Below are positions 1 to 64,000 of a stretch of 64,000 bases of DNA, piece after piece. The stretch is from assembly GCF_009766105.1 (NCBI RefSeq), contig NZ_LMUH01000008.1, forward strand, positions 70,180 through 134,179, read 5' to 3'. Under the pieces are notes generated by a model that worked only from the letters and a program-made list of their open reading frames with translations, was not told the origin of the DNA and ran no database searches. A program made the translations under genes and the position numbers. This DNA is from Granulicella sp. S156. GTDB taxonomy: Bacteria > Acidobacteriota > Terriglobia > Terriglobales > Acidobacteriaceae. Position 1 is the first letter of the stretch; every line of letters begins with the position of its first letter.

Positions 1-1161
1 GACAACGCCAATTGCGTTTGCACCATGGTTAAGCAGCGACGTCACGTCGTAGGTCTGGTAGAGCACGCGTTTATGAAAGTCTGTCCAGCCCGGCGCGAGC
101 AGAGTATTGGGCGCTACGGATTTTCCGTTGATGAATGCCTGGTAAGCCCCCAGTGCGGTAATACTGAGGCGAGCTGTGCGAATGGAAGAGTCAACACTAA
201 AGTTCTTACGGAGAAGTGAAGCATCCGTTGCAATACGGTCCGGTCCCGGAATAGCGCGCTGCCGATCTGTACCAAGGCCAAAGGACTGGGACAGCGTACC
301 TACTGTTTGTACGCTTTGCCAGGCGCTATCAGCGGTCGAGCGCGCCTGCCATTGGTCGTTGGTTACGATACGTTCCTCTTTGCCGTCTTCATGCGTGACA
401 TGAATGGAAGCGGCAAAGGCCGCTGGGGCCGTTTTGGGTGGCGCGCCCGCTTGATGCGAGATGACGTCGACCTCAATCTCGTTATCGCCAGGGTGGAGCA
501 GGAAGGCGATCTCTTCACGGTCAAATGCGCCCCACTCATCGTGATGACCCGAGACATGACCATTGACGTGAGCAATGAACTGTCCGCGTGCGAGGATATG
601 CAGGCTCGCGGCGATCGGCTTGTCCGTGAGATGCAGGTGATAGAGAAAGTGCGCCGGTGTAGCAGAGAGTACATGCATTGGATCTGAATTCGCCAGCCAG
701 ATCCAACGGAGCCCGGCAAGCTCCTGTTCAGAGGCAAGGTCTTTACGCGTGATCCATTGCGCCTTCCAGTCAGCAGCACTTATAAGGCCGGACTCAAACC
801 ATGCCGGTGCGGACGTGCTCTCCTTGCCCTTGTTATCCCAGGTGCGAACCGCCCACACATAATGCTGCTGCGGCCTGATCGCAGCGCCAGCATAGGCAAT
901 ATTGACTGATTCCGAAGATTTGATACGTCCCGAGTCCCAGGCGTCTGTTTTGCCCGGGCGAAGATTCTTTACATCTGTACTAACGAGGATTTCATACGCG
1001 GACTGCGTCCAGTTCGTTGTCTTCGCATCACTCTGCCAGGAGAACGTGGGGTTTGGCGTATCGATGCCAAGCGGGTTTTCGAGTGCGTTGGTTCGAAGGT
1101 GAATCGGATCGGCTTTGACACACGTTACCAAGATGAAAAGGGATAGAACGAGCTTTAGCAT
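1..1161 (-). CDS. GH78 alpha-L-rhamnosidase, N-terminal part (cut by window edge)
   Basis: The N-terminal 387 residues of a secreted rhamnosidase read leftward off the window. The start at 1161 is preceded by a GGAGAG ribosome site about ten bases upstream. A short signal peptide (residues 1-17, ending CVKA) is followed by the NPLGIDTPNPTFSWQ motif of the first beta-sandwich of bacterial rhamnosidases. Near residues 357-387 lies the GAYQAFINGK / LLAPGWTDFHKRVLYQTYDVT motif of the Bac_rhamnosid_N module. Family members remove terminal alpha-L-rhamnose from plant polysaccharides and glycosides outside the cytoplasm. The catalytic (alpha/alpha)6 domain is beyond the edge, so catalytic residues cannot be checked. 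The LacI-type gene upstream on the same strand suggests sugar-controlled expression. Confidence 0.9.
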   Translation of the reverse strand, partial: MLKLVLSLFILVTCVKADPIHLRTNALENPLGIDTPNPTFSWQSDAKTTNWTQSAYEILVSTDVKNLRPGKTDAWDSGRIKSSESVNIAYAGAAIRPQQHYVWAVRTWDNKGKESTSAPAWFESGLISAADWKAQWITRKDLASEQELAGLRWIWLANSDPMHVLSATPAHFLYHLHLTDKPIAASLHILARGQFIAHVNGHVSGHHDEWGAFDREEIAFLLHPGDNEIEVDVISHQAGAPPKTAPAAFAASIHVTHEDGKEERIVTNDQWQARSTADSAWQSVQTVGTLSQSFGLGTDRQRAIPGPDRIATDASLLRKNFSVDSSIRTARLSITALGAYQAFINGKSVAPNTLLAPGWTDFHKRVLYQTYDVTSLLNHGANAIGVV

Positions 1162-1517
1162 TTGGGTTGAACTCTCCGGGTTCCAATTGAAAGATATTAC
1201 CTATCGAAACAACGATATGCCAATTATGACAGCACGCTATAGATTCCAATGGAGAAAACGCGAAAAGAACATGCCGTTCTTCGCAAGTTTACGCGGCACC
1301 TTGATGAATGGCTCCCCCGGCCTTATTGAGATTTCAATTCCCTTCACCGAAGAACCAGAAGTCTATAACCGCATCGGCCAGAAGGAGATATAAAGCGCCA
1401 TAGAACATTCTCACGGTGATCGCTCCTTACATCCCGCCAGTTCCGTGGTGATGGATGGAGCTGAGGGCGGAAAGGTGCCGCTGTCGCTAACCGGCAGGTA
1501 GGAAAACCCACCAAGTC
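1162..1517. other. Intergenic stretch between LacI gene and rhamnosidase
   Basis: 356 bases downstream of the repressor and upstream of the rhamnosidase. Apart from the promoter-like pair at 1194-1223 and the rhamnosidase ribosome site I see no gene and no strong terminator hairpin. A plus-strand open frame across it has no ribosome site and no recognisable motif. Confidence 0.5.
1194..1223 (-). promoter_or_regulatory. Possible sigma70 promoter of the rhamnosidase gene
   Basis: On the minus strand TTGGCA (1223-1218), an 18-base spacer and TAATAT (1199-1194) resemble a -35/-10 pair. It ends 32 bases before the rhamnosidase start codon. It was matched by eye only, and spacing and hexamers are both imperfect. 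Confidence 0.3.
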
Positions 1518-2573
1518 TCATAAATCTTTACGCGCAAGCTCTTCTTTGCAGCCGCAGGAGCGTCGAAGAACCAATCGATTGGCAAGCACTACAGGTTCCC
1601 TCTTCATCTTCCTAAAACCCTTAATACCGTGATGGCTTTCGAGCTGTTCGAAGAGAAGCTCAGCGGCTTTTCGACCTAAATCTTCGATGGGCTGTTGAAC
1701 TACGCTGATGGACGGGTGCAATGTCGCTGCCAGTTCAAAATCATCGAAACCAAGCAGAGCAAGACGTGAAGGGATCGAAACCCTAAGTTGATGTAAGGCC
1801 TGAACAACTGCAGAGGTCGAGCTGTTCTTCAAGGTGAATACGGCATCGGGTGGCCGGCGGCCCTTCAAGTGCCCAGCAAGCAAGCGAGACACCAAGGTCG
1901 TATCATCCAGGCTTGTGTCTATCAGGGACGGAAGCCCTGCCTCTTCCATCGCCTGACAATAGCCACGCAGCCGCTCACGAATCGTATATAGGTCTGGTTC
2001 GCTGCTGAAACAGAGAATGCGCTTATAACCATGCTCAATCAGGTGGAGTGTGGCATTGCGTGCGGCCTCGAAATTATCAGTGATGACGCTCGAACAGCCG
2101 CTGCCAAACAGCGGCCGATCAAAAGTCACAACCGGGACAGCGCTGTTCCTGACACATCTCGCAAGCTCCTTATTATCCGGATCGGAGGGAACAATGAGCA
2201 ACCCATCTGGTCTATGCCTCATCAACACATCTAGGCTGCTTATTTCAGCACCGCTCAGATTCATGGTGACAGCAACGATCAACAGGGAGTCGTGGGCTTT
2301 GGCTATTCTACCTGCCGCTTCTGCGCAGCTCGCGAAGAAGTAGTCAGAGATGCTTGGAACCAGCAGTCCTACGGTTTTGGCGCGTCCTCCTTTGAGGACA
2401 CGTGCCGCGTGATTCGGCATGTAACCGAGTTGCTGAATGGCGGACTTGACCTTCCGCATCGTACTTGCACTGACGTTGGTGCCACCATTGACAGCACGCG
2501 ATGCCGTACCGACACCAACACCGGCCAAGCGAGCCACTTCTAAAAGCGTCGGATGCGAACTGCCCTTTCTCAT
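1518..2573 (-). CDS. LacI/GalR-family transcriptional repressor
   Basis: 351 residues, normal for the family. Residues 8-55 hold the classic LacI helix-turn-helix and hinge (TLLEVARLAGVGVGTASRAV, then MPNHAARVLKGG). Residues 65-335 form the periplasmic-binding-like effector domain (KTVGLLVPSISDYFFA, VVTFDRPL, ALLGFDDFELA). The tail carries the RRSCGC motif seen in many members. The protein should bind a palindromic operator and release it when a sugar binds. It is divergent from a TonB-dependent receptor whose promoter carries a perfect LacI-type palindrome at 2772-2789, the obvious target, and lies upstream of a GH78 rhamnosidase on its own strand. The effector may therefore be rhamnose or a rhamnoside, which is inference from context. 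Confidence 0.95.
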   Translation of the reverse strand: MRKGSSHPTLLEVARLAGVGVGTASRAVNGGTNVSASTMRKVKSAIQQLGYMPNHAARVLKGGRAKTVGLLVPSISDYFFASCAEAAGRIAKAHDSLLIVAVTMNLSGAEISSLDVLMRHRPDGLLIVPSDPDNKELARCVRNSAVPVVTFDRPLFGSGCSSVITDNFEAARNATLHLIEHGYKRILCFSSEPDLYTIRERLRGYCQAMEEAGLPSLIDTSLDDTTLVSRLLAGHLKGRRPPDAVFTLKNSSTSAVVQALHQLRVSIPSRLALLGFDDFELAATLHPSISVVQQPIEDLGRKAAELLFEQLESHHGIKGFRKMKREPVVLANRLVLRRSCGCKEELARKDL

Positions 2574-2650
2574 TGGGGCTGGCTCATTTCCATTTGTGAA
2601 AGTCTACTCCGAATCAAATATTTTTATAAACCAACTTCTTTGCCGCTTCA

Positions 2651-2682
2651 CTACTATCTAGGCCTATTGACCTAGATAGTAG
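2651..2682. repeat. 12-bp perfect inverted repeat in the LacI/receptor divergent region
   Basis: CTACTATCTAGG and its exact complement CCTAGATAGTAG are separated by eight bases. A related single half-site, TTACTATCTACG, follows at 2757-2768 and overlaps the -10 region of the receptor promoter. There is no T tract, so an operator is more likely than a terminator. Confidence 0.6.
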
Positions 2683-2733
2683 CTTTACCGTCGCACACGC
2701 AAAGTTTTTTCGATGAAATCCACTCTTGCCGTA

Positions 2734-2763
2734 TTGACAGTTCACTATTCACTTTCTTACTAT
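2734..2763 (+). promoter_or_regulatory. Sigma70-like promoter of the first Oar-like receptor
   Basis: A perfect -35 hexamer TTGACA (2734-2739), an 18-base spacer and TACTAT (2758-2763, four of six matches to TATAAT) place transcription start near 2770, directly at the palindromic operator that follows. Confidence 0.55.
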
Positions 2764-2771
2764 CTACGCGA

Positions 2772-2789
2772 ATTGGAAACGTTTCCAAT
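2772..2789. promoter_or_regulatory. LacI-type operator
   Basis: ATTGGAAACGTTTCCAAT is a perfect 18-bp palindrome with the central CG and the GGAAACGTTTCC core typical of LacI/GalR/CcpA-family operators. It covers the expected transcription start of the receptor gene, where a bound repressor would block the polymerase. The repressor gene at 1518-2573 starts about 200 bases away on the other strand. Confidence 0.8.
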
Positions 2790-2858
2790 CATGTTGGCTC
2801 AATGACACGCTGCACGCCCAAACATCAATCCGGGCGAGCGTATCTGTGTGGAGGAAGT

Positions 2859-5800
2859 ATGCAAGACCAAGCGAAGAGAAAATCGATCCTGTCCCTAAAC
2901 CTGTTTCGGATGACCAGAATTCTGAAATTCTCCTCTCTCACCTGCTTCCTTCGACGGAGTGTCTGCATAGCTCAACTTGCACTTCTGTCCATGCTGCTGT
3001 GTCTGCCATTGGTAGCCACGGCTCAGTCAGACTCGTCGTCACTCTCAGGTACCGTGACGGATCCCAGCGGAGCCGTTGTGCCGAATGCTCGAGTAACGGC
3101 TCATAACGAGTCCAACGGGCAGGATCGCGCAGTGCAAACCAACGGCTCCGGCTCTTACACCATCACGAATCTGCCGCCTGGCAATTACACGGTGAAGGTG
3201 GAAGCAAAGGGGTTTGGGACCGTGGTACAGAAGGGCACGCACCTCGACCCAAATATCGGCAGTCGTTATGATGCCGCACTGATAGTAGGCGAATCGAGTA
3301 CAACCGTAGAGGTGGAGGCGGACGCTAATACACTGCAGACAGAATCTGCTGCGGTGGGGCAGCTGGTAACCAGCGAGCAGGTGAAATCAATCCAGCTGAA
3401 CGGTCGCAACCCTATCTATCTCTCCCAGCTCGAACCGGGTGTCGCCCGCAATGCGCCCTTATCCTCGTTCAACTTCTCGCCGGACTTCTCCGGTCCTACG
3501 ATCAATGGCGCGCGCAGCAATGAGAGCATGCTCACATTGGATGGCGCCCCGATGATCCGCACGCGCTCAAATGGCACAACGATTGGAGTGGGCGACGTCG
3601 ATTCGATTTCCCAGGTTCAGATCCTTACCACCGCTTATCCTGCACAGTATGGAGGGACATCGGGCGGTGTGATCATCCAGGTCCCTAAGAGCGGCACCAG
3701 CAATTTTCATGGGACCGCCTATGAGTACCTCCGCAATTCGTTCTTCAATGCCAACACATGGACCAGGAACCAGTCGGATCAGGCTTCCATAAGTAATCAT
3801 CCACCGCCCTTTCGATTCAACCAGTTCGGCTGGAACCTGGGCGGACCAGCCTACATCCCCCATATCTTCAATCAGAACAAGCAGAAGCTCTTCTTTGAGG
3901 CTGGCCAGGAGTTTCTTCGCTACCGGCAGAACTCAACCCAAACTGGCATTGTCCCTACTGCTTTGATGCGTCAGGGAAACTTCAGCGAGTTGCTCGGACC
4001 GAATATCTTCTATCAGAAACCCGTCCAGCTGGTGAATCCATCAACGGGGCAGAATTATCCGAACAACGTGATCACGAGCGGCCTTAGCCCTAACGGTATT
4101 GGGTTGCTGAATTCCTATCCACTACCGAATGAAACAGGTAATCCCGGCTTCAACTGGGAGACCTCCGAGCCTTATCCCCAGAATCAAAGGAAAGATACTC
4201 TCGTTCTGGACTATATCCCTTTCGAAGCGCACCACATTCGTTTTAGTGTGCTGAACTATAACTACAATCAAGTAAGTCCATTTTCCAGCGACTTCACCCA
4301 GTTGCCCCAGGTGTGGAACTGGCCCAATCAGGCTGGCATCGTCCACTACACATGGACTATCAATCCAACAACCGTGAATGATGCAACCTTTTCAGCCTCG
4401 GCCGACCATGTAACGATCACCAACGATCTATCGAGTGGACTGTATAACCGCACTCTTTACGGAATTAATTATCCGTACTTGTTCCCCGCCGCACAAAAAG
4501 AAACTCCGGAGAAGATACCGACGGTTGAAATCGCCAATTTCACGACCGTAAATGGAGGTCCGTATCCATCGCACTCAGGCGGACCTATCTTTACTTTCGC
4601 AGATAACCTAACCAAAGTCGTAGGAAGACACACTCTGGTGTTCGGTGGGATATGGCAGTACTCCGGAGAAAACAACAACGACCAGATTAGCGTAAGTAGT
4701 ACCACGCCTGGCGCAACGAACAATCAAAATGGTCAGTTCATCTTTACCGACACTCGGACGGGGCATCCTACCTCGAACGCCGCGGTTGCAAATGCCGCGC
4801 TTGGTCTCTTCGATACCTATGGTGAAATTGGCCAGAAAACCTACACTTTATTCCGTGGGCACATGTATGAGGGCTTTGCGCAGGATCAGTGGCGAGCTAC
4901 GCCGAAGATGGTAATGGAGTTCGGTCTTCGCTACAGCGTAATGCAGCCCTACTACGCACTTTGGAGAAATCAGTCCTTCTTTGATCCGAAATCCTACAAT
5001 TCTGGGACAGCGCCAACGGTCAATCCCATTACTGGATTTACAACTGGTGGCGATCCGTATGATGGCATCGTTATCCCAGGTAGTGGTTTTCCCAGTTCAG
5101 CTCAGGGCCATCTTCCCGCAAGCATTCTGAATGGACAGTTCCAGGACCTCTTTCGCGGTTATGATCCTGGCTACTCCAAGACCGTTTGGTCGGACATTCA
5201 GCCACGCTTCGGCATAACCTACCAGGTCAGTCCGACAACAGTCTTGCGCGCCGGCGGTGGACGTTTTGTCCAGCGCATCGGAATCAGCGACCAGGTGCAG
5301 GTCGGTGGCAACGCCCCCTTCCAGAGCAGTGAAACGGTCACGGCCGGATCAGTCGATAATCCGGGTGGCGTCGGGACGAATTCGCTGCCGCTTGCGCTTT
5401 CCTCACAGGCGTACAACTTCCCGAATCCTGAAGCCTGGAGCTGGAATGCCACCGTGGAACAGGATTTCCCGAAGTTCGCAACTCTAACTCTCGCGTATGT
5501 AGGTCGTCGAGGCATTCATCTCTCGCAGTTGGAAAACATCAATCAGCTGCAACCCGGCACAATACAAGCCAATCCAACCGTTATTGCGCAAGATGCCCTG
5601 CGCCCCTATCAGGGATTTTCGACAATTCTGCAGGACACGAATGCAGGGAGCTCCATCTACCATTCCTTGCAACTCAACCTTAAACGCCGCATGACAAAGA
5701 ATGTGCTCTTCGGTGTTGCGTATACCTGGTCGAAGAGTATGGACTTCGGATCGAGCGCAGGCTACGAGCTGCCGAATTACTACAACCCTGCCCCCAACTA

Positions 5801-6383
5801 TGGTCCAAGTGATTTCGACATCCGCAACATACTTGTCGTGAATTATGTTTGGGATATTCCATATGCAACGAACTCGACGAACAGGCTAGTTCGCAGCACG
5901 CTCGGAAACTGGCAGGTTTCAGGAGTCACTCAAGCGCAGACCGGTATACCAGTGCAGATCGGCACTGGAGACGATTTTGCCGGAGTCGGCGCAGGAGCAG
6001 GAACGCAGCTATGGGATGTAACGCATACGCCGCTACTACAGAAGCGATTCAGCGGAAACGGAAGTACGGGTCACTGGTTCGATCCGACCGCATTTGTTCA
6101 ACCGGCACCCGGCACTTTGGCGCCCCGCGGTACTCGCAACCTGGTTTATGGCCCAGGCTTCCAGAGCTGGAACGCGGCGCTCGTGAAAAAGATTCATATC
6201 ATTCCTAACCACGACAATCATGTAGTGACCTTCAAGGCGGAGGCATTCAACCTGACAAACCATCCGAACTGGGATGCGCCGGACAGTAACCCCACTAGCG
6301 CCACCTTCGGGGAGGTGACCTCAAAAGGAACTACATACGCATCGGATCGCGAACTGCAGTTTAGCCTGCGATACGAGTTTTAG
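2859..6383 (+). CDS. Oar-like TonB-dependent outer-membrane receptor 1
   Basis: About 1174 residues from the ATG at 2859, chosen because GGAGGA stands just before it; an in-frame ATG at 2802 lies too close to the operator and has no such site. A long positive N-terminus and hydrophobic segment (residues 35-55, ending VATAQ) form the export signal. Residues 60-140 are a carboxypeptidase-regulatory-like domain (LSGTVTDPSGAVVPNARV), followed by a plug (LNGRNPIYLSQLEPG, GARSNESMLTLDGA, QYGGTSGGVIIQVPKSGTS) and a long beta-barrel ending RYEF. Family members take up large substrates or export proteins using TonB energy. The LacI operator at its promoter and the nearby GH78 enzyme suggest import of rhamnose-containing oligosaccharides (inference). 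Confidence 0.93.
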   Translation: MQDQAKRKSILSLNLFRMTRILKFSSLTCFLRRSVCIAQLALLSMLLCLPLVATAQSDSSSLSGTVTDPSGAVVPNARVTAHNESNGQDRAVQTNGSGSYTITNLPPGNYTVKVEAKGFGTVVQKGTHLDPNIGSRYDAALIVGESSTTVEVEADANTLQTESAAVGQLVTSEQVKSIQLNGRNPIYLSQLEPGVARNAPLSSFNFSPDFSGPTINGARSNESMLTLDGAPMIRTRSNGTTIGVGDVDSISQVQILTTAYPAQYGGTSGGVIIQVPKSGTSNFHGTAYEYLRNSFFNANTWTRNQSDQASISNHPPPFRFNQFGWNLGGPAYIPHIFNQNKQKLFFEAGQEFLRYRQNSTQTGIVPTALMRQGNFSELLGPNIFYQKPVQLVNPSTGQNYPNNVITSGLSPNGIGLLNSYPLPNETGNPGFNWETSEPYPQNQRKDTLVLDYIPFEAHHIRFSVLNYNYNQVSPFSSDFTQLPQVWNWPNQAGIVHYTWTINPTTVNDATFSASADHVTITNDLSSGLYNRTLYGINYPYLFPAAQKETPEKIPTVEIANFTTVNGGPYPSHSGGPIFTFADNLTKVVGRHTLVFGGIWQYSGENNNDQISVSSTTPGATNNQNGQFIFTDTRTGHPTSNAAVANAALGLFDTYGEIGQKTYTLFRGHMYEGFAQDQWRATPKMVMEFGLRYSVMQPYYALWRNQSFFDPKSYNSGTAPTVNPITGFTTGGDPYDGIVIPGSGFPSSAQGHLPASILNGQFQDLFRGYDPGYSKTVWSDIQPRFGITYQVSPTTVLRAGGGRFVQRIGISDQVQVGGNAPFQSSETVTAGSVDNPGGVGTNSLPLALSSQAYNFPNPEAWSWNATVEQDFPKFATLTLAYVGRRGIHLSQLENINQLQPGTIQANPTVIAQDALRPYQGFSTILQDTNAGSSIYHSLQLNLKRRMTKNVLFGVAYTWSKSMDFGSSAGYELPNYYNPAPNYGPSDFDIRNILVVNYVWDIPYATNSTNRLVRSTLGNWQVSGVTQAQTGIPVQIGTGDDFAGVGAGAGTQLWDVTHTPLLQKRFSGNGSTGHWFDPTAFVQPAPGTLAPRGTRNLVYGPGFQSWNAALVKKIHIIPNHDNHVVTFKAEAFNLTNHPNWDAPDSNPTSATFGEVTSKGTTYASDRELQFSLRYEF

Positions 6384-7208
6384 AGCTCTCGGCCCAGGCG
6401 CGAACAAGCCAGTTGCACTTGGGCCTTGGACTTTGCCACTACAGGTTCTACTAAAACGCTCAATAGACCTCATATCCCACTTGCGCTGCGTCCCAGCTCA
6501 AGTGGGATTGTTGTGTCGGGGCGACTCACAGGTAATGCTCCCATTTCTATTGGGCAATTAGACCCTCCGGCTGAGCCAACTATACTGCGACGAATCCAGC
6601 ATTTTGGGCGGCCGGAAGCGATCCATCCGCTTCTCAACCTCTCCGCATTCCAGAAGTTGCGAAACGATACGAAAGGCACGTTACGGAGTATAAGTTCACA
6701 TCCGTTTCTGCGTTTATCTTTACCCCAAGCATAGCCTGCCTTATGCTTTCAATCGATTCGAGTATTGGATATTTCGCTCCCCATGGTTCTATTTCGCGGG
6801 ATAACCTTTTCCCAGATTTAGGCGTCAGACGAACGTTTTTCTTCTTGCGCTTTCGGTCTAGATGTCTATATGATTCGACAAACAGAAACATCAGCTTTAT
6901 TGATTTCACCCCACTAATGCGGGTGTTGGAAAGTTTCGCTGCGGTTGATTTGGCATTCGCACCAAAAGGAGCAGCGAGGGAGTTCCATTCAGCCACTTGA
7001 GGTGGTTTTTTGAATGCGATCTTCTGCCCTTTACCGATTCATTGAACCGCCCTTGTAGAGATGAGGTATGAAGAGCTAGACCTTCATGCTGCATGCATTC
7101 GCAGATCACATAGCTATTCAGCGGCACACGGCTTTAGAAAGCACCACAAACTCAACACCGATACCTACATATTGCTGCCACAACAAGACTTACTTATGGA
7201 GGATTCAT
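6384..7208. other. Long intergenic stretch between receptors 1 and 2
   Basis: 825 bases. It holds the hairpin at 6474-6508 and the ribosome site of receptor 2. Open frames on both strands (for example minus 6634-6996 and plus 6743-7000) overlap each other, lack ribosome sites and contain no motif I recognise, so I do not call them genes. The size and lack of coding signal suggest a decayed gene or an untranslated leader. Confidence 0.5.
6474..6508. terminator. Strong hairpin, possible terminator of receptor 1
   Basis: ATCCCACTTG pairs perfectly with its complement CAAGTGGGAT, and after one mismatch an inner GCTG/CAGC stem closes a five-base loop. It lies about 90 bases after the receptor stop codon. 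The following bases (TGTTGTGTC) are only mildly T-rich, so termination is possible but not certain. Confidence 0.45.
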
Positions 7209-10200
7209 ATGCGCATGCTACGAAATCCAGGAATCTGTATTTTGGCATTAGTGCTGGCCTTGGCCGCCTGCATTCCATCTTTTGCTCAGACAATCACTGG
7301 ATCCATCACGGGAACAGTAACAGATCCTTCCGGAGCGGTTGTCCCAGGGGCCAAGGTAACTGTAACTAATGTATTGACGGGGGTAACCACGCCCACTACA
7401 AGCAATCCCAGCGGTATTTACGCGGTGCACTTCCTGCAGATTGGACAATACAAGATCACCGTCGAATCACCCAGCTTTGCGAGCCAGACGACCAGCGTCT
7501 TCACTCTTGAGGTCGATCAGGAAGCAAGGGTCAATATAGGGCTTAAGATCAATGCCACGACCAGCACCGTCATTGTTACCGATACGGCACCGATCTTGAA
7601 TACGGAAAATGCAACAACCGGCGATACCATCACAGCAGAGGCGGCCACCGAGCTTCCGGTTCAATCCCGCAACTTCTCTTCACTCACGCTGCTAGTTGCC
7701 GGCGCAATCTCGCCCAATCCCCAAGCCCTGGATAACGTGGGTCGCGGCGCCTATAATGGCGGATTCGATGTCAACGGCAACCGCGAACAGAGCAACAACT
7801 ACACTCTCGACGGCGCCGACATCAACGAAGCAATCGATAACTATATCGGCTACAGCCCGAATGTCGATGCGCTCGGCGAAGTTCGCATCATCACTGGTAA
7901 CTCGACCGCGGAGTACGGCAATGCCAACGGCGGCCAGGTCGTGATGGTCACAAAGAGCGGCACCAACCAGTTCCATGGCAACGCATTCTTCTTTGGGGAA
8001 AATCAAAACCTCAATGCCAACACCTGGGCTGCCAAACATGGAAACGCCCCACGTGCCCCGTTCAATCGCGCTATGTTTGGTGGTACATTCGGCGGCCCGA
8101 TCCTACACGATAAGCTCTTCTTTTTTGTCGACTACCAAGGAGCACGCCAACATTTTTCAACAGTGGAATTGCGCGCAGTCGTCCCCGCCGCTCTTCGAAC
8201 CGGAGCGGGAATAACAAATCCAGCTGCTATCTATCTCTTCGCCCACCCGGAACTTTATCCCGATCCCAATGCTGCAGGAAGCAATGGAACAGTCACCGCC
8301 AACTACGTCGGATCCTCAAGTCAGGCTACGGTGAATGATCAAGGCGATGCGAAGATCGATTGGAAGTTCAGGAACAACGACACCATCTCCGGCCGAGTTT
8401 CAATTGGCCGCGAGCATGACGGTTATTCCAAGGTTGCACTGCCTACGGATATTCCAACGAATAATAATGACCCTTACACTGGTTTCATCCTGAACTGGAC
8501 ACATGTTTTCTCGCCCAGCATTGTCAATGATGCGCGAGCCGGAATCGGCCGCACCCGCTACATTCAGACCCCAACCGATGTTTCCGGTCAGTGGGGCCTC
8601 ACCGGCAACGCGAAACTTGGCATTCCTGGCACACAATTAGTCCCGGGCTTCAGCACCCTTGTTATCGGCAATGGCGCCAACTCCGGACTGGTTGATGACA
8701 TCGGTGCTCCACAAGGACAGGACGGCAACGGTAGCTATGGCGGTATCGACAGCGACAGCATCGTGAATGCCTTCACTTACGGCGACAACCTCACCTGGCA
8801 GCTTGGCAAACAGACACTGAAGTTCGGCGGCCAGGCGCTACGCTACCAGGAGAACCGTTACTACTCCGGCAATGACGGTACCCTTGGCTGGTTTGGCTTC
8901 AATGGCAGCTTGACCCAGTTTTTGGCAGACCAAGTCACCTCGGAGGGCCAGGGCGCGCTCACAGGTCGTTGGGGCCAACGGCAGTGGCGAGATGCCTTCT
9001 TTGTGCAGGATGATTACAAATTCACCTCGAATCTGACACTGAACTTCGGCCTTCGTTGGGAGTATGACCAGCCCTACACCGAAGTCAACAATAAACAGGC
9101 AAACATCAACATCACAACAGCCGCGATTACCAATGCCGGTGTAAACGGTGCGCCTCGCGCGCTCTACAACGCCTTCTACGCCGGATTCATGCCCAGACTC
9201 GGCTTCTCCTGGTCACCCGAATTCTTCCATGACAAGTTCGTGCTCCGCGGCGGATATGGCATGACGAACTTCCTCGAAGGCACCGGCGCAAATCTTCGGC
9301 TTACCCTCAATCCCCCATTCTTCGTCGACGCATCCTGCACAAACATTCAGCCCTGCGCCAATGGAGCCCCCTTCCTCAGTATCACCAATGGCTTCTATCG
9401 TCCTTCCGATCCAAACACCTATGCGGGTAACGTGCGCGCTTGGCAACCAAACCTTAAGCCGGCGCTTATTCAGCAGTACAACCTCACAACGGAGTACCAG
9501 CTCGACAACGTGACCTCTCTAACCGTTGCCTACCTCGGTCAGAATGGCAACCATCTGGTCGACCCACGTCAGGCAAACCAGGCCGCTTGTCTCACCTGCG
9601 CTCTTCCAATCGCTACACTCTCCAAGGTAAATCCAGCGTTGAGCCAAATCACCAGCATCAGCTACACGGAATCCGAAGCAATGATGAACTACAACTCGCT
9701 GCAGGTTACCGCGCGCAGACGTGCTTCTCATGGACTCGAGTTCCTGGCTAACTGGACTTACAGCAAGGGCCTCAGCAATAACCTTGGCTATTATGGCGCA
9801 AGCGGTGGTGCAGGTGACTCACAAAGCGCCTACTGGCAGGATGCCTACAATGGCGGAGCGGATTACGGTCCTACTTATTTCGACTCCAAGCACAACATCT
9901 CGATCTCCGGCATCTACGAGCTTCCCTTCGGCCGGGGGCGGCAGTTCGGTAGCGGCATGAACTTCATCGAGGATGAGGTTGTCGGAGGATGGAAAGTCAG
10001 CAGCATCATGAGCTTCCACACCGGCTTCCCCATTACGGTCTCGTCCAACGCCTACTACTCGAATACTGTCAACGCCAACGCGGCACGCGGCAACCATCTT
10101 CGTACGTTGAAGATTGTAGGCCGTTCAGAAACGCAGTGGTTCGGAACCGATCCTTCGGTCCTTCCTTGCCCCTCCGGTACAGATAATGGTGTATGTGCTT

Positions 10201-10472
10201 ACAGCGAGCAAAGCGCAACGAGCTTCGGCACTGCTTCTGTCGGTTCGGAACGCGATCCCGGCTACCAGCAGGTCGACCTCGCCCTCTCAAAGGACTTCGC
10301 GGTCGTACACGGCACCCACCTTGAGTTCCGCGGCGACTTCCTGAATGCCTTCAACCTGGTCAGCCTGGCTCCGCCAAGCAATAGCGCCTCATCCGGGAGC
10401 GGTTTCGGCCAGATCTCCAACACCGTCAACGAACCGCGCAATATCCAACTAGCGTTGAAGTTCGTCTTCTAA
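7209..10472 (+). CDS. Oar-like TonB-dependent outer-membrane receptor 2
   Basis: 1087 residues from the ATG at 7209, which has a perfect GGAGGA ribosome site five bases upstream. Signal peptide residues 1-26 (ILALVLALAACIPSFAQ), regulatory-like domain 28-110 (ITGTVTDPSGAVVPGAKVTV), plug around 130-260 (LPVQSRNFSSLTLLVAG, GNREQSNNYTLDGADINE, EYGNANGGQVVMVTKSGTN) and a barrel ending ALKFVF with the terminal Phe of outer-membrane proteins. It follows receptor 1 in the same direction after 825 bases, so it probably has its own promoter. It is followed by a strong terminator. The substrate is unknown. The two receptors share layout but differ widely in plug and barrel, so they are not a recent duplication. 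Confidence 0.93.
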   Translation: MRMLRNPGICILALVLALAACIPSFAQTITGSITGTVTDPSGAVVPGAKVTVTNVLTGVTTPTTSNPSGIYAVHFLQIGQYKITVESPSFASQTTSVFTLEVDQEARVNIGLKINATTSTVIVTDTAPILNTENATTGDTITAEAATELPVQSRNFSSLTLLVAGAISPNPQALDNVGRGAYNGGFDVNGNREQSNNYTLDGADINEAIDNYIGYSPNVDALGEVRIITGNSTAEYGNANGGQVVMVTKSGTNQFHGNAFFFGENQNLNANTWAAKHGNAPRAPFNRAMFGGTFGGPILHDKLFFFVDYQGARQHFSTVELRAVVPAALRTGAGITNPAAIYLFAHPELYPDPNAAGSNGTVTANYVGSSSQATVNDQGDAKIDWKFRNNDTISGRVSIGREHDGYSKVALPTDIPTNNNDPYTGFILNWTHVFSPSIVNDARAGIGRTRYIQTPTDVSGQWGLTGNAKLGIPGTQLVPGFSTLVIGNGANSGLVDDIGAPQGQDGNGSYGGIDSDSIVNAFTYGDNLTWQLGKQTLKFGGQALRYQENRYYSGNDGTLGWFGFNGSLTQFLADQVTSEGQGALTGRWGQRQWRDAFFVQDDYKFTSNLTLNFGLRWEYDQPYTEVNNKQANINITTAAITNAGVNGAPRALYNAFYAGFMPRLGFSWSPEFFHDKFVLRGGYGMTNFLEGTGANLRLTLNPPFFVDASCTNIQPCANGAPFLSITNGFYRPSDPNTYAGNVRAWQPNLKPALIQQYNLTTEYQLDNVTSLTVAYLGQNGNHLVDPRQANQAACLTCALPIATLSKVNPALSQITSISYTESEAMMNYNSLQVTARRRASHGLEFLANWTYSKGLSNNLGYYGASGGAGDSQSAYWQDAYNGGADYGPTYFDSKHNISISGIYELPFGRGRQFGSGMNFIEDEVVGGWKVSSIMSFHTGFPITVSSNAYYSNTVNANAARGNHLRTLKIVGRSETQWFGTDPSVLPCPSGTDNGVCAYSEQSATSFGTASVGSERDPGYQQVDLALSKDFAVVHGTHLEFRGDFLNAFNLVSLAPPSNSASSGSGFGQISNTVNEPRNIQLALKFVF

Positions 10473-10492
10473 CTCAAACGGAATACTCCAAC

Positions 10493-10528
10493 AAAGAGAC
10501 GGCGAAAGATATCTTTCGCCGTCTCTTT
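10493..10528 (+). terminator. Rho-independent terminator after receptor 2
   Basis: A perfect 18-bp palindrome (arms AAAGAGACGGCGAAAGAT) is followed by TTATCTT, 21 bases after the receptor stop codon. The A and T ends make it usable in both directions. Confidence 0.85.
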
Positions 10529-10601
10529 TATCTTGATTACACTTTATTCGACAGCCAACGTACTGCCTGCAGCTACTAGTCCACCATCGCAGAGAAGATC
10601 T

Positions 10602-11852
10602 ATGAGCACCATGATTGAGCCTATGAAGTCCTCCGCCATCGCTACAGAAACAGCCATCCACGCTCCCAGAGTTGTATCGATCGACGTCTTTCGTGGACTA
10701 ACCATGACCCTGATGATCTTCGTCAACGAACTGGCGGGAGTCACCGGTCTTCCCTGGTGGAACTATCACGCTCCCGCAAAGATGGATGCCATGACTTACG
10801 TCGACATGGTCTTCCCTGCCTTTCTTTTCATCGTTGGCATGACGATTCCGATAGCCCTGGAACGGCGGCTCCAGAAAAACAGCTCCATGTCGAGCACATT
10901 CCGGCATGTGCTGCTTCGTACTGTAGCTCTCATCATTCTCGGACTGATTCTCGCCAACGCCGAACAAGGCAATCGCAACTTGTTCGGAATAAGTACGAAT
11001 CTATGGGCAATTCTTTCTCTGTTCGGAGCGGTACTTTTGTGGAACGTCTATGGACGCTCCGAACGTTATCGCGTTCTCTTCAACGTGCTGCGTTTCGCTG
11101 GCCTTGCGTTGATGTTGACGATGCTTCTTCTGTTCAGGAGGACGACCCATCAAGGCCATATCGCCTGGCTCAACATCTCCTACCCAGAGATCCTCGGCCT
11201 CATTGGCTATACCTATCTCTCTGTCTCGATCCTCTATCTCGCAACGCGCCGGTGGCAATGGGCACCCCTGGTGTGGCTTGTAGTTCTAACGGCACTCTGC
11301 GCCTTCAGCACCGCAAAATGGATATCGTTTCCGCGAACGACGCCACTCTATCTATGGCCCCTCGGCAACGGAGCCATGGCCTCGATCTCCATGGCAGGAG
11401 TGCTGTTATCCAGCCTTTTTCTCGGCAAGCTCAGCCATCGCTGGCCAACCCTTCGGCACAAAACAATAGGCGCTATAGCCTTCGCCTTGCTCTCGCTTCT
11501 GTGGGGATGGCTGCTCACTCCACTAGGCATCTCAAAGATTCGCGCCACTCCTACCTGGTGCCTCTACAGCATCGGTAGCAGCGTCTTGTGCTTCACGCTG
11601 CTTTATTGGATCTGTGATGTGAAAAAGTGGAATCGGTGGACAGCGTTCACGCGCCCTGCCGGAGAGAACACACTCCTCACTTATTTGTTACCGGATTTCT
11701 ATTACTTCGTCACTGCCGCAGTAGGACTCACATATTTCACAACACATGCGAACGAAGGCTTATCCGGTGTTATCAGATGCATCATCTTTACGGCTCTGAT
11801 CCTGTCCATCTCCGCGCTTCTGACAAGATGCAGACTGAGACTGCAACTTTGA
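10602..11852 (+). CDS. Multi-pass membrane acyltransferase, HGSNAT/NagX-like (DUF5009 type)
   Basis: About 416 residues from the ATG at 10602; an in-frame start at 10533 would add 23 unlikely residues. After about 25 residues comes the family signature SIDVFRGLTMTLMIFVNE, then WWNYHAPAKMDAMTYVDMVFPAFLFIVGMTIPIAL, and about ten further hydrophobic segments. This matches the bacterial relatives of heparan-alpha-glucosaminide N-acetyltransferase, which sit in the inner membrane and are thought to acetylate glucosamine-type sugars with cytoplasmic acetyl-CoA. The conserved His in the NYHAP segment corresponds in position to the active-site His proposed for the human enzyme (family knowledge; alignment not run). 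It follows the receptor 2 terminator and stands alone. Its glycan-use neighbours fit a sugar-modifying role, but the substrate is not shown. Confidence 0.8.
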   Translation: MSTMIEPMKSSAIATETAIHAPRVVSIDVFRGLTMTLMIFVNELAGVTGLPWWNYHAPAKMDAMTYVDMVFPAFLFIVGMTIPIALERRLQKNSSMSSTFRHVLLRTVALIILGLILANAEQGNRNLFGISTNLWAILSLFGAVLLWNVYGRSERYRVLFNVLRFAGLALMLTMLLLFRRTTHQGHIAWLNISYPEILGLIGYTYLSVSILYLATRRWQWAPLVWLVVLTALCAFSTAKWISFPRTTPLYLWPLGNGAMASISMAGVLLSSLFLGKLSHRWPTLRHKTIGAIAFALLSLLWGWLLTPLGISKIRATPTWCLYSIGSSVLCFTLLYWICDVKKWNRWTAFTRPAGENTLLTYLLPDFYYFVTAAVGLTYFTTHANEGLSGVIRCIIFTALILSISALLTRCRLRLQL

Positions 11853-12169
11853 GCTCGCCTCTCTCCTCGTCACGGCAATGGAATCTTCCGGTATAGAAAG
11901 AGATAAAACGAATCGCTGCAAGTTGCTCTGACCACACGGAGCTTCTCTGGTGTTTCCTGGATGAAAGCCGTTCGATTCAATAGAACCGAAATACAGTTCT
12001 TCCTTTTACATCAACGAACAGGCTCCTGGAGTAGAATTGCCAGCGCTGCACAAGACTGGACGCGGCTTGGTGCCACGCCTACAACCCAGGGAAGGACGGC
12101 GTGGCCGTTTCCTGGAACGGTCGCACGGTTCTAAACTTCGGGCCATGGTTGTGCCCGGAAGGAGTTGGT
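11853..12169. other. Intergenic stretch before the small unknown gene
   Basis: 317 bases with no gene that I can support. An eight-base inverted repeat, GCCACGCC (12072-12079) and GGCGTGGC (12098-12105), lies about 65 bases upstream of the small gene at 12170 and may be a leader structure. Nothing else stands out. Confidence 0.4.
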
Positions 12170-12406
12170 ATGAGTGAAGCCCCCAAACATCCTGGTCTTG
12201 ACGGTCGCGCACGCGACAAGGACGGACGGATCGACCACAAGCATCCCACGACCAAAATCAAGCACCTTCGCGAACACTACGGTCATCACTTCGCCCCTGA
12301 TTGGGACGGGGAGCGCACCCTTGGCGAGTTGCTCCAGGAGACCAAATTCGAGTCTCTTACCCAATACGTGAAACACCACGGCCACCACCCGCTGAATGAG
12401 GCCTAA
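12170..12406 (+). CDS. Small conserved-looking cytoplasmic protein, function unknown
   Basis: 78 residues from the ATG at 12170, chosen for the GGAAGGAG ribosome site seven bases upstream. The protein is very hydrophilic, with no signal or membrane segment. It is rich in His, Lys and Asp: RARDKDGRIDHKHPTTKIKH at residues 11-30, HYGHHFAPDWDGERTLGELL in the middle and YVKHHGHHPLNEA at the end. The middle reads like a short helix-rich module. I do not recognise the family. It converges on the YhaM-like gene with 69 bases between stop codons. The His-rich ends could bind metal, which is speculation. Confidence 0.6.
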   Translation: MSEAPKHPGLDGRARDKDGRIDHKHPTTKIKHLREHYGHHFAPDWDGERTLGELLQETKFESLTQYVKHHGHHPLNEA

Positions 12407-12475
12407 CAAGTTATTCTGGGCAAAAAACTCCGGAGAGGCAGGCGGGGCTTTTCAAAACTCCGTCTGCGCTTCCCG

Positions 12476-13516
12476 TTAGGATTCCTCAACCTCAGCGGCA
12501 AGATACTCTTGCGAGTTGAAGAGAGCGCGGTCCATCGACCGCACCCATTCCGTAGTGTCCTCGGCTGACTTCCCTGCCGCCTTCGATGCCGCAAACTCCG
12601 TACGCAGCGTTTGGAACTTCGCTTCCAGATCATCGAGTGCGCTAAGCAACATGGCTTCGGGGGTCATTGGCAGCTTCGGCGAACCGAACTCAAGCTTGCC
12701 ATGATGTGACAGAATCATATGTTCCAACAGCATCCGCAGCCGGTCTGGAAATAAGTCCGGAGCAGTCTCTGAACTCTCAGCGGCAGCTATAGCCTGAGCA
12801 TTGAGGCCGGCAATCTTCTCGTGCAGCATTCCCTGCGCGATCGAGATGTGGCCGATCAACTGACCTTCGAGGGTGTAATTGAAGTTCGATCGCCATGACA
12901 GTTCGCGCACCTTACCGATGTCGTGCAGGATCGCACCAGCAACCAGCAGGTCGGGATCTACTTCGGGGTAGAACGGCAAGGTAGCCCGGCAAACCCGCAC
13001 GAGCATCAACACATGCTCCAGCAGTCCGCCGATCCACGCATGGTGCAGCCGCTTGGCGGCCGGAGCTGTGACGAATGCCGGTCCAATCAGTGGATCGTCG
13101 AGGAACGCGAGCACCAACGCGCGCAGATGATGATTCGAAAAAGCATCAACGTAGCCGCGAAGTTCGGTGTTCATCTCGGCAACATCGAATTTTGTTGTCG
13201 GAACGAAGTCGGCTGTATCTATCTCGCTGTCTGCAGCCAACCGCATCTTGGTGAGCGTGATCTGAAACTTGCCCTGATACTTCGATACCTGCCCCTGTGC
13301 TTTGACGTAGCTGCCTTCCGCGCATTGCTGCACGGCTTCTGCGAAGTCGTCCCACATGCGTGCTTCGAACTGGCCGGTCTTGTCGGCGAGCGTCAATGCA
13401 AGGTACTGCCCGCCTCCACCCTTGCGATCACGAACACCAATTGTGGCGATACAGAAGAAGCTGGTGATGCTCTGGTTGTCGAAACGCGCAGCGTCGGCGA
13501 TGAAGAAATCTTTCAT
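12476..13516 (-). CDS. YhaM-like 3'-5' exoribonuclease (OB-fold plus HD domain)
   Basis: About 346 residues. I prefer the ATG at 13516 (MKDFFIADAARFDNQ), the usual beginning of the family, over an in-frame TTG at 13534; neither has a good ribosome site. Residues 1-105 are an OB-fold nucleic-acid-binding part (QYLALTLADKTGQFEARMWD). Residues 160-290 are an HD phosphohydrolase domain with the metal ligands HHAWIGGLLEHV, AILHDIGKVREL and ILSHHG. Family members degrade RNA, and sometimes single-stranded DNA, from the 3' end in the cytoplasm using Mn2+ or similar metals. The neighbouring surA-like and ctpA-like genes mark this as a housekeeping island. Confidence 0.85.
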   Translation of the reverse strand: MKDFFIADAARFDNQSITSFFCIATIGVRDRKGGGGQYLALTLADKTGQFEARMWDDFAEAVQQCAEGSYVKAQGQVSKYQGKFQITLTKMRLAADSEIDTADFVPTTKFDVAEMNTELRGYVDAFSNHHLRALVLAFLDDPLIGPAFVTAPAAKRLHHAWIGGLLEHVLMLVRVCRATLPFYPEVDPDLLVAGAILHDIGKVRELSWRSNFNYTLEGQLIGHISIAQGMLHEKIAGLNAQAIAAAESSETAPDLFPDRLRMLLEHMILSHHGKLEFGSPKLPMTPEAMLLSALDDLEAKFQTLRTEFAASKAAGKSAEDTTEWVRSMDRALFNSQEYLAAEVEES

Positions 13517-13526
13517 GAACAGGGGC

Positions 13527-13591
13527 AGTGACAAGTGGTAAGCGATTCATTCATCTACTGACTTGTCACTTACCACTCGTCACTTTTCACT
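13527..13591. repeat. Short heptamer repeats, both orientations
   Basis: Four tandem heptamers of the form NNYCACT (tgtcact, taccact, cgtcact, tttcact) occupy 13564-13591. Two copies in the opposite orientation stand at 13527-13541, so the block can fold as interlocking inverted repeats. It fills the gap between the surA-like and yhaM-like genes. Similar heptamer-like text (gttcact attcact) occurs at 2740-2753. Confidence 0.55.
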
Positions 13592-13596
13592 TTCTA

Positions 13597-15546
13597 TCAG
13601 TGCGGTGTTGCAGGAGCGGTCGTTGTGTCCGAAGGCGCCGCGGGAGTCGTTGCAGGCTGCGCCGGAGGCAGTAATGCCGGACTTCCACCTAACGCAGGAT
13701 TGACGGTTGGCGCAACAGGCTGCGTTGTGTCTACCGGTTTGGGCTTTTCCTGCAAACGCTCCTTGGGATCACCCTTCTTGCGCTTCTTCTTCACCTTCTT
13801 GACCGTGTCACCGTTCAGCCCAAGCGGCGCCGCCTGATGTTGCTCCGAGGCCGAGGTCTGGACATCCGCCTTAACCGGGCGGGCCGAGGCTTTCTGGTCT
13901 GCCTTGACAAGTTTAGTCTTGGCGCGCTGTTCATCCTCTTCCTTCTGGCGGCTGGAGAAGCGCGTCTTGTGCGTCGGCGCTGTCTGAGCAGCCAACGGGT
14001 CAGGATTCTCATCGGCACCCGTACCTGTCGAAATCGTCGAGGTTGAATCAGTCGCTGCCATTGCAACGCCAGCCGCCTGGCCCTCCAAAGGAGCACTCTC
14101 CGTTGCAGCTGTCTCTAGTGGCGACGTTGGAAGCGAGTTGCGTGGGGCCTGGCCGTAGCGAATCTTTTCGCGACGCACCTTAGGCGGCTTCACAGCCTTC
14201 GAAGTGTTCCTTGTACCACCGCTCTTCGCTGCCTGGGCTGCGGCTCTCTCGGCGTTCTTCTGCGTCACCTTTGCCCGAGCAGCAGCCAGTTGTGCCTGTG
14301 CTGCGGCAGCCTTCTGCTGCTCTGCCCGCTGGTGCTTGACGGTCTTCTTCTTCGGCGGCGGCGGAGCATAGGCGGTGTAGCCAATGTCGCCGGGTCTGGA
14401 ACTTGCACGTGCCGAACCGGTGTCGACGAAGCCTGGTCTGACCTCGTAATACGCGTTTTCGCGTGCCTTGGTTAGATAGGCGCGTAGAGCGGGCTGGAGT
14501 TCATCGAGATAGATCGCATTCTGCACTTGCGGCTCGATATCGGCCAGCGGAGGAACTCCTGCGGCCTGATGTTTATCCACACGCAGGATCACAAAGCCCT
14601 GCCTCGTGCGTATGGGTGCCGTGAAGCCGCCTTCAGGCAACGGGAATGTTGCATTCTCCAGCACGTCAGACCCCAGCGCTCCACGCTTATAGTCGCCGAG
14701 ATTGCCGCCAGCCTGGGCCGTGGAACCACCGGAAGAACTTTTGGCCAGATCGGCGAAATTGGTTCCGGCCTTCAGCTTAACCTCGAGATCATCAGCCTTG
14801 GCCTGCGCCTCAGTCACCTGGGCATCGGTAGCATTATCTGGCGTCGGTACGAGAATCTCGCTGAGGTGAACCTGCTCAGGGATCTCAAAATCTTTGCTGT
14901 GCGCGGCGTAATAAGCTTCATCCTGCGCATGCGTCATGTTGATATGGCGGGAAACTTCTTCCTGTACAACCTGTTGCGTAATTGCCTGGTTGCGAATCCC
15001 CTGCTTGAAGTCCTCGAACGACACACCTTGCTGCGCGGCGGCCTTTTCCAGGTCCTCGATCGAATCCAGGTGGTTCTTCTTGCGGATGTCATCGAGCTCT
15101 CGCATAGTTTCAGCGTCGCCCGTAATGCCCAATTCCTTGCCCTTGGAGAGCAGGAGCTGCTGGTCGATCATGTCGCGCAGGAGATTCTTCCGGCTTTCGT
15201 CAAACTCGGATGGCGACATGTTCCGTTGCTGAGCTTCCTGCAGAAGCTGCTGTTCGGAGCGAAGGTACTCGGTACGCGTGATGATCTGGTCATTCACGCG
15301 AGCGATTACGTCCTCAATGACCGTGCCATTGACCGTAACCGGCGTAGACACCGGCAGTGGCGGGAGCTGCAACGGGATACCCGTGCCAAATCCACCACTC
15401 GGCATTGGGTACTGCTGTTGCGGCTTGGCCTGCGCGTGAAGGGCGGTGGAACCTGCACCGGCAACAGCGGCGAACAGGATGCCGGCAAACTGAGCGCCGG
15501 CAACCAGCCGGCTCATGGCGTTCTTGCGTATGTGCTTCTCGATCAT
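13597..15546 (-). CDS. SurA-like periplasmic peptidyl-prolyl isomerase / chaperone
   Basis: About 649 residues from the ATG at 15546, chosen for AAAGGAACGG just upstream; a GTG at 15615 in the same frame lacks a ribosome site. A signal peptide (residues 10-40, ending ALHAQA) is followed by a SurA N-terminal chaperone region (about 65-215, VIARVNDQIITRTEYLRSEQ). A parvulin-type rotamase domain follows (about 225-330, VHLSEILVPTPD, FADLAKSSSGGSTAQAGGNLG, FVILRVDKHQ). From about residue 380 to the end lies an unusual Lys/Ala/Pro-rich, low-complexity tail of some 270 residues, absent from classical SurA. The protein should help outer-membrane proteins fold in the periplasm, fitting a cell with many beta-barrel receptors. 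It diverges from the ctpA-like gene. Confidence 0.88.
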   Translation of the reverse strand: MIEKHIRKNAMSRLVAGAQFAGILFAAVAGAGSTALHAQAKPQQQYPMPSGGFGTGIPLQLPPLPVSTPVTVNGTVIEDVIARVNDQIITRTEYLRSEQQLLQEAQQRNMSPSEFDESRKNLLRDMIDQQLLLSKGKELGITGDAETMRELDDIRKKNHLDSIEDLEKAAAQQGVSFEDFKQGIRNQAITQQVVQEEVSRHINMTHAQDEAYYAAHSKDFEIPEQVHLSEILVPTPDNATDAQVTEAQAKADDLEVKLKAGTNFADLAKSSSGGSTAQAGGNLGDYKRGALGSDVLENATFPLPEGGFTAPIRTRQGFVILRVDKHQAAGVPPLADIEPQVQNAIYLDELQPALRAYLTKARENAYYEVRPGFVDTGSARASSRPGDIGYTAYAPPPPKKKTVKHQRAEQQKAAAAQAQLAAARAKVTQKNAERAAAQAAKSGGTRNTSKAVKPPKVRREKIRYGQAPRNSLPTSPLETAATESAPLEGQAAGVAMAATDSTSTISTGTGADENPDPLAAQTAPTHKTRFSSRQKEEDEQRAKTKLVKADQKASARPVKADVQTSASEQHQAAPLGLNGDTVKKVKKKRKKGDPKERLQEKPKPVDTTQPVAPTVNPALGGSPALLPPAQPATTPAAPSDTTTAPATPH

Positions 15547-15866
15547 CCGTTCCTTTACGGCCCTGCCCATGAGGTCAGCGATTGGTCTGTCCCTTCTGCC
15601 CCAAATGCGATCCACCCGCCGTTATCGGCAAGCTTCCAATAGGTTTGGACCGCAGGGCGAGACAGAGGTCATCTGGCACTCTCATTCTAACCGGAGGAAC
15701 GGCGATTGCGGGGGACCAGTCGAACCACCCGGCTGCAGAACAGGTTGCGGCGTCAAAGCTAACCCCCGGATGCTATACTCCGTCCAACCCTTAAGGGCTG
15801 CAACGGCGCGCCTTTTGTACGACTTTCCGCTGCCGGCCCTTCCGTATTGAGGTCTCTTCGGTCCCT

Positions 15867-17462
15867 ATGGTCAATCGCACACGGCGCGCACTTTTTTCGG
15901 CAACCATTTTTCTCGCGGCATGTGGCGTCGCGGGCTCGGTCTTCGGCGGGGTCTCCGCCCAGTCGGCGACGGACGAGTCGAACCTGCGCGACTCCATGAA
16001 GTCGTTCACAAATGTCTATGCAGTCGTAGAGCAGAACTATGCCGACAAGCTGGACAATGACAAGATCGACAAAGCGATCTACGACGGCGCTATCCCGGGC
16101 ATGCTGCGCGTGCTCGACCCGCACTCTACCTTCCACGACCCCAAGGACTTCGCCCAGATGCGCGAGGACCAGCACGGCAAATACTACGGCGTGGGAATGC
16201 AGATTCAACCCCAGGGCGACAAGATCGTCGTACTGGCCCCGTTTGAAGGAACACCGTCCTATAAGGCTGGTATCCGTCCCGGCGATGTGATCCTCGCCGT
16301 TGATGGCAAGACAACCGAGCATATGGATTCGGCAGCCGTCGCCTCCATGTTGAAGGGCCCACGCGGGACACATGTCTCCGTAACGATGGGGCGCGAGGGC
16401 TCATCGAAGCCGCTGGTTTTTGACCTGATCCGCGACGAGATTCCACGCTACTCGGTAGACATTGCGTTCCAGATCAAGCCGGGTATCGGCTACATCCACG
16501 TCACCAACTTCATGGAGACGACCTCGCACGAGGTACAAGAGGCGCTCGACAAGTTTGGGCCCATCAATGGGCTTCTGATCGACCTCCGTGGCAACCCCGG
16601 CGGCCTGCTGAACGAGGCGGTCAACGTCTCCGATAAGTTCCTGCAGAAGGGCGACATCGTCGTCTCACAGCGCGGACGCGCCTTCCCCGACCAGGTCTAT
16701 CGCGCACCGAAGGGTTCGGATGCGAAGTACCCGATCGTTGTGCTGGTGAATCGGAATACCGCCTCCGCAGCGGAGATCGTCTCCGGCGCACTGCAGGACC
16801 ATGACCGTGCGCTGATCGTCGGCGAAACAACGTTCGGTAAAGGCCTGGTTCAGACAGTATTTCCGATTGCGGAAAACACTGGGCTCGCACTGACGACGTT
16901 CCACTACTACACGCCGTCGGGCCGCCTGATCCAGCGCAACTATGATGGCGTTTCGCTCTACGACTATTACTACGCACGCCAGGGCGCGCTACCAGCAAAC
17001 AATACCAATGCCGAGGTCAAGCTTACGGACTCCGGTCGCACGGTGTATGGCGGCGGCGGTATCACTCCCGATGAGAAGATTGCGGAGTTGAAGTCGGACC
17101 ACCTACAGGATGTTCTTCTGCAACACTACGCGTTCTTCAACTTCACGAAGCACTACCTCTCGAACCATACCGTCGCGAAAGACCTGGTCGTCGACGACGC
17201 CATGTTGCAGCAGTTCAAAGACTTCCTGACGTCGGCAAAGATCGAGTACACCGATAAGGATATTGCTGACAATCTCGACTGGGTAAAAGCAACCATCAAA
17301 GCCGAGTTGTTCACCACACAATTCGGACAGGCCGAAGGGATGCGCGTCCGCGCCGAGTGGGATCCACAGATCAGCAAGGCCCTGACCTTTATGCCAGAGG
17401 CGTTGGCACTAGAAAACCACACCCTGCCGGCTCAACAGAAGACTCAAACAGCCAGCAAATAA
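15867..17462 (+). CDS. ctpA: C-terminal processing protease, S41 family (CtpA-type)
   Basis: 531 residues. A signal or anchor sequence occupies residues 8-31. A PDZ domain spans about 105-185 (YYGVGMQIQPQ, AGIRPGDVILAVDG) and the S41 protease domain about 190-380. The catalytic Ser300 lies in NRNTASAAEIVSGAL and Lys325 in VGETTFGKGLVQ; substrate-site residues RGNPGGLLNEAV precede them. After position 380 a roughly 150-residue helical C-terminus follows. Family members cut periplasmic proteins near exposed C-termini and take part in envelope quality control. It diverges from the SurA-like gene, so the two may share control of envelope folding. A strong terminator follows. The symbol is given by family; orthology with a specific Ctp type was not tested. 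Confidence 0.93.
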   Translation: MVNRTRRALFSATIFLAACGVAGSVFGGVSAQSATDESNLRDSMKSFTNVYAVVEQNYADKLDNDKIDKAIYDGAIPGMLRVLDPHSTFHDPKDFAQMREDQHGKYYGVGMQIQPQGDKIVVLAPFEGTPSYKAGIRPGDVILAVDGKTTEHMDSAAVASMLKGPRGTHVSVTMGREGSSKPLVFDLIRDEIPRYSVDIAFQIKPGIGYIHVTNFMETTSHEVQEALDKFGPINGLLIDLRGNPGGLLNEAVNVSDKFLQKGDIVVSQRGRAFPDQVYRAPKGSDAKYPIVVLVNRNTASAAEIVSGALQDHDRALIVGETTFGKGLVQTVFPIAENTGLALTTFHYYTPSGRLIQRNYDGVSLYDYYYARQGALPANNTNAEVKLTDSGRTVYGGGGITPDEKIAELKSDHLQDVLLQHYAFFNFTKHYLSNHTVAKDLVVDDAMLQQFKDFLTSAKIEYTDKDIADNLDWVKATIKAELFTTQFGQAEGMRVRAEWDPQISKALTFMPEALALENHTLPAQQKTQTASK

Positions 17463-17482
17463 CCTTGCCGTCATCAACAGCA

Positions 17483-17510
17483 AAAGGCCGCGCTTTCGAG
17501 CGCGGCCTTT
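17483..17510 (+). terminator. Rho-independent terminator after ctpA
   Basis: A perfect 12-bp stem (AAAGGCCGCGCT and its complement) with a TTCG tetraloop lies 20 bases after the protease stop codon, followed by GAGTTTC. Confidence 0.85.
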
Positions 17511-17978
17511 GAGTTTCTAAGCTTTATCTATGGAGCGGGAGATCGGGATAGAATCGGCGACATTCAGCTTGGGAAGACGGCGATCAATTGAAAAATAAGG
17601 ACATAGCGCTTCCTGGCATCTCGTTCTGGCGATAGAAATTACGGGAAATTCGCTATCCGACCTCTTCACCGCGCTAATGGAGAACACGCTTAACATCACT
17701 TTCGGCGGCAATTCGCCTACCGTCGGACGTATTGGCGCCTTAAAAACGGTCGCCGTGTACCACTCCCCTCTTTGCTCCGTGGTCGAGCAAATTCAGCAGG
17801 GGCTTTACTCATAATCCGGCATGGATGGACTCGCCTTGTAGATGAAGCGTTGGCGAGTCAGTTGACTGCCTACCGATGTGGCGGCCTTTCAACGTCATTT
17901 CGGTGAATATTGACAGCCAGTGGGCTGCCTGGCGGATTTACAGGCCGTGGCAAAAGCTGCACATCACCGTGGCGGAAA

Positions 17979-17995
17979 CTCCGCAACTGGCGGAG
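17979..17995 (-). terminator. Small hairpin ending the minus-strand FAD/GH2 group
   Basis: CTCCGC and GCGGAG with a five-base loop lie two bases beyond the last stop codon of the group. On the minus strand TTTCCGCC follows, so it resembles a weak intrinsic terminator. Confidence 0.4.
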
Positions 17996-17997
17996 TA

Positions 17998-19743
17998 TCA
18001 ATTACAGCCTTTGGCGCGAGGTATGTCCACGGGCATCACGATCTGCCCTGCCTCTCGGATTCGCTTGATGAAGCGTTGGGGATTGATCCCCTGAACGCTG
18101 GTGCCTTCTTCCAGCGCGCTGTGAGCGGCCAAGGCGGCACTCTCGCTGAGGACCATAAATGGAGGTTCCATACGAATCGAGGCAAAACATACATGGCTGG
18201 CCGAAACGCAGAACGTCACCAAAAGATTCTCGCATTCTTCCGCACGTGGGGTAAGAATTTTATAGCTGATCGGATATGACCCGGCTATGCGATTGTAGAA
18301 TTCGCCTTCAGGCACTATTCGCCCTCCAACAGCCACACGCTGGCACCCGTGAGAATCGAGTGAGTATGTCCCAAGACCGACAGAGTCGGGTAGTCTCTTA
18401 GGTGGATTTTCGCAATCGCTTTGCCGCATCACATACGTACCAATCAAGCGCCGCGCCTCACGCACATAAAGTTGCGTAGGCCATCCGTTGGTGTCCTGAA
18501 ATTCGTCGCGTGGCAAACCCCACAACGCAAGATCGGCACGAATATCCGGAGCAACTCGAGGGTCGTTCTGGAGGAAGTAGTACAGTCCTCGCTGATAGTC
18601 CTCATGAGCATGCCAGAGGCTTGCCCGTTCCGGCCAACTAGCCTTTGCGTATCGCTCAGCGCCGCCAGTCACAAAGTCCATAGAAACGGGGGCAGCATTA
18701 TTGACGTCTGTCTTTCCATTGGGCAGCGCGGAAAATTTGAGCAGCCGCCCCATGCCAGGCATATGCATCTGCTCGGCGCGAAAAGGGTGTCCCGCTGCAG
18801 ACTGGGCGGCAAGCATTCGCGCCAGAATCTCGTATGTCGCCGGGTTGTAGTTAGCTCCTGGCTGAATTGGGATTGGATTGTCCTTTACCAGACAGAGACG
18901 AAAGTTATACGCCTGAATGAATGGCGAACTCGATCCCATTGTCCCAAGCGGCTGGCTGGAAACCAACGGAATGAGTCCGCTGGAAGGCTGCCCGGGTTTT
19001 ACGTAAGGATCAAGAGCTATGCCGAACTCGGTCTTATCACTAAGAAGAATGCCTGCCTGCTTTTCGCCATACTCGTCTCGGCTCTCGCGGTCGCCGCGAT
19101 GCGAGATGCCGGTCGCAGCCAACAAGTCGCCTTCATAAGAAGCGTCGATGAACATGGAGGCTGAGATGCTGACATAGGAGCGTTCCATTGGCTCTGGTGC
19201 TGGTGCACCCCTCCGATCCACCGGTGCTTTGTCGAGCACCAGTGTCCGTATCCGCCGGCCCTCTTTACGTACAGAAGCCACGCGACTCTCGCGAAAGATC
19301 GTTATGTGCTTTGTCTGTTCTCCAAGCATTTGCTCGAGTACAACCTCCGCCACGTGAGGTTCGGCTACCGCACCGTCGTTGCCAAACTTGGCAACATCTA
19401 CGCCCTTCGCTGCATAATATTCGCGGACACGCCGATAGTACTCACCGGTCAGCCCACCGAAGGCGCGGACGCCACCAATCTTTATGTCCACCCATCCGAG
19501 GCCTCCGCTGGTCATACCACCAAGATGACGGGTCGGCTCAACGAGTGCCACCGACCTCCCCAGCCGACCCAACGCAACCGCAGCGATGACGCCGCCCGAA
19601 ACACCACCGTAGATACAGACATCCACCTGGAGTTTGTGTCCGGGAGCCGCGCCCCATGCGGCCGAGCGCATAAGAATTGGCGCAACCGCAGCCGTGGGAG
19701 CGGTCCGAAGAAACCGTCGCCGCGTGACAGAGCTTGACTTCAT
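17998..19743 (-). CDS. Tat-exported FAD-dependent oxidoreductase (FAD_oxidored family)
   Basis: About 581 residues from the ATG at 19743, which has AAGGAAG immediately upstream; an in-frame start at 19782 would add 13 residues. A twin-arginine signal (SVTRRRFLRTAP, residues 5-16) with AAVAPILMRSAAWGA precedes the Rossmann dinucleotide-binding motif at about residues 40-70 (VCIYGGVSGGVIAAVALGRLGRSVALVEP). Further family marks are GGMTSGGLGW, YVSISASMFIDASYEGDLLA and the C-terminal MRQSDCENPP and LLVTFCVSASHVCFASIRMEP. Export by Tat implies folding with FAD in the cytoplasm. It is last of five closely spaced minus-strand genes with two related FAD enzymes and a GH2 enzyme, 95 bases after its neighbour. 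The substrate is unknown; oxidation of a released sugar or aglycone is plausible from context. Confidence 0.88.
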   Translation of the reverse strand: MKSSSVTRRRFLRTAPTAAVAPILMRSAAWGAAPGHKLQVDVCIYGGVSGGVIAAVALGRLGRSVALVEPTRHLGGMTSGGLGWVDIKIGGVRAFGGLTGEYYRRVREYYAAKGVDVAKFGNDGAVAEPHVAEVVLEQMLGEQTKHITIFRESRVASVRKEGRRIRTLVLDKAPVDRRGAPAPEPMERSYVSISASMFIDASYEGDLLAATGISHRGDRESRDEYGEKQAGILLSDKTEFGIALDPYVKPGQPSSGLIPLVSSQPLGTMGSSSPFIQAYNFRLCLVKDNPIPIQPGANYNPATYEILARMLAAQSAAGHPFRAEQMHMPGMGRLLKFSALPNGKTDVNNAAPVSMDFVTGGAERYAKASWPERASLWHAHEDYQRGLYYFLQNDPRVAPDIRADLALWGLPRDEFQDTNGWPTQLYVREARRLIGTYVMRQSDCENPPKRLPDSVGLGTYSLDSHGCQRVAVGGRIVPEGEFYNRIAGSYPISYKILTPRAEECENLLVTFCVSASHVCFASIRMEPPFMVLSESAALAAHSALEEGTSVQGINPQRFIKRIREAGQIVMPVDIPRAKGCN

Positions 19744-19838
19744 CTTCCTTATCCCCAGTCCCTCAAATGGTGAGGTACGCAATTGGAATCAGCAACTCCG
19801 CTATAGGTCGAGAATTCGGCAGGTCACGAAGCATTCAC

Positions 19839-21929
19839 TTAGTTTTTTCGCATGCTGTTGTAGAGGATGATCGCGGCAGTGCCACGGGTTAGCGGAGCAT
19901 CACTCGCATCGACGACACCTCGATGCAACAGGGATATATTTTTTGAAGGTCCGGGTCTTTGCTTCTCTTCCAGCTTCGCGACCGCATCCATGAAGATGTT
20001 CACGTCGATACCATCATTGGGACAAAACAGTGTCGCGGACCCATTACAAGCCGGCAAAGTCTCCGTACGCCGCCAGGCTTCTACCGATGGGGAAATGGGA
20101 GAATAAACGGGAACATCGGAGTAGCTGGATTTGTCGAAAAACGTATGATCGGTCTCATTCTCTGGTACGTCCGAAGATTCGTTGAGATGGAACGCATGCT
20201 CCAGTAGGACAGCCACCTGTCCACGGTCGAGGGGTTCTTGTGGTTTGAAGCCCACATCTGTAAGCGGGAACCAGTTGCGAACGTAGGCCATCTGCGCTGC
20301 CTGCCACGGCACCGTACCAGCAGCCATATCAGACATGTGCGCGCGTGAAAGCACGACTCCACTCTTGAGAAGCGCAATTTGTACTTCAGCCACGGGGACT
20401 TTCCGCGGCGAAACATTGTCGCTGACAGCCATCGCGGCTAAGACTCCCGCAGCCTGTCCGGTCAACATGGTGCTTGGCTGCAGGCGTGTTGCTCCGTTGG
20501 CCATTCGCGACTGCGAGATGTTCTTCTCCGCAGCCAGCAGACCATCCACCTTTTCCGGGATGAGCGACCCAAGCGGAATTTCGAATGGTCCTGAGCGGAA
20601 TCCTGGTGGCCGGTCCGTCACGTGCTCCAGCTCCGACTCAAAGTTTGCCGGCGCATTGCATCCGTGCAGGTCGTCTGCGTAATCGCCCACCGCAATCGAG
20701 TCAGGAAAGCCGACCACAGACATGCCGCCCTGCGTTTCGCGCCGCAGTTCCCCACTGGTTAGTGTGTGCTCGCCAACCAGTCGCTGGCTCTCACGCACAT
20801 ACGGCATCACAGGAAAGTTCCGCTCAATCGCCTTGAACTCGGAAGGAATATTCGGGCAGGAGTTCTGCTCGCGATTAAACTTCGAATCGTAACCTTCGTC
20901 GTTGGCGATGGACCAGTTGACCTCTCCCAACTCATGCTGCAGGTAGTAAAGGTTCGCCAGCGTCTTCAACTTCGCTCCACATACCGTCTCATTGCGTTTT
21001 GCGCGGTCGTAGATGTCTGTCGTAGCGGGATAGTCATTGAACCAATTGACTCCCGTCCGCGTGATCCGGTTGTGCTCTGCGGAGGTGTAGGACTCCGGGT
21101 TAGAAGAGTCTGGCAGCCCCCGGTAGGCGTTATGCTCGCCAAAATCTATAGGAAGCGTTCGGTTGACCGAATTGCCATGCGCTTGCCATTGAGAGCGAAG
21201 CTTCGGTAGCCACTTTTCATACTCAGGCGGCTGATGCTTCATCTTCAACTCATCCGGAACACCATCTGTATAACGCTTGATGATGATGGGATAGGTGATG
21301 TCCTGAATGCAGGACGATTCGCTGCTCGGAGAAACAAAATGTCCTCTGCGGTAGCGCGCGGGCGTTAGTGGCAGCACATCACCATATTCCGTCGCATCGA
21401 TAAGAATTTTGCTGTGTAGCGTCATACCTTTCGCTGTAACGATGCCCTGAACAACATCTCCTTCACTCAGCACCTTCACAACCCGGTCTTCAAGGATCAG
21501 ATCGATATGGCCTTTCCCATAGGCACCTGCATTGATCTCATCGATCATGCCCTGCAGGATTTTGCGAATCGCTGAGGGCTCATAGCAGTGGGATTTTTCG
21601 CCCCAATAACAGGTCGAAACAGACTTACTCCTCGCCGCGTAATACGCCTCCATCCGCACAAGAAATTCTCTATAGATGCCCGAGGGAGGAATGGGGCTGG
21701 AGCCTTCGTCCATGGTGCTGACCGCAGCAGCTGATGCCTGGCCGCCGATCCAATCGGTTTCTTCGAGCAGCGCCACATGCGCTCCCATGCGCGCAGCCGA
21801 TAGCGCAGCCGCCGTTCCTCCTGTCCCCGCTCCAGCAATAACAACGTCGTAGTTCCGTTTCCCGCCCTGAGCGGTGGAGATCGGTACGATCGAAAACAGC
21901 AAGAGGAATATCAAACAATATCGCTGCAT
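19839..21929 (-). CDS. Secreted FAD-dependent oxidoreductase with S-layer-homology-like tail
   Basis: 696 residues. A Sec-type signal peptide (residues 1-20, FLLLFSIVPISTAQ) precedes the FAD-binding motif DVVIAGAGTGGTAAALSAARMGAHVALLEE (about 28-57; GxGxxG form complete) and IGGQASAAAVSTMDEG. Redox-domain marks are LIDATEYGDVLPLTPARYRRG, VMPYVRESQRLVGEHTLTSGEL and the ISQSRMANGATRLQPSTMLTGQAAG segment near residue 490. From about residue 542 to the end the sequence resembles degenerate S-layer-homology repeats (DVGFKPQEPLDRGQVAVLLE; SSYSDVPVYSPISPSVEAW; ATLFCPNDGIDV; PLTRGTAAIILYNSM), which would anchor the enzyme at the cell surface. Fourth gene of the group, 57 bases after the GH2 gene. Substrate not evident. 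Confidence 0.87.
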   Translation of the reverse strand: MQRYCLIFLLLFSIVPISTAQGGKRNYDVVIAGAGTGGTAAALSAARMGAHVALLEETDWIGGQASAAAVSTMDEGSSPIPPSGIYREFLVRMEAYYAARSKSVSTCYWGEKSHCYEPSAIRKILQGMIDEINAGAYGKGHIDLILEDRVVKVLSEGDVVQGIVTAKGMTLHSKILIDATEYGDVLPLTPARYRRGHFVSPSSESSCIQDITYPIIIKRYTDGVPDELKMKHQPPEYEKWLPKLRSQWQAHGNSVNRTLPIDFGEHNAYRGLPDSSNPESYTSAEHNRITRTGVNWFNDYPATTDIYDRAKRNETVCGAKLKTLANLYYLQHELGEVNWSIANDEGYDSKFNREQNSCPNIPSEFKAIERNFPVMPYVRESQRLVGEHTLTSGELRRETQGGMSVVGFPDSIAVGDYADDLHGCNAPANFESELEHVTDRPPGFRSGPFEIPLGSLIPEKVDGLLAAEKNISQSRMANGATRLQPSTMLTGQAAGVLAAMAVSDNVSPRKVPVAEVQIALLKSGVVLSRAHMSDMAAGTVPWQAAQMAYVRNWFPLTDVGFKPQEPLDRGQVAVLLEHAFHLNESSDVPENETDHTFFDKSSYSDVPVYSPISPSVEAWRRTETLPACNGSATLFCPNDGIDVNIFMDAVAKLEEKQRPGPSKNISLLHRGVVDASDAPLTRGTAAIILYNSMRKN

Positions 21930-21986
21930 CAGAAACTCCTTATAATTTCTTGCGCGGCAGAACTCCGGATCGGTTGATGGAAGGTT

Positions 21987-24626
21987 CTATTTGAATACCG
22001 CCGGCACAAGTTGGCTTACGGGGTGCGCCATCGGATCAGCATTCTCATTTGGCGCGACTGACACTTCGCTCGTCGAGGAGACGAGGTCAAGATTGAATCC
22101 GTCCACCTCCAGCAGAGGCGCTTCTCCGACTAAATCCTTCGTTGCGACTTCAATGGAGACTGTTCTCATTTCGCCTGGGACAAGCGACAAATAGTTGTCG
22201 GAGTAAAAAACTGGTAGTACACGACTCTTGCTGGTACCGCGGTGCAGCTGAAGATGCGTCATCAGCGCAATCCGGTCACTTTGATTTCTAAGAGTGACGG
22301 TAAGTATTGTCGAGTCACCCCGCGTACTGGATGTCGCAGTAACAGTGATTTTTGCCTTGTCGAGCTTCTGCAGCCCCGCAAAATCGTCCTGCGCTACATT
22401 CTGCCAGTAGAAATTCGTCGAGAGCAGTTGGCCTGCAGAGTTGAGTAGATCGAGCTTCACGAAGTACAGGGGACTTATACGAGAGTTCACTTCAAGCTGC
22501 GCGGCCTTCAGCGTCGTACTCGCCGGCACTTCAGACACCGCATATTCGTAAGCGTGATCGACTTTGCTGTCAGAGGTGTAGTTGGTGACTTTGACCTTCA
22601 GATCGCGTAGAGCCTCGCCGGTATTGTTGACGACTTCAATCCCGCGTCGCGCCTCGTTCAGTTGCACGTGTATAGCCTCTGCCGCCTTCTTCGTCGCAAA
22701 GAGAGCCGCATTCGGTTCAAGATCGTAGTGATAGAGTTGCCATACGAAACTCGGCTGCGCGGGATGGCTCATCCAGGTAATCACGCCTGTCGTCTCACGA
22801 AACATCTCTGCATTCCGACTCTCGTACATGGCGCGGAATGCCTCGTAATTCGCCAGCTGCGCTTTCCTAACGAAGTCTGCGAGGTTGCGGATGTTCCCAT
22901 ACCGCTTGGCGAGCGTGATTGGATATTCGTCACCGCGCTGAGCGCCGCGAGCCATATCATGCTGGGCCCAATCGTCATTGATCGTCTCCCAGTCTTTCTC
23001 GGGCATCATGCCCTGGATCGACTCGATCGTCGGAACCGACATGGATCCAGTTTCCGTTTTGAAGGCCTCGTTGAACGCGTAGAAATATCGTGGAGAGCGC
23101 CAGTAATACGGCCCGTGGGAGGAGACTCCACGGCCCTCGGCTGAATTGGATTGATATGTGCGGGTTGGATCGAGTTCCACCATCATGCTCTTGAGCTGAT
23201 CGTCCAGTTTCTTCGGTGGATAGCCTTCGTTGCGGGCGCACCAGACCGCTATCGATGGGTGATTGCGATAGCGCAGAACTTTATCCTTCACATTCGCGAG
23301 ATAAGGCGGAATGTTCTCAACATTGGGACCGTCGCCAGGGTTCGGCTGAAAGAATTCGTCCCACAGCAAGAGCCCGTATTTGTCAGCAAGATCATAGAAG
23401 TCTGGGCTTGTACTCTGCCCGACCCAGTTGCGGATCATATTCAGGTTCGCAAGCGCATGCATGTGGAATTGCGCATCAAGACGCTCATACGAAACCCGCT
23501 TCATGGCTTCGTCCAGGCCCCAGTCACCGCCGCGCACCATCACCTTGACGCCGTTTACAGAAATCGTGAGGTACTCAGAATCAGGAACGGAATACTCGAT
23601 CTTGCGAATTCCGAAGTTGGTGACATACGTGTCAGATGTTTCACTTCCCTGCTTCCAGCTTAGAGAAAGTTTGTAGAGGTTCTGCTTGCCGTACCCATTC
23701 GGCCACCAGAGGCTCGGGGACGCGATATGCAGTTGCGGTAATGAAGATGCGTCCATCTTGACGGTGGTCGATACGGACGGCGGTAAAGTCATCTTCTTCT
23801 CGAAGGTAATGTCAGCTCCGTGGCCGCTGATCACGCCAACGAGTGTACCGACACTTTCTTTGCTTGAGAGGTTTTTCAGTCGCGTTTCAATCGTCAGGTC
23901 TGCGCTCTCATGCGATGGGGCGAGGACACTGGTAACAAACGGATTTTCCAGTGTGACAGGTCCGGTGGAGTCAAGAGTTACGGGAAGCCAGATTCCCGTG
24001 TCGCGATCACGTACGGCGGCCAACCAATCCCAGCCAACAGTCGACAAGAATGTTGCCCCATCCAGTGCGCTCTCTCCGCCGTTCTTCCCGATGCCAAGTG
24101 CAACGGTATGTTCATGCGGTGTGCCCGGATGTGGCTGAGGATGCACGAGCACGGCTAGTCCTGCGGTCTTGCCGGGTCTTGCCCATTGGCTGATATCGAA
24201 GTCCCCACGGATGAATGCGCCGAGCATCGTTCCCACCTGATGACCATTCACCCAGACTTCAGCCGAATAATTTATGCCGCCAAAGTGAAGCCAGGTGTGC
24301 CGGCCTTTGTCTGCTGTTGGCACTGCGAAGTTGGCGCGATACCAGTACGAGGCTTTGTTTAAGCTCTCAGGAATCGCACGCATATTCTCGCCGTAGAGCG
24401 GTTCGGGATAGACCTTATTGTCGACGAGCGTGGTGAGAACCGTGCCGGGCACCGTGGCTCGATACCAACCTACAGGCTTGAATCCTGTCTGAGAGATAGC
24501 AGCACCTTCGGCCGCGACCTTGGAGGAGTCCCGCATGGACCATCCTGAGATTGTGGAAGGCACGGTTTGGCAAGGAATTGCTGTTGTCAACAAGAAAGCT
24601 ATACAACAGAGGACAGCTTTAGACAT
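21987..24626 (-). CDS. Secreted GH2 exo-glycosidase, exo-beta-glucosaminidase/beta-mannosidase type
   Basis: About 879 residues from the ATG at 24626, with GGAG seven bases upstream; an in-frame GTG at 24641 overlaps that site. A signal peptide (about 1-20) leads into a GH2 sugar-binding sandwich (SGWSMRDSSKV, GWYRATVPGTVLTTLVD, YWYRANFAVP, INYSAEVWVNGHQVG). This beginning is typical of the exo-beta-D-glucosaminidase and endo-beta-mannosidase branch. The TIM barrel carries the acid/base Glu467 (VWCARNEGYPP) and nucleophile Glu525 (FKTETGSMSVP). A C-terminal sandwich follows. It should release terminal beta-linked glucosamine, mannose or a similar sugar outside the cytoplasm. It lies between two FAD oxidoreductase genes, 75 bases after one and 57 before the other, so hydrolysis and oxidation may be consecutive steps. 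Confidence 0.9.
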   Translation of the reverse strand: MSKAVLCCIAFLLTTAIPCQTVPSTISGWSMRDSSKVAAEGAAISQTGFKPVGWYRATVPGTVLTTLVDNKVYPEPLYGENMRAIPESLNKASYWYRANFAVPTADKGRHTWLHFGGINYSAEVWVNGHQVGTMLGAFIRGDFDISQWARPGKTAGLAVLVHPQPHPGTPHEHTVALGIGKNGGESALDGATFLSTVGWDWLAAVRDRDTGIWLPVTLDSTGPVTLENPFVTSVLAPSHESADLTIETRLKNLSSKESVGTLVGVISGHGADITFEKKMTLPPSVSTTVKMDASSLPQLHIASPSLWWPNGYGKQNLYKLSLSWKQGSETSDTYVTNFGIRKIEYSVPDSEYLTISVNGVKVMVRGGDWGLDEAMKRVSYERLDAQFHMHALANLNMIRNWVGQSTSPDFYDLADKYGLLLWDEFFQPNPGDGPNVENIPPYLANVKDKVLRYRNHPSIAVWCARNEGYPPKKLDDQLKSMMVELDPTRTYQSNSAEGRGVSSHGPYYWRSPRYFYAFNEAFKTETGSMSVPTIESIQGMMPEKDWETINDDWAQHDMARGAQRGDEYPITLAKRYGNIRNLADFVRKAQLANYEAFRAMYESRNAEMFRETTGVITWMSHPAQPSFVWQLYHYDLEPNAALFATKKAAEAIHVQLNEARRGIEVVNNTGEALRDLKVKVTNYTSDSKVDHAYEYAVSEVPASTTLKAAQLEVNSRISPLYFVKLDLLNSAGQLLSTNFYWQNVAQDDFAGLQKLDKAKITVTATSSTRGDSTILTVTLRNQSDRIALMTHLQLHRGTSKSRVLPVFYSDNYLSLVPGEMRTVSIEVATKDLVGEAPLLEVDGFNLDLVSSTSEVSVAPNENADPMAHPVSQLVPAVFK

Positions 24627-24701
24627 CGATTGACTCCGCACGCGTTGTAACGTGAATCAGGGAAGAGTTTGGATAGGCATATTCGTAAACAAATATGCCC
24701 G

Positions 24702-26333
24702 CTACTTAGGTGGCGCAGGACCTTCCTGCGACCGTTCCGAGAGATGAAGGATCGCTCCTTGCGCATGCAGAAGCTGCTGCAGTTGCGCGATATCAATGTC
24801 GGCAACGGGCTTACCGGAACGAAGCGCGAGCGCCGCAGTGTCGCCGGCGGCCTGGCCAATCATCATGTATTGCGGTTCCATCCGCAACGAAGAATAGGCC
24901 ACATGCGATGCTGAGAAGCAGACCGGGACGAGTAGATTGTCCGTCTGCTGCCGCCGTGGAATGATTGTCCCGAAAGCGATCTCATACGACCGAACGGCAA
25001 CCTGGACGTCGCCTTCGTTTCGCGCGCTTCCATCCGGAAGCACCACGCGTTGCACGTTGTGCGAATCACTGTTGTAGGAGCCCATCGCGATGGAGTCGGG
25101 CTTCGTGCGGTTCACTTGCAAGTCGCTTTCGCGCATTACATAAAGTCCGATCATGCGGCGGCCCTCGCGAATGTAGAGCTGCGGCGGCCAGTTGTCGTTG
25201 TCGACAAATTCATCTTTCGCCCGGCCCCAGCTATTGACTTCATTGCGTAGCGACTTCGGCACACGCGGGTCTGAAGCAAGAAACCAGAAAAACGACTGCG
25301 TGTAGAGCATGTGGTCATCCCAGATGCGCTTGCGCTCCGAGTAACTCGCATCCGGATACGTCCAGCTTTTGCCGAGATAGTCCGTGGAGAAAGCGCCCTG
25401 ATTGTTAAAGTCACCCTTGCGGTGCGAAATCATCACGGGATTCGTGACGTCATGGAAGGTAGGCTCTCGCCCTTCATGCGCTTTCCACAGCTGCAGATAG
25501 CGCGCCAGCAGTTCAAACCTCGCGCCGTCGTAGCCCTTCGGCTCGGTCCACGCGCGGCGGTTCGCCGGATCGTCGGTGAGGATGAGACGGAAGTTATACG
25601 ACTGAACTTTGCGATCCCCAGATCCTTGCACGCCCATCGGTTGCGAGCCGACCTCAGGGAGGAGCTTGCCGTGCTCGTCGTAGCCGGAGATCTTCCACTG
25701 GAACTGATGCAGCGGCGTTTCGGTGCGAACGCCTGCCAGGTCTTCCCCGTACACGTCGATTCCTTCACGTCCGACCGTGTACTGCACATGGGCCTGCGCC
25801 ATAAGGTCGCCCTCGTAAGTGCAGTCCGCGAAGATTTTGGCGGGCCAGCGTTTTCCGTCTTCCGTGGTTACGGTAAGAATGCGGGTGCCCTTGAGGCTTG
25901 CACCATCCGTTTCCATGAGGCGTTCGTGCAGGTGCACCTCGACACCGGCATCTTTCAACCAACGCTGGAAGATGGCTTCGCCAACATGCGGCTCGCTGAG
26001 CCAGTTCTCGTGCCTGGCAAGGGTATGCACGTTGTACTGCGCGGCGGCCTCGCGATAGAACTCCCGAGCGTACCCGCCGATGATCGGAAAGTAAGCAACA
26101 TCAGTCGCCGAGAGACCACCGGTCACCATTCCGCCGAGGTGCGAACCCGGCTCAAGCAGAACGACTTTGAACCCCTGCTTGGCCGCCGTATACGCAGTGA
26201 CGACGCCTGAGGCGGTCCCGCCATAGACGAGCAGATCCACCGACGGCTTATGAGATTCTGCCCAAACGGACGACGCGAAAAGCGAAAGCAAAAGAGCGGT
26301 ACACAAGCGGGGGGCCAGAACTCTGTGCGTCAT
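24702..26333 (-). CDS. Secreted FAD-dependent oxidoreductase (FAD_oxidored family)
   Basis: 543 residues from the ATG at 26333; a GTG at 26369 in frame is less likely. A Sec signal peptide (ALLLSLFASSVWAES, residues about 12-26) is followed by the dinucleotide-binding segment DLLVYGGTASGVVTAYTAAKQGFKVVLLEP and GGMVTGGLSATDVAYFPIIGG. IFADCTYEGDLMAQAHVQYTVGREG and the C-terminal LLVPVCFSASHVAYSSLRMEPQYMMIGQAAG are family marks shared with the enzyme at 17998-19743. The two are clear paralogues, but one uses Sec and the other Tat. It follows the regulator by 59 bases and should be co-transcribed with it. Family members are frequent beside glycoside hydrolases in Acidobacteriota and Planctomycetota, but few reactions are known (family knowledge). 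Confidence 0.88.
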   Translation of the reverse strand: MTHRVLAPRLCTALLLSLFASSVWAESHKPSVDLLVYGGTASGVVTAYTAAKQGFKVVLLEPGSHLGGMVTGGLSATDVAYFPIIGGYAREFYREAAAQYNVHTLARHENWLSEPHVGEAIFQRWLKDAGVEVHLHERLMETDGASLKGTRILTVTTEDGKRWPAKIFADCTYEGDLMAQAHVQYTVGREGIDVYGEDLAGVRTETPLHQFQWKISGYDEHGKLLPEVGSQPMGVQGSGDRKVQSYNFRLILTDDPANRRAWTEPKGYDGARFELLARYLQLWKAHEGREPTFHDVTNPVMISHRKGDFNNQGAFSTDYLGKSWTYPDASYSERKRIWDDHMLYTQSFFWFLASDPRVPKSLRNEVNSWGRAKDEFVDNDNWPPQLYIREGRRMIGLYVMRESDLQVNRTKPDSIAMGSYNSDSHNVQRVVLPDGSARNEGDVQVAVRSYEIAFGTIIPRRQQTDNLLVPVCFSASHVAYSSLRMEPQYMMIGQAAGDTAALALRSGKPVADIDIAQLQQLLHAQGAILHLSERSQEGPAPPK

Positions 26334-26392
26334 AAGAACGTATGCTCCCACGCAAAGGGGTTGCAGCACACGTTTCCGACAGTATGTTACGG

Positions 26393-27682
26393 TTACATCG
26401 CACTGGATGGTGCGTGCGCAGCGAATGGGTGCACAGTGACAGGCCAGGTCCGCAGCGGATGATCGACGTTCAGTTCTGTCTTGACGACCATCTCCCAGTA
26501 TTCCGGATTGCCATGGCTGCGCAACATGGTCTCGATGGAATTGACGCCGGCATTTGAGGAAAGCATGGAGATCACGGCCGCCGTATCCCGGGATTCGATC
26601 AGAAGAACCCGCAGGCCCGGGCTTCTTCCCGGAAGCATGGCGATAATGGCGGGCCGAATGATCCGCTCCGGCGACTCATGAATCACCGGGTAACTTGCCG
26701 GTTCTCCCGCCTGAGGCTTCGCGTTCACCGCGGCCTCTTCGTCATGAGGCAGCGAAAAGTTCATCGCTTCCAGATACTCATGCAGCGGTTGCAGAGTCTG
26801 ATAGGTGCCGAGTGCGATCACGTTCGACTGCTCGAGCACAAGCATGTCGGAATCGCGCATAACGTCGAAAGAAACCCGCTCGCGTCCGCCGACGGAGTCA
26901 AGGTAGCGCGCCAGACTGACGGCTGCCAGTGTGTCCGACGTCACCGTGTAGCTCTGCTGGAGCACCGGAACCCCCAGTTGTTTGGTGAAAGCCACGAAAG
27001 CCGGATCGACAGAAGCATCATGAAAATCGTTCACTCTTGTCGACCGGATACGGATGTCCTTATTGTTGGCAAACGCGAAAAAGACCGGCGTCGGCAGAAT
27101 GATCTTGATCGGCGCCTTGTTGCTGCTCAGGAAGGTGCTCCAGAAAGTCGTTGCCTTCGGAGCGGAGAGCGCTGAGGCGCGTTGGCCGGCATACCATCCG
27201 AGAAATCCGGTCACCACCAGGCAGACCGCCGCCGCGATGACGAGCAACGGCAAGGAACGGGGTGATGGAACACCAGCGAAAGTCGCAATGTCGGACTGTT
27301 TGGCGGGGGTTTCTGATTCAGCTGCGGGGCTGACAGGAACCTCCATGACCAAGAGTTGGTGGGTCCCGGTGGGGATCATTAGAATTTCAGGCTGGCCCGC
27401 ATCCCGGTAATAGTCCCTAAGCTTGCGCCGCAAGCGCGAGATGTGAACGCGCACTGAGGCGTCCGCCGTTGAGTCGAAATCCGCTTTACGGCCAAGCGCA
27501 TCGGTGGCGAGCGCGTACTCGTTGAGACTCTCCGAACGGTGAGTCCACAGATATTCGAGGAGTCGACGTTGCGTCTCAGCGCGGAGGAAGTGTGGACTGT
27601 TCAGGACCTGCTGAACATGCTCCTCCAACGGCTCTCGGGTGGACGATTCTTCTTCGTTCGCAATCTCAAGAGCTACCAACAT
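26393..27682 (-). CDS. Membrane-anchored winged-helix transcriptional regulator with periplasmic domain
   Basis: 429 residues. Residues 17-113 form an OmpR/CadC-like winged helix (HFLRAETQRRLLEYLWTH, SVRVHISRLRRKLRDYYRDAG, EILMIPTGTHQLLVME). One membrane span follows at about 144-165 (PLLVIAAAVCLVVTGFLGWYAG), then some 260 extracytoplasmic residues without a recognised domain. The layout is that of one-component, membrane-bound regulators such as CadC, in which the outer part senses a signal and the inner part binds DNA. It is the first gene of the FAD/GH2 group and faces a divergent receptor gene across 763 bases with three dyad symmetries, its likely targets (inference). TATAAT stands only 8-13 bases before the ATG on the minus strand, so the transcript may be leaderless. 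Confidence 0.85.
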   Translation of the reverse strand: MLVALEIANEEESSTREPLEEHVQQVLNSPHFLRAETQRRLLEYLWTHRSESLNEYALATDALGRKADFDSTADASVRVHISRLRRKLRDYYRDAGQPEILMIPTGTHQLLVMEVPVSPAAESETPAKQSDIATFAGVPSPRSLPLLVIAAAVCLVVTGFLGWYAGQRASALSAPKATTFWSTFLSSNKAPIKIILPTPVFFAFANNKDIRIRSTRVNDFHDASVDPAFVAFTKQLGVPVLQQSYTVTSDTLAAVSLARYLDSVGGRERVSFDVMRDSDMLVLEQSNVIALGTYQTLQPLHEYLEAMNFSLPHDEEAAVNAKPQAGEPASYPVIHESPERIIRPAIIAMLPGRSPGLRVLLIESRDTAAVISMLSSNAGVNSIETMLRSHGNPEYWEMVVKTELNVDHPLRTWPVTVHPFAAHAPSSAM

Positions 27683-27913
27683 TCCGCGGATTATATTCTA
27701 ACGCTGCCACGATCGTCATCGTGAAGAAGCGCGTGGCGATGCGCGGTATACGTATCACTGTTTCCCCGTGCATCGCCTGGTGCGCCTAACCCTATGCCAT
27801 AGATGAGACGGTCGCCGAAGCAGACAGTCGTATCGGAGTTCCGGATACGCTGCGGCAGGTGCGCGCGCACGGTCCGACGCCAGCAGAACATGGAAGTCAA
27901 CGAGAGGATTCGC

Positions 27914-27942
27914 ATTTCGCTGGGCAATTTGCTCAGCGAAAT
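27914..27942. promoter_or_regulatory. 29-bp interrupted palindrome
   Basis: Arms ATTTCGCTG and CAGCGAAAT are exact complements. Inside them, after one mismatch, GCAA and TTGC pair around a single central base. It lies about 230 bases upstream of the regulator start and is followed by AT-rich sequence. Candidate operator. Confidence 0.5.
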
Positions 27943-28136
27943 ATTAATGCCAGAGACCGCCGCCCAGAGACGGCTCGGTATGCTCCGCCGGCCCATACCG
28001 CGCGAGAATGCGGACGTAGTACGGATCGTGAACGTTGCTAACACGACCTGCACTCCGCAACATACGCTCGTGCCACCATCTCCTGCAAAATGTTCGCCGA
28101 GATTACCAGGATCGCAACAGTAAGTGGATAGCCAGG

Positions 28137-28158
28137 TCACTACGCGCGCGCGTAGTGA
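28137..28158. promoter_or_regulatory. 22-bp perfect palindrome
   Basis: Arms TCACTACGCGC are exactly self-complementary around the centre, with an alternating CG core. No T tract follows, so I read it as an operator rather than a terminator. It is about 290 bases upstream of receptor 3. Confidence 0.5.
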
Positions 28159-28180
28159 GGCGACGGAAATCAACAGACAA

Positions 28181-28211
28181 TGCTCGGACTGCGCACTACG
28201 AAGTCCGAGCA
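28181..28211. promoter_or_regulatory. 10-bp inverted repeat with 11-base loop
   Basis: TGCTCGGACT and AGTCCGAGCA are exact complements. The loop contains CACTACG, also present in the arm of the neighbouring 22-bp palindrome. It could be an operator or an RNA hairpin in the receptor 3 leader. Confidence 0.45.
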
Positions 28212-28445
28212 GGAAATCCATTTCAAACCCGAATCATCTCTGTAAGTCAATGATTCCAAGGAGGTGTAACTAGTAACAAACAGTCGGATACTGTCCCATC
28301 GACGATGCTGGGCGCATAAAAGAGCGACGAACAAACAAGACGTTGCTCTGCGTCCCCCACCGATCGCGCTAGTCGAGCAAATGCATCCGGGATGCGATCG
28401 GGACGGAGCACCTTGCTCGCAGGTATCAAGACTTTTGGAGGCTTC

Positions 28446-31400
28446 ATGGCATCATCCAGACACAACCATCACCGCGCACAGCAGCACACTTCGACCCAAC
28501 CGAAGTTCAGGCTCGGCAAAACGCTCGTCGTACTCTTCTCACTCGTTTGCCTGTTGACTTTCGGAGTACCCGCTCTGCGCGCCCAGGTTCAGAACGGCAC
28601 CATCACAGGCACAGTCATTGACCCCGCCGGCGCCGTCATTCCAGACGCGAACATCACTCTGGCTGGTAAGGCCACCGGCCTGGTCCTCCACGCGCAGAGT
28701 AGCAAGGAAGGCATCTACACCTTCCCGCAGCTCATCCCCGGCGACTACACCGTCACGGTGGAGCGGAAGGGCTTCCAGAAAGCCACCACCACAATCACTC
28801 TTACCGTTGGGCAGACCGCCGACCTCAATATTCCGCTTTCGCTCGGCAGCGAGACCCAAACCATCACTGTGAACGCCGAAGCTGCCGCCAATCTCGACAG
28901 CGAGACATCCAATCTCGACTATACGGTGCAATCCAAGCAGGTGGATGATCTTCCGCTCAACGGCCGTAATCCCTACGGCCTGGCCACGCTTGCTCCGGGC
29001 ATCATGCCAGGCACCAGTTTCGGCGTCGGCGTTGCGGTTGCTCGCGGTGCGGTCGTCGCCGCTGCCACCAACAACTTCGAATCTAACGGCGGTATCGGCG
29101 GAAGCAATGAAATCCTCCTCGATGGCGTCTCCATCGTCGTTTGCTGCCAGGGTCAACCGGCTGTCACTCCCTCCGTCGAATTCGTCAACCAGTTCAAGGT
29201 GGTCACCAACAACCCACCGGCACAATACGGTCGCACCAGCGGGGCCGTGCTCAACATTGCCTCTAAGACCGGAACCAATGCTCTCCACGGCGATGTCTAT
29301 GATTTTCTGCGTAACGACAAACTGGACGCAGCGCCGTATTTCACCAAACGCAGCGGTGTTTATCCCTATCCCGGCCACAACGACTTCCGGACTCCGCATC
29401 GCGAAAACCAGTTCGGCGTCCTCGTTACCGGCCCGGTCTTCATTCCAAAGCTCTACAACGGCAAAGACCGCACCTTCTTTACCTTCAACTATGAAGGCAT
29501 TCGCAACTTCGCACCCACAGCCGGTCTCACCACCGTCCCGACCGCCTTGATGCGGCAGGGCATCTTCACGGAAGGGACGAGCATCTACGACCCGAACTCT
29601 TCCAACTCGACGACCCAAGCTCGCACGCCGATCCCGGCTGCCACTTGCAACGGCGCTGCGTACTCTGCAGGTAAGTGCATCCCCACCAGCACCTGGGATC
29701 CAGTGGCAACCGCATATTTGCAGTTCGTACCAAACCCCAATCTTCCCGGTCTCACAAATAACCTCAGTTATGTCTCTGGTTCAAGCGATACCGCCAACCA
29801 GTACAACTTCCGCGTCGACCAGACGATCGGCGCCCGCCATCGTCTCTTTATTCGCGGCACAAAGGACAACGACACGCACACGGCTGCCGATCTGTTCAAC
29901 AACTACGCCGGTCCCAACGGATGGAAACAACCTCTCGGCGCTTACCTGTTTGCGATTGGCGATGTCTTCACTGTCAACCCAAACACCGTGCTGCAGGTCA
30001 CCTATGGTTTCGCAAGCCAGACCAATTTGCAAATCGGCAATAACTTCCTGAACTTCGACTCCGCCAACTACGGGTTCTCCTCCAACTTCGCCAGCGAGCA
30101 GCAGATCGTCGGTATCCCTCTGGCAAGCTTCACATCTCTCGGCGGGGCGCAGGTTGGCTATCAATCCAGCTTCAACCACTGGTCCCATTACGTGCATTCG
30201 CTCAATGGCACCTTGCTCCTGCAGAAGGGCAAGCATGCGCTCACCATTGGCTACAACGGCAAGTTCATCTTGGAAAACCAGCTGGGTGAAGGTGATGGGG
30301 TGGGCAACCCGACGTTCGGTACAAACTTCACCGGCCCTGTCAGTCCGAACGGAGCCGTCACAGGCGCACAACAACCCTTCGCATCATGGGCTACGTTCCT
30401 GCTCGGCTATCCTACCAGCGGCAGCATCGCGCGTCAGACCCTCCCCGCATTCAACCAGTGGTGGAACGGCCTGTACTTCCAAGACGACTGGAAGTTCCTG
30501 CCAAACCTCACCCTAAACCTCGGCGTACGCTACGATCTCGAAACCGGTTTTCAGGAGCGGCATAACAACTGGGCCGACTTCAGTCCGACCATTGCGAATC
30601 CTCTCGGCGTAAGCGGAGGCGCCTTGTTTCTCGGCGCCAACGGCAATCCCAACCGCACGTGGGCGATGTCCACCAATGAGTGGAGCCCACGCCTCGGCTT
30701 CTCCTATGCCGCAACTCCCAAAACAGTTGTGCGGGGAGGCTTCGGCATCTTGTTCTTGCCGACCTCGGAACGTGGCTACAGCGATCCCAACATAGGGTAC
30801 AGCCAGACCACGAATCTACCCACCACGGCTACGGGTTACGAGCCGGCTGCGATGACGGAAAACTTCCTGCCCAATGGTGTTCTTCTGCCCGCCGGTCCCG
30901 TAGCCGGTACTGGGGTCAGCAATGGCACCTCGATCTCGGGCCTTGAGTATCGCAATCCACCCTCGTACCAGGAGCAGTGGAACCTTGGGGTGGAAGAGGC
31001 CCTCGGCAACACCTTCACCCTCGAGATCAACTACGCTGGCGGACATGGTGTCCACTTGCCATTGAACGAACGTCCGAACGATCTGCAACCGCAGTACTTC
31101 GGACCTGTCGGAAGTCCCACGACAACATCTCCATACTACAATCCGGCTACCGCAGCGGCAATCACTGCTCTTCAGGCCCAAGTGGCCAACCCGTACTACG
31201 GAAAAGTCGGTGTCGCAACCGGCGTTCTCACCAATGCAACCGTGCAGCAGGTGCAACTGGATGCGAAATTCCCGCAATATACCTCAGGAGCTATATCGGG
31301 TATTCAGAACGGCTCGGTAGGCATCTCTTACCAGGATATTGGTTCCTCCAACTACAACGCGCTGCAAGCCACAGTTCTCATCCATCGCCCCGGCGGTGTC

Positions 31401-32114
31401 TCCGGCTCGGTCTCCTATGTCTGGTCGAAGCTGCTCGGTACCGTCAGCGATCTCACCAACGGCTTTCTCAACTCAAGCGGAAACCCGAGTGTCCAAGACT
31501 TTTACTTCCTGAACAACGAGTACAGCGTGCTGGCGACGGATGTCCGTCATCGTATCGTAGGTACCGCAACCTGGGACCTCCCGGTTGGCCATAGCAAGCG
31601 CTTCGGCGGCAACATGCCAGGATGGGCCAATGAGATTGTCGGCGGATGGGAACTGACGACTCTCGTCGATGTCTACTCTGGACTGCCACTGAGCCCGACA
31701 GTCACTGGAACAACGGCCTTCGCAGGCACACGGCCAATGATTGTTCCCGGTGTCAATCCGCAGACCAAAGGCGGCTACAACCATCGCCTGGGTGGGACAG
31801 TATATGGACAAACTCAGGGTTACCTGAACCCTGCAGCGTTCGCCGTCCCACTCAGCTTCCAACTTGGCAACATGCCGCGCTCATGGGACAAGATCCGCGG
31901 GCCGATCAACTTCGATGACAACGCATCACTCATCAAGCAGTTTCCCATCCATGGCCAGTTCGGCATGGAATTCCGAGTCGAGGCGTTCAACGTCTTCAAC
32001 ATGGTTGAATTCGGTTTACCTAATGCTCAATTCAATAGCAGCACTTTCGGGCAAATCACTACACAAGCCAACCTTCCGCGCAACGTCCAACTCGCTCTAA
32101 AGGTTCATTTCTAG
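28446..32114 (+). CDS. Oar-like TonB-dependent outer-membrane receptor 3
   Basis: 1222 residues from the ATG at 28446, which is preceded by TTTTGGAGG; an in-frame ATG at 28392 has no such site. After a basic, His-rich start comes a signal segment (VVLFSLVCLLTFGVPALRAQ, about residues 27-46), then the regulatory-like domain (ITGTVIDPAGAVIPDANITL), a plug (LPLNGRNPYGLATLAPG, SNEILLDGVSIVVCCQG, QYGRTSGAVLNIASKTGTN) and a barrel ending ALKVHF. The CC pair in the plug loop is unusual. The gene diverges from the membrane regulator and the FAD/GH2 group, suggesting it imports the oligosaccharide those enzymes process (inference). It is followed by a hairpin and by receptor 4. Confidence 0.93.
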   Translation: MASSRHNHHRAQQHTSTQPKFRLGKTLVVLFSLVCLLTFGVPALRAQVQNGTITGTVIDPAGAVIPDANITLAGKATGLVLHAQSSKEGIYTFPQLIPGDYTVTVERKGFQKATTTITLTVGQTADLNIPLSLGSETQTITVNAEAAANLDSETSNLDYTVQSKQVDDLPLNGRNPYGLATLAPGIMPGTSFGVGVAVARGAVVAAATNNFESNGGIGGSNEILLDGVSIVVCCQGQPAVTPSVEFVNQFKVVTNNPPAQYGRTSGAVLNIASKTGTNALHGDVYDFLRNDKLDAAPYFTKRSGVYPYPGHNDFRTPHRENQFGVLVTGPVFIPKLYNGKDRTFFTFNYEGIRNFAPTAGLTTVPTALMRQGIFTEGTSIYDPNSSNSTTQARTPIPAATCNGAAYSAGKCIPTSTWDPVATAYLQFVPNPNLPGLTNNLSYVSGSSDTANQYNFRVDQTIGARHRLFIRGTKDNDTHTAADLFNNYAGPNGWKQPLGAYLFAIGDVFTVNPNTVLQVTYGFASQTNLQIGNNFLNFDSANYGFSSNFASEQQIVGIPLASFTSLGGAQVGYQSSFNHWSHYVHSLNGTLLLQKGKHALTIGYNGKFILENQLGEGDGVGNPTFGTNFTGPVSPNGAVTGAQQPFASWATFLLGYPTSGSIARQTLPAFNQWWNGLYFQDDWKFLPNLTLNLGVRYDLETGFQERHNNWADFSPTIANPLGVSGGALFLGANGNPNRTWAMSTNEWSPRLGFSYAATPKTVVRGGFGILFLPTSERGYSDPNIGYSQTTNLPTTATGYEPAAMTENFLPNGVLLPAGPVAGTGVSNGTSISGLEYRNPPSYQEQWNLGVEEALGNTFTLEINYAGGHGVHLPLNERPNDLQPQYFGPVGSPTTTSPYYNPATAAAITALQAQVANPYYGKVGVATGVLTNATVQQVQLDAKFPQYTSGAISGIQNGSVGISYQDIGSSNYNALQATVLIHRPGGVSGSVSYVWSKLLGTVSDLTNGFLNSSGNPSVQDFYFLNNEYSVLATDVRHRIVGTATWDLPVGHSKRFGGNMPGWANEIVGGWELTTLVDVYSGLPLSPTVTGTTAFAGTRPMIVPGVNPQTKGGYNHRLGGTVYGQTQGYLNPAAFAVPLSFQLGNMPRSWDKIRGPINFDDNASLIKQFPIHGQFGMEFRVEAFNVFNMVEFGLPNAQFNSSTFGQITTQANLPRNVQLALKVHF

Positions 32115-32439
32115 AACTTACTGGGTCCCGGGAATGGCAGATCTCAAGATCCGTCTTCCCTCTATTTTCGCTGTTCAAAGAGAAGCCAAAAACCTAAAGA
32201 CCGGTATCGAGAATTGGTTCAAGCCTCAGATCCTAAAGAGTAAACAATGTTTATAGCATGTAATCTTCTGTATTTCCCTTGTCAGAAATCGCGTCGACAA
32301 CGAATCTTGTGCAGCCGTTCGAAAGCACCCATCGAATATCCCCAACAGATAGGTGCCGTCGACGACGATTTTCCCTCACTTTTACTTGGGTGGTTTCTGG
32401 CAGAAATTCAGGCTTCATAAGAAGCTCGGAGAAAACAAA
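32115..32439. other. Gap between receptors 3 and 4
   Basis: 325 bases with the hairpin at 32130-32160 and the GGAGA ribosome site of receptor 4. No gene is visible. The AT-rich stretch near 32230-32270 may hold the receptor 4 promoter, but no clear hexamer pair stands out. Confidence 0.45.
32130..32160 (+). terminator. Hairpin after receptor 3, probable terminator
   Basis: GGGAA and GATC arms pair with GATC and TTCCC around a TCAA loop, with one mismatch and one bulge. TCTATTTTC follows. It starts 16 bases after the stop codon. Confidence 0.5.
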
Positions 32440-35400
32440 ATGTATTGCAAACACTTGGCCAGGTGTATCGCGAAGCGGTCGATGCAAGTCGTCTGCTTTT
32501 CGATCTTGATGGTTGTTATTCCGATGTGCCATGGACAGGAAACCTTTGCCGTCCTGGGAGGAAAGGTCTTCGACCCTGACAAGCGTGTAGTGCCAAACGC
32601 CACCGTTGTTGTTACCTCGGACGAGCGCGCTACGCAGTGGACGACGACCACAAATGGAACGGGCTCATGGCGTGTAGACGATTTGATCGCCGGCCACTAT
32701 CACTGGGAGATCAGTAGCAACGGATTCAAGACACTTTCCCACTCGTCGATTGAACTGCAAATTGGAGACCAGAAATTTGTCGATGCCACGCTCGCACTCG
32801 GCATAGCGAATGAAACAATCGTCGTCCAGTCGGCCACACCGCTTATCGATACCACGGCTAGCGTATCGGGTACCGTCCTCGACACCAAGATAATCAGTGA
32901 GTTGCCCTCATCGAGCAACACGCCGGTCGACATGTCCAAGCTGGATGCGGCAGTCATCTATCCGGCATCATCGAGTGATCCTCACCTCTATAACAATGCC
33001 AACTTATCGGCGAACGGAGTGAGAGCGGACGGTCTCTCCACACTCAATTTCACAATCGATGGCGGCACTGATGTCCACAGCCAGGCTGGTTCCAACTACA
33101 TTGCGTTTGTTCCACCGAGCGATTCGGTCGGCGAAATGCGAATTGTGACCAACGCCTTTGACGCTTCGATCGGTCGCGAGTTGGGGACGTCCATTCAGAT
33201 GTCCATGAAGTCCGGAACGAGCCAATATCACGGGACTTTATACGAAATCAATCAAAATGCTTTTCTGAATGCGCGCTCCTACGCGAGCGCACCCACCACT
33301 CCGCTGCCCCCGGTGCATTTCAACGAGTACGGCGGGACGGCAGGCGGCCCGATTATGATACCTAAGGTCTATGACGGCAAGAAGCATAACTCATTCTTCT
33401 TCGTCAGCCTGGACCAGCTTCGCAACGGGTCGCCGAACACCGTTAGTGGGAAAACAATGAGCCTTCCAACTGCACTGGAGAGGCAAGGAAACTTCAGTCA
33501 GTCGTTTACTACTGCCAGTGTCGGCGGCAAGTTGACGCAATATCCAATCCAAATCTATGACCCGCTAACGTGGAACGCTGCCACGGGACAAAGAAGTTTG
33601 ATCGACAATAACGGCACAACCATTCCCTCGAACCGAATCAGTGCTGTGGCAAAGGCATACTTTGCTCTCATGCCATTGCCCAATCAGCCCAATGACGCCG
33701 CTGCTAACAACTCGAACAACTATCTGAAGACATCTGATAGTGACCAAAACACAATGACAACATTGTCATTCCGAGTGGATCAAGCCGAAAATAATGATCA
33801 TCATACCTTCGCCGAGTTTCGTTGGAGCAAGTGGACAGACGATAACTATGACCCGTTCGGTCACGGTGAGGCTGAGGTTCTATCCGATGTAATGGAGACG
33901 CGCAAAAACTATGGGGTCACGGTCGGTCATGCGTGGACACTCTCTCCCAACCTGGTGCTGGAATTGAATGCCAACTTGACCGCATATCGGGACACTACAT
34001 CCAGCAAAGCGGTAGGAATAGATCCCACGACCTTTGGTTTTTCTGACGCGCTGGCGGCGGCGCAGCAAGTGAAAGGACTACCACTAATCACCGGCGTAGG
34101 AAGTGGTTGGGATGAGAGCGGCATGGGCATGAATCAGGCCCCGAACTATGCCGATAACCTGCTTTGGGAGTTCTATCCCACGTTTACGCATGTCCTGGGC
34201 AATCACACGTTACGTTACGGCGTGAACTATACGCTTCAGCAAGATGCCGAAGGTTCCCTGACCAACGGAGAAGTGACTTTCGGCTTCGGGACGAACTGGA
34301 CGACAGAGAATCCCAATGCCACAGCCGGTACGGGAGAAGGGTCGGACACCGCATCCTTTCTGCTCGGGTTGCCGACCTCTGGCTCTCAGGAACAGAACGC
34401 TACTGCTTTCTGGAGCCTGCCCTCTTTCTCTGCCTACGCACAGGACGATTGGCGGGCCACCCCGAAGCTGACGCTTAACTTGGGCTTGAGGTGGATGGTT
34501 CAAGGCGGGATCACGGAAAGGTTCAACCGATTCTGGAGTCGATTTGACCCCAATGAAAACCTTCCAAACATCACGGACTTCATTCAGCCAAAATATGCTG
34601 CCCTAGTGGGATCCCCCGGCACGAATCTCGGCCTTCAGGTTCTGGCGCAATATGGAGCGACTCCAAGTAATTTCAAAGCGCTCGGAGCCGTACAGTACGC
34701 GGGTGTCGAAGGTACGCCCAGAACAGTCGAGGACAACAAATATACGTATTTTCAGCCGAGGCTGGGATTCGCCTACCAGCTTCATAGCAACATCGTACTC
34801 AAGGGCGGCTTCGGACGCTTTGTTGGTCCTCCACTTTTCGATGTTTATCGTGCCAGCCAGACCGGGTTCAGCGCGTCCACGACCTTTCAGCCAACACTGG
34901 ACACGTACCACACTATCAACGCAACGATGGACAACCCTTTTCCGGGTGGCCTCACGCCGATCGTCGGAAGTGGCAATGGAATTTACACGAACGCCGGCGG
35001 TATCACCAGTTACTACGACCCGAAAGGAGGGCCGACTTATACATACGAGGCTGCCCTTCATTTGGAACACCAGTTGGGTAACTGGTTGCTGGATTACGGT
35101 GCGACGCTGGATTTGGCGGGCGGGATCTATATCAGCTACAACTTGGACAATATGCCTCCAGCAGCTTTTGTGGCAGAGTATGAATCTAGATTCGATGCTA
35201 CTGGGCGTCCGTTGGATACATTGCCGGGTGATCAGCCAGTCGCGAATCCATTCCTGGGTGCTCCATATATCACCAACGGCCTGCAGAATGACACGACCGT
35301 AACCGTCAATACACTTATCCATACGAATCCGCTCGGATGTTGCAGTGTCACCAAACCTGATGGGCGCTCGGATTTTTATGGAACGCAGCTTAAAGCAGAA

Positions 35401-36186
35401 CGCCGTTTTAAGCACGGTCTGGGAATGGTAAGCAATTTCAGTTGGACCAAGAAGATGGACACGACTGCTTACTATACCAATCACATTTTTTCCACAAACC
35501 TTAAGCGCACATTGAGTGGTGACGATATCCGGTTTCATATCGTGGTGAGCCCGACATATGTACTGCCGTTTGGCCGTGGAGAATTAGTCGGCCGCCATGC
35601 CAATAGTTATGTCAACAACATCATCGGTGGCTGGGAGGTTTCAGGAATCTATATCTTTTCTTCCGGCACACCCGTTTCGTTCCCGACGAATTCAAGCTAC
35701 TGGGATGGGCAGGACCCAGCACTCAAGTCTGGAAAAACCCGGGAGAAATGGTTCGATACCTCTCACTTCTACCCATTCCCTACTAAGAGCTATTCGACAG
35801 CTACTATCGCGAGTTATCCTGCCTGGACGGGAGTCGAAGGCCTCCCCGGTGCCTCGTGGCAACCGACTTCATCAACCGATACAGCGAGAAATGGCGTTTA
35901 CAACGACTATCGTTTGTGGAATACGAACAACTCGCCGTATTTTGGCGACGTTCGGAATCCTTATAGCAACAACCTCGACCTCGGGGTGCGCAAAACTTTC
36001 TCTCTTTACAGAGAAACAAAATTTCAATTTCGATTTGACGCGTTCAATGCCCTGAATCATCCTCTGATTACGGGACCAGATGTAACTCCTGGAGACGCGT
36101 ATTTTGGGCGTCTGAGTGGAACCATCAATTACGCGGCATCCAACCAGTCTCGTGTCATTCAATTGGGTGGAAAGATCATTTTCTAG
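32440..36186 (+). CDS. Oar-like TonB-dependent outer-membrane receptor 4
   Basis: 1248 residues from the ATG at 32440, with CGGAGA eight bases upstream; an in-frame ATG at 32353 would add 29 residues before the signal peptide. Signal segment SMQVVCFSILMVVIPMCHGQ (about 14-33), then a regulatory-like domain with a divergent form (LGGKVFDPDKRVVPNATVVV), a plug (ANGVRADGLSTLNFTIDGGTDVHSQ, IGRELGTSIQMSMKSGTSQYHG) and a barrel ending GGKIIF. It differs strongly from the tandem neighbour receptor 3, for example lacking the LNGRNP motif. It is therefore an old paralogue or a separate acquisition, probably with another substrate. Confidence 0.92.
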   Translation: MYCKHLARCIAKRSMQVVCFSILMVVIPMCHGQETFAVLGGKVFDPDKRVVPNATVVVTSDERATQWTTTTNGTGSWRVDDLIAGHYHWEISSNGFKTLSHSSIELQIGDQKFVDATLALGIANETIVVQSATPLIDTTASVSGTVLDTKIISELPSSSNTPVDMSKLDAAVIYPASSSDPHLYNNANLSANGVRADGLSTLNFTIDGGTDVHSQAGSNYIAFVPPSDSVGEMRIVTNAFDASIGRELGTSIQMSMKSGTSQYHGTLYEINQNAFLNARSYASAPTTPLPPVHFNEYGGTAGGPIMIPKVYDGKKHNSFFFVSLDQLRNGSPNTVSGKTMSLPTALERQGNFSQSFTTASVGGKLTQYPIQIYDPLTWNAATGQRSLIDNNGTTIPSNRISAVAKAYFALMPLPNQPNDAAANNSNNYLKTSDSDQNTMTTLSFRVDQAENNDHHTFAEFRWSKWTDDNYDPFGHGEAEVLSDVMETRKNYGVTVGHAWTLSPNLVLELNANLTAYRDTTSSKAVGIDPTTFGFSDALAAAQQVKGLPLITGVGSGWDESGMGMNQAPNYADNLLWEFYPTFTHVLGNHTLRYGVNYTLQQDAEGSLTNGEVTFGFGTNWTTENPNATAGTGEGSDTASFLLGLPTSGSQEQNATAFWSLPSFSAYAQDDWRATPKLTLNLGLRWMVQGGITERFNRFWSRFDPNENLPNITDFIQPKYAALVGSPGTNLGLQVLAQYGATPSNFKALGAVQYAGVEGTPRTVEDNKYTYFQPRLGFAYQLHSNIVLKGGFGRFVGPPLFDVYRASQTGFSASTTFQPTLDTYHTINATMDNPFPGGLTPIVGSGNGIYTNAGGITSYYDPKGGPTYTYEAALHLEHQLGNWLLDYGATLDLAGGIYISYNLDNMPPAAFVAEYESRFDATGRPLDTLPGDQPVANPFLGAPYITNGLQNDTTVTVNTLIHTNPLGCCSVTKPDGRSDFYGTQLKAERRFKHGLGMVSNFSWTKKMDTTAYYTNHIFSTNLKRTLSGDDIRFHIVVSPTYVLPFGRGELVGRHANSYVNNIIGGWEVSGIYIFSSGTPVSFPTNSSYWDGQDPALKSGKTREKWFDTSHFYPFPTKSYSTATIASYPAWTGVEGLPGASWQPTSSTDTARNGVYNDYRLWNTNNSPYFGDVRNPYSNNLDLGVRKTFSLYRETKFQFRFDAFNALNHPLITGPDVTPGDAYFGRLSGTINYAASNQSRVIQLGGKIIF

Positions 36187-36416
36187 CCGGGCGAGTGCCG
36201 CAATAATTTTGTAGGCCTCGACATCTGATTGTCGGGGCCGCTTCTAAGCGATGAAATCTTTCCTAGCGTTCGAAAGTGCATCTGCAAGATGTTGCGACTC
36301 TAGCCGGTGTGTGCTTTGAGGGGCGTTCCTTTGAGGATATTGCTTTGAGCGTTTCAACCCTGAACGCCAAGGAACCTGCGTTGCTTGCTCGTGTTGGCGC
36401 GATGAGTAGTGTTGCG
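36187..36416. other. Junction between receptor 4 and the GH92 remnant
   Basis: 230 bases holding the terminator at 36214-36239. The rest shows open frames on both strands without recognisable protein motifs. It may contain the scar of the GH92 deletion. Confidence 0.4.
36214..36239 (+). terminator. Terminator hairpin after receptor 4
   Basis: GGCCTCGACA pairs with TGTCGGGGCC (one G-U pair) around TCTGAT, followed by GCTTCTAAG, 27 bases after the receptor stop codon. The minus-strand GH92 remnant points toward it, so it may serve both directions. Confidence 0.55.
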
Positions 36417-36644
36417 TCATGTGTTCATGCCGAAGGAAGGGGTGACAAACGGCATTGTGCGGCTGTGGCCTTCCGGCCCGCTTCCGGTACCGATATAGAG
36501 GTTGCCCCATTCCACGGGATCTGCATTCGCATCCAAGGTGAGACCTGTAAAAAGAAGAAGGATACCGAGAGATCGTATTCGAGAGATCAACGAAGTACAG
36601 AGGATAACCCTAGGTTGTCGAAAGGGATGCTGCCAAAAACTCAT
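36417..36644 (-). pseudogene. Truncated N-terminus of a GH92 alpha-mannosidase-like protein
   Basis: Only 75 residues remain: a signal peptide (LGILLLFTGLTLDANA, about residues 29-44) and the family's opening motif VEWGNLYIGTGSGPEGHSRT followed by MPFVTPSFGM. GH92 enzymes, usually over 700 residues, begin mature chains with such an IGTG...PFVT..FGM segment. The frame then stops at 36417 and I cannot follow GH92 sequence in any frame to the receptor 4 terminator. Its ATG overlaps the stop codon of the phosphatase gene (ATGA at 36641-36644), so it was the last, translationally coupled gene of the operon. The catalytic parts are gone, and a deletion next to receptor 4 is the simplest explanation. 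Confidence 0.7.
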
Positions 36645-38023
36645 TTCAATTCCTTACTTGGCGTAGATCCTGTAGATCCAGACTCGACAAATCGTGGGTC
36701 GATAGCAGTAGTGATGACTCGCGTGAAGTCTTCCACTGAGCAGGCATACGCTGGCGCAGGCCCACTGCATCCGGGAACGAATACCGGACCAACCGACGGT
36801 TGCTCCGTTGCGGTGAGTGGCTTCAGAAAGCGTATCTGATCCAGCGTCTGGCTGATGAAGAAGATCTGCACGGTATGCACGTGAGTCAGTTCGCTATAGT
36901 GAACCTCGAAGACCAGTGCACTGCCTGGAGGAGTCGCGTTAAACGTCTGGTCGGGCAGTAGCCAGTCGAGATGCAAAAGGCCACCCAGCCAAGAGAGGTT
37001 TGAGTCATGTCCATCCAGCAAAAAGAAGTGGTCCTGCGGTGTGCCAAGTTGGCCCGCAACCGTGACTCCACTGACGATGCTGATGATGGTGTCTCGGAGA
37101 TGCGCGGCGAGATCCGAGGCGGCAACCTGTGCTTCGTAGGGAGTTCGGAGCATGAAGTCGTGATAGCGCGTGTTCATCTCCATCAGATCATTTAGATCTT
37201 CCCGATCCACACGCCCCCAGCCGACCTGACTCATCGGCAAGCCCTCTGTGTACTCGAGTAAGAAGTTCTCGGCGAAATCGGCTCCCAACGCGACGGGATT
37301 ATCCGTGTGCGCATCCCGCGGAGAGGATAGGCCGTGGTCCACCGTTACCGTGCGGAAGTCGGGCTTGGAGGGATCACAGCCAACGCCACTGCAATCCGCC
37401 AGCACATGGTGCATCTTCCCAAGCGGTCGGAAGAATGCATTGGTGAACCAGGCAGGCTGATTCGCCATTCGGCCCAGTGTCGCATCACCGACTTTCCGGT
37501 GGTCTACGAAACTGCTCGAAGACGGCTCGAAGAGAGGGTTGGGCGCATTCGTGCGGACGTGCACGTCGACTCTGCAGTCCGGCGCGAGACCGGATATCAT
37601 CGCCTTGCCTGAAGCAACGGTGCGTTGCGTCGTGTTCGCTTCCACGTAAATGCCGCGATGGTCGCAGGGTACATGCTGAAGCAGCGACGGATATCGTGAG
37701 CGATAGTATTCGCCCAGCAATTTGAGTGCCTCGGCACCATGCGAGGTCAAGACTCCGGGAGCAGCAGGCCACGCTGGCCACGGCTGAGCGTTATAGGCGC
37801 TGGAGCGTGTCTCGCTTTCAATGGGTGCCCGTACGCCGTGCCGCGCCAGCACAATTACTGCCTGTATCTGGTCCTCGTTCGGCGCAGCACTCTTCTGTGC
37901 CAATGCTGCATGAGAAAAAAACAGGAAGACGAGCAGAATCAGGCTGCTTGATTGGCCTTTAACATCGGTCCGGAAGCAAAAGTTCGGACTGTGCTTCTGC
38001 AGGCGAGGCAAAGCTAGAAACAT
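36641..38023 (-). CDS. Histidine acid phosphatase / phytase-like, secreted
   Basis: 460 residues. A signal peptide (about residues 26-43, LILLVFLFFSHAALAQ) precedes the active-site motif RHGVRAP at 61-67, whose His62 forms the phosphohistidine. The proton donor pair HD is in GHDSN (339-342). Both are hallmarks of histidine acid phosphatases (branch 2: phytases, glucose-1-phosphatase). Several Cys (120, 150, 211, 216) could form disulfides after export. The enzyme should release phosphate from phosphomonoesters such as inositol phosphates in the periplasm or outside. It starts 15 bases after the PLC-like gene and ends overlapping the GH92 remnant, in an operon headed by receptor 5. Together these suggest scavenging of organic phosphate. 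Confidence 0.88.
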   Translation of the reverse strand: MFLALPRLQKHSPNFCFRTDVKGQSSSLILLVFLFFSHAALAQKSAAPNEDQIQAVIVLARHGVRAPIESETRSSAYNAQPWPAWPAAPGVLTSHGAEALKLLGEYYRSRYPSLLQHVPCDHRGIYVEANTTQRTVASGKAMISGLAPDCRVDVHVRTNAPNPLFEPSSSSFVDHRKVGDATLGRMANQPAWFTNAFFRPLGKMHHVLADCSGVGCDPSKPDFRTVTVDHGLSSPRDAHTDNPVALGADFAENFLLEYTEGLPMSQVGWGRVDREDLNDLMEMNTRYHDFMLRTPYEAQVAASDLAAHLRDTIISIVSGVTVAGQLGTPQDHFFLLDGHDSNLSWLGGLLHLDWLLPDQTFNATPPGSALVFEVHYSELTHVHTVQIFFISQTLDQIRFLKPLTATEQPSVGPVFVPGCSGPAPAYACSVEDFTRVITTAIDPRFVESGSTGSTPSKELK

Positions 38024-38038
38024 CGGCGATATAACCTC

Positions 38039-39109
38039 TCAGTGGGTCGGAGTCGAAGCCGCCGATGCGGCCGGACGAAGATCCCTCGCGTACTGTTTCA
38101 GATACGGGGGCAAATCCTCATACTGGTCGGTAGCGATAAAGTTTACACCCGCTGCGATGGCAGCCTTCCATCTCAGGATGACAGCATCCTTCGAGCCAAA
38201 GTTGTAATACTCTCCCCAGCCTTGGTCGTCCCCAGGCTTGAAGCCGTCGAGAGTATAGAAGCGTATCCAGTAACCGAGCTGGTGAGCGTGATCGACAAGA
38301 GCGCGCAGACGCGCGTCATCTGCCTGCGTCCAATCACCCGCATGATTCTGTCCTCCCTCTTCGACGGGATACCATGAACTGTTCACCCAACGGCGATAGT
38401 TGGTGGGGCGCTCTGTGAGTAACTGTTCAGGAGGGGTCACAACGGCCCAGTGCATTAGCTCCTGCATCGGCATGCCTTTGGGGTTTACAGGATCGTGCGC
38501 CGCGCCGAAGATGCGCAGCTTCGCACCGACCGGCACTTGGTCGTAGAACACCTTCTGCTGCTCATCGGAGTCTTCAGTAATAGCCAGAATAGGCCTCCGC
38601 TCAATTGGAGATAGTTGGTGAGGATCATCCGTCTTGACGGCGGTGGAAAGCCACGGCTCGTATTCGCCCAACAGCTGCCAGACGGCATTTAGAATCGCCG
38701 GCTGGTTATCCTTGAAATCGAAGTGCAGGACGACGAGCGGCCACTCCTTCTTTTTATTCTGAGCAATTGCCTTCTCGATGACAGGCCGAACCTGCTCAAA
38801 GAAATAGTCGCGTAAGGTTGGCTCTTCGCCGGTAGGTTTGGGCGTATGAGAGACGACGACACGTCCCTTTCCGGTCGTGGGATCTACATACCATGCCAAG
38901 TCCTGCTCGATAGAAACCGGAAATCCTGACCGCAGCGCGCGCTGCACCCGGTCGCTCCAGTGCCCCTCATAGGGATAACAGTTATGCGCGTCCAGTATCG
39001 GATGGTTGTGATTCAGAAAGTCCAGATCAGGGCCCTGCGCGACCGCCGTCGATAAAGCGGCTGCCATTCCTATCCACGTAAAGAAACACAGGTATTTTCT
39101 GAATGACAT
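38039..39109 (-). CDS. Secreted PLC-like phosphodiesterase
   Basis: 356 residues. A signal peptide (residues about 7-25, CFFTWIGMAAALSTAVAQG) is followed by a TIM-barrel of the PLC/GDPD superfamily. The marks are ILDAHNCYPYEG near residue 37 (catalytic His region), SIEQDLAWYVDP (metal-binding Glu and Asp), VVVSHTPKP (second His), PLVVLHFDFKD and the late segments GYWIRFYTLDG and GVNFIATDQYEDLP. It should split phosphodiesters, either glycerophosphodiesters or phosphoinositide-type head groups; sequence alone does not decide which. The following gene is a histidine acid phosphatase, so diester and monoester cleavage would be consecutive. A hairpin lies between it and receptor 5 upstream. Confidence 0.8.
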   Translation of the reverse strand: MSFRKYLCFFTWIGMAAALSTAVAQGPDLDFLNHNHPILDAHNCYPYEGHWSDRVQRALRSGFPVSIEQDLAWYVDPTTGKGRVVVSHTPKPTGEEPTLRDYFFEQVRPVIEKAIAQNKKKEWPLVVLHFDFKDNQPAILNAVWQLLGEYEPWLSTAVKTDDPHQLSPIERRPILAITEDSDEQQKVFYDQVPVGAKLRIFGAAHDPVNPKGMPMQELMHWAVVTPPEQLLTERPTNYRRWVNSSWYPVEEGGQNHAGDWTQADDARLRALVDHAHQLGYWIRFYTLDGFKPGDDQGWGEYYNFGSKDAVILRWKAAIAAGVNFIATDQYEDLPPYLKQYARDLRPAASAASTPTH

Positions 39110-39177
39110 TGTAAAACCCTATTCTGCCATGAACTGGCGTTCTAAGCTGGCTACGTCTCTGTCCGATTCTGCAAAAC

Positions 39178-39212
39178 AATCAGCGTCGCCATTGTGGAGT
39201 GCAACGCTGATT
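39178..39212 (-). terminator. Hairpin with T-rich tail between receptor 5 and the PLC-like gene
   Basis: AATCAGCGT and ACGCTGATT form a nine-base stem with a 17-base loop. On the minus strand GTTTTGC follows directly. It lies just after the receptor stop codon (39222) and may lower, rather than abolish, transcription into the enzyme genes. Confidence 0.5.
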
Positions 39213-39221
39213 GGTGCTTTG

Positions 39222-42200
39222 CTAGAAGGATAACCGCAGAGCAAACTGCATGAAGCGGGGATCGCCTGCAAGCGACGTAATCGTGCCGACGCCACTGTCA
39301 GTCAAGGCTGAATCAGGCTGCGAGAACAGCACGCTATTCGTCAGGTTGAAGACCTCCCAACGGAACTGGAGCTTCGTCTCTCGATAGAGGGCGAAATCGC
39401 GCGTCAGAGAGAAATCAAAGACGTTCGTATGCGGTCCGCGCAGCGTATTGGTGCCTCCATCGCCGTATGGGTCGGAGCTTGAGGGCAACGACCATGCAGC
39501 GGAAGTGTTGGGAGAGAGCGTCTGGCAGGCTGCGGTCGGGGTGTAGAACCAGCAATTCGGGCTTCCAACGATCTTCGGTTTGCCGATGAGGTTTGGAAGC
39601 GATGTCGCATTGCCATTCGTGTCGACGAGGTCCGAGAGATTTCCCCCTGAGGTGACAGTAAAAGGAAGACCCGATGAATAGGTATAGATACCGGATGTCC
39701 TCCAGCCTCCGAGCAATTCGGATCCCACACCACTTGAGAGAAACGGCTTACCGTGACCAAAGGGCAACTCGTAGAGATAGGACACGACAAGACGCTGCGG
39801 CACATCGGAACTGCTCAACGCGTTCGTGAATGTCTGCTCGTAGGTGGTGCCTGTGTTCTTTGACCACGTATAGGCCGCCTCAAGCGACACGCCACTCTCG
39901 TAACGCCGCTGCGCGGAGACCTCGAGACCGTTGTAATTCCCGACGCCACTCGCTCGAGAATATTCCAGGTATCCAAAATTCGGATACGGTAAAGTGGTTG
40001 TCCCGCGGATGTATTGGTTAAGGTCCTGGATCACATCGAGGTGAGTCGATTTGGTACCGACGTAGTCAGTAGTAAACACCACCTTTCCAGGCAATCGACG
40101 CTGAAAACCGAGGCTCCACTCCTGGGAATAAGGAGTAGGTGAAGCTTGCTGCATCGCATGGATATGGAGCAGCGAATAGTTGAGATTGGTCGGGCTGAGA
40201 GTGTTGGCAGGAAATCCCTGCTGGAGGAGAAAAGCCGGCTGCAACGCGGCCAGATTCGGATACGCGGTTGATTCGATTAGATCCGGTGGGTTGAGAGCCA
40301 ATTGGTCTTCACTGCCTGCGCGCTTGAATAGGAGATAGTAAATGCCGTATCCACCGCGAATAACGGTCTTATCGTCGGGAGAGTAGGCCGCGCCGAAGCG
40401 CGGAGCGAAGTCATGGTTGTTTACCTGAACCAATGAGCGTTTAGACAGGGACCCGCTGGAAGCGAAGAGCAACGACCCGGCACCTGCGGGATCGAAGTTA
40501 GCCAACTGGTTCTTCGCCGAATAGGGGGGTGTGGCGAAGTCATAGCGCAGACCAAGGTTGAACGTCAGTTTGGGCGTGACCTTCCAATCGTCCTGTGCGA
40601 ATCCCGAGACCATCCAGAGGCGCTGGTCGACGAAGTAGACATTGGAGAGGCCGCCTTCGTAGACCAGTCCAAGTAGCCCGTCGGCATATGCCGAACCATT
40701 CCCTGGAGTGGCGCTTTCGGCTGTAAAGATGCCAGCAAAGGCCAGGCCTCCGTTCATGTAATCCTCATCCTGATAGATATTGCGCATGGGCGCGCGTAGA
40801 TCTCCGCCGAAACGGAAGAAATGTTTCCCTTTGGTCCAGGAGACTGTGTCTGTGTACTGAAATTGCTGCGGGACCTGTTGCTTGGGCAAATAGGCTGGAG
40901 ATCCGATGGTGGCATTGTTGTCCGAAACATATTCGGTGATGCCAATACCGCCTGCGGTAGCCGGATTGGTTGGAACTCCCGGAATATACGCGTCAGGGCT
41001 GTTTAGTCCGAAGGGCTGCTGCCTGTCTTGAGAGAAGTTCCGGACGAATCCGAAGCGGAAATCATTGGTGAGCGCGGGACTGAGGATGCGGGTCCATCCC
41101 AGCGCTATCGACCACGACTTCAGAGTGGAGTTGCCCCACGAAGAGGTGGAACTGCCATCTGCGATACCACCAAAATCTCCACCGACATCGCGGATTCGGC
41201 TGGAACCCGTATAGCGGATGAAAACAAGGTCCTTGCTGCTCGGATCCCAATCCACTCGCGCGTCATAGCTATCCGTGTTATCGATGATCGGAGCTGTTCG
41301 CGCGTAGTTATTGAAGTCACCGGGCAGATTCGGGAGCGGGAAGGCGTTGAGGATCTTTGAACCGAAAGGATCGAATGCCGTGGATGGAATCGTGTTATTC
41401 AGGAAGGGCTTGCCGGTGGAAGGATTGTACAAAGTCGCATAGGTGACGTTGGGAGCACCGGCAGCCGCGGCAGCCGCAGTGGTGAAGACGCCGGCGCGCT
41501 CATTCGCCAGTGGAACGGTGGAGATGCGATTCACACCCTGGGCGATGCGGGTTCCTTCGTAATTGAAGAACCCAAAGAGCTTGTTCTTGATGATGGGTGC
41601 CCCGAGGTACCCGCCGAACTGGTTCTGGTTCAGTTCAGGCTTCTCGATCCCTTCCTGGTGGCTGAAGTAGTCGTTCGAATCGAAGACCTTGTTGCGCAAG
41701 TATTCGAAGAGAAGGCCGTGATATTGGTTCGTTCCACCCTTGGTCGATACGTCCACCTGGCCACCGGGGCTGCGACCGTAGACCGCCGTATAGGCGTTGC
41801 TGATGAGCTTGAACTCACTGATTACGTCCACTGAAGGGCGTGCCGCCGATGCAGAAAGTTCCTGCAGATTCTCGGAGAATGTATTGTTGTCGATGCCGTC
41901 GAGGATGTAATCGTTCTGCTCATCCCCGATTCCATGGATGACGAAGAGACCGGTGCTGCCGGATACGCTGCTCCCGCTCTGCTGAGTGAAACGCTGCATC
42001 TGGACGCCTGGTATCAGACGAATCAGATCATCCCAGTTACGTTGATAGAGCGGAGTCCCAACAATCGTCTGGTTATCGATGACCGTGCCGATCGAAGCAT
42101 CATCACGCGATAGTTGTGGTCCTTCTGCAGTGACATCTAACTGGGTCGTTCCGCCCGATACCTTAAGACGAAAATCCTGCCGACCGTCTTCCGAAGGGTC

Positions 42201-42491
42201 AAGCATCAGTGAAACTTCCTGCTCCTGAAATCCCGATTGATTCGCAGAAACTCGATAATGACCCACCGGAAGTCCGACAAAGGTGTAGTAGCCCGAGTGG
42301 TCCGTCGCTTTGGTACGAGTTACCTGTGTATCGATATTGGTTTCCGTAACCTCGGCACCGGCTACAATTGCCCCGGAAGGATCGGTGACTCGACCCGAGA
42401 GAGACGCTACGCCTGCCTGTGAAAACATCTTGAGGGGGAGTGATAAAAGACAGAAAGCAAACGCGCAATATCGGAATCGTGAAGCGATCAT
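39222..42491 (-). CDS. Oar-like TonB-dependent outer-membrane receptor 5
   Basis: 1089 residues. Signal peptide about 1-25 (YCAFAFCLLSLPLKMFSQ), regulatory-like domain 28-115 (LSGRVTDPSGAIVAGAEVTE), plug about 130-260 (LYQRNWDDLIRLIPGVQMQ, DEQNDYILDGIDNNTFSE, VYGRSPGGQVDVSTKGGTN) and a barrel ending FALRLSF. The start at 42491 has no clear ribosome site, but the signal peptide begins directly. It heads a minus-strand series with a PLC-like phosphodiesterase and a histidine acid phosphatase, so its cargo may be a phosphorylated compound such as an inositol phosphate or a glycerophosphodiester. That would be unusual for this family, which is mostly linked to glycans. Confidence 0.92.
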   Translation of the reverse strand: MIASRFRYCAFAFCLLSLPLKMFSQAGVASLSGRVTDPSGAIVAGAEVTETNIDTQVTRTKATDHSGYYTFVGLPVGHYRVSANQSGFQEQEVSLMLDPSEDGRQDFRLKVSGGTTQLDVTAEGPQLSRDDASIGTVIDNQTIVGTPLYQRNWDDLIRLIPGVQMQRFTQQSGSSVSGSTGLFVIHGIGDEQNDYILDGIDNNTFSENLQELSASAARPSVDVISEFKLISNAYTAVYGRSPGGQVDVSTKGGTNQYHGLLFEYLRNKVFDSNDYFSHQEGIEKPELNQNQFGGYLGAPIIKNKLFGFFNYEGTRIAQGVNRISTVPLANERAGVFTTAAAAAAGAPNVTYATLYNPSTGKPFLNNTIPSTAFDPFGSKILNAFPLPNLPGDFNNYARTAPIIDNTDSYDARVDWDPSSKDLVFIRYTGSSRIRDVGGDFGGIADGSSTSSWGNSTLKSWSIALGWTRILSPALTNDFRFGFVRNFSQDRQQPFGLNSPDAYIPGVPTNPATAGGIGITEYVSDNNATIGSPAYLPKQQVPQQFQYTDTVSWTKGKHFFRFGGDLRAPMRNIYQDEDYMNGGLAFAGIFTAESATPGNGSAYADGLLGLVYEGGLSNVYFVDQRLWMVSGFAQDDWKVTPKLTFNLGLRYDFATPPYSAKNQLANFDPAGAGSLLFASSGSLSKRSLVQVNNHDFAPRFGAAYSPDDKTVIRGGYGIYYLLFKRAGSEDQLALNPPDLIESTAYPNLAALQPAFLLQQGFPANTLSPTNLNYSLLHIHAMQQASPTPYSQEWSLGFQRRLPGKVVFTTDYVGTKSTHLDVIQDLNQYIRGTTTLPYPNFGYLEYSRASGVGNYNGLEVSAQRRYESGVSLEAAYTWSKNTGTTYEQTFTNALSSSDVPQRLVVSYLYELPFGHGKPFLSSGVGSELLGGWRTSGIYTYSSGLPFTVTSGGNLSDLVDTNGNATSLPNLIGKPKIVGSPNCWFYTPTAACQTLSPNTSAAWSLPSSSDPYGDGGTNTLRGPHTNVFDFSLTRDFALYRETKLQFRWEVFNLTNSVLFSQPDSALTDSGVGTITSLAGDPRFMQFALRLSF

Positions 42492-42944
42492 CGAGCACTA
42501 ACCTATAGGTGGTGGGCTGGATAGCTACTTTTAGATGGCAGGACAACTGCCCTGCAAGACCAAAGATGATCCAACCCTAAGTCATCCAGAGTGCTACGCC
42601 TGTGCAAGACACCGTATATTAACGTGCCTAATGTTTCACTTCGGGAATTAGTTCAGTTGGCTCAAGAGTTTGTGCGTTTGTGAAAACTTGATGACCCTCC
42701 GAAAACCGCCCATGCCCACTGAATCCGAACAATTAGAATTCCGATGACTTTGAGTGCTCAATGAGTGATTCGGAGATTTGAACTTGGGGTCAATCTATTG
42801 CCAACGGGACGTGCAGAAGGTCAGAAGGCGACGTTCATAAAGCTGGTCCCACTTCCGTGAACCCCTAGCGTTGGCTAAGCCACATCAACGGGAGTTCTAT
42901 GCTGAGTTGCGTCACATCGAGGAGGGGAACTCTTTGACTCTGTC
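42492..42944. other. Divergent gap between receptor 5 and the isoprenoid-synthase-like gene
   Basis: 453 bases. I see no gene, no clear promoter pair and no strong palindrome. A GAGGAGGGG stretch at 42919-42927 lies 17 bases before the ATG of the next gene, rather far for a ribosome site. Confidence 0.45.
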
Positions 42945-44249
42945 ATGCGTAGTATGAGGAGGATGCAGCAACTTTACAGTTGGTCATGGGTCGAAGCTCA
43001 AGTCGCACAGACCATCGAGGTTTGGAATGCCACTGCGGCCCTCTCGGTACCGGGAGGGCCGCAGTACGGACGGAAGGAACAGCTGAGAAGAGAGAAAGCA
43101 TACGATGAAGCCTTGCGAGCTGTTGAGCGGGAGGTAAAGAAAAATCCTCGGACCAGAGCAGAGCGCATAGAGGCACAGGCTCGAATCGTAGCGTCATTCG
43201 CAGAATTTTCGACGATTGCGCTAGATCTGGGGGAGACTGCAGTGCATCTCCTCACAAACGATTTCTTACCAGTCGCTACAAGGCTTGCACGGTGGGCAAG
43301 ACAGTTCGACGCGAGCTTGAGCATGGCCGACATTATTCAGGCGTGCCGCAATGCCTGGACCGCATGCGGATTGCAGCCGCTGCTCGGCGAGCGAATTGGG
43401 ATTACGCCATCTATCCTGGGATACAGCCTCCTATATCCCTATAGTGATAATTATTTAGACCGTGCGGACATCTCTGCTGAGGCGAAGCTGCAGTTCAGTC
43501 AGCGTTTTAGAAACCGGTTGCGTGGTGAGAGGATTCCTGCCCAGGGGGATCGGGAGGCAGCAGTATGGACATTGGTTCAATTGATCGAAGGCCAATACCC
43601 TCGCCTGCATTACCCCCAGGTGTTTGACTGCTTGCTGGCAATCCATCGAGCGCAGGAGGAAAGTATCGCTCAACTAGGGCACTGTGGCCAGAGCAGTGAT
43701 GACGAGGTATTGCGGATGAGTTGCGCGAAAGGTGGCAGTTCCGTATTGGCCGACGCCTGCATGGCTCATGGATGGCTCACCGGGGAAGAAAGAAGATTTT
43801 CATTCGAATGGGGCGTGTTACTCCAATTGGGGGACGATTTGCAGGACGTGCGTGAGGATATGCGGCGTGGCTCGGCTACATTGTTTTCGCGCGCGGCTAC
43901 ACTCGGCATACCACTGGATCGCCTCGTGATTCAGCTCCTAAACTTCAGCGAGCAGGTAGGGGCTCGAATGGACCGCCTGCCCAACGGTACTAAGGAACTA
44001 AAGGAACTGCTGAGGATGAGTTGGCGATCGCTCATCATTGGGGCCGTAGCAGACTCACGTGAATTCTTTTCTCCTGGGTTTGTAAACGAAGCGGAGCGCT
44101 GTTCTCCGTTTGGCTTTGAATATCTACGAACACAACGAGTGAAACTATCGAGCAGGCACGGTCTATATTCCATCCTCTTCGATGCCTTCCTTGAAGCACC
44201 TGAAGACGGCGATGGCCAACCATCGCTTCCCTACCCCCACAGCGCCTGA
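42945..44249 (+). CDS. Class I isoprenoid-synthase-like protein
   Basis: 434 residues, mostly helical, with no signal peptide. Two Asp-rich motifs lie about 128 residues apart: DNYLD at 168-172 (LLYPYSDNYLDRADIS) and DDLQD at 297-301 (GVLLQLGDDLQDVREDMRRG). They match the DDxxD pair of the class I prenyl-diphosphate synthase/terpene synthase fold, which binds diphosphate through Mg2+. Between them AKGGSSVLADACMAHGW occupies the place of a conserved Lys region. The N-terminal 130 residues are unlike standard farnesyl or octaprenyl synthases. It probably makes or cyclises an isoprenoid in the cytoplasm, but no product can be named. It stands alone, so there is no pathway context. The start is uncertain: ATGs at 42954 and 42963 are also in frame. 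Confidence 0.7.
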   Translation: MRSMRRMQQLYSWSWVEAQVAQTIEVWNATAALSVPGGPQYGRKEQLRREKAYDEALRAVEREVKKNPRTRAERIEAQARIVASFAEFSTIALDLGETAVHLLTNDFLPVATRLARWARQFDASLSMADIIQACRNAWTACGLQPLLGERIGITPSILGYSLLYPYSDNYLDRADISAEAKLQFSQRFRNRLRGERIPAQGDREAAVWTLVQLIEGQYPRLHYPQVFDCLLAIHRAQEESIAQLGHCGQSSDDEVLRMSCAKGGSSVLADACMAHGWLTGEERRFSFEWGVLLQLGDDLQDVREDMRRGSATLFSRAATLGIPLDRLVIQLLNFSEQVGARMDRLPNGTKELKELLRMSWRSLIIGAVADSREFFSPGFVNEAERCSPFGFEYLRTQRVKLSSRHGLYSILFDAFLEAPEDGDGQPSLPYPHSA

Positions 44250-44542
44250 AAGGTTCGAAACCAAACGAGATATCTTGGTTTCGCACCTCGAATTCATCCG
44301 AGCGGCCGCTCTTCTCGTTAGCAATTTGGAACGGAGGCCCCTACAGGAGTATTTAGAGTCCCTGCAGCGCACAATTCGGTGAAGTTCTGTTCCAGGTCCA
44401 GGGCGTGGATCGTTGTCTCTCACTTACAGCTGCAACAAATTGCCGAACTGTGAAACAGTCACGCTCCTACTTTTGGAGGATTCGCATAAATGCATGACTG
44501 GTGTAACGTGGTCGCCAAAGGCAGGAGGGATACCAGGAGCTT
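44250..44542. other. Gap before the TIM-barrel pair
   Basis: 293 bases carrying copy A of the shared element and the AGGAG ribosome site of the next gene. A 66-codon open frame at 44182-44382 overlaps the end of the isoprenoid gene and has no support as a gene. Confidence 0.45.
44463..44487 (+). promoter_or_regulatory. Shared 25-bp element, copy A
   Basis: GCTCC, ten spacer bases and GGATTCGCAT; the spacer includes CTTTTGG. It matches copy B at 51120-51144 in 21 of 25 positions and lies 55 bases before the sugar-isomerase start at 44543, pointing toward it. Candidate operator. Confidence 0.6.
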
Positions 44543-45418
44543 ATGAACTTGATCTCACGGCGTCGATTTGTGCAGGTTGGAGCTGCAGTTATGTGCACGC
44601 GTTTGGCGCGGACGCAGCCAGCGCGGTTACCGCTGCTACAGGTCCCGATTGGGCTACAGCTTTATAGTGTAGGCGACGATCTACAGAAGGACGTTCCCGG
44701 GACACTGCGGCAAATTAGGGCGCTTGGGTATGAGCGGGTAGAGACGGCAGGATTTGCGGGGCTGACCGCCAAGGCGTTTCGTACTCAGCTCGATCAGGCA
44801 CGGTTGGTGTGTCCGAGCACGCACCTGCCGGTGGGAAACCACGAACTGGGTCCACTCTTCGAGGATGCACACGTCGTCGGTGCACGGTATGTAGTGAGCT
44901 CGGCGCTGTTTTCTAAGAGCGGAGATCAAACACTCGATGATTACCGCACAATGGCGGACCGGCTCAACGATCTGGGACGCAAGGCAAAGGCCGTGGGACT
45001 TCAGTATGCCTACCACAACCACAACTTTGAGTTCCGCAAGTTGGACGGCGACAGGATTGGGTACGACGTGTTGCTGAAGCATACGGACCCGGAGCTGGTA
45101 GCTTTTGAGCTGGATTGCGGCTGGATAGTGGCGGCCGGATTCAACCCGATTGAGTATTTCCGCCACTATCCGGGACGCTATCGGATGCTGCACGTGAAGG
45201 ATTTTGTTGCGACGACGGGGCCGAGCACATCGCTCGCAAAGGATGAGCGGCCGCAGGGTGTGGAACTGGGACGTGGACATATCCACTACAAGCCGATCCT
45301 TCTTGCGGCGGCCGAGGCAGGCATCCACGACTACTACGTGGAGCAGGAGCCGCCGTTCCTCGACATGCCTGCGCTCGCGGCGATAAAAGTTGATTATCAG
45401 TATCTGCGTACCTTATAG
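44543..45418 (+). CDS. Exported sugar phosphate isomerase/epimerase-like TIM-barrel protein
   Basis: 291 residues with AGGAG three bases before the ATG. A twin-arginine-type start (SRRRFVQVGAAV, residues 5-16) indicates export in folded form. The body is a xylose-isomerase-like TIM barrel (AP endonuclease 2 family): PIGLQLYSVGDDL, TLRQIRALGYERVETAGF, GLQYAYHNHNFEFRK, VAFELDCGWIV, MLHVKDF and DYYVEQEPP. The HNHNFEF, FELD, HVKD and EQE residues are the usual metal ligands. Such proteins isomerise, epimerise or cleave free or keto-sugars. Tat export suggests a periplasmic substrate. The next gene, 23 bases on, encodes a second TIM-barrel enzyme, and element copy A lies upstream. Confidence 0.88.
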   Translation: MNLISRRRFVQVGAAVMCTRLARTQPARLPLLQVPIGLQLYSVGDDLQKDVPGTLRQIRALGYERVETAGFAGLTAKAFRTQLDQARLVCPSTHLPVGNHELGPLFEDAHVVGARYVVSSALFSKSGDQTLDDYRTMADRLNDLGRKAKAVGLQYAYHNHNFEFRKLDGDRIGYDVLLKHTDPELVAFELDCGWIVAAGFNPIEYFRHYPGRYRMLHVKDFVATTGPSTSLAKDERPQGVELGRGHIHYKPILLAAAEAGIHDYYVEQEPPFLDMPALAAIKVDYQYLRTL

Positions 45419-45441
45419 ATACGCGAGCTGCGGAGGGACGA

Positions 45442-46314
45442 ATGAATCGTAGAGAGTTTGGAAAGATGGGTGTGGGAGCGGCTCTGGCGTCGACATGGCC
45501 TGTGGCCGCGCAGAGCGTTGGCGCGGCAAACAAAGTGCGATTCTCCTTCATGCTGTGGGCACTCGAGAAGCAGGCACCGTTCGACCAATGCCTGGAATGG
45601 GTGGCCGAAGCGGGGTACCAAGGCGTTGAGTTGGTGGGTGAGTTTCAGAGCTGGTCGCCCACGGAGAGAGCAGCCACCATGGCGAGGATGCGCCGCCTCG
45701 GGATGATCTTTGATGCTATGAGCGGAGTGAAGGCAGGATTCGCGGTGCCGGCGCAGACAGAGACGTTTCGTACGCAGTTCATTGAACAGATGAGGGCGGC
45801 GAAGGAACTGGAGTGTTCGAAGATTATTCTGCTCTCGGGCAAACGGGTAGAGGGGCTGCGCGACGGCGTGCAGCGGCAGACATCCATCGATAATCTTAAG
45901 TGGGCAGCCGAGAGAGCGGCAAAAGAGCAGATCGACATCGTGATTGAACCGATCGATCTGCTGGAGAATCCGACCATCGATCTGGCGTCTGTGACGGATG
46001 GCTTCGATATTGTGCAGGCAGTCAACAGCTCGAATGTGAAGGTTTTATACGACTTCTACCATGAGCAGCGGAGCTTCGGGAACCTGATCGAAAAACTCGA
46101 GAAGAACATCGAATGGATAGGCCTGGTGCATGTGGCCGATGTGCCGGGACGGCATGAGCCGGGGACGGGCGAGATCGACTACGAGTCGATCTATCGTAAA
46201 CTGGCCGAGTTCAACTACAGCCATTGGATTGCGATGGAGTACTACCCGACCGAAGAGCCCGTAGCATCCCTGAAAAAGTCACGGATGGAAGCGCTGCGAG
46301 CTATGAAGCAATAA
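45442..46314 (+). CDS. Exported hydroxypyruvate-isomerase-like TIM-barrel protein
   Basis: 290 residues. Tat-like start NRREFGKMGVGAAL (residues 2-15), then a TIM barrel of the hydroxypyruvate isomerase (Hyi) branch: FSFMLWALEKQAPFDQCLEW, YQGVELVGEF, DIVIEPIDLLENP, VKVLYDFYHEQRS, LVHVADVPGRHEPGTGEIDY and WIAMEYYPTEEP. The VPGRHEPGTGEIDY motif is characteristic. Classical Hyi is cytoplasmic and converts hydroxypyruvate to tartronate semialdehyde. An exported form near glycoside hydrolases more likely acts on a sugar derivative (inference). It starts 23 bases after the preceding TIM-barrel gene and should be translated from the same message. It converges on the frameshifted GH2 with 38 bases between. 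Confidence 0.87.
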   Translation: MNRREFGKMGVGAALASTWPVAAQSVGAANKVRFSFMLWALEKQAPFDQCLEWVAEAGYQGVELVGEFQSWSPTERAATMARMRRLGMIFDAMSGVKAGFAVPAQTETFRTQFIEQMRAAKELECSKIILLSGKRVEGLRDGVQRQTSIDNLKWAAERAAKEQIDIVIEPIDLLENPTIDLASVTDGFDIVQAVNSSNVKVLYDFYHEQRSFGNLIEKLEKNIEWIGLVHVADVPGRHEPGTGEIDYESIYRKLAEFNYSHWIAMEYYPTEEPVASLKKSRMEALRAMKQ

Positions 46315-46352
46315 TCCAGAAGATCCGACTGCATCTGCGGCTGGAGATGAAG

Positions 46353-48840
46353 CTAATTCGTCTCTATGCTGATCTGCGCAGAAACAAGCGACGGCGAAGA
46401 TGCCGAGAGTGTGATCTGTCCGGGACGTCCGTTCGATTGGACGAGAACGAGAGCCAGGCCATTGAAGGCCCGTCGACTGCTGGCTTTATAAGGCTCATGG
46501 CTGTCGGGTTGGCCATTGTCAACGCCAAGAATGTGACCAGCGCCCGTAAGCGAGAAGGTCATTGCGTTATCGGCAGTAGGAACAATGCGGCCTTGTGCGT
46601 CCTGCACGGCGACGGTGATATGAGCTACATCATCCGGCGTGGTGCGGAGCCGTTGCCGATCATTCATAAGCGCTAGCTTCGCAGGTGCTCCGGTAGTGTG
46701 AACCTCAACGGCTTCGATAGCCCTGCCATCCTTAATGCCCTTCGCTGTGATGGTTCCAGGCATATAGGGCACATCCCATGTGAGGTGCAGGTCTGCGGTA
46801 GTCTGGAGCACATTGGCACCCGGCGGGTAATTGCCATAATGTCCGACCATACCGGGTCGCGGGAAGCTATAGCCTTTTGTGCCGAGGCTTTCGCCGTTCA
46901 GAAACAGCTCTACGGTCTCGCAGTTTGTGAAGCACGTGACGGGTATCACCTTGCCCTCTTTGCCGAGCCAGTTCCAGTGGGGCTGTAGATGCAAGACGGG
47001 TTGCTTCGTCCAGATGCTTTGGTAGAAATAGAAGCTATCTTTTAGAAAACCGCAGGTATCGAGTGCGCCGCTCACGGCAAGCTTGTTCGGCCACTTCGCT
47101 TCACCGAGATAATCGATACCAACCCAAAGAAAGTCGCCGCTCACGTAGTCGTAGGTCTGGACAAACTTTTGCTGTTGCTCGACCTGGATGAGATTATTCG
47201 TTGGCCGTTCCAGGATGTCGTCGATCGGCTGCTCGGTAAAGTAGACGCCGCGTGCGCCGCGCAGTGCAGAGCTCTCGGTGCCGATAAAACGACGCTGCGG
47301 AGAGGCCTGCCTGTCGATGCTGGAATACTTCTCGCGACGGTCGCGCCAGCGGTCCACATAGTTATATCCGACGACATCGAGCTTATCCAGAAAGTCCGGA
47401 GGCGCAGCCTTGGGCTCGGCGGCGATCTGATCACAGCCGACGGTGATGGGCCGCGTGGAATCCTTGCTGTGGATGATCTCGATGAGATGCTGGAGGGTAG
47501 CAGGGCCGTCAGGAGCAGTCTGGTCGGGAACCTCATTACCGGCGCTCCAAATCACGATGGACGGGTGGTTGCGGTCGCGCTCGATCATGGCGGTGAGGTC
47601 GCGCTCCGACCACTCATCGAAGTATCTGTGGTACCCATAGGTCGGCGTCTGCCCTTTCGCGTGCCGCCACTCGTCGAACGCCTCGGCCATCACCAGAAAT
47701 CCCATGCGGTCGAGCATGTCGAGCAGCTCCGGTGCGGGTGGGTTATGGCTGAGCCGGATAGCGTTGCAGCCCATTTGCTGAAGTAGTTCAAGGCGGCGCT
47801 CCCATAGCCGCTCGGGTACCGCTGTGCCAACCGCGCCGCCGTCGCCGTGAATACAAACACCGTTCATCTTGACGTGTTCGCCATTGAGCAGAAAACCGCG
47901 ATCGACGTCGAAGGCAACATGCCGGATCCCGAAGTTGGCAGAGTCCTGATCGATTTGCGTACCGCGGGAGCGCACGGTGCAGCGGGCACAATAGAGGCGC
48001 GGCGTAGTTGTGGACCACAGCGCCGGGGAGGCCACGGTGAGCGTCTGAACCACCGTTGTCTCGGCATCCTTGCCGAGGGTGTGCGGCGTTGTGATCTGCT
48101 GAACGGCCTCGCCGTCAGGCGAGAGAATCTCGGTCGTCAGTTCGAGGCCGGCATCATGGACGCTGTCGTTACGCAGATGAGTGGTGACCTCAATCGTGGC
48201 GCTTCCGCGTGTGATGGACGGCGTGCGGACATAAATACCGTTCTCGACGATATGGATTGGATCGGTGATCCGGAGCCAGGTGTGACGGTAGATGCCGGAA
48301 CCGGAGTACCAGCGGCAGTTGGTCTGGAGAGAGTTGTCGACGCGCACTGCGAGGCAGTTGGGCTTGCCCGGTGGCGCAAGATGTGACGTGAGATCGTAAG
48401 AGAAGCTGATGAAGCCGTAAGGACGCATGCCCAGCGAGATGCCGTTGATCCACACTTCGCTCCGTTGATAGACCCCGGCAAACTGAAGAGCGATGCGTCT
48501 GCCATGCGCCGAGGAGGGCACTATGAAGTGCCTTGCGATACCAGCCGATGCCGGTAGGCAGGTAGGCTCCATTTCCCTTGGCGGGAGCGTTTTCGTCGAA
48601 GCTTCCTTCGATGCTCCAGTCATGGGGGAGGTCGAGACGGCGCCAGGCCTCGTCTTGAAAGTCGGGTGCCTGCGCGCCTGCGGAGTCGCCGAGCAGAAAA
48701 CGCCATCCACGGTCGAAGTTCGCGCGGCGTTCCGGCAGCGATTCATGGTTCGTGTCGGAAGAGGCGTCGAGCCGAAGGGCGGAAGCGGCTCCGGCCATCG
48801 CTACATCACTAAGAAAGTCTCGGCGGGTGATAGGTGACAT
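46353..48840 (-). pseudogene. GH2 beta-galactosidase-like enzyme, frameshifted
   Basis: A full-length GH2 gene read in two frames. The N-terminal part starts at 48840 (ATG with AAAGG upstream): Tat signal [14 protein letters not shown], then [30 protein letters not shown] and GIGWYRK. After the codon for this last Lys, at about 48531, reading must move by one base to continue with [20 protein letters not shown] and [12 protein letters not shown] in the second frame, open to 46353. One extra G would explain it. The rest is intact, including acid/base Glu (VIWSAGNEVPD), nucleophile Glu (RRFIGTESSALRG) and C-terminal sandwich modules. The change is thus a recent mutation or a sequencing error. 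An alternative reading is a working gene with a wrong base call. Copy C of the shared element lies 57 bases upstream. Confidence 0.8.
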
Positions 48841-48897
48841 CGTGGGGCCTTTCTCTGGTTCACTTCTGGCAGAGAAGCTTATCGCGAAAATCGATTG

Positions 48898-48922
48898 CTG
48901 CGAATCCGCCGAAAGGCGGATT
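48898..48922 (-). promoter_or_regulatory. Shared 25-bp element, copy C
   Basis: On the minus strand AATCC, GCCTTTCGGC and GGATTCGCAG, the most symmetric copy. The plus strand 48901-48924 is a perfect ten-base inverted repeat with a GAAA centre. It lies in the divergent gap, 57 bases before the GH2 start (48840) and 67 bases before the plus-strand start at 48990, so it could control both. Confidence 0.65.
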
Positions 48923-48989
48923 CGTATCGATGTGGCGAGCGAGTAGGCTTGATGCGCATTCAAGAAGCAGTCCTAAGCGAGGCAACAGC

Positions 48990-49199
48990 ATGACGACGTG
49001 GCGGGCAATCTGGCTCGGATTCTTAACGGCGGCGGGACTTCAGGTCGCTGCTATCAACGCGACTCGCGCTGGAGCGCAGAGTCCGCAGCAGAATCAGGCC
49101 GGTATGGCTCCCTTTACGATTGAGCTTCGGTGCGGCGGCGCATTCTCCGGCGGACGGTCACGACTACCTAGTACGAAATTAGAATCGAGCGCTAGATGA
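48990..49199 (+). CDS. Short secreted protein or truncated gene, function unknown
   Basis: 69 residues. The start at 48990 has GAGG seven bases upstream. A signal peptide (AIWLGFLTAAGLQVAAINATRAGA, about residues 6-29, written here only to show hydrophobicity limits 6-20) is followed by some 40 residues rich in Ser, Gly and Arg without a recognised motif. The stop codon overlaps the start of the esterase gene (ATGA at 49196-49199), which points to coupled translation. The short mature part, without family resemblance, may be the remnant of a longer secreted enzyme whose body was deleted. Support is modest. Confidence 0.4.
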   Translation: MTTWRAIWLGFLTAAGLQVAAINATRAGAQSPQQNQAGMAPFTIELRCGGAFSGGRSRLPSTKLESSAR

Positions 49200-50074
49200 C
49201 ACGACGGTTCACGTTGCAGTGGTTGACGGGCGTTCTAGTTGGCGTAGCGAGCATCGCCGCGTGCGCCCAGCATACCGATGACCATGTGGTAGTTAAGTTA
49301 TGGCCGAAAGGAGTACCGGGGGTGCAGGTCGATGCAAGGCCTGAGACAGTGCGGATCTCCTCGGAAGGCGACCACGTCATCACCCATGTTGCTGAGTCTT
49401 CAATCACGCTCTATCTACCGTCGCTACAGACTGCCACAGGTGCGGCCGTGATTCTGGCGCCGGGTGGCGGACACAGCGAGCTCTGGATCGACCATGAGGG
49501 CTTCCGCGTGGCGGAGTTTCTGAGCGGGCACGGGGTTGCAGCCTTTGTACTGAAATACCGGCTGGCGCGGGAGAAGGGATCTTCCTACACCGTCGAAGGG
49601 ACGGAGTTGGAAGATATGCAGCGTGCGATTCGCGTCGTACGGAGTCGAAGCAGCCGTTGGGGAATCGATCCGGCGCGCATCGGCGTGATGGGATTTTCAG
49701 CAGGTGGCGAGCTGGCGGAGTTGGCAAGCACTCGCTACGATACCGGTCGCCCCGGCGCGGAAGATCCTGTGGAGCGAGTAAGCTCGAAGCCGGACTTTCA
49801 GGCGCTGCTCTATCCAGCGATTCCGCAGGAGCCGCGACTGACGACGCAGACGCCAAAGGCCTTCCTCGCTTGTGGAGCGATGGATAGAGTGAACATCTCG
49901 CAGGGGCTGGCGGAGTTCTATCTGGCTTTGGCGCGGCTGCACGTATCGGCGGAGCTGCACATCTATGCGGGCATGGGGCACGGGTTCGGTATTCGTGACA
50001 GCAACACCAAGCCGGTCGCAGACTGGCCGGAGCTTTTTCTCGAATGGATGAGGGGGCAAGGGCTTTTGAAGTAA
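49196..50074 (+). CDS. Secreted alpha/beta-hydrolase, acetyl-xylan-esterase-like
   Basis: 292 residues. Signal peptide about 1-24 (LTGVLVGVASIAACAQ), then an alpha/beta-hydrolase fold of the BD-FAE / Axe branch that removes acetyl or feruloyl groups from plant polysaccharides. Visible marks are SITLYLPS, the oxyanion loop VILAPGGGHSELW, the nucleophile elbow GFSAGGELA (Ser in GxSxGG), FLACGAMDRVN (Asp region) and AGMGHGFGIRD (catalytic His). The first in-frame ATG overlaps the previous short gene by four bases. It lies between GH2 genes and probably strips ester groups so that the glycosidases can act. Confidence 0.88.
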   Translation: MTRRFTLQWLTGVLVGVASIAACAQHTDDHVVVKLWPKGVPGVQVDARPETVRISSEGDHVITHVAESSITLYLPSLQTATGAAVILAPGGGHSELWIDHEGFRVAEFLSGHGVAAFVLKYRLAREKGSSYTVEGTELEDMQRAIRVVRSRSSRWGIDPARIGVMGFSAGGELAELASTRYDTGRPGAEDPVERVSSKPDFQALLYPAIPQEPRLTTQTPKAFLACGAMDRVNISQGLAEFYLALARLHVSAELHIYAGMGHGFGIRDSNTKPVADWPELFLEWMRGQGLLK

Positions 50075-50120
50075 TGGGGCAACACTAGCCAACGAGCCGA
50101 CGAGTGGCATGGCAAGAGGG

Positions 50121-50966
50121 TTATGGCCGCTCGCTTCCAACAATGTGGAAGGCCGCCCAGTTCTGGCGCAGGTGCTCGATCGATTTGGTTCCAGTCAGAA
50201 CGATGCCGTCGAAGGATTGCCCTTTGAGGAAGTCGAAGGCGGCCTCACGTGTAAACGGCTGCACGGCGTAGAGTAGCCTGCCCATGCCGAAAGGACGGTT
50301 ACTGACGGCAAGCAAACCGCTGGCGGTAGCGCGACGGGCGATTTCGCGGAACTGCACCGAAGCCGGATTGAACGGGAATTGAAGGACTGAAAAGCCCCGA
50401 ATGGAGAGTGCAAGATCCGCGGACTCGAGGTCGCTGACACTGGCGCCGAGATTAGGGATACCGAGGGAGCAGGCGTAATCCATAGCGCGCTCGACGTCGC
50501 GGCTGCGCAGAGCCTCCGGCGTTGTCTTATGGAGCTGCAACAGGTCGATTCGGCCGAGACGTTCGAGGCTCTCATCGAGGCTCCGTGCAAGAGCGTCGTA
50601 ACGATGATCGACGAAGGACTGCTGGCGACTCTGATCCCAATGCTCGCCAAACTTGGTAGCAACGGTCAGGGAGGCGCGTTGCGCAGGCGGGAGACTTGCG
50701 AGAAAGCCGGAGAACCGCTGCTCACTGACACCGTATGAAGGCGCGGTATCGAAGTAGCGGATGCCAAGCGTAAATGCGCTTTCGAGAAGCTGTTGAACCT
50801 GCGTCTCGGGAGGAACCGTATCGTCGGTGTGGCCCCATGGCTTACCGATACCAATCAGGCCAAGACCGAGAGCAAGGCGTCGCCCCGTGATTGGAAACGG
50901 AGGGTTGCGCAAAGACCAGCGCGGCAAGATGTGGATGGGAGCGGATTCAACGTAAGATTCGGTCAT
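50121..50966 (-). CDS. Aldo/keto reductase
   Basis: 281 residues from the ATG at 50966; an in-frame start at 51044 would add an unlikely 26-residue head. The full catalytic tetrad is visible: Asp73 and Tyr78 (YFDTAPSYGVSE), Lys105 (VATKFGE) and His146 (LLQLHKTTP). C-terminal SNRPFGMGRLL and GIVLTGTKSIEHL fit the NADPH-binding end. No signal peptide, so it is cytoplasmic. Members of this branch (galactose or pyridoxal dehydrogenase-like) oxidise or reduce sugars. It converges on the esterase and diverges from the second GH2 gene, facing element copy B across the gap. Substrate unknown. Confidence 0.87.
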   Translation of the reverse strand: MTESYVESAPIHILPRWSLRNPPFPITGRRLALGLGLIGIGKPWGHTDDTVPPETQVQQLLESAFTLGIRYFDTAPSYGVSEQRFSGFLASLPPAQRASLTVATKFGEHWDQSRQQSFVDHRYDALARSLDESLERLGRIDLLQLHKTTPEALRSRDVERAMDYACSLGIPNLGASVSDLESADLALSIRGFSVLQFPFNPASVQFREIARRATASGLLAVSNRPFGMGRLLYAVQPFTREAAFDFLKGQSFDGIVLTGTKSIEHLRQNWAAFHIVGSERP

Positions 50967-51295
50967 GGCGTGGCTCGTGGTACAAGATGGAAGCACGGAA
51001 CTATGCGGACAGAAATCCGGAAGGACAGATCGCTTGCGTGGCACCGGTCCAGGAAACGTGTTATCGAAATATCCAATACCCGCACATGAGGAATACTACC
51101 TTGCAGTGACTCGTCGTTCACTCCTACTTTCGACGGATTCGCATTCCACTTTTTAGGAGTAGCGTGGCTTTTGATCAGTAGTACGGTCTTCACCGTCCCC
51201 CTCGATCAAGAGGGGCGGCTAAAGTATCTGCCGTATTATTTTTTGACGTTGTGTGTCCAGATACATTTCAGGCAAATCTTAGGATGACGAACCTT
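50967..51295. other. Divergent gap between aldo/keto reductase and GH2 gene
   Basis: 329 bases with copy B of the shared element at 51120-51144. CTCCTA at 51121-51126 and TAGGAG at 51154-51159 form a wider inverted repeat around it. No gene is visible in the gap. Confidence 0.5.
51120..51144 (+). promoter_or_regulatory. Shared 25-bp element, copy B
   Basis: ACTCC, TACTTTCGAC and GGATTCGCAT. It differs from copy A at 4 of 25 positions and from copy C at 5. It points toward the GH2 gene, about 150 bases before the preferred start. Confidence 0.6.
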
Positions 51296-53704
51296 ATGGA
51301 TAGACGTGTTTTCCTCCAACGGACGGGCACGCTGCTGGCGGCCTCGACACTGCCGGGCATTTCAGCTTTCTCCGAGGAGAAGCCCACAGTGGGCGGGCGA
51401 TTAGTTCTCCCCATTAACCGTGGCTGGCGATACCACCCCAGCAAGGTCACTGGAGCCGAAGTCCCGGAGTTCGATGACTCTCGCTTCGAAGAGGTCGTGA
51501 TTCCGCACACGAACATCAGCCTTCCCTGGCACAGCTTCGACGATAAAGACTACGAGTTCATCTCAACCTACCGGCGCCGCTTCAGAACGCCGCCTGACAC
51601 TCAAGGCAAACGCATCTTCGTGGACTTCGAAGGTGTCATGACTGCCTCGACAGTATGGATCAACGGCGTCCCACTCGGCGAATACAAGGGCGGCTTCACT
51701 CCGTTTTCCTTTGAGCTGACACCACACTTGCACAAGGACCTGGAAAATGTCCTGACCCTGCAGGTGGATTCAACGGAGCGGAGCGATATCCCACCGTTCG
51801 GCTACGAAATCGACTACATGACTTTCGGCGGTATCTACCGCGAGGTCTCCCTGCGCGTGGTGCCCGCTCTCTATCTTGACAACATCTTTGCGCACCCGAA
51901 AGACGTGCTGAGTGGCAAGCCGGCGCTCGACGTGGACTGCTTCCTCGCAGGCATCGCCCCTCACGGAGATCTCGTGCTCGAAGCAGAACTGCTTGACGGC
52001 GAACGCTCTCTCGCAAAAGCGAACCGATCCTTCAGAGTATCGTCTGCAAGCGATCCTGACGCGGCGGATGATCCGGCTACGAGCGCTCCTGTTTACCTGA
52101 GCACTGAGACGGTAAACGATCCCGGAAAACAGACGATATCGTTCAAGGGGATCGATGGAGTGAAGCTCTGGGATCTGGCGAGCCCAAACCTATATACAGT
52201 CCGTGTGCGTCTCTTGCGCGCTGGAGTTGTCATCGATGAAGACACTCGCCGGATCGGCTTCCGCGAGGCGATCTTCACCGATCACGGTTTCTCGCTGAAC
52301 GGGAAAATTATTAAGCTGCGCGGCCTCGACCGCCACCAGACCTTTCCCTTCGCCGGCCAGGCGATGCCCGCCCGGGTTCAGCGCCAAGACGCGAAGATCC
52401 TTCGCCACAACCTGCACTGCAACATTGTGCGAACGTCTCATTATCCTCAGTCGCGACACTTCCTGGATTGCTGTGACGAGATCGGCCTGCTGGTGCTCGA
52501 GGAGATTCCAGGCTGGCAGCACATCGGCCCCGAGCCGTGGAAGCTCCTGGCCATCGACAACGTCGGACGCATGGTGCGGCGGGACTGGAACCATCCGGCC
52601 ATCATTCTCTGGGGCGTGCGCATCAACGAGTCTCCAGACGACCATAGCTTCTATACCCGTACCAATGCTCTCGCGCACGCACTCGACCCTACGCGGCAGA
52701 CAGGCGGCATCCGCAACTTCAAGGACTCGGAGTTACTGGAAGATGTCTTCACGATCAATGACTTCGGCTTTCCACTAAGAAAGCCGAACCATCCCCGATA
52801 TCTCAATACCGAATTCGTCGGCCATACGTTCCCGACCAAAACAACGGATGATGATGAGCGGCAGCGCGAACACACGCTGCGCCATGCTCGCATCCATAAT
52901 CAGCTCGCGTCCGATCCGCAATACGCGGGCGGCATCGGCTGGTGCGCCTTCGACTACAACACCCATGCAAACTTCGGCGCGGGCGACCGTATCTGCTATC
53001 ACGGTGTTACGGACATCTTCCGCGAGCCCAAGCCCGCCGCTGGCTTCTATAAATCACAGTGCGATCCGTCAGAAGAAATCGTCCTCGAGCCGGCCTTCCA
53101 CTGGGCCAACAGCGACGAATCGACCTCCTTCACCGAGGCCGTCGTCTGTTCGAACTGCGACCACCTGAAGTTTTACCAACGCAGCAACAGCCTGGTGGGC
53201 AATCCATGGGAGTTGATCACGGAACTCGATCCGGACCGTGCGAATTTTCAATATCTGAAGTATCCGCCATTCATTCTCGACCGGACGAAATTGCAGCAAC
53301 CTCACCGGCACGTCTGGGGCGATCTCAAGATCGATGGATATTTGCAGGGCAAGCAGGTCGCGTCAAAAACCCTTTCCGGGCTGGGTGTCGACCAGAAGTT
53401 CTCTCTGCTCCCCGACGATACGGCGCTCCATGCCGACGGAGCCGACACAACGCGAGTTGTCATGCGGGTCACGGACGAGTTCGGAGCCATACGGACTTAT
53501 GCCAACGATCCCATCGTATTCAAACTCGAGGGTCCTGCAACACTGATCGGCGATAACCCCTTCGCTCTGATCGGCGGAACCGGCGCGGTTTGGATTCGCG
53601 CGAAGACACAGGCAGGCAGCGTGCGGTTGACCGCGATACATCCTCGGCTTGGCTCCCAAACGATTGAGTTCCATCTCACCGCTGTTCCAGCAGAACTGGT
53701 CTAG
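51296..53704 (+). CDS. GH2 beta-galactosidase/glucuronidase-like enzyme, Tat-type signal
   Basis: About 802 residues from the ATG at 51296 (in-frame ATG at 51284 and GTG at 51251 also possible; ribosome sites are weak for all). Export signal DRRVFLQRTGTLLAASTLPG near residues 2-21. GH2 sandwich (INRGWRYHP, VVIPHTNISLPWHSFDD, VDFEGVMTASTVWINGVPLG), immunoglobulin-like domain, then TIM barrel with LRGLDRHQTFPFAGQ, acid/base Glu445 (LWGVRINESPDD) and nucleophile Glu506 (YLNTEFVGHTFP). A long C-terminal part with beta-sandwich modules follows. It should remove a terminal beta-linked sugar; galactose or glucuronic acid cannot be told apart. First of four same-strand genes, ten bases before the VOC gene. 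Confidence 0.9.
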   Translation: MDRRVFLQRTGTLLAASTLPGISAFSEEKPTVGGRLVLPINRGWRYHPSKVTGAEVPEFDDSRFEEVVIPHTNISLPWHSFDDKDYEFISTYRRRFRTPPDTQGKRIFVDFEGVMTASTVWINGVPLGEYKGGFTPFSFELTPHLHKDLENVLTLQVDSTERSDIPPFGYEIDYMTFGGIYREVSLRVVPALYLDNIFAHPKDVLSGKPALDVDCFLAGIAPHGDLVLEAELLDGERSLAKANRSFRVSSASDPDAADDPATSAPVYLSTETVNDPGKQTISFKGIDGVKLWDLASPNLYTVRVRLLRAGVVIDEDTRRIGFREAIFTDHGFSLNGKIIKLRGLDRHQTFPFAGQAMPARVQRQDAKILRHNLHCNIVRTSHYPQSRHFLDCCDEIGLLVLEEIPGWQHIGPEPWKLLAIDNVGRMVRRDWNHPAIILWGVRINESPDDHSFYTRTNALAHALDPTRQTGGIRNFKDSELLEDVFTINDFGFPLRKPNHPRYLNTEFVGHTFPTKTTDDDERQREHTLRHARIHNQLASDPQYAGGIGWCAFDYNTHANFGAGDRICYHGVTDIFREPKPAAGFYKSQCDPSEEIVLEPAFHWANSDESTSFTEAVVCSNCDHLKFYQRSNSLVGNPWELITELDPDRANFQYLKYPPFILDRTKLQQPHRHVWGDLKIDGYLQGKQVASKTLSGLGVDQKFSLLPDDTALHADGADTTRVVMRVTDEFGAIRTYANDPIVFKLEGPATLIGDNPFALIGGTGAVWIRAKTQAGSVRLTAIHPRLGSQTIEFHLTAVPAELV

Positions 53705-53714
53705 GGGGACCTGC

Positions 53715-54680
53715 ATGACCAAGGCCAAGATGCTTGCTTTCAGGAATACTTATTGGCGTAGTGCGGGTTCTATGCTCGCGGTGTTCCCTCTTCTGTTGGC
53801 GGGAGTGGCATTTGCGCAGCAGGCGCCGGCCATCACAGGCATCTCGCATGTAACGTTCTATGCCGAAGACATCCCGCATTCACGTCAGTTCTACGCTGAT
53901 CTGCTCGGTTGGCAGCCTGTGCCTGCGACTGGGTCGGAGCCTGGGCTCCGTTTCTATGCGAACCACGAGCAATACGTCGAGTTGGTGCCCCCTCCGGTAC
54001 CGGGACAGGCGCACAGGTTCGATCTTGTAGGCTTCGCAACCGACGATGCGGAGGGTCTACGGCGGCTTCTCGCAGGCAAGGGCGTAGCGGTGCCTCCTTC
54101 GGTGACCGTCGGGCGGGATGGCAGCCACAGCTTCCGCGTGCATGACCCCGAAGGCAACTTGGTCGAGTTCACTCAACAGGGACGACGCCTCCCGTCGCCA
54201 CCGCCCGCAGCACTCGCGCGCCGCCTAAGCACGCACATCATGCACGCGGGATATGTCGTGCACAACCGCGCCGCGCTCGACCGCTTCTATAAAGACGAAC
54301 TCGGATTTCACCTGTATTGGCAGGGGGGCGCCAAGGCGGGAGATGTCGACTGGGTCATGATGCAGGTGCCCAACGGCACCGATTGGATCGAGTACATGCT
54401 GAACCTGCCTGCCAATCCTCCACATGCGCAGCTTGGTAACGCAGACCATATCGCCCCTGGCGTGGTGAGCGTAGCGGAGTTGCAGAAGCGGTTGGAACAG
54501 CGCGGATGGAAACCTACCGCAGGTAAAAACCCGCAGGTGCTGGGAGTCGACGGCAAACTGCAACTTGACCTCATTGATCCTGACGACACGAGGGTCGAGT
54601 TTATGGAGTTCAAGCCCGTCAAGACCCCGTGCTGCTCGCCTTACACAGGCAAGCAACCAGCTCCCTCGGATGCATGGTAA
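53715..54680 (+). CDS. Secreted protein with two VOC (glyoxalase-fold) domains
   Basis: 321 residues from the ATG at 53715, with GGGGGA six bases upstream. Signal peptide about 18-36 (SMLAVFPLLLAGVAFAQQ). Domain 1 at about 40-158 (GISHVTFYAEDIPHSRQFYA, FRVHDPEGNLVEFTQQG) and domain 2 at about 175-300 (MHAGYVVHNRAALDRFYKDE, LQLDLIDPDDTRVEFMEF). Each carries the His and Glu positions used for metal binding in vicinal oxygen chelate enzymes such as glyoxalases, dioxygenases and isomerases. Secretion is unusual for this fold. Ten bases after the GH2 gene, so a role on the product of that enzyme is likely. The reaction is unknown. Confidence 0.85.
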   Translation: MTKAKMLAFRNTYWRSAGSMLAVFPLLLAGVAFAQQAPAITGISHVTFYAEDIPHSRQFYADLLGWQPVPATGSEPGLRFYANHEQYVELVPPPVPGQAHRFDLVGFATDDAEGLRRLLAGKGVAVPPSVTVGRDGSHSFRVHDPEGNLVEFTQQGRRLPSPPPAALARRLSTHIMHAGYVVHNRAALDRFYKDELGFHLYWQGGAKAGDVDWVMMQVPNGTDWIEYMLNLPANPPHAQLGNADHIAPGVVSVAELQKRLEQRGWKPTAGKNPQVLGVDGKLQLDLIDPDDTRVEFMEFKPVKTPCCSPYTGKQPAPSDAW

Positions 54681-54706
54681 GCGAAGTTTTTCAACTCGGA
54701 GGAAAG

Positions 54707-55216
54707 ATGAAGCGATACATAGTTGCACTACTGGTGGCGTCTCTGGTCTCGCCTGCACTTGTTGTCGCACAGACCGGCCCGGATGCCTCACAGACCGCAA
54801 AGGCCTCGAGCAGCTTCGACGAGGTTGCCGATCAGGCTCTTGCCGCCATGAAGATCAAGGCCCAGACGATGGGTATTGGCGGAGTTGCCGTAGTGGCGTA
54901 CTTCGAGGGCGACACGATTCAGGCATGGAGTTCGAAGATGATCGTGGTAGGCCGGTATAAGGACCTCCCGACGGCGACCGACAAAGGTTCAAATCTGCTG
55001 GCCATCGCCTATGCCAAGGCCTCCGAGATGGCTGATACCCTCAAAGACAGCGGGAGCGGAATCAGGCCACCCATGACCGGAGAATTCGGCTGGAATGGCG
55101 GTGTGATCGCACGCGGTAAAACGGGTTATGTAATCGCTGCCTTCAGCGGAGGTAAATCCGAGGACGATGCGGAGATCTCGCGTGAGGGTTTGTCGAAGCT
55201 CAAGGCGAAACTTTAG
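54707..55216 (+). CDS. GlcG/HbpS-like protein (heme-degrading family), secreted
   Basis: 169 residues from the ATG at 54707, which has a textbook GGAGGAA site. Signal peptide 1-22 (YIVALLVASLVSPALVVAQ), then one GlcG/HbpS domain: FDEVADQALAAMKIKAQTMG, VAVVAYFEGDTIQAW, NLLAIAYAKASEMADTL, and the Gly-rich end WNGGVIARGKTGYVIAAFSGG. Family members bind heme or small ligands and often sit beside glycolate or sugar-acid genes; few have proven activity. The gene lies 26 bases after the VOC gene. The gap of about 90 bases to the transporter suggests one message for all four genes. Confidence 0.85.
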   Translation: MKRYIVALLVASLVSPALVVAQTGPDASQTAKASSSFDEVADQALAAMKIKAQTMGIGGVAVVAYFEGDTIQAWSSKMIVVGRYKDLPTATDKGSNLLAIAYAKASEMADTLKDSGSGIRPPMTGEFGWNGGVIARGKTGYVIAAFSGGKSEDDAEISREGLSKLKAKL

Positions 55217-55304
55217 TTGGGTTCATGAGCGTCCATACGTCTCGTGCAACTGAAAGCCGGAACGATCTCTGACAACCTTCCCTAACTCGACTCGCCACGA
55301 CCGG

Positions 55305-56573
55305 TTGCCACGGCACCGCTGGCGCATCGCATGTCTCCTTGGGTTTGGCGTCCTCGTCAACTACTTTGACCGAGTAAATCTTTCGGTCTCGCACGCTGCG
55401 CTTTACACCACCTTTGGCATTTCAAACATCACCTTCGGCTATCTCTCCGGAGCTTACAACTGGACCTACGCGATGTGCCAGTTGCCGGTCGGAGTTCTTC
55501 TCGATCGCTTTGGCGTACGGCGTGTAGGACGTATCAGCACGCTGCTTTGGAGCATAGCCTCCTTCGGTGCAGCAGTGACACCGAGCATCCCAGGGTTCTT
55601 TGCAGCGCGGTTGCTTCTCGGCGTGGGCGAATCACCAACCTTCCCGGCGAATGCCAAGGCAATCGGCCTTTGGTTTCCCTCCAAAGAGAGAAGCTTTGCC
55701 ACCTCTATCTTCGATGCCTCCGCCAAGCTCGCATCGGCTATCGGTGTACCTCTCATTGGGGTACTGCTACTGAAGTTTGGCTGGCGGTGGAGCTTCGCCG
55801 CAACCGGCCTGGTCAGCTTGCTTTATTTCGCTCTGTTCTCAAAGATCTATCGCGATCCCAACGCCGAAACGACGCTGACCGATAGCGAGCGGCAATACAT
55901 TGCGGAGGGCTCGCAGATCACTCTTGCGCACAATCCAGAGCCATCGAAAGCGTCGCTGGGATATCTGATTCGACAGCGGAAGGTTCTGGGGATGGCGATC
56001 GGTTTCGGAGCCTATAACTATGTCTTCTACCTCTTACTCACATGGCTGCCCAGCTATCTCTCCGCAGCGCTGCATATCGACCTGCTGCACTCCTTTCTTT
56101 ACACCAGCGTGCCTTGGCTATTCGCCACATTTACCGATCTGATGGCGGGCCTGGTGTCGGATGCACTCATTCAGCGTGGATGGGACGCAAGCCGTGTACG
56201 AAAGACAGTTCTCGTCAGCGGTACTACCTTCGGACTTGGCATTCTTGGCGCGGCTCACGCGCATACAGCCGTTCGTGCGCTGATCTGGATCAGCATCTCC
56301 ATCGGTGGACTTGCCGCAGCCTCACCCATCGGCTGGTCCATACCGTCGATGATCGCTCCGCGCGGCAGCGTTGGAACTGTAGGCGGCATCATCAATCTAT
56401 CGAATCAACTCTCCGGAATCGCCGCTCCGATCATCACAGGCTACGTTGTTGCCGAAACAAAATCTTATTCGTGGGCGTTTGGCATCTCTGCAATTTATTT
56501 GCTCCTAGGCATCAGCAGCTATCTCTTTCTGCTCGGCAAGATCGAACAGATCGCGCCGGAGCCTGCTTCCTAA
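55305..56573 (+). CDS. MFS transporter, hexuronate/aldonate (ACS) family-like
   Basis: 422 residues, twelve predicted membrane spans. The first span carries NYFDRVNLSVSHAAL, the ACS-family N-terminal motif (D-R-N in the first helix). LPVGVLLDRFGVRRVGR is the loop 2-3 MFS signature, and LLLGVGESPTFPANAKAIGLWFP is typical of galactarate, glucarate and hexuronate symporters. It should import a sugar acid with protons. The only in-frame starts are TTG at 55305 and CTG at 55269, with no ribosome site, so initiation is weak, or the true start lies behind an unnoticed frameshift. It is the last gene after GH2, VOC and GlcG-like genes. The convergent ADH-SDR pair would fit oxidation of the imported acid. 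Confidence 0.87.
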   Translation: MPRHRWRIACLLGFGVLVNYFDRVNLSVSHAALYTTFGISNITFGYLSGAYNWTYAMCQLPVGVLLDRFGVRRVGRISTLLWSIASFGAAVTPSIPGFFAARLLLGVGESPTFPANAKAIGLWFPSKERSFATSIFDASAKLASAIGVPLIGVLLLKFGWRWSFAATGLVSLLYFALFSKIYRDPNAETTLTDSERQYIAEGSQITLAHNPEPSKASLGYLIRQRKVLGMAIGFGAYNYVFYLLLTWLPSYLSAALHIDLLHSFLYTSVPWLFATFTDLMAGLVSDALIQRGWDASRVRKTVLVSGTTFGLGILGAAHAHTAVRALIWISISIGGLAAASPIGWSIPSMIAPRGSVGTVGGIINLSNQLSGIAAPIITGYVVAETKSYSWAFGISAIYLLLGISSYLFLLGKIEQIAPEPAS

Positions 56574-56727
56574 AGTAGTCTATCCATCGGTACAGAGGCC
56601 ACGCGGCGTTAGAGCGTGTCATCGAACTGTTCTTATCGTGGAGTCGAGCTGTGCAAACTTTTGTAGAGGCACAGATCGGAAGGGTCTGGATTCAACCAGG
56701 CCACCAAAGCAGAGTTCAAAGCCTTGC

Positions 56728-57534
56728 TCATTCGACATCCGGCCTGGATGGTGGCTGCACGCTGGCACGGGTCGACCCGGTGGAAATTCCGCCGTCGACA
56801 AGGAGCGTCTGTCCTGTCATGTAACGGCTTGCCTCGGAGGCCAGAAAGACCATAGCCCCATCCAGATCGTGCGGCTCTCCCGGGCGCTTTAATGGAATGC
56901 GATCGATCAGGTAATCGACCCACTCCTGGTTCTCGTACAGCACCTTGTTCTGCGCGGTCTGAAACCAGCCAGGAGCCAGGCAGTTTACCGTGATGCCGTA
57001 TCGTCCCCAGTCATCGGCCAGGCTCATCGTAAGCTGTCGAATGCCGCCGCGGCTCGCGCCATAAGGCGCCAGTCCCGCATAGCCGAACACGCTTGTCACT
57101 GAGCCAATATTGACGATCCGCCCATAGCCGTGTGGCACCATCTGTTTCGCAATCTGCTGCGCGACAAAAAAACTTCCCCGCAGATTGGTCTCCAGAATCA
57201 AGTTCCAATCATCCCAGGTAACCTCCAACGCCGGCTTCCGCACATTGCATCCCGCATTGTTGACAAGGATGTGAACCCGTCCCAGCGCCTCCACCGAGGC
57301 GGCCATCGCCTCGATGCTGCCCTGGTCTCGCACGTCGAGTTCGAGCGGAATGGCTTTTCTTCCCAAACCCTCGATCTCCGCTACAAACGGCAGCAGATCG
57401 TTCTTGTGTCGGCTGGTAACAATAAGATCCGCACCAGCCTTGGCCAGGGCGCGACCGAAGTACTGTCCCAACCCTCTGCTTGCTCCAGTAATCAATGCTA
57501 CCTGTCCAGTGAGATCGAAGAGAGTGGAGGTCAT
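56728..57534 (-). CDS. Short-chain dehydrogenase/reductase, gluconate 5-dehydrogenase-like, with Lys-to-Arg change
   Basis: 268 residues, cytoplasmic. Cofactor motif TGASRGLG at 16-23, NNAG at 92-95, catalytic Ser145 (NIGSVTS) and Tyr158 (APYGASRGG). The residue that is Lys in the YxxxK motif is Arg162; the codon is CGC on the minus strand and unambiguous. C-terminal GWFQTAQNKVL and FLASEASRYMTGQTLLVDGG match the 2-keto-gluconate/gluconate 5-dehydrogenase branch. Its ATG overlaps the stop of the alcohol dehydrogenase gene (ATGA, 57531-57534), so the two are translated together and may act in turn on a sugar acid. The Arg may lower or change activity. Confidence 0.88.
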   Translation of the reverse strand: MTSTLFDLTGQVALITGASRGLGQYFGRALAKAGADLIVTSRHKNDLLPFVAEIEGLGRKAIPLELDVRDQGSIEAMAASVEALGRVHILVNNAGCNVRKPALEVTWDDWNLILETNLRGSFFVAQQIAKQMVPHGYGRIVNIGSVTSVFGYAGLAPYGASRGGIRQLTMSLADDWGRYGITVNCLAPGWFQTAQNKVLYENQEWVDYLIDRIPLKRPGEPHDLDGAMVFLASEASRYMTGQTLLVDGGISTGSTRASVQPPSRPDVE

Positions 57535-58601
57535 CGTGAAGGTGAGAACCTTTCTGTCGAAAAATCGTTACGCGGGTCCAGTACGATCTTCATCAGGTTG
57601 GGCTCGCGCGCATGGAGCCGTTCGAACCACGAAGCTCCGTCGGTTAAAGGCGCAACCGCCGTAATTAAAGATGCAACCTTGATCTCGTTCCTTGCAATCA
57701 TCTCTATCGCTTGCGGATACTCACCCGCCGAAGCGCATGATCCCTGGAGACGGAGCTGTCGCGACACCACCTTCTGAAGCGGCAAAGTAACCTGTGGGGA
57801 GATGTTGCCAACCAGCGTTACAGTGCCACACTTGCGTACACAGTCGATGCCCGCGGCGATCGTCTCGTCGCGGCCCACCGCTTCCAGCACCACATCCACA
57901 CCGCGTCCATTCGTTCTCTGCAGAATCGCTTCAACTAGTGAGGTGCCGGAGGCAAGAAAGGTCTCATCCGCTCCCAGTTCCTCCGCCAGTTTCAGCCGCG
58001 TCTCGTCGACATCCGAGATATACACGCGCGAGGCGCCGGCCGCGCGCGCAGCCTGCAACAGCAGAAGACCGATCATACCGGCGCCAATGACCAGAACGAC
58101 CTCTTTCCCCATCAACTCCGATACCGCCACCCCATGCAGCGCTACCGACACCGCCTCCAGCATCGCTGCCTCCGGATACGACAGGTTATCCGGAAGCCGG
58201 TACGCCACGCGCGCCGGCACAGTCAGAAGCTCCGCAAAGGCTCCAGCACGGCGATACTCACCGCAGGAGACACCAATCACTTCCCTTTTATCGCAAAGGT
58301 TCACCTGGCCCTGCAAGCAGTAATCACATACTCCGCAAAAAACCGTCGAATCAAACGTCACACGGTCCCCCGGAGCAAATCCGCTGACTTCGGTCCCAAC
58401 CACAACCACGATGCCCGCAGCCTCATGTCCCATCACAATCGGCGGAATTCGACGGCCTGTCGATCCGTCATAACCATGCACATCGCTGCCGCAAATACCG
58501 CAGGCTGCAACCTGAATCAGAAGCTCATCTGGCCCCGGAGTGGGATCAGGCAAATCCCGCATCTCCAGATGGTTGTATTCGGTGAGAAGCAAAGCTTTCA
58601 T
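57531..58601 (-). CDS. Zinc-dependent alcohol/polyol dehydrogenase (MDR family)
   Basis: 356 residues. Catalytic zinc ligands Cys37 (ACGICGSDVHG) and His59-Glu60 (MGHEAAG); structural zinc cysteines 89, 92, 95 and 103 (FCGVCDYCLQGQVNLC). The Rossmann motif VVLVIGAGMIGLLLLQAA is near 168-186, followed by YISDVDETRLKLAEELGADE, whose Asp after the second strand suggests NAD(H). This is the sorbitol/L-threonine dehydrogenase-like branch, which oxidises polyols or sugar acids. It precedes the SDR gene with a four-base overlap and follows receptor 6 after a terminator. The start at 58601 is the natural ATG of the family (MKALLLTEYN). Confidence 0.9.
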   Translation of the reverse strand: MKALLLTEYNHLEMRDLPDPTPGPDELLIQVAACGICGSDVHGYDGSTGRRIPPIVMGHEAAGIVVVVGTEVSGFAPGDRVTFDSTVFCGVCDYCLQGQVNLCDKREVIGVSCGEYRRAGAFAELLTVPARVAYRLPDNLSYPEAAMLEAVSVALHGVAVSELMGKEVVLVIGAGMIGLLLLQAARAAGASRVYISDVDETRLKLAEELGADETFLASGTSLVEAILQRTNGRGVDVVLEAVGRDETIAAGIDCVRKCGTVTLVGNISPQVTLPLQKVVSRQLRLQGSCASAGEYPQAIEMIARNEIKVASLITAVAPLTDGASWFERLHAREPNLMKIVLDPRNDFSTERFSPSR

Positions 58602-58757
58602 AGGAATAGGATCTCAGTTCTTCCATCTCGATGTCTGAATTGAATATAGACAGCCGTGCGTTCCGATTTCGGCTGCCGCGCTGCGTATCAGACTCATCCA
58701 CTGTTGTAGCACTGCAACGTGCGCAGGCTGTGAGTTTTACATACCGGAAAAGAAAGC

Positions 58758-58782
58758 AGTCCGGGCCAGTATGGCCCGGACT
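58758..58782 (-). terminator. Rho-independent terminator of receptor 6
   Basis: AGTCCGGGCC and GGCCCGGACT form a perfect ten-base stem with a five-base loop. On the minus strand GCTTTCTTTTCC follows, 18 bases beyond the receptor stop codon. Confidence 0.85.
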
Positions 58783-58799
58783 GGAAGGTAAAGCTCGAA

Positions 58800-61700
58800 T
58801 TAGAAGGTGAACTTGATGGCTCCCTGTTGTACACGAGCTGGCTCAAAACCGGTTGACGTAATCTGGCCTTCCTGTCCGCCCTGGTTCACGCCTGTCGCGC
58901 TGATCTGGTTGCTCGAGTTGGGGACGGCAAAAGATGGATGGTTGAAGACATTGAACATCTCCCACCGGAATTGCAGGTTGTACTTCTGGGTGATCTTCCA
59001 GTTCTTGTCGAAGCCCGCGTCACCCCACTGCTGTGGGGGACCCAGTATGAAGTTCTTCGGGGTGTTTCCAAACGTTCCCGGAGCGTTCACCTGGAATGCA
59101 TTGATGTTGAAGTAATTTTGCGTCCACTGGATATCACTGCCGCGACGTACGTTTAGGTTTTGTCCCGGCGCGAAGTCAGCGCGGTCCTCATTCTGTAGAG
59201 AGCCTGAGTTGTTATTTCCATCGAGACCGGCGCTGACACCAAAGCCGGGGCCAGACATCCAGGTATAGACGCCGCTTACCTCCCAGCTTCCCAGCAACTC
59301 CTGTATCAGCAGATTGTGTCCTCTCAACGCAGGAGAGGTATAGATAAAGTTACTTACCGACACAATCGGGAAGTTCTGCTGGGAGATACCACGGTTATAC
59401 CGAAGGTTGAAGGGATTAGGCAGTTGTGGTGTGCCGAAGCTGATATTCGACGAACTGGCATCGTCTATCGTCTTCGACCAGGTGAGGTTGGACTGGAATT
59501 GCAATCCGTGGGAGAACTTGCGCTCCAACGAGGCCTGCATTGAGTTATAGCTGGACGTGCCCACGCTGACAGTATCGAGAATCGCGCCGAATGCAGGATA
59601 CATACTACGCGTGCCGCCTGTAGCGTAAATCCCAGGGTTCATATCAATGACAGTGGACTGGTGGTAGCTTTCACTGCCTACATATGCCAGGGTGAAGACC
59701 ATGTTGGCACCAAACCCCTGTTGTACCGAAATATTCCAGCTTTGCGTAGTTCCAAGCTTGAAGTTGGGAGCGATCGTCGCCGGTATCTCAAGGCCTGGAG
59801 TAAAGGTCGCGCTCGCCGGCGGCTTAGTAGAGACCGAGGCGAAGGGCGGAAACGGGCTTTGGCCGTTCGTTCCCGGAAAGCCAGCCCATGGATTCTGCAG
59901 GGACAGCGGCACCCCAGGTGTGTTTCCCTGCGTGGTCGTACCCTGATAGGTAAACGTCGGAGCGAACGGACTGTTATCGGCAGTATGGTTATATGCCGAG
60001 TAGATCATCGGGGAAGTGAACAGACCGAAGCCCGCGCGAATGGAGGTCTGGGGCAACGCCTTGGGCTGCCAGGCAATGCCAAGGCGTGGCTCATAGTAGC
60101 CATAGGTAGTAGCCATCAGGCCGCTACCTATCCCGGCGTCTCCTGGAAATACGAGCCCGGTCGGAGCATTGGGATATACAGTACTTTGCTGACCCGGTAC
60201 GAACGTTGCCGCTCGTCCGTTGGCAATCTGCGGTGCAATGTTCGGGTCCCAGCGTAGGCCGGCGGTGAAAGTGATATTCGGGCGCAACTTGAATTGGTCC
60301 TGCCCATAGAAACCTGGCTGCCAACCGGCGACATCCGCAATCTCACCAGCCCCCTGAAAGATTGAATACAGATCGCCGAGAAGGAAGTCGGCAAGCCCAT
60401 TATTCGTATATTGCCCGCTGAAGTCGATCTCCGGCTCGGTCGGGTACTGCGTGTACTCTTCGGCGAACTGGTGCTGAATATTGACTCCGAACTGAAGAGT
60501 ATGTCTTCCCAGAGTCTTGGTAAAGTTGTCGTAGAAGCCGTAGGTCGTGCGCACTTCCTGAGAAGGTTCGTAGTAGCCAGTTTCGAAACCGCCATCGGAG
60601 ACTGTAAAGCCTTCGACGGAGCAGGAGCCAGGAAGTTCCTGGACGTTGATGTATTTCGACCAGCAGAATGGCTGACCTGTGCTGGTCAGGGCTGCGGATC
60701 CATTATGTGCGGACATTTGAGTCCAGAAGATCGAAGCCACATTGACCGTGCTGGGATTGATGACCCACGTATGGCTCAAAGTCTCGTTGAAGTACTGCAT
60801 CCTTTCGCCAAACGTGTCTCCGTAAGGGGACAGATCGAGCAAGGACAGAATGTTGCCGGGCACATCGCCTGAGGGTTGATTCAGATTATTAACAAAGCTG
60901 CTCACCGCGATCCGCTGCGAGGGAGAGATGTCGTAGTCGAGTCTGCCGGTGCCCTCGTCGTAGTTGTTGATCGTCGCAGCGCTTGTGTAATAGACGCCGC
61001 CATCCGGCTGTTGCCCCAGGGGCAGCGCTGTTTTGGAAATGGTAACCGCTGCCGCGCTGAAGAGCGCAGGGTTGATCTGGTTAGGAACCCCATTCACCAT
61101 ATGAAAAGGAGCAGCCAACGTCTCTTGCCCGTTCGTCGATAATCCGCTGAAGTCTCCATTGAGCATGGCGGTGGTGGGGGTTTGGGTGAAGTTGGCAGTT
61201 GCCGCGGTCGCGGATCGCGTTGCCTGGTAATTGATAAAGAAGAATAGCCTATTCTTCAGAACCGGGCCGCCCACATAGCCGCCATACTGATTGCGGTGCA
61301 AAGGATCTACGGTGTGGCTAAACCAGTTTTTGGCGTTGAAAGTCTGGTCGCGCAGGAACTCGAACATACCGCCATGGAACTCGTTGGTGCCGTTCTTGGT
61401 ATTGATGCTAACCACCGCGCCGGGCGCAAAACCATAGGCGGCGCTGAAGTTGTTGGTGATGATGCGGAACTCTTCCGTCGCATCGGCGTTAGGGAACGGT
61501 GCAGCCAGGCCAAGATAAGTATCCATGTTGGGTACGCCGTTCAACAGGTAGTAAGTGCTGCCCTGCCGTCCGCCGCCTGCCGCTGCGCCTGTTTCCGTCG
61601 GGAAAGAGAAGCCGCTCTGGAGGTAGCTGTTGCCAAAGCTGGCGTTGATGACACCAGGAGCAAGGAAAACCAGAGACGAGGGGTCGCGGCCATTCAGTGG

Positions 61701-62147
61701 CAACTGAGAAATTGCCTGCTCGTTGACGGTCATGCCCAACTCAGGAGTGGTGGTATTGATCAGCTCGGCATCGGAAGTAACCGTAACCGTCTGGCTCTCA
61801 CTCCCAATCTTGAGCACCACGTTTTGCGTGGAAGCGAAATCGACAGAGAGTGTGATTCCCTTCTGGACGTAACCGGCAAAACCCGTCGCCTGAATGGTTA
61901 GTGAATACCTTCCAGGCGGAAGAGGGTTGATAAGATAGACACCGCTCGCGTCGGTGGTCCTGGTTTGGACCAGGTTCGTGTCCGTGTTTTTGGCGGTAAC
62001 CGTCGCATTTGGGACGACAGCTCCGGTGGGGTCGGTCACCTGGCCAGTGAGACTCGCGCTCGTACCCTGGCCAAGCGCCATGGTGGCAGAAATCCCGAAC
62101 AGCATCAAGGTGAGCGTCCGCAACAAATAGTGAATAGAACTTTTCAT
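58800..62147 (-). CDS. Oar-like TonB-dependent outer-membrane receptor 6
   Basis: 1115 residues; the ATG at 62147 has GAGGCTAGGA directly upstream. Signal peptide about 8-27 (LRTLTLMLFGISATMALGQ), regulatory-like domain 30-115 (LTGQVTDPTGAVVPNATVTA), plug about 130-255 (LPLNGRDPSSLVFLAPGVI, GSTYYLLNGVPNMDTYLG, AYGFAPGAVVSINTKNGTN) and a barrel ending GAIKFTF. Copy D of the shared element lies 214 bases upstream on the same strand. This suggests joint control with the two GH2 genes and the TIM-barrel pair, and so a role as the uptake receptor of that glycan system. The GH35 gene upstream runs in the same direction. Confidence 0.93.
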   Translation of the reverse strand: MKSSIHYLLRTLTLMLFGISATMALGQGTSASLTGQVTDPTGAVVPNATVTAKNTDTNLVQTRTTDASGVYLINPLPPGRYSLTIQATGFAGYVQKGITLSVDFASTQNVVLKIGSESQTVTVTSDAELINTTTPELGMTVNEQAISQLPLNGRDPSSLVFLAPGVINASFGNSYLQSGFSFPTETGAAAGGGRQGSTYYLLNGVPNMDTYLGLAAPFPNADATEEFRIITNNFSAAYGFAPGAVVSINTKNGTNEFHGGMFEFLRDQTFNAKNWFSHTVDPLHRNQYGGYVGGPVLKNRLFFFINYQATRSATAATANFTQTPTTAMLNGDFSGLSTNGQETLAAPFHMVNGVPNQINPALFSAAAVTISKTALPLGQQPDGGVYYTSAATINNYDEGTGRLDYDISPSQRIAVSSFVNNLNQPSGDVPGNILSLLDLSPYGDTFGERMQYFNETLSHTWVINPSTVNVASIFWTQMSAHNGSAALTSTGQPFCWSKYINVQELPGSCSVEGFTVSDGGFETGYYEPSQEVRTTYGFYDNFTKTLGRHTLQFGVNIQHQFAEEYTQYPTEPEIDFSGQYTNNGLADFLLGDLYSIFQGAGEIADVAGWQPGFYGQDQFKLRPNITFTAGLRWDPNIAPQIANGRAATFVPGQQSTVYPNAPTGLVFPGDAGIGSGLMATTYGYYEPRLGIAWQPKALPQTSIRAGFGLFTSPMIYSAYNHTADNSPFAPTFTYQGTTTQGNTPGVPLSLQNPWAGFPGTNGQSPFPPFASVSTKPPASATFTPGLEIPATIAPNFKLGTTQSWNISVQQGFGANMVFTLAYVGSESYHQSTVIDMNPGIYATGGTRSMYPAFGAILDTVSVGTSSYNSMQASLERKFSHGLQFQSNLTWSKTIDDASSSNISFGTPQLPNPFNLRYNRGISQQNFPIVSVSNFIYTSPALRGHNLLIQELLGSWEVSGVYTWMSGPGFGVSAGLDGNNNSGSLQNEDRADFAPGQNLNVRRGSDIQWTQNYFNINAFQVNAPGTFGNTPKNFILGPPQQWGDAGFDKNWKITQKYNLQFRWEMFNVFNHPSFAVPNSSNQISATGVNQGGQEGQITSTGFEPARVQQGAIKFTF

Positions 62148-62617
62148 TCCTAGCCTCTTCTTTCAAGCAAAATCAAATCAAGGATTCGATTGGCAGCGAG
62201 TGGCCTGCCGTCGTAACCGTCTTCATTTCGCTGGGGAATCTCTGCGTATCCACCCATCTTTCGTGCTCTCATCAGGCTCGCGATGTTTCAGCCAGTACCC
62301 TAGACCGACTCGAAAATACCGTGCCCGATTGCGACCCCACTATAGGCGCGCACAACAATTACTCGAATCCGCCAAAAGTTGGATTGGTAGCGATTTATTC
62401 ATGCAAGTGATCTTCGAACGGTCTGGAACTCTTTGGGCCGGGTAGAGAGAACCTGTTTAGGGTCCAATTTCCGATAGAACGACGCATTAAATCCCGTTTT
62501 TTTGGCGATTGATATCGACAAGCTTTGCAGACAGCTTCTATACCGACGTGCCGCATTGCCGCTCCCATCGTCAAGCGTAGGTGCGATGCAATGCGACTAG
62601 AGGACTCCGACCGGCAC
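62148..62617. other. Gap between GH35 gene and receptor 6
   Basis: 470 bases. Copy D of the shared element is at 62361-62385. I see no gene and no convincing terminator for the GH35 gene. Confidence 0.5.
62361..62385 (-). promoter_or_regulatory. Shared 25-bp element, copy D
   Basis: On the minus strand AATCC, AACTTTTGGC and GGATTCGAGT. The CTTTTGG core, GGATTCG and the AATCC half-site are kept. It is the most distant copy from its gene (214 bases before receptor 6) and differs in the last three bases. Confidence 0.55.
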
Positions 62618-64000
62618 CTATCTCTGATCCGCCACATTTAGCACCAGTTGATACTGCGGAATAAGGTTCACACGCGATAGCGTGTCCGCCACTTCCCCAG
62701 CATCGAAGTGCAGCGCATCCGCCTTCTCGAGATACATCGGATACGTCTTCGGCAGCGGCAATACCCGCAACTCCAATGTCCTGCCCGCGCTCCGCCAATC
62801 CGGCAGTGCCTCTTTCAACCCCACCGTCCACGACAGCCCGTTCCAGAAGTCGTCATCGATCAACCGCTTCCCCTCCGATAGCCGCGCTTCATCGCCCTGG
62901 TAGTCGATCTTCAACCACACATCCGACACCTCCGCCCCCGCCGGCACAGGTGGCACCTCGATTCTCCACGTCGCCGCCCCCGCAAACTCCGACACCTCCG
63001 GCTTGATCGGCAGTGCATTCGGTCTCCATGAAAGCTTCGGACCCAACGTCCACGGCTCGCGCGGCTTCGCCTCCTGCACCTTCGTCACTGTCGCCTTCAG
63101 TTCTATCTTTGGCAGCACCGCGCCGTACTCGACAAAAACACCGTCTTTCCCATTCCGCGCAATCTTCTGTTCAGCGCCCGGCTTCACCTCTCCACACAGC
63201 CCAAACTTCATCGTGGGATCATCCGACTGCAGCGTCCATCGCGCTCCATCGGAGAACGCATCGGACTTCGTCAACAGCAGCATCGATGGATCGTCCCCGC
63301 GCCACACCTGCTCGGCTTCGACCTCCGGCAACAGCACCAGCCGCACTCCGCCGTCGAGCCTCACCTCAGCCTCAGATGTGCCCGCACCGCGCACACGCAA
63401 CGTTACACCTGACTCCGAGCGGCTCGTCTCCAGAGGTCCTGAAACACCCGTCACCTTTACGCCCGCATCCAGCGCAAACTCCGCGCTCACACCCGGGAGC
63501 GCAAAGAAAAAATAATAGGCCTGCCCACCCGTCTCCACGCGCTTGAACAACTGTGCTGTGCTGTATCGCAGCGTCGCTCGCTTCTCAGTCGCCACCCCGC
63601 GCAGCGGCAGATTCACCGGCCAGATTCCATACGCTCCCGCCGGCAGGTCGATCGGCTCCTCCGGAACTTTCACCACTTCTTTCGGAAGCTTCAACTCCAC
63701 CTGAAAGCCCTTACGCTCGGGCATCGTCACCCCGCGTACATAGTTGTTCACAAATACAAATCCGGCCTCGCCATTGGTCCTCGCCGCCACGCGCGCCACA
63801 CTCGTATCCTTCGGCCCACTCGGCACCTCCGTTGGGGCATGTGTCATCATCGGAGCCAGCTCCGCTCCAAAGTCATTCAAAAAATAATGCACCAGTTTCA
63901 TCTTCCGCAGGGACTCGCGCTCCTGCCCAAACGCTCCCAGTGGCGACTGAAAGTCATACGACTTTTCCGGCACATCCGTCGCATCGCCTGCTCGCTGCGA
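62618..64000 (-). CDS. GH35 beta-galactosidase-like protein, C-terminal part (cut by window edge)
   Basis: The last 460 residues of a protein that begins beyond the right edge; the frame is open to base 64000, so no start can be given. The segment SYDFQSPLGAFGQERESLRK then MKLVHYFLNDFGAELAPMM is the linker typical of GH35 enzymes just after the TIM barrel. GFVFVNNYVRGVTMPERKGF, IDLPAGAYGIWPVNLPL and beta-rich modules up to LVLNVADQR follow, the usual GH35 C-terminal sandwiches. The catalytic Glu residues are outside the window. It should remove beta-linked galactose from plant glycans. The same direction as receptor 6 suggests it belongs to the same local system. Confidence 0.8.
   Translation of the reverse strand, partial: SQRAGDATDVPEKSYDFQSPLGAFGQERESLRKMKLVHYFLNDFGAELAPMMTHAPTEVPSGPKDTSVARVAARTNGEAGFVFVNNYVRGVTMPERKGFQVELKLPKEVVKVPEEPIDLPAGAYGIWPVNLPLRGVATEKRATLRYSTAQLFKRVETGGQAYYFFFALPGVSAEFALDAGVKVTGVSGPLETSRSESGVTLRVRGAGTSEAEVRLDGGVRLVLLPEVEAEQVWRGDDPSMLLLTKSDAFSDGARWTLQSDDPTMKFGLCGEVKPGAEQKIARNGKDGVFVEYGAVLPKIELKATVTKVQEAKPREPWTLGPKLSWRPNALPIKPEVSEFAGAATWRIEVPPVPAGAEVSDVWLKIDYQGDEARLSEGKRLIDDDFWNGLSWTVGLKEALPDWRSAGRTLELRVLPLPKTYPMYLEKADALHFDAGEVADTLSRVNLIPQYQLVLNVADQR

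What the first reader, a model, noticed from the sequence alone, without database searches (positions are those of the whole stretch)
44463..62385. A 25-bp element shared by four glycan-use transcription units
Four intergenic copies at 44463-44487 (+), 51120-51144 (+), 48898-48922 (-) and 62361-62385 (-) share the pattern NNTCC-N10-GGATTCG with a CTTTYG core. Copies A and B agree at 21 of 25 bases, B and C at 20. Each points toward the gene behind it: the TIM-barrel pair, GH2 (51296), GH2 (48840) and receptor 6. AATCC...GGATT is a dyad, as expected for a dimeric regulator. No regulator gene lies between the copies, so a master regulator is probably encoded elsewhere. This is the best candidate here for an undescribed regulon.
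Basis: partly seen in the sequence, partly recalled or inferred. Interest (0 to 1): 0.8.

Follow-up and report, generated by a model that had tools for sequence, protein, structure and literature searches.

The report
Promoter element of a galactan-use regulon
The four DNA copies are real promoter elements that, together with two more just outside the window, probably let a neighbouring sensor-and-switch protein pair turn on one cluster of plant-galactan-eating genes in a soil acidobacterium and many of its relatives.

Summary
The four copies are real. Two more lie 1.3 and 5.4 kb past the window edge. The element is larger than described: dyad TCCNNCTTTNGNNGGAT, 21 or 22 bases, then a TANNNT -10 box. 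Exact matches in the 6.4-Mb genome are these six only. The dyad sits near -43, over the -35, as at NarL-activated promoters.

Instead a NarL-type response regulator and a propeller-sensor histidine kinase, like that of Bacteroides hybrid two-component systems, lie between the two extra copies. The element follows this regulator across genomes: of 80 loci picked by regulator similarity alone, 46 of 62 with at least 60% identity carry a site, 0 of 18 below that. Of 22 further cores in those loci, 21 have the -10 at that distance. Sites mostly precede outer-membrane receptors, GH53-like and GH2/GH35 genes (115 of 124, counting some related loci).

Best reading: an undescribed local two-component regulon for beta-galactan use, a split, NarL-output counterpart of Bacteroides HTCS control. 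Binding, phosphotransfer, activation and ligand are inferred. Sixteen of the 62 loci lack a site, some on long contigs.

The parts
44463..44487 (+). Copy A of the element: dyad core 44465-44481 overlapping the -35 region, before the TIM-barrel pair
   Evidence: kept (1 mismatch) in two close relatives
44504..44509 (+). -10-like box TAACGT of promoter A, 22 bases after the core
44543..46314 (+). Transcription unit A: two xylose-isomerase-like TIM-barrel genes (44543-45418, 45442-46314)
   Evidence: operon inferred from spacing
48898..48922 (-). Copy C of the element: perfect palindrome, core 48904-48920, before the GH2 gene
48876..48881 (-). -10-like box TAAGCT of promoter C
48944..48949 (+). 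Second -10-like box TAGGCT at the same distance on the other side of palindrome C; possible divergent promoter
   Evidence: hit C25:119084-119128 +, 3 mismatches; inference only
46353..48840 (-). GH2 beta-galactosidase-like gene; in this genome the reading frame starting at 48840 and the main frame 46353-48746 differ
51120..51144 (+). Copy B of the element, core 51122-51138, before the second GH2 gene
51160..51165 (+). -10-like box TAGCGT of promoter B, 21 bases after the core
51251..56573 (+). Transcription unit B: GH2 (51251-53704, true start probably later), glyoxalase-like 53649-54680, 195-aa ORF 54629-55216 (no Pfam), MFS transporter 55305-56573
   Evidence: operon inferred from spacing
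62361..62385 (-). Copy D of the element, core 62367-62383, before the Oar-like receptor
62339..62344 (-). -10-like box TATAGT of promoter D
56728..62147 (-). Transcription unit D: Oar-like outer-membrane receptor 58800-62147, zinc alcohol dehydrogenase 57531-58601, short-chain dehydrogenase 56728-57534
   Evidence: operon inferred from spacing
62618..64000 (-). GH35 gene, cut by the window end (whole ORF C25:132797-135439), under copy E (C25:135470-135489 -, outside the window). Beyond the window follow the NarL-type response regulator C25:135524-136165 (-), the propeller histidine kinase C25:136162-139200 (-), copy F C25:139597-139616 (+) and the ricin/GH53-like gene C25:139646-143416 (+)

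Best explanation
The element is the activator site and core promoter of a local two-component regulon for use of beta-galactan, probably pectic galactan or arabinogalactan. Proposed working: the periplasmic propeller/Y_Y_Y sensor of the kinase (C25:136162-139200) binds a galactan oligosaccharide, and the kinase (His807) phosphorylates the response regulator (C25:135524-136165, Asp63). The regulator binds as a dimer to the 16-bp dyad TCCNNCT-TT-NGNNGGA, centred about -43 and overlapping a weak -35 (TTCGNN), and recruits RNA polymerase to the TANNNT -10 box. This would switch on together, in six transcription units, an Oar-like outer-membrane receptor, GH53-like, GH2 and GH35 enzymes, TIM-barrel isomerases, dehydrogenases and an MFS transporter. 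Shown by computation: the sites, their fixed geometry, their linkage to this regulator and not to more distant paralogues, and the genes behind them. Inferred: phosphotransfer, direct binding, activation rather than repression, transcription starts, operon extents and the ligand.
For: Geometry: of 98 distinct exact cores in regulator-linked loci, 94 have TANNNT exactly 21 (37) or 22 (57) bases downstream (many of these loci were chosen by the motif). Held-out: 21 of 22 further distinct cores in loci chosen only by regulator similarity, against 0.9% expected for two positions. Linkage: of 80 loci chosen by regulator similarity, a site with at most 1 mismatch plus -10 is found in 37 of 46 at 65% identity or more, 9 of 16 at 60-65%, and 0 of 18 below 60%; reversed pattern 0 of 80; Fisher p = 6e-9. 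Across 300 family genomes both occur in 30, motif only in 14, regulator only in 19, neither in 237; p = 4.6e-18. Neither p is corrected for phylogeny. Of the 19 'regulator only' genomes, 12 have a site with at most 1 mismatch near the regulator, mostly with the 21-base spacer. Control: 0 sites in 23 other loci, 459 kb (15 paralogue neighbourhoods, 3 own flanking stretches, 5 others). Targets: 115 of 124 sites precede receptors (42), GH53/ricin-like (24), GH2 (16), GH35 (13), a 730-aa putative glycosidase (13), isomerase (4), glyoxalase (2) or the 195-aa gene (1), by best BLAST match (near-identical relatives counted apart). GH53 in two relatives at 4.8e-90 and 2.8e-92. Protein: NarL-type regulator, kinase with propeller sensor. 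Recognition helix S/C/T-HVS in most site-linked regulators and altered in the paralogues, judged by eye. NarL sites are 7-2-7 inverted repeats, one centred at -44.5 (PMC7419079, passages).
Against: No binding, expression or growth data. 16 of 62 loci with a regulator at least 60% identical have no site; several are short contigs, but some are 19-21 kb (L231, L255, L276, L277, L279). G021 has an 85% identical regulator and no site. Seven of the 19 'regulator only' genomes have no site in the stretch fetched. 14 of 44 motif genomes lack a match to the regulator in the scan; two of these, G094 and G227, do show one near a site, but 9 others (G004, G018, G085, G105, G270, G286, G290, G299, G316) have none in 11-20 kb around it. 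Four of 98 exact cores have no -10 at the expected place. Pfam GH53 is weak for the window genome's own gene (5.7e-13), so its substrate is argued from relatives. That the site activates and does not repress rests on position alone.
Confidence: 0.82

Rival explanations
1. Another DNA-binding protein (a LacI-, AraC- or other one-component regulator, or a global regulator) binds the dyad and the two-component pair is only a neighbour.
For: A LacI gene and a Trans_reg_C gene lie in the window. Some motif genomes had no match to the regulator in the scan.
Against: The LacI and Trans_reg_C genes have no tblastn match covering half of them in the fetched syntenic stretches (60 kb each) of the two relatives that keep the sites, though they could lie elsewhere in those genomes. 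Site presence follows identity of the response regulator in loci picked without the motif. The 16-bp dyad and its place resemble NarL-type sites.
Confidence: 0.08
2. The element is a promoter for an alternative (ECF-type) sigma factor, with GGATTCG as the -35 and TANNNT as the -10.
For: Very tight spacing of 21-22 bases.
Against: The distal half TCCNNC mirrors the proximal one; TANNNT is the ordinary sigma-70 -10 form (recalled); no sigma/anti-sigma pair was found among the cluster genes scanned.
Confidence: 0.05
3. An RNA hairpin (leader regulator, terminator or attenuator) transcribed from the DNA.
For: Copy C folds strongly as RNA, -20.7 kcal/mol, z -5.0.
Against: A, B and D do not fold better than shuffles (z -0.7, -1.0, -0.6). 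The variable arm positions do not covary clearly: 105 complementary pairs of 188 against a shuffle mean of 96.8 and maximum 114. The -10 lies downstream, so the element should be upstream of the transcript. No Rfam match in 44000-64000.
Confidence: 0.02
4. The site is an operator for repression: the same regulator blocks the -35 and is released by the signal.
For: The dyad overlaps the -35 region, where both activators and repressors can bind.
Against: The -35 part (TTCGNN) is weak, as at activator-dependent promoters, and the NarL site at -44.5 of ogt takes part in activation (PMC7419079, passages).
Confidence: 0.1
5. A dispersed repeat (REP or MITE-like) that happens to sit between genes.
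For: Several similar short copies in one region.
Against: Exact copies with the -10 occur in one cluster only, and all six point at a gene with a -10 at fixed distance.
Confidence: 0.01

Closest known systems
Bacteroides hybrid two-component systems (HTCS), especially HTCS_Pga (BT4673) of the pectic galactan locus BT4667-BT4673
   Same: Homologous periplasmic propeller sensor type (PDB chains 4a2l, 3v9f and 3ott matched; that these are Bacteroides HTCS sensors is recalled); controls a neighbouring GH53 + GH2 + outer-membrane transporter locus (PMC5238430 passages; PMC3878776 passages).
   Different: Here kinase and regulator are two proteins; the output is a NarL/LuxR-type (GerE) domain, not AraC; the site is a 16-bp inverted repeat with fixed -10, not a long-spaced direct repeat; the receptor is Oar-like and no SusD was found. 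PMC3878776 calls the HTCS family unique to Bacteroidetes (passage).
NarX/NarL of E. coli and its 7-2-7 promoters
   Same: Regulator family (PDB NarL 1a04, E 7.8e-33); 7-2-7 inverted repeat beside the -35, one centred at -44.5 (PMC7419079 passages).
   Different: Half-site TCCNNCT is not the NarL heptamer (recalled as TACYYMT); the sensor and target genes differ in role.
EvgS/EvgA of E. coli
   Same: EvgA is a matched relative (5f64, 3.1e-15) and binds inverted repeats (PMC3720670 figure-legend passage). The recalled EvgA box (TTCYTACA-N2-TGTARGAA, from memory, from no call) resembles copy A of the relatives.
   Different: Acid-stress regulon, hybrid kinase with another sensor (recalled); distant in sequence.

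Membership tests
NarL/FixJ-type response regulators | Receiver domain plus C-terminal GerE (LuxR-type) helix-turn-helix | tested here: met
   Response_reg 6.7e-27 and GerE 6e-20; best solved relatives VraR, DevR, ChrA, NarL
NarL/FixJ-type response regulators | Phosphoacceptor aspartate present | tested here: met
   Asp63 in LTLMDLRLPD; assignment of the residue is by recall of the family pattern
NarL/FixJ-type response regulators | Binding as dimer to an inverted repeat near -42 | tested here: inconclusive
   Dyad and position fit; binding itself not testable here
Bacteroides hybrid two-component systems (HTCS) | Periplasmic propeller sensor and histidine kinase | tested here: met
   Reg_prop 1.2e-57, Y_Y_Y 6.1e-13, HisKA_3 1.9e-09, HATPase_c 2.6e-10; a hydrophobic span near 762-785
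Bacteroides hybrid two-component systems (HTCS) | Kinase, receiver and DNA-binding domain in one protein | tested here: not met
   Separate ORFs overlapping by 4 bases
Bacteroides hybrid two-component systems (HTCS) | AraC-type DNA-binding domain | tested here: not met
   GerE domain instead
Bacteroides hybrid two-component systems (HTCS) | Sensor binds an oligosaccharide of the degraded glycan | not testable with these tools
   No ligand data
Polysaccharide utilization locus of the SusC/SusD type | Paired SusC-like receptor and SusD-like lipoprotein | tested here: not met
   Oar-like receptors (PF25183) found, no SusD domain among the cluster proteins scanned; small ORFs were not scanned

The most novel reading that the evidence does not exclude
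Acidobacteria run galactan use through a 'split HTCS': the same kind of glycan-sensing propeller as in Bacteroides, cut loose from the one-protein design and wired to a NarL-type regulator with a short, precisely placed promoter code. The window genome has at least three further NarL-type regulators beside a relative of this kinase, so this may be one of a whole set of glycan-specific sensors in this phylum, each with its own site.
Probability: 0.5. Interest if true: 0.65.

Novelty: new variant of a known kind. Interest (0 to 1): 0.55.

Why it matters
Acidobacteria are among the commonest soil bacteria and break down plant polymers, yet none of the papers listed in my searches (capped lists, titles and abstract openings) describes a glycan regulon of theirs. 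Here a regulator, its site, its promoter geometry and its likely targets come as one testable package across many genera. It predicts the substrate (beta-galactan), gives a DNA code that can find the regulon in unannotated genomes, and points to an uncharacterised family of about 730 aa that may be a glycosidase.

Tried and rejected
RNA hairpin or known RNA family: rejected. Repeat element: rejected. Genome-wide master regulon: rejected; in the own genome the composite has 5 exact hits with the 22-base spacer (A, C, D, E, F) and 1 with the 21-base spacer (B), all in one cluster; one 1-mismatch hit at C20:19674 was not followed up, and with up to 3 mismatches the 96 hits are close to the backwards control's 78. 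Same-geometry dyads for the paralogous regulators: no pairs of similar dyads in 16 paralogue or distant-relative neighbourhoods, so a general code for all such pairs is not shown; that test is weak, since it also found no pair in L032, one of its four positive controls.

Rows dropped before counts: 12 loci without the regulator (L121, L189, L190, L192, L196-L198, L200-L202, L227, L228), and these plus L193, L195 and L199; one search also dropped one duplicate of copy D. Several of the dropped sites are perfect TCCATCTTTNGATGGAT palindromes of unknown meaning. Class-wide scan: 29 of 399 genomes have hits, 9 of them outside the family, whose regulators were not checked. Structure model of the 730-aa target: mean pLDDT only 61.4, nearest solved folds GH5 mannanases, with GH35 and GH42 galactosidases among the first 50; used only as a hint.
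Full report
Check of the observation. The window is G000:C25:70180-134179 of a 6.44-Mb genome. Searching that genome shows two further copies just past the window end: E, C25:135470-135489 (-), and F, C25:139597-139616 (+). With either spacer, no other place in the genome has the whole element without mismatch.

The element is a promoter. Behind every copy, 21 or 22 bases after GGAT, stands a TANNNT box: TAACGT (A), TAGCGT (B), TAAGCT (C), TATAGT (D), TATAGT (E), TAGTAT (F). With the usual place of a -10 this puts the dyad centre at about -43.5 (or -42.5) and the TTCGNN end of the element at the -35. In regulator-linked loci 94 of 98 distinct exact cores have this box at this distance. Because many of those loci had been chosen with the motif, I repeated it on loci chosen only by regulator similarity: 21 of 22 further distinct cores have it, where 0.9% would be expected. 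The -10 also explains why the element has an orientation.

Dyad, not hairpin. The variable positions of the two arms do not covary clearly (105 of 188 complementary, shuffle mean 96.8, maximum 114), and three of the four copies in the window do not fold as RNA better than shuffles. That fits a protein dimer on DNA.

The regulator. Between E and F lie a 213-aa response regulator with a receiver and a GerE domain and, overlapping it by 4 bases, a 1012-aa kinase with Reg_prop propeller, Y_Y_Y, HisKA_3 and HATPase_c domains. The regulator is closest among solved structures to VraR, DevR, ChrA and NarL; the sensor matches chains 4a2l, 3v9f and 3ott, named as sensor kinases or hybrids (I recall them as Bacteroides HTCS sensors). 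Two close relatives, G002 and G022, keep the four window sites (at most 1 mismatch), sites E and F, kinase (94%), regulator (99%) and most of the cluster; the aldo/keto reductase gene is one that they lack there.

Linkage test. In the 28 genomes of the genus, 11 have a regulator at 66% identity or more; of these, 10 have a site with its -10 on a fetched contig (in G023 on another contig than the regulator) and G021 has none. In 300 family genomes both occur together in 30, motif alone in 14, regulator alone in 19, neither in 237, p = 4.6e-18. This is not corrected for shared descent. Looking near the regulator, 12 of the 19 'regulator only' genomes have a site with at most 1 mismatch (10 of them exact, with the 21-base spacer) and 7 have none. 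The cleanest test is the set of 80 loci picked by regulator similarity alone: sites in 37 of 46 at 65% identity or more, 9 of 16 at 60-65%, 0 of 18 below, reversed pattern 0 of 80. Three records with sites in that set are titled Bryobacterales or Bryobacteraceae (L278, L281, L283), which suggests that the system reaches beyond the family. Long loci without a site exist (L231, L255, L276, L277, L279) and remain unexplained. Some regulators with a changed recognition helix (for example S-H to V-R in L188) have no site; this was seen by eye, not tested.

Genes behind the sites. Of 124 sites (at most 1 mismatch, with -10) in the loci examined, 115 precede a gene of the cluster type by best BLAST match: 42 Oar-like receptors, 24 GH53/ricin-like, 16 GH2, 13 GH35, 13 of a 730-aa family without Pfam or NCBIfam match, 4 TIM-barrel isomerases, 2 glyoxalase-like and one 195-aa gene; 9 do not. 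Near-identical relatives are counted apart. In relatives the GH53 hit can be unmistakable (4.8e-90, 2.8e-92), while the window genome's own gene gives 5.7e-13. [quoted passage not shown] The Bacteroides galactan locus has GH53 and GH2 with an HTCS (PMC5238430, passages). In the window the copies would govern A the isomerase pair, B GH2-glyoxalase-195 aa-MFS, C GH2, D receptor-dehydrogenases, and outside E GH35 and F the GH53-like gene. For E and F the listed ORF starts lie 2-3 bases before the inferred transcription start, so the true starts are probably further in.

Conservation against flanks. For A and B the 120 bases upstream have diverged to shuffle level between G000 and G002 (58-62% against a mean of 57%), yet the site is 95-100% identical and the stretch to the -10 84-90%; for C and D the flanks are conserved too and say less.

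Relation to known systems. It looks as if it works like NarL at a 7-2-7 site beside the -35 (PMC7419079, passages), with a sensor of the HTCS kind. It is not an HTCS: kinase and regulator are separate and the output is GerE, not AraC, and HTCS motifs are direct repeats, the family being called unique to Bacteroidetes (PMC3878776, passages; AraC-type output also PMC11253607, passages). A review of hemicellulase regulation has no word beginning LuxR, NarL or Acidobacter (PMC10766802, word counts and passages). The papers listed by my searches (seen as titles and abstract openings, lists capped, for example 10 of 211) include none on this regulon; a Granulicella sp. WH15 paper mentions GH53 only as missing (PMC7074687, passages). 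The library lacks most subscription journals.

Verdict. A real, widely conserved local regulon with an identified likely regulator and no description that I found; a new variant of a known kind. What is missing is any bench evidence.

Noticed in passing
window 46353-48840 (-): The GH2 gene under copy C is split between two reading frames in this genome, whereas G002 and G022 have it in one frame: a broken gene or an assembly error.
   Followed up: partly
window 48944-48949 (+); L052:6497-9133 (+): Copy C is a perfect palindrome with a -10-like box on both sides; in G002 an 878-aa ORF without Pfam match lies on the other side, where this genome has only a short stretch before the esterase gene. 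Possible two-way promoter.
   Followed up: partly
L237:4434-6638 (-) and 13 relatives (alignment A1): A family of about 730 aa, without Pfam or NCBIfam match for the members scanned, is a frequent neighbour of the site (13 of 124); weak similarity to GH5 mannanases and a low-confidence model nearest to GH5 folds, with GH35 and GH42 also listed. Perhaps an undescribed galactan-active glycosidase.
   Followed up: partly
G000:C24:161845, C15:205874, C19:455467 (loci L124, L129, L130): Further NarL-type regulators in the same genome lie beside a full-length relative of the propeller kinase (27-29% identity), so several such pairs exist.
   Followed up: partly
G018:C1:329539, G234:C84:1966, G290:C1:1597603, G116:C2:14711, G116:C5:140296, G514:C16:459279: Perfect palindromes TCCATCTTTNGATGGAT with a TANNNT box at the same distance; the first five have no regulator match in the 11-20 kb fetched around them, the last was not fetched. 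Perhaps sites of a different regulator.
   Followed up: partly
G021:C12:13975-14595: An 85% identical regulator with an almost unchanged helix-turn-helix but no detectable site in 20 kb.
   Followed up: partly
window 17998-27682 (-): Three FAD_oxidored genes and a GH2-type exo-glucosaminidase-like gene beside a Trans_reg_C regulator: perhaps a second, separate carbohydrate cluster.
   Followed up: no
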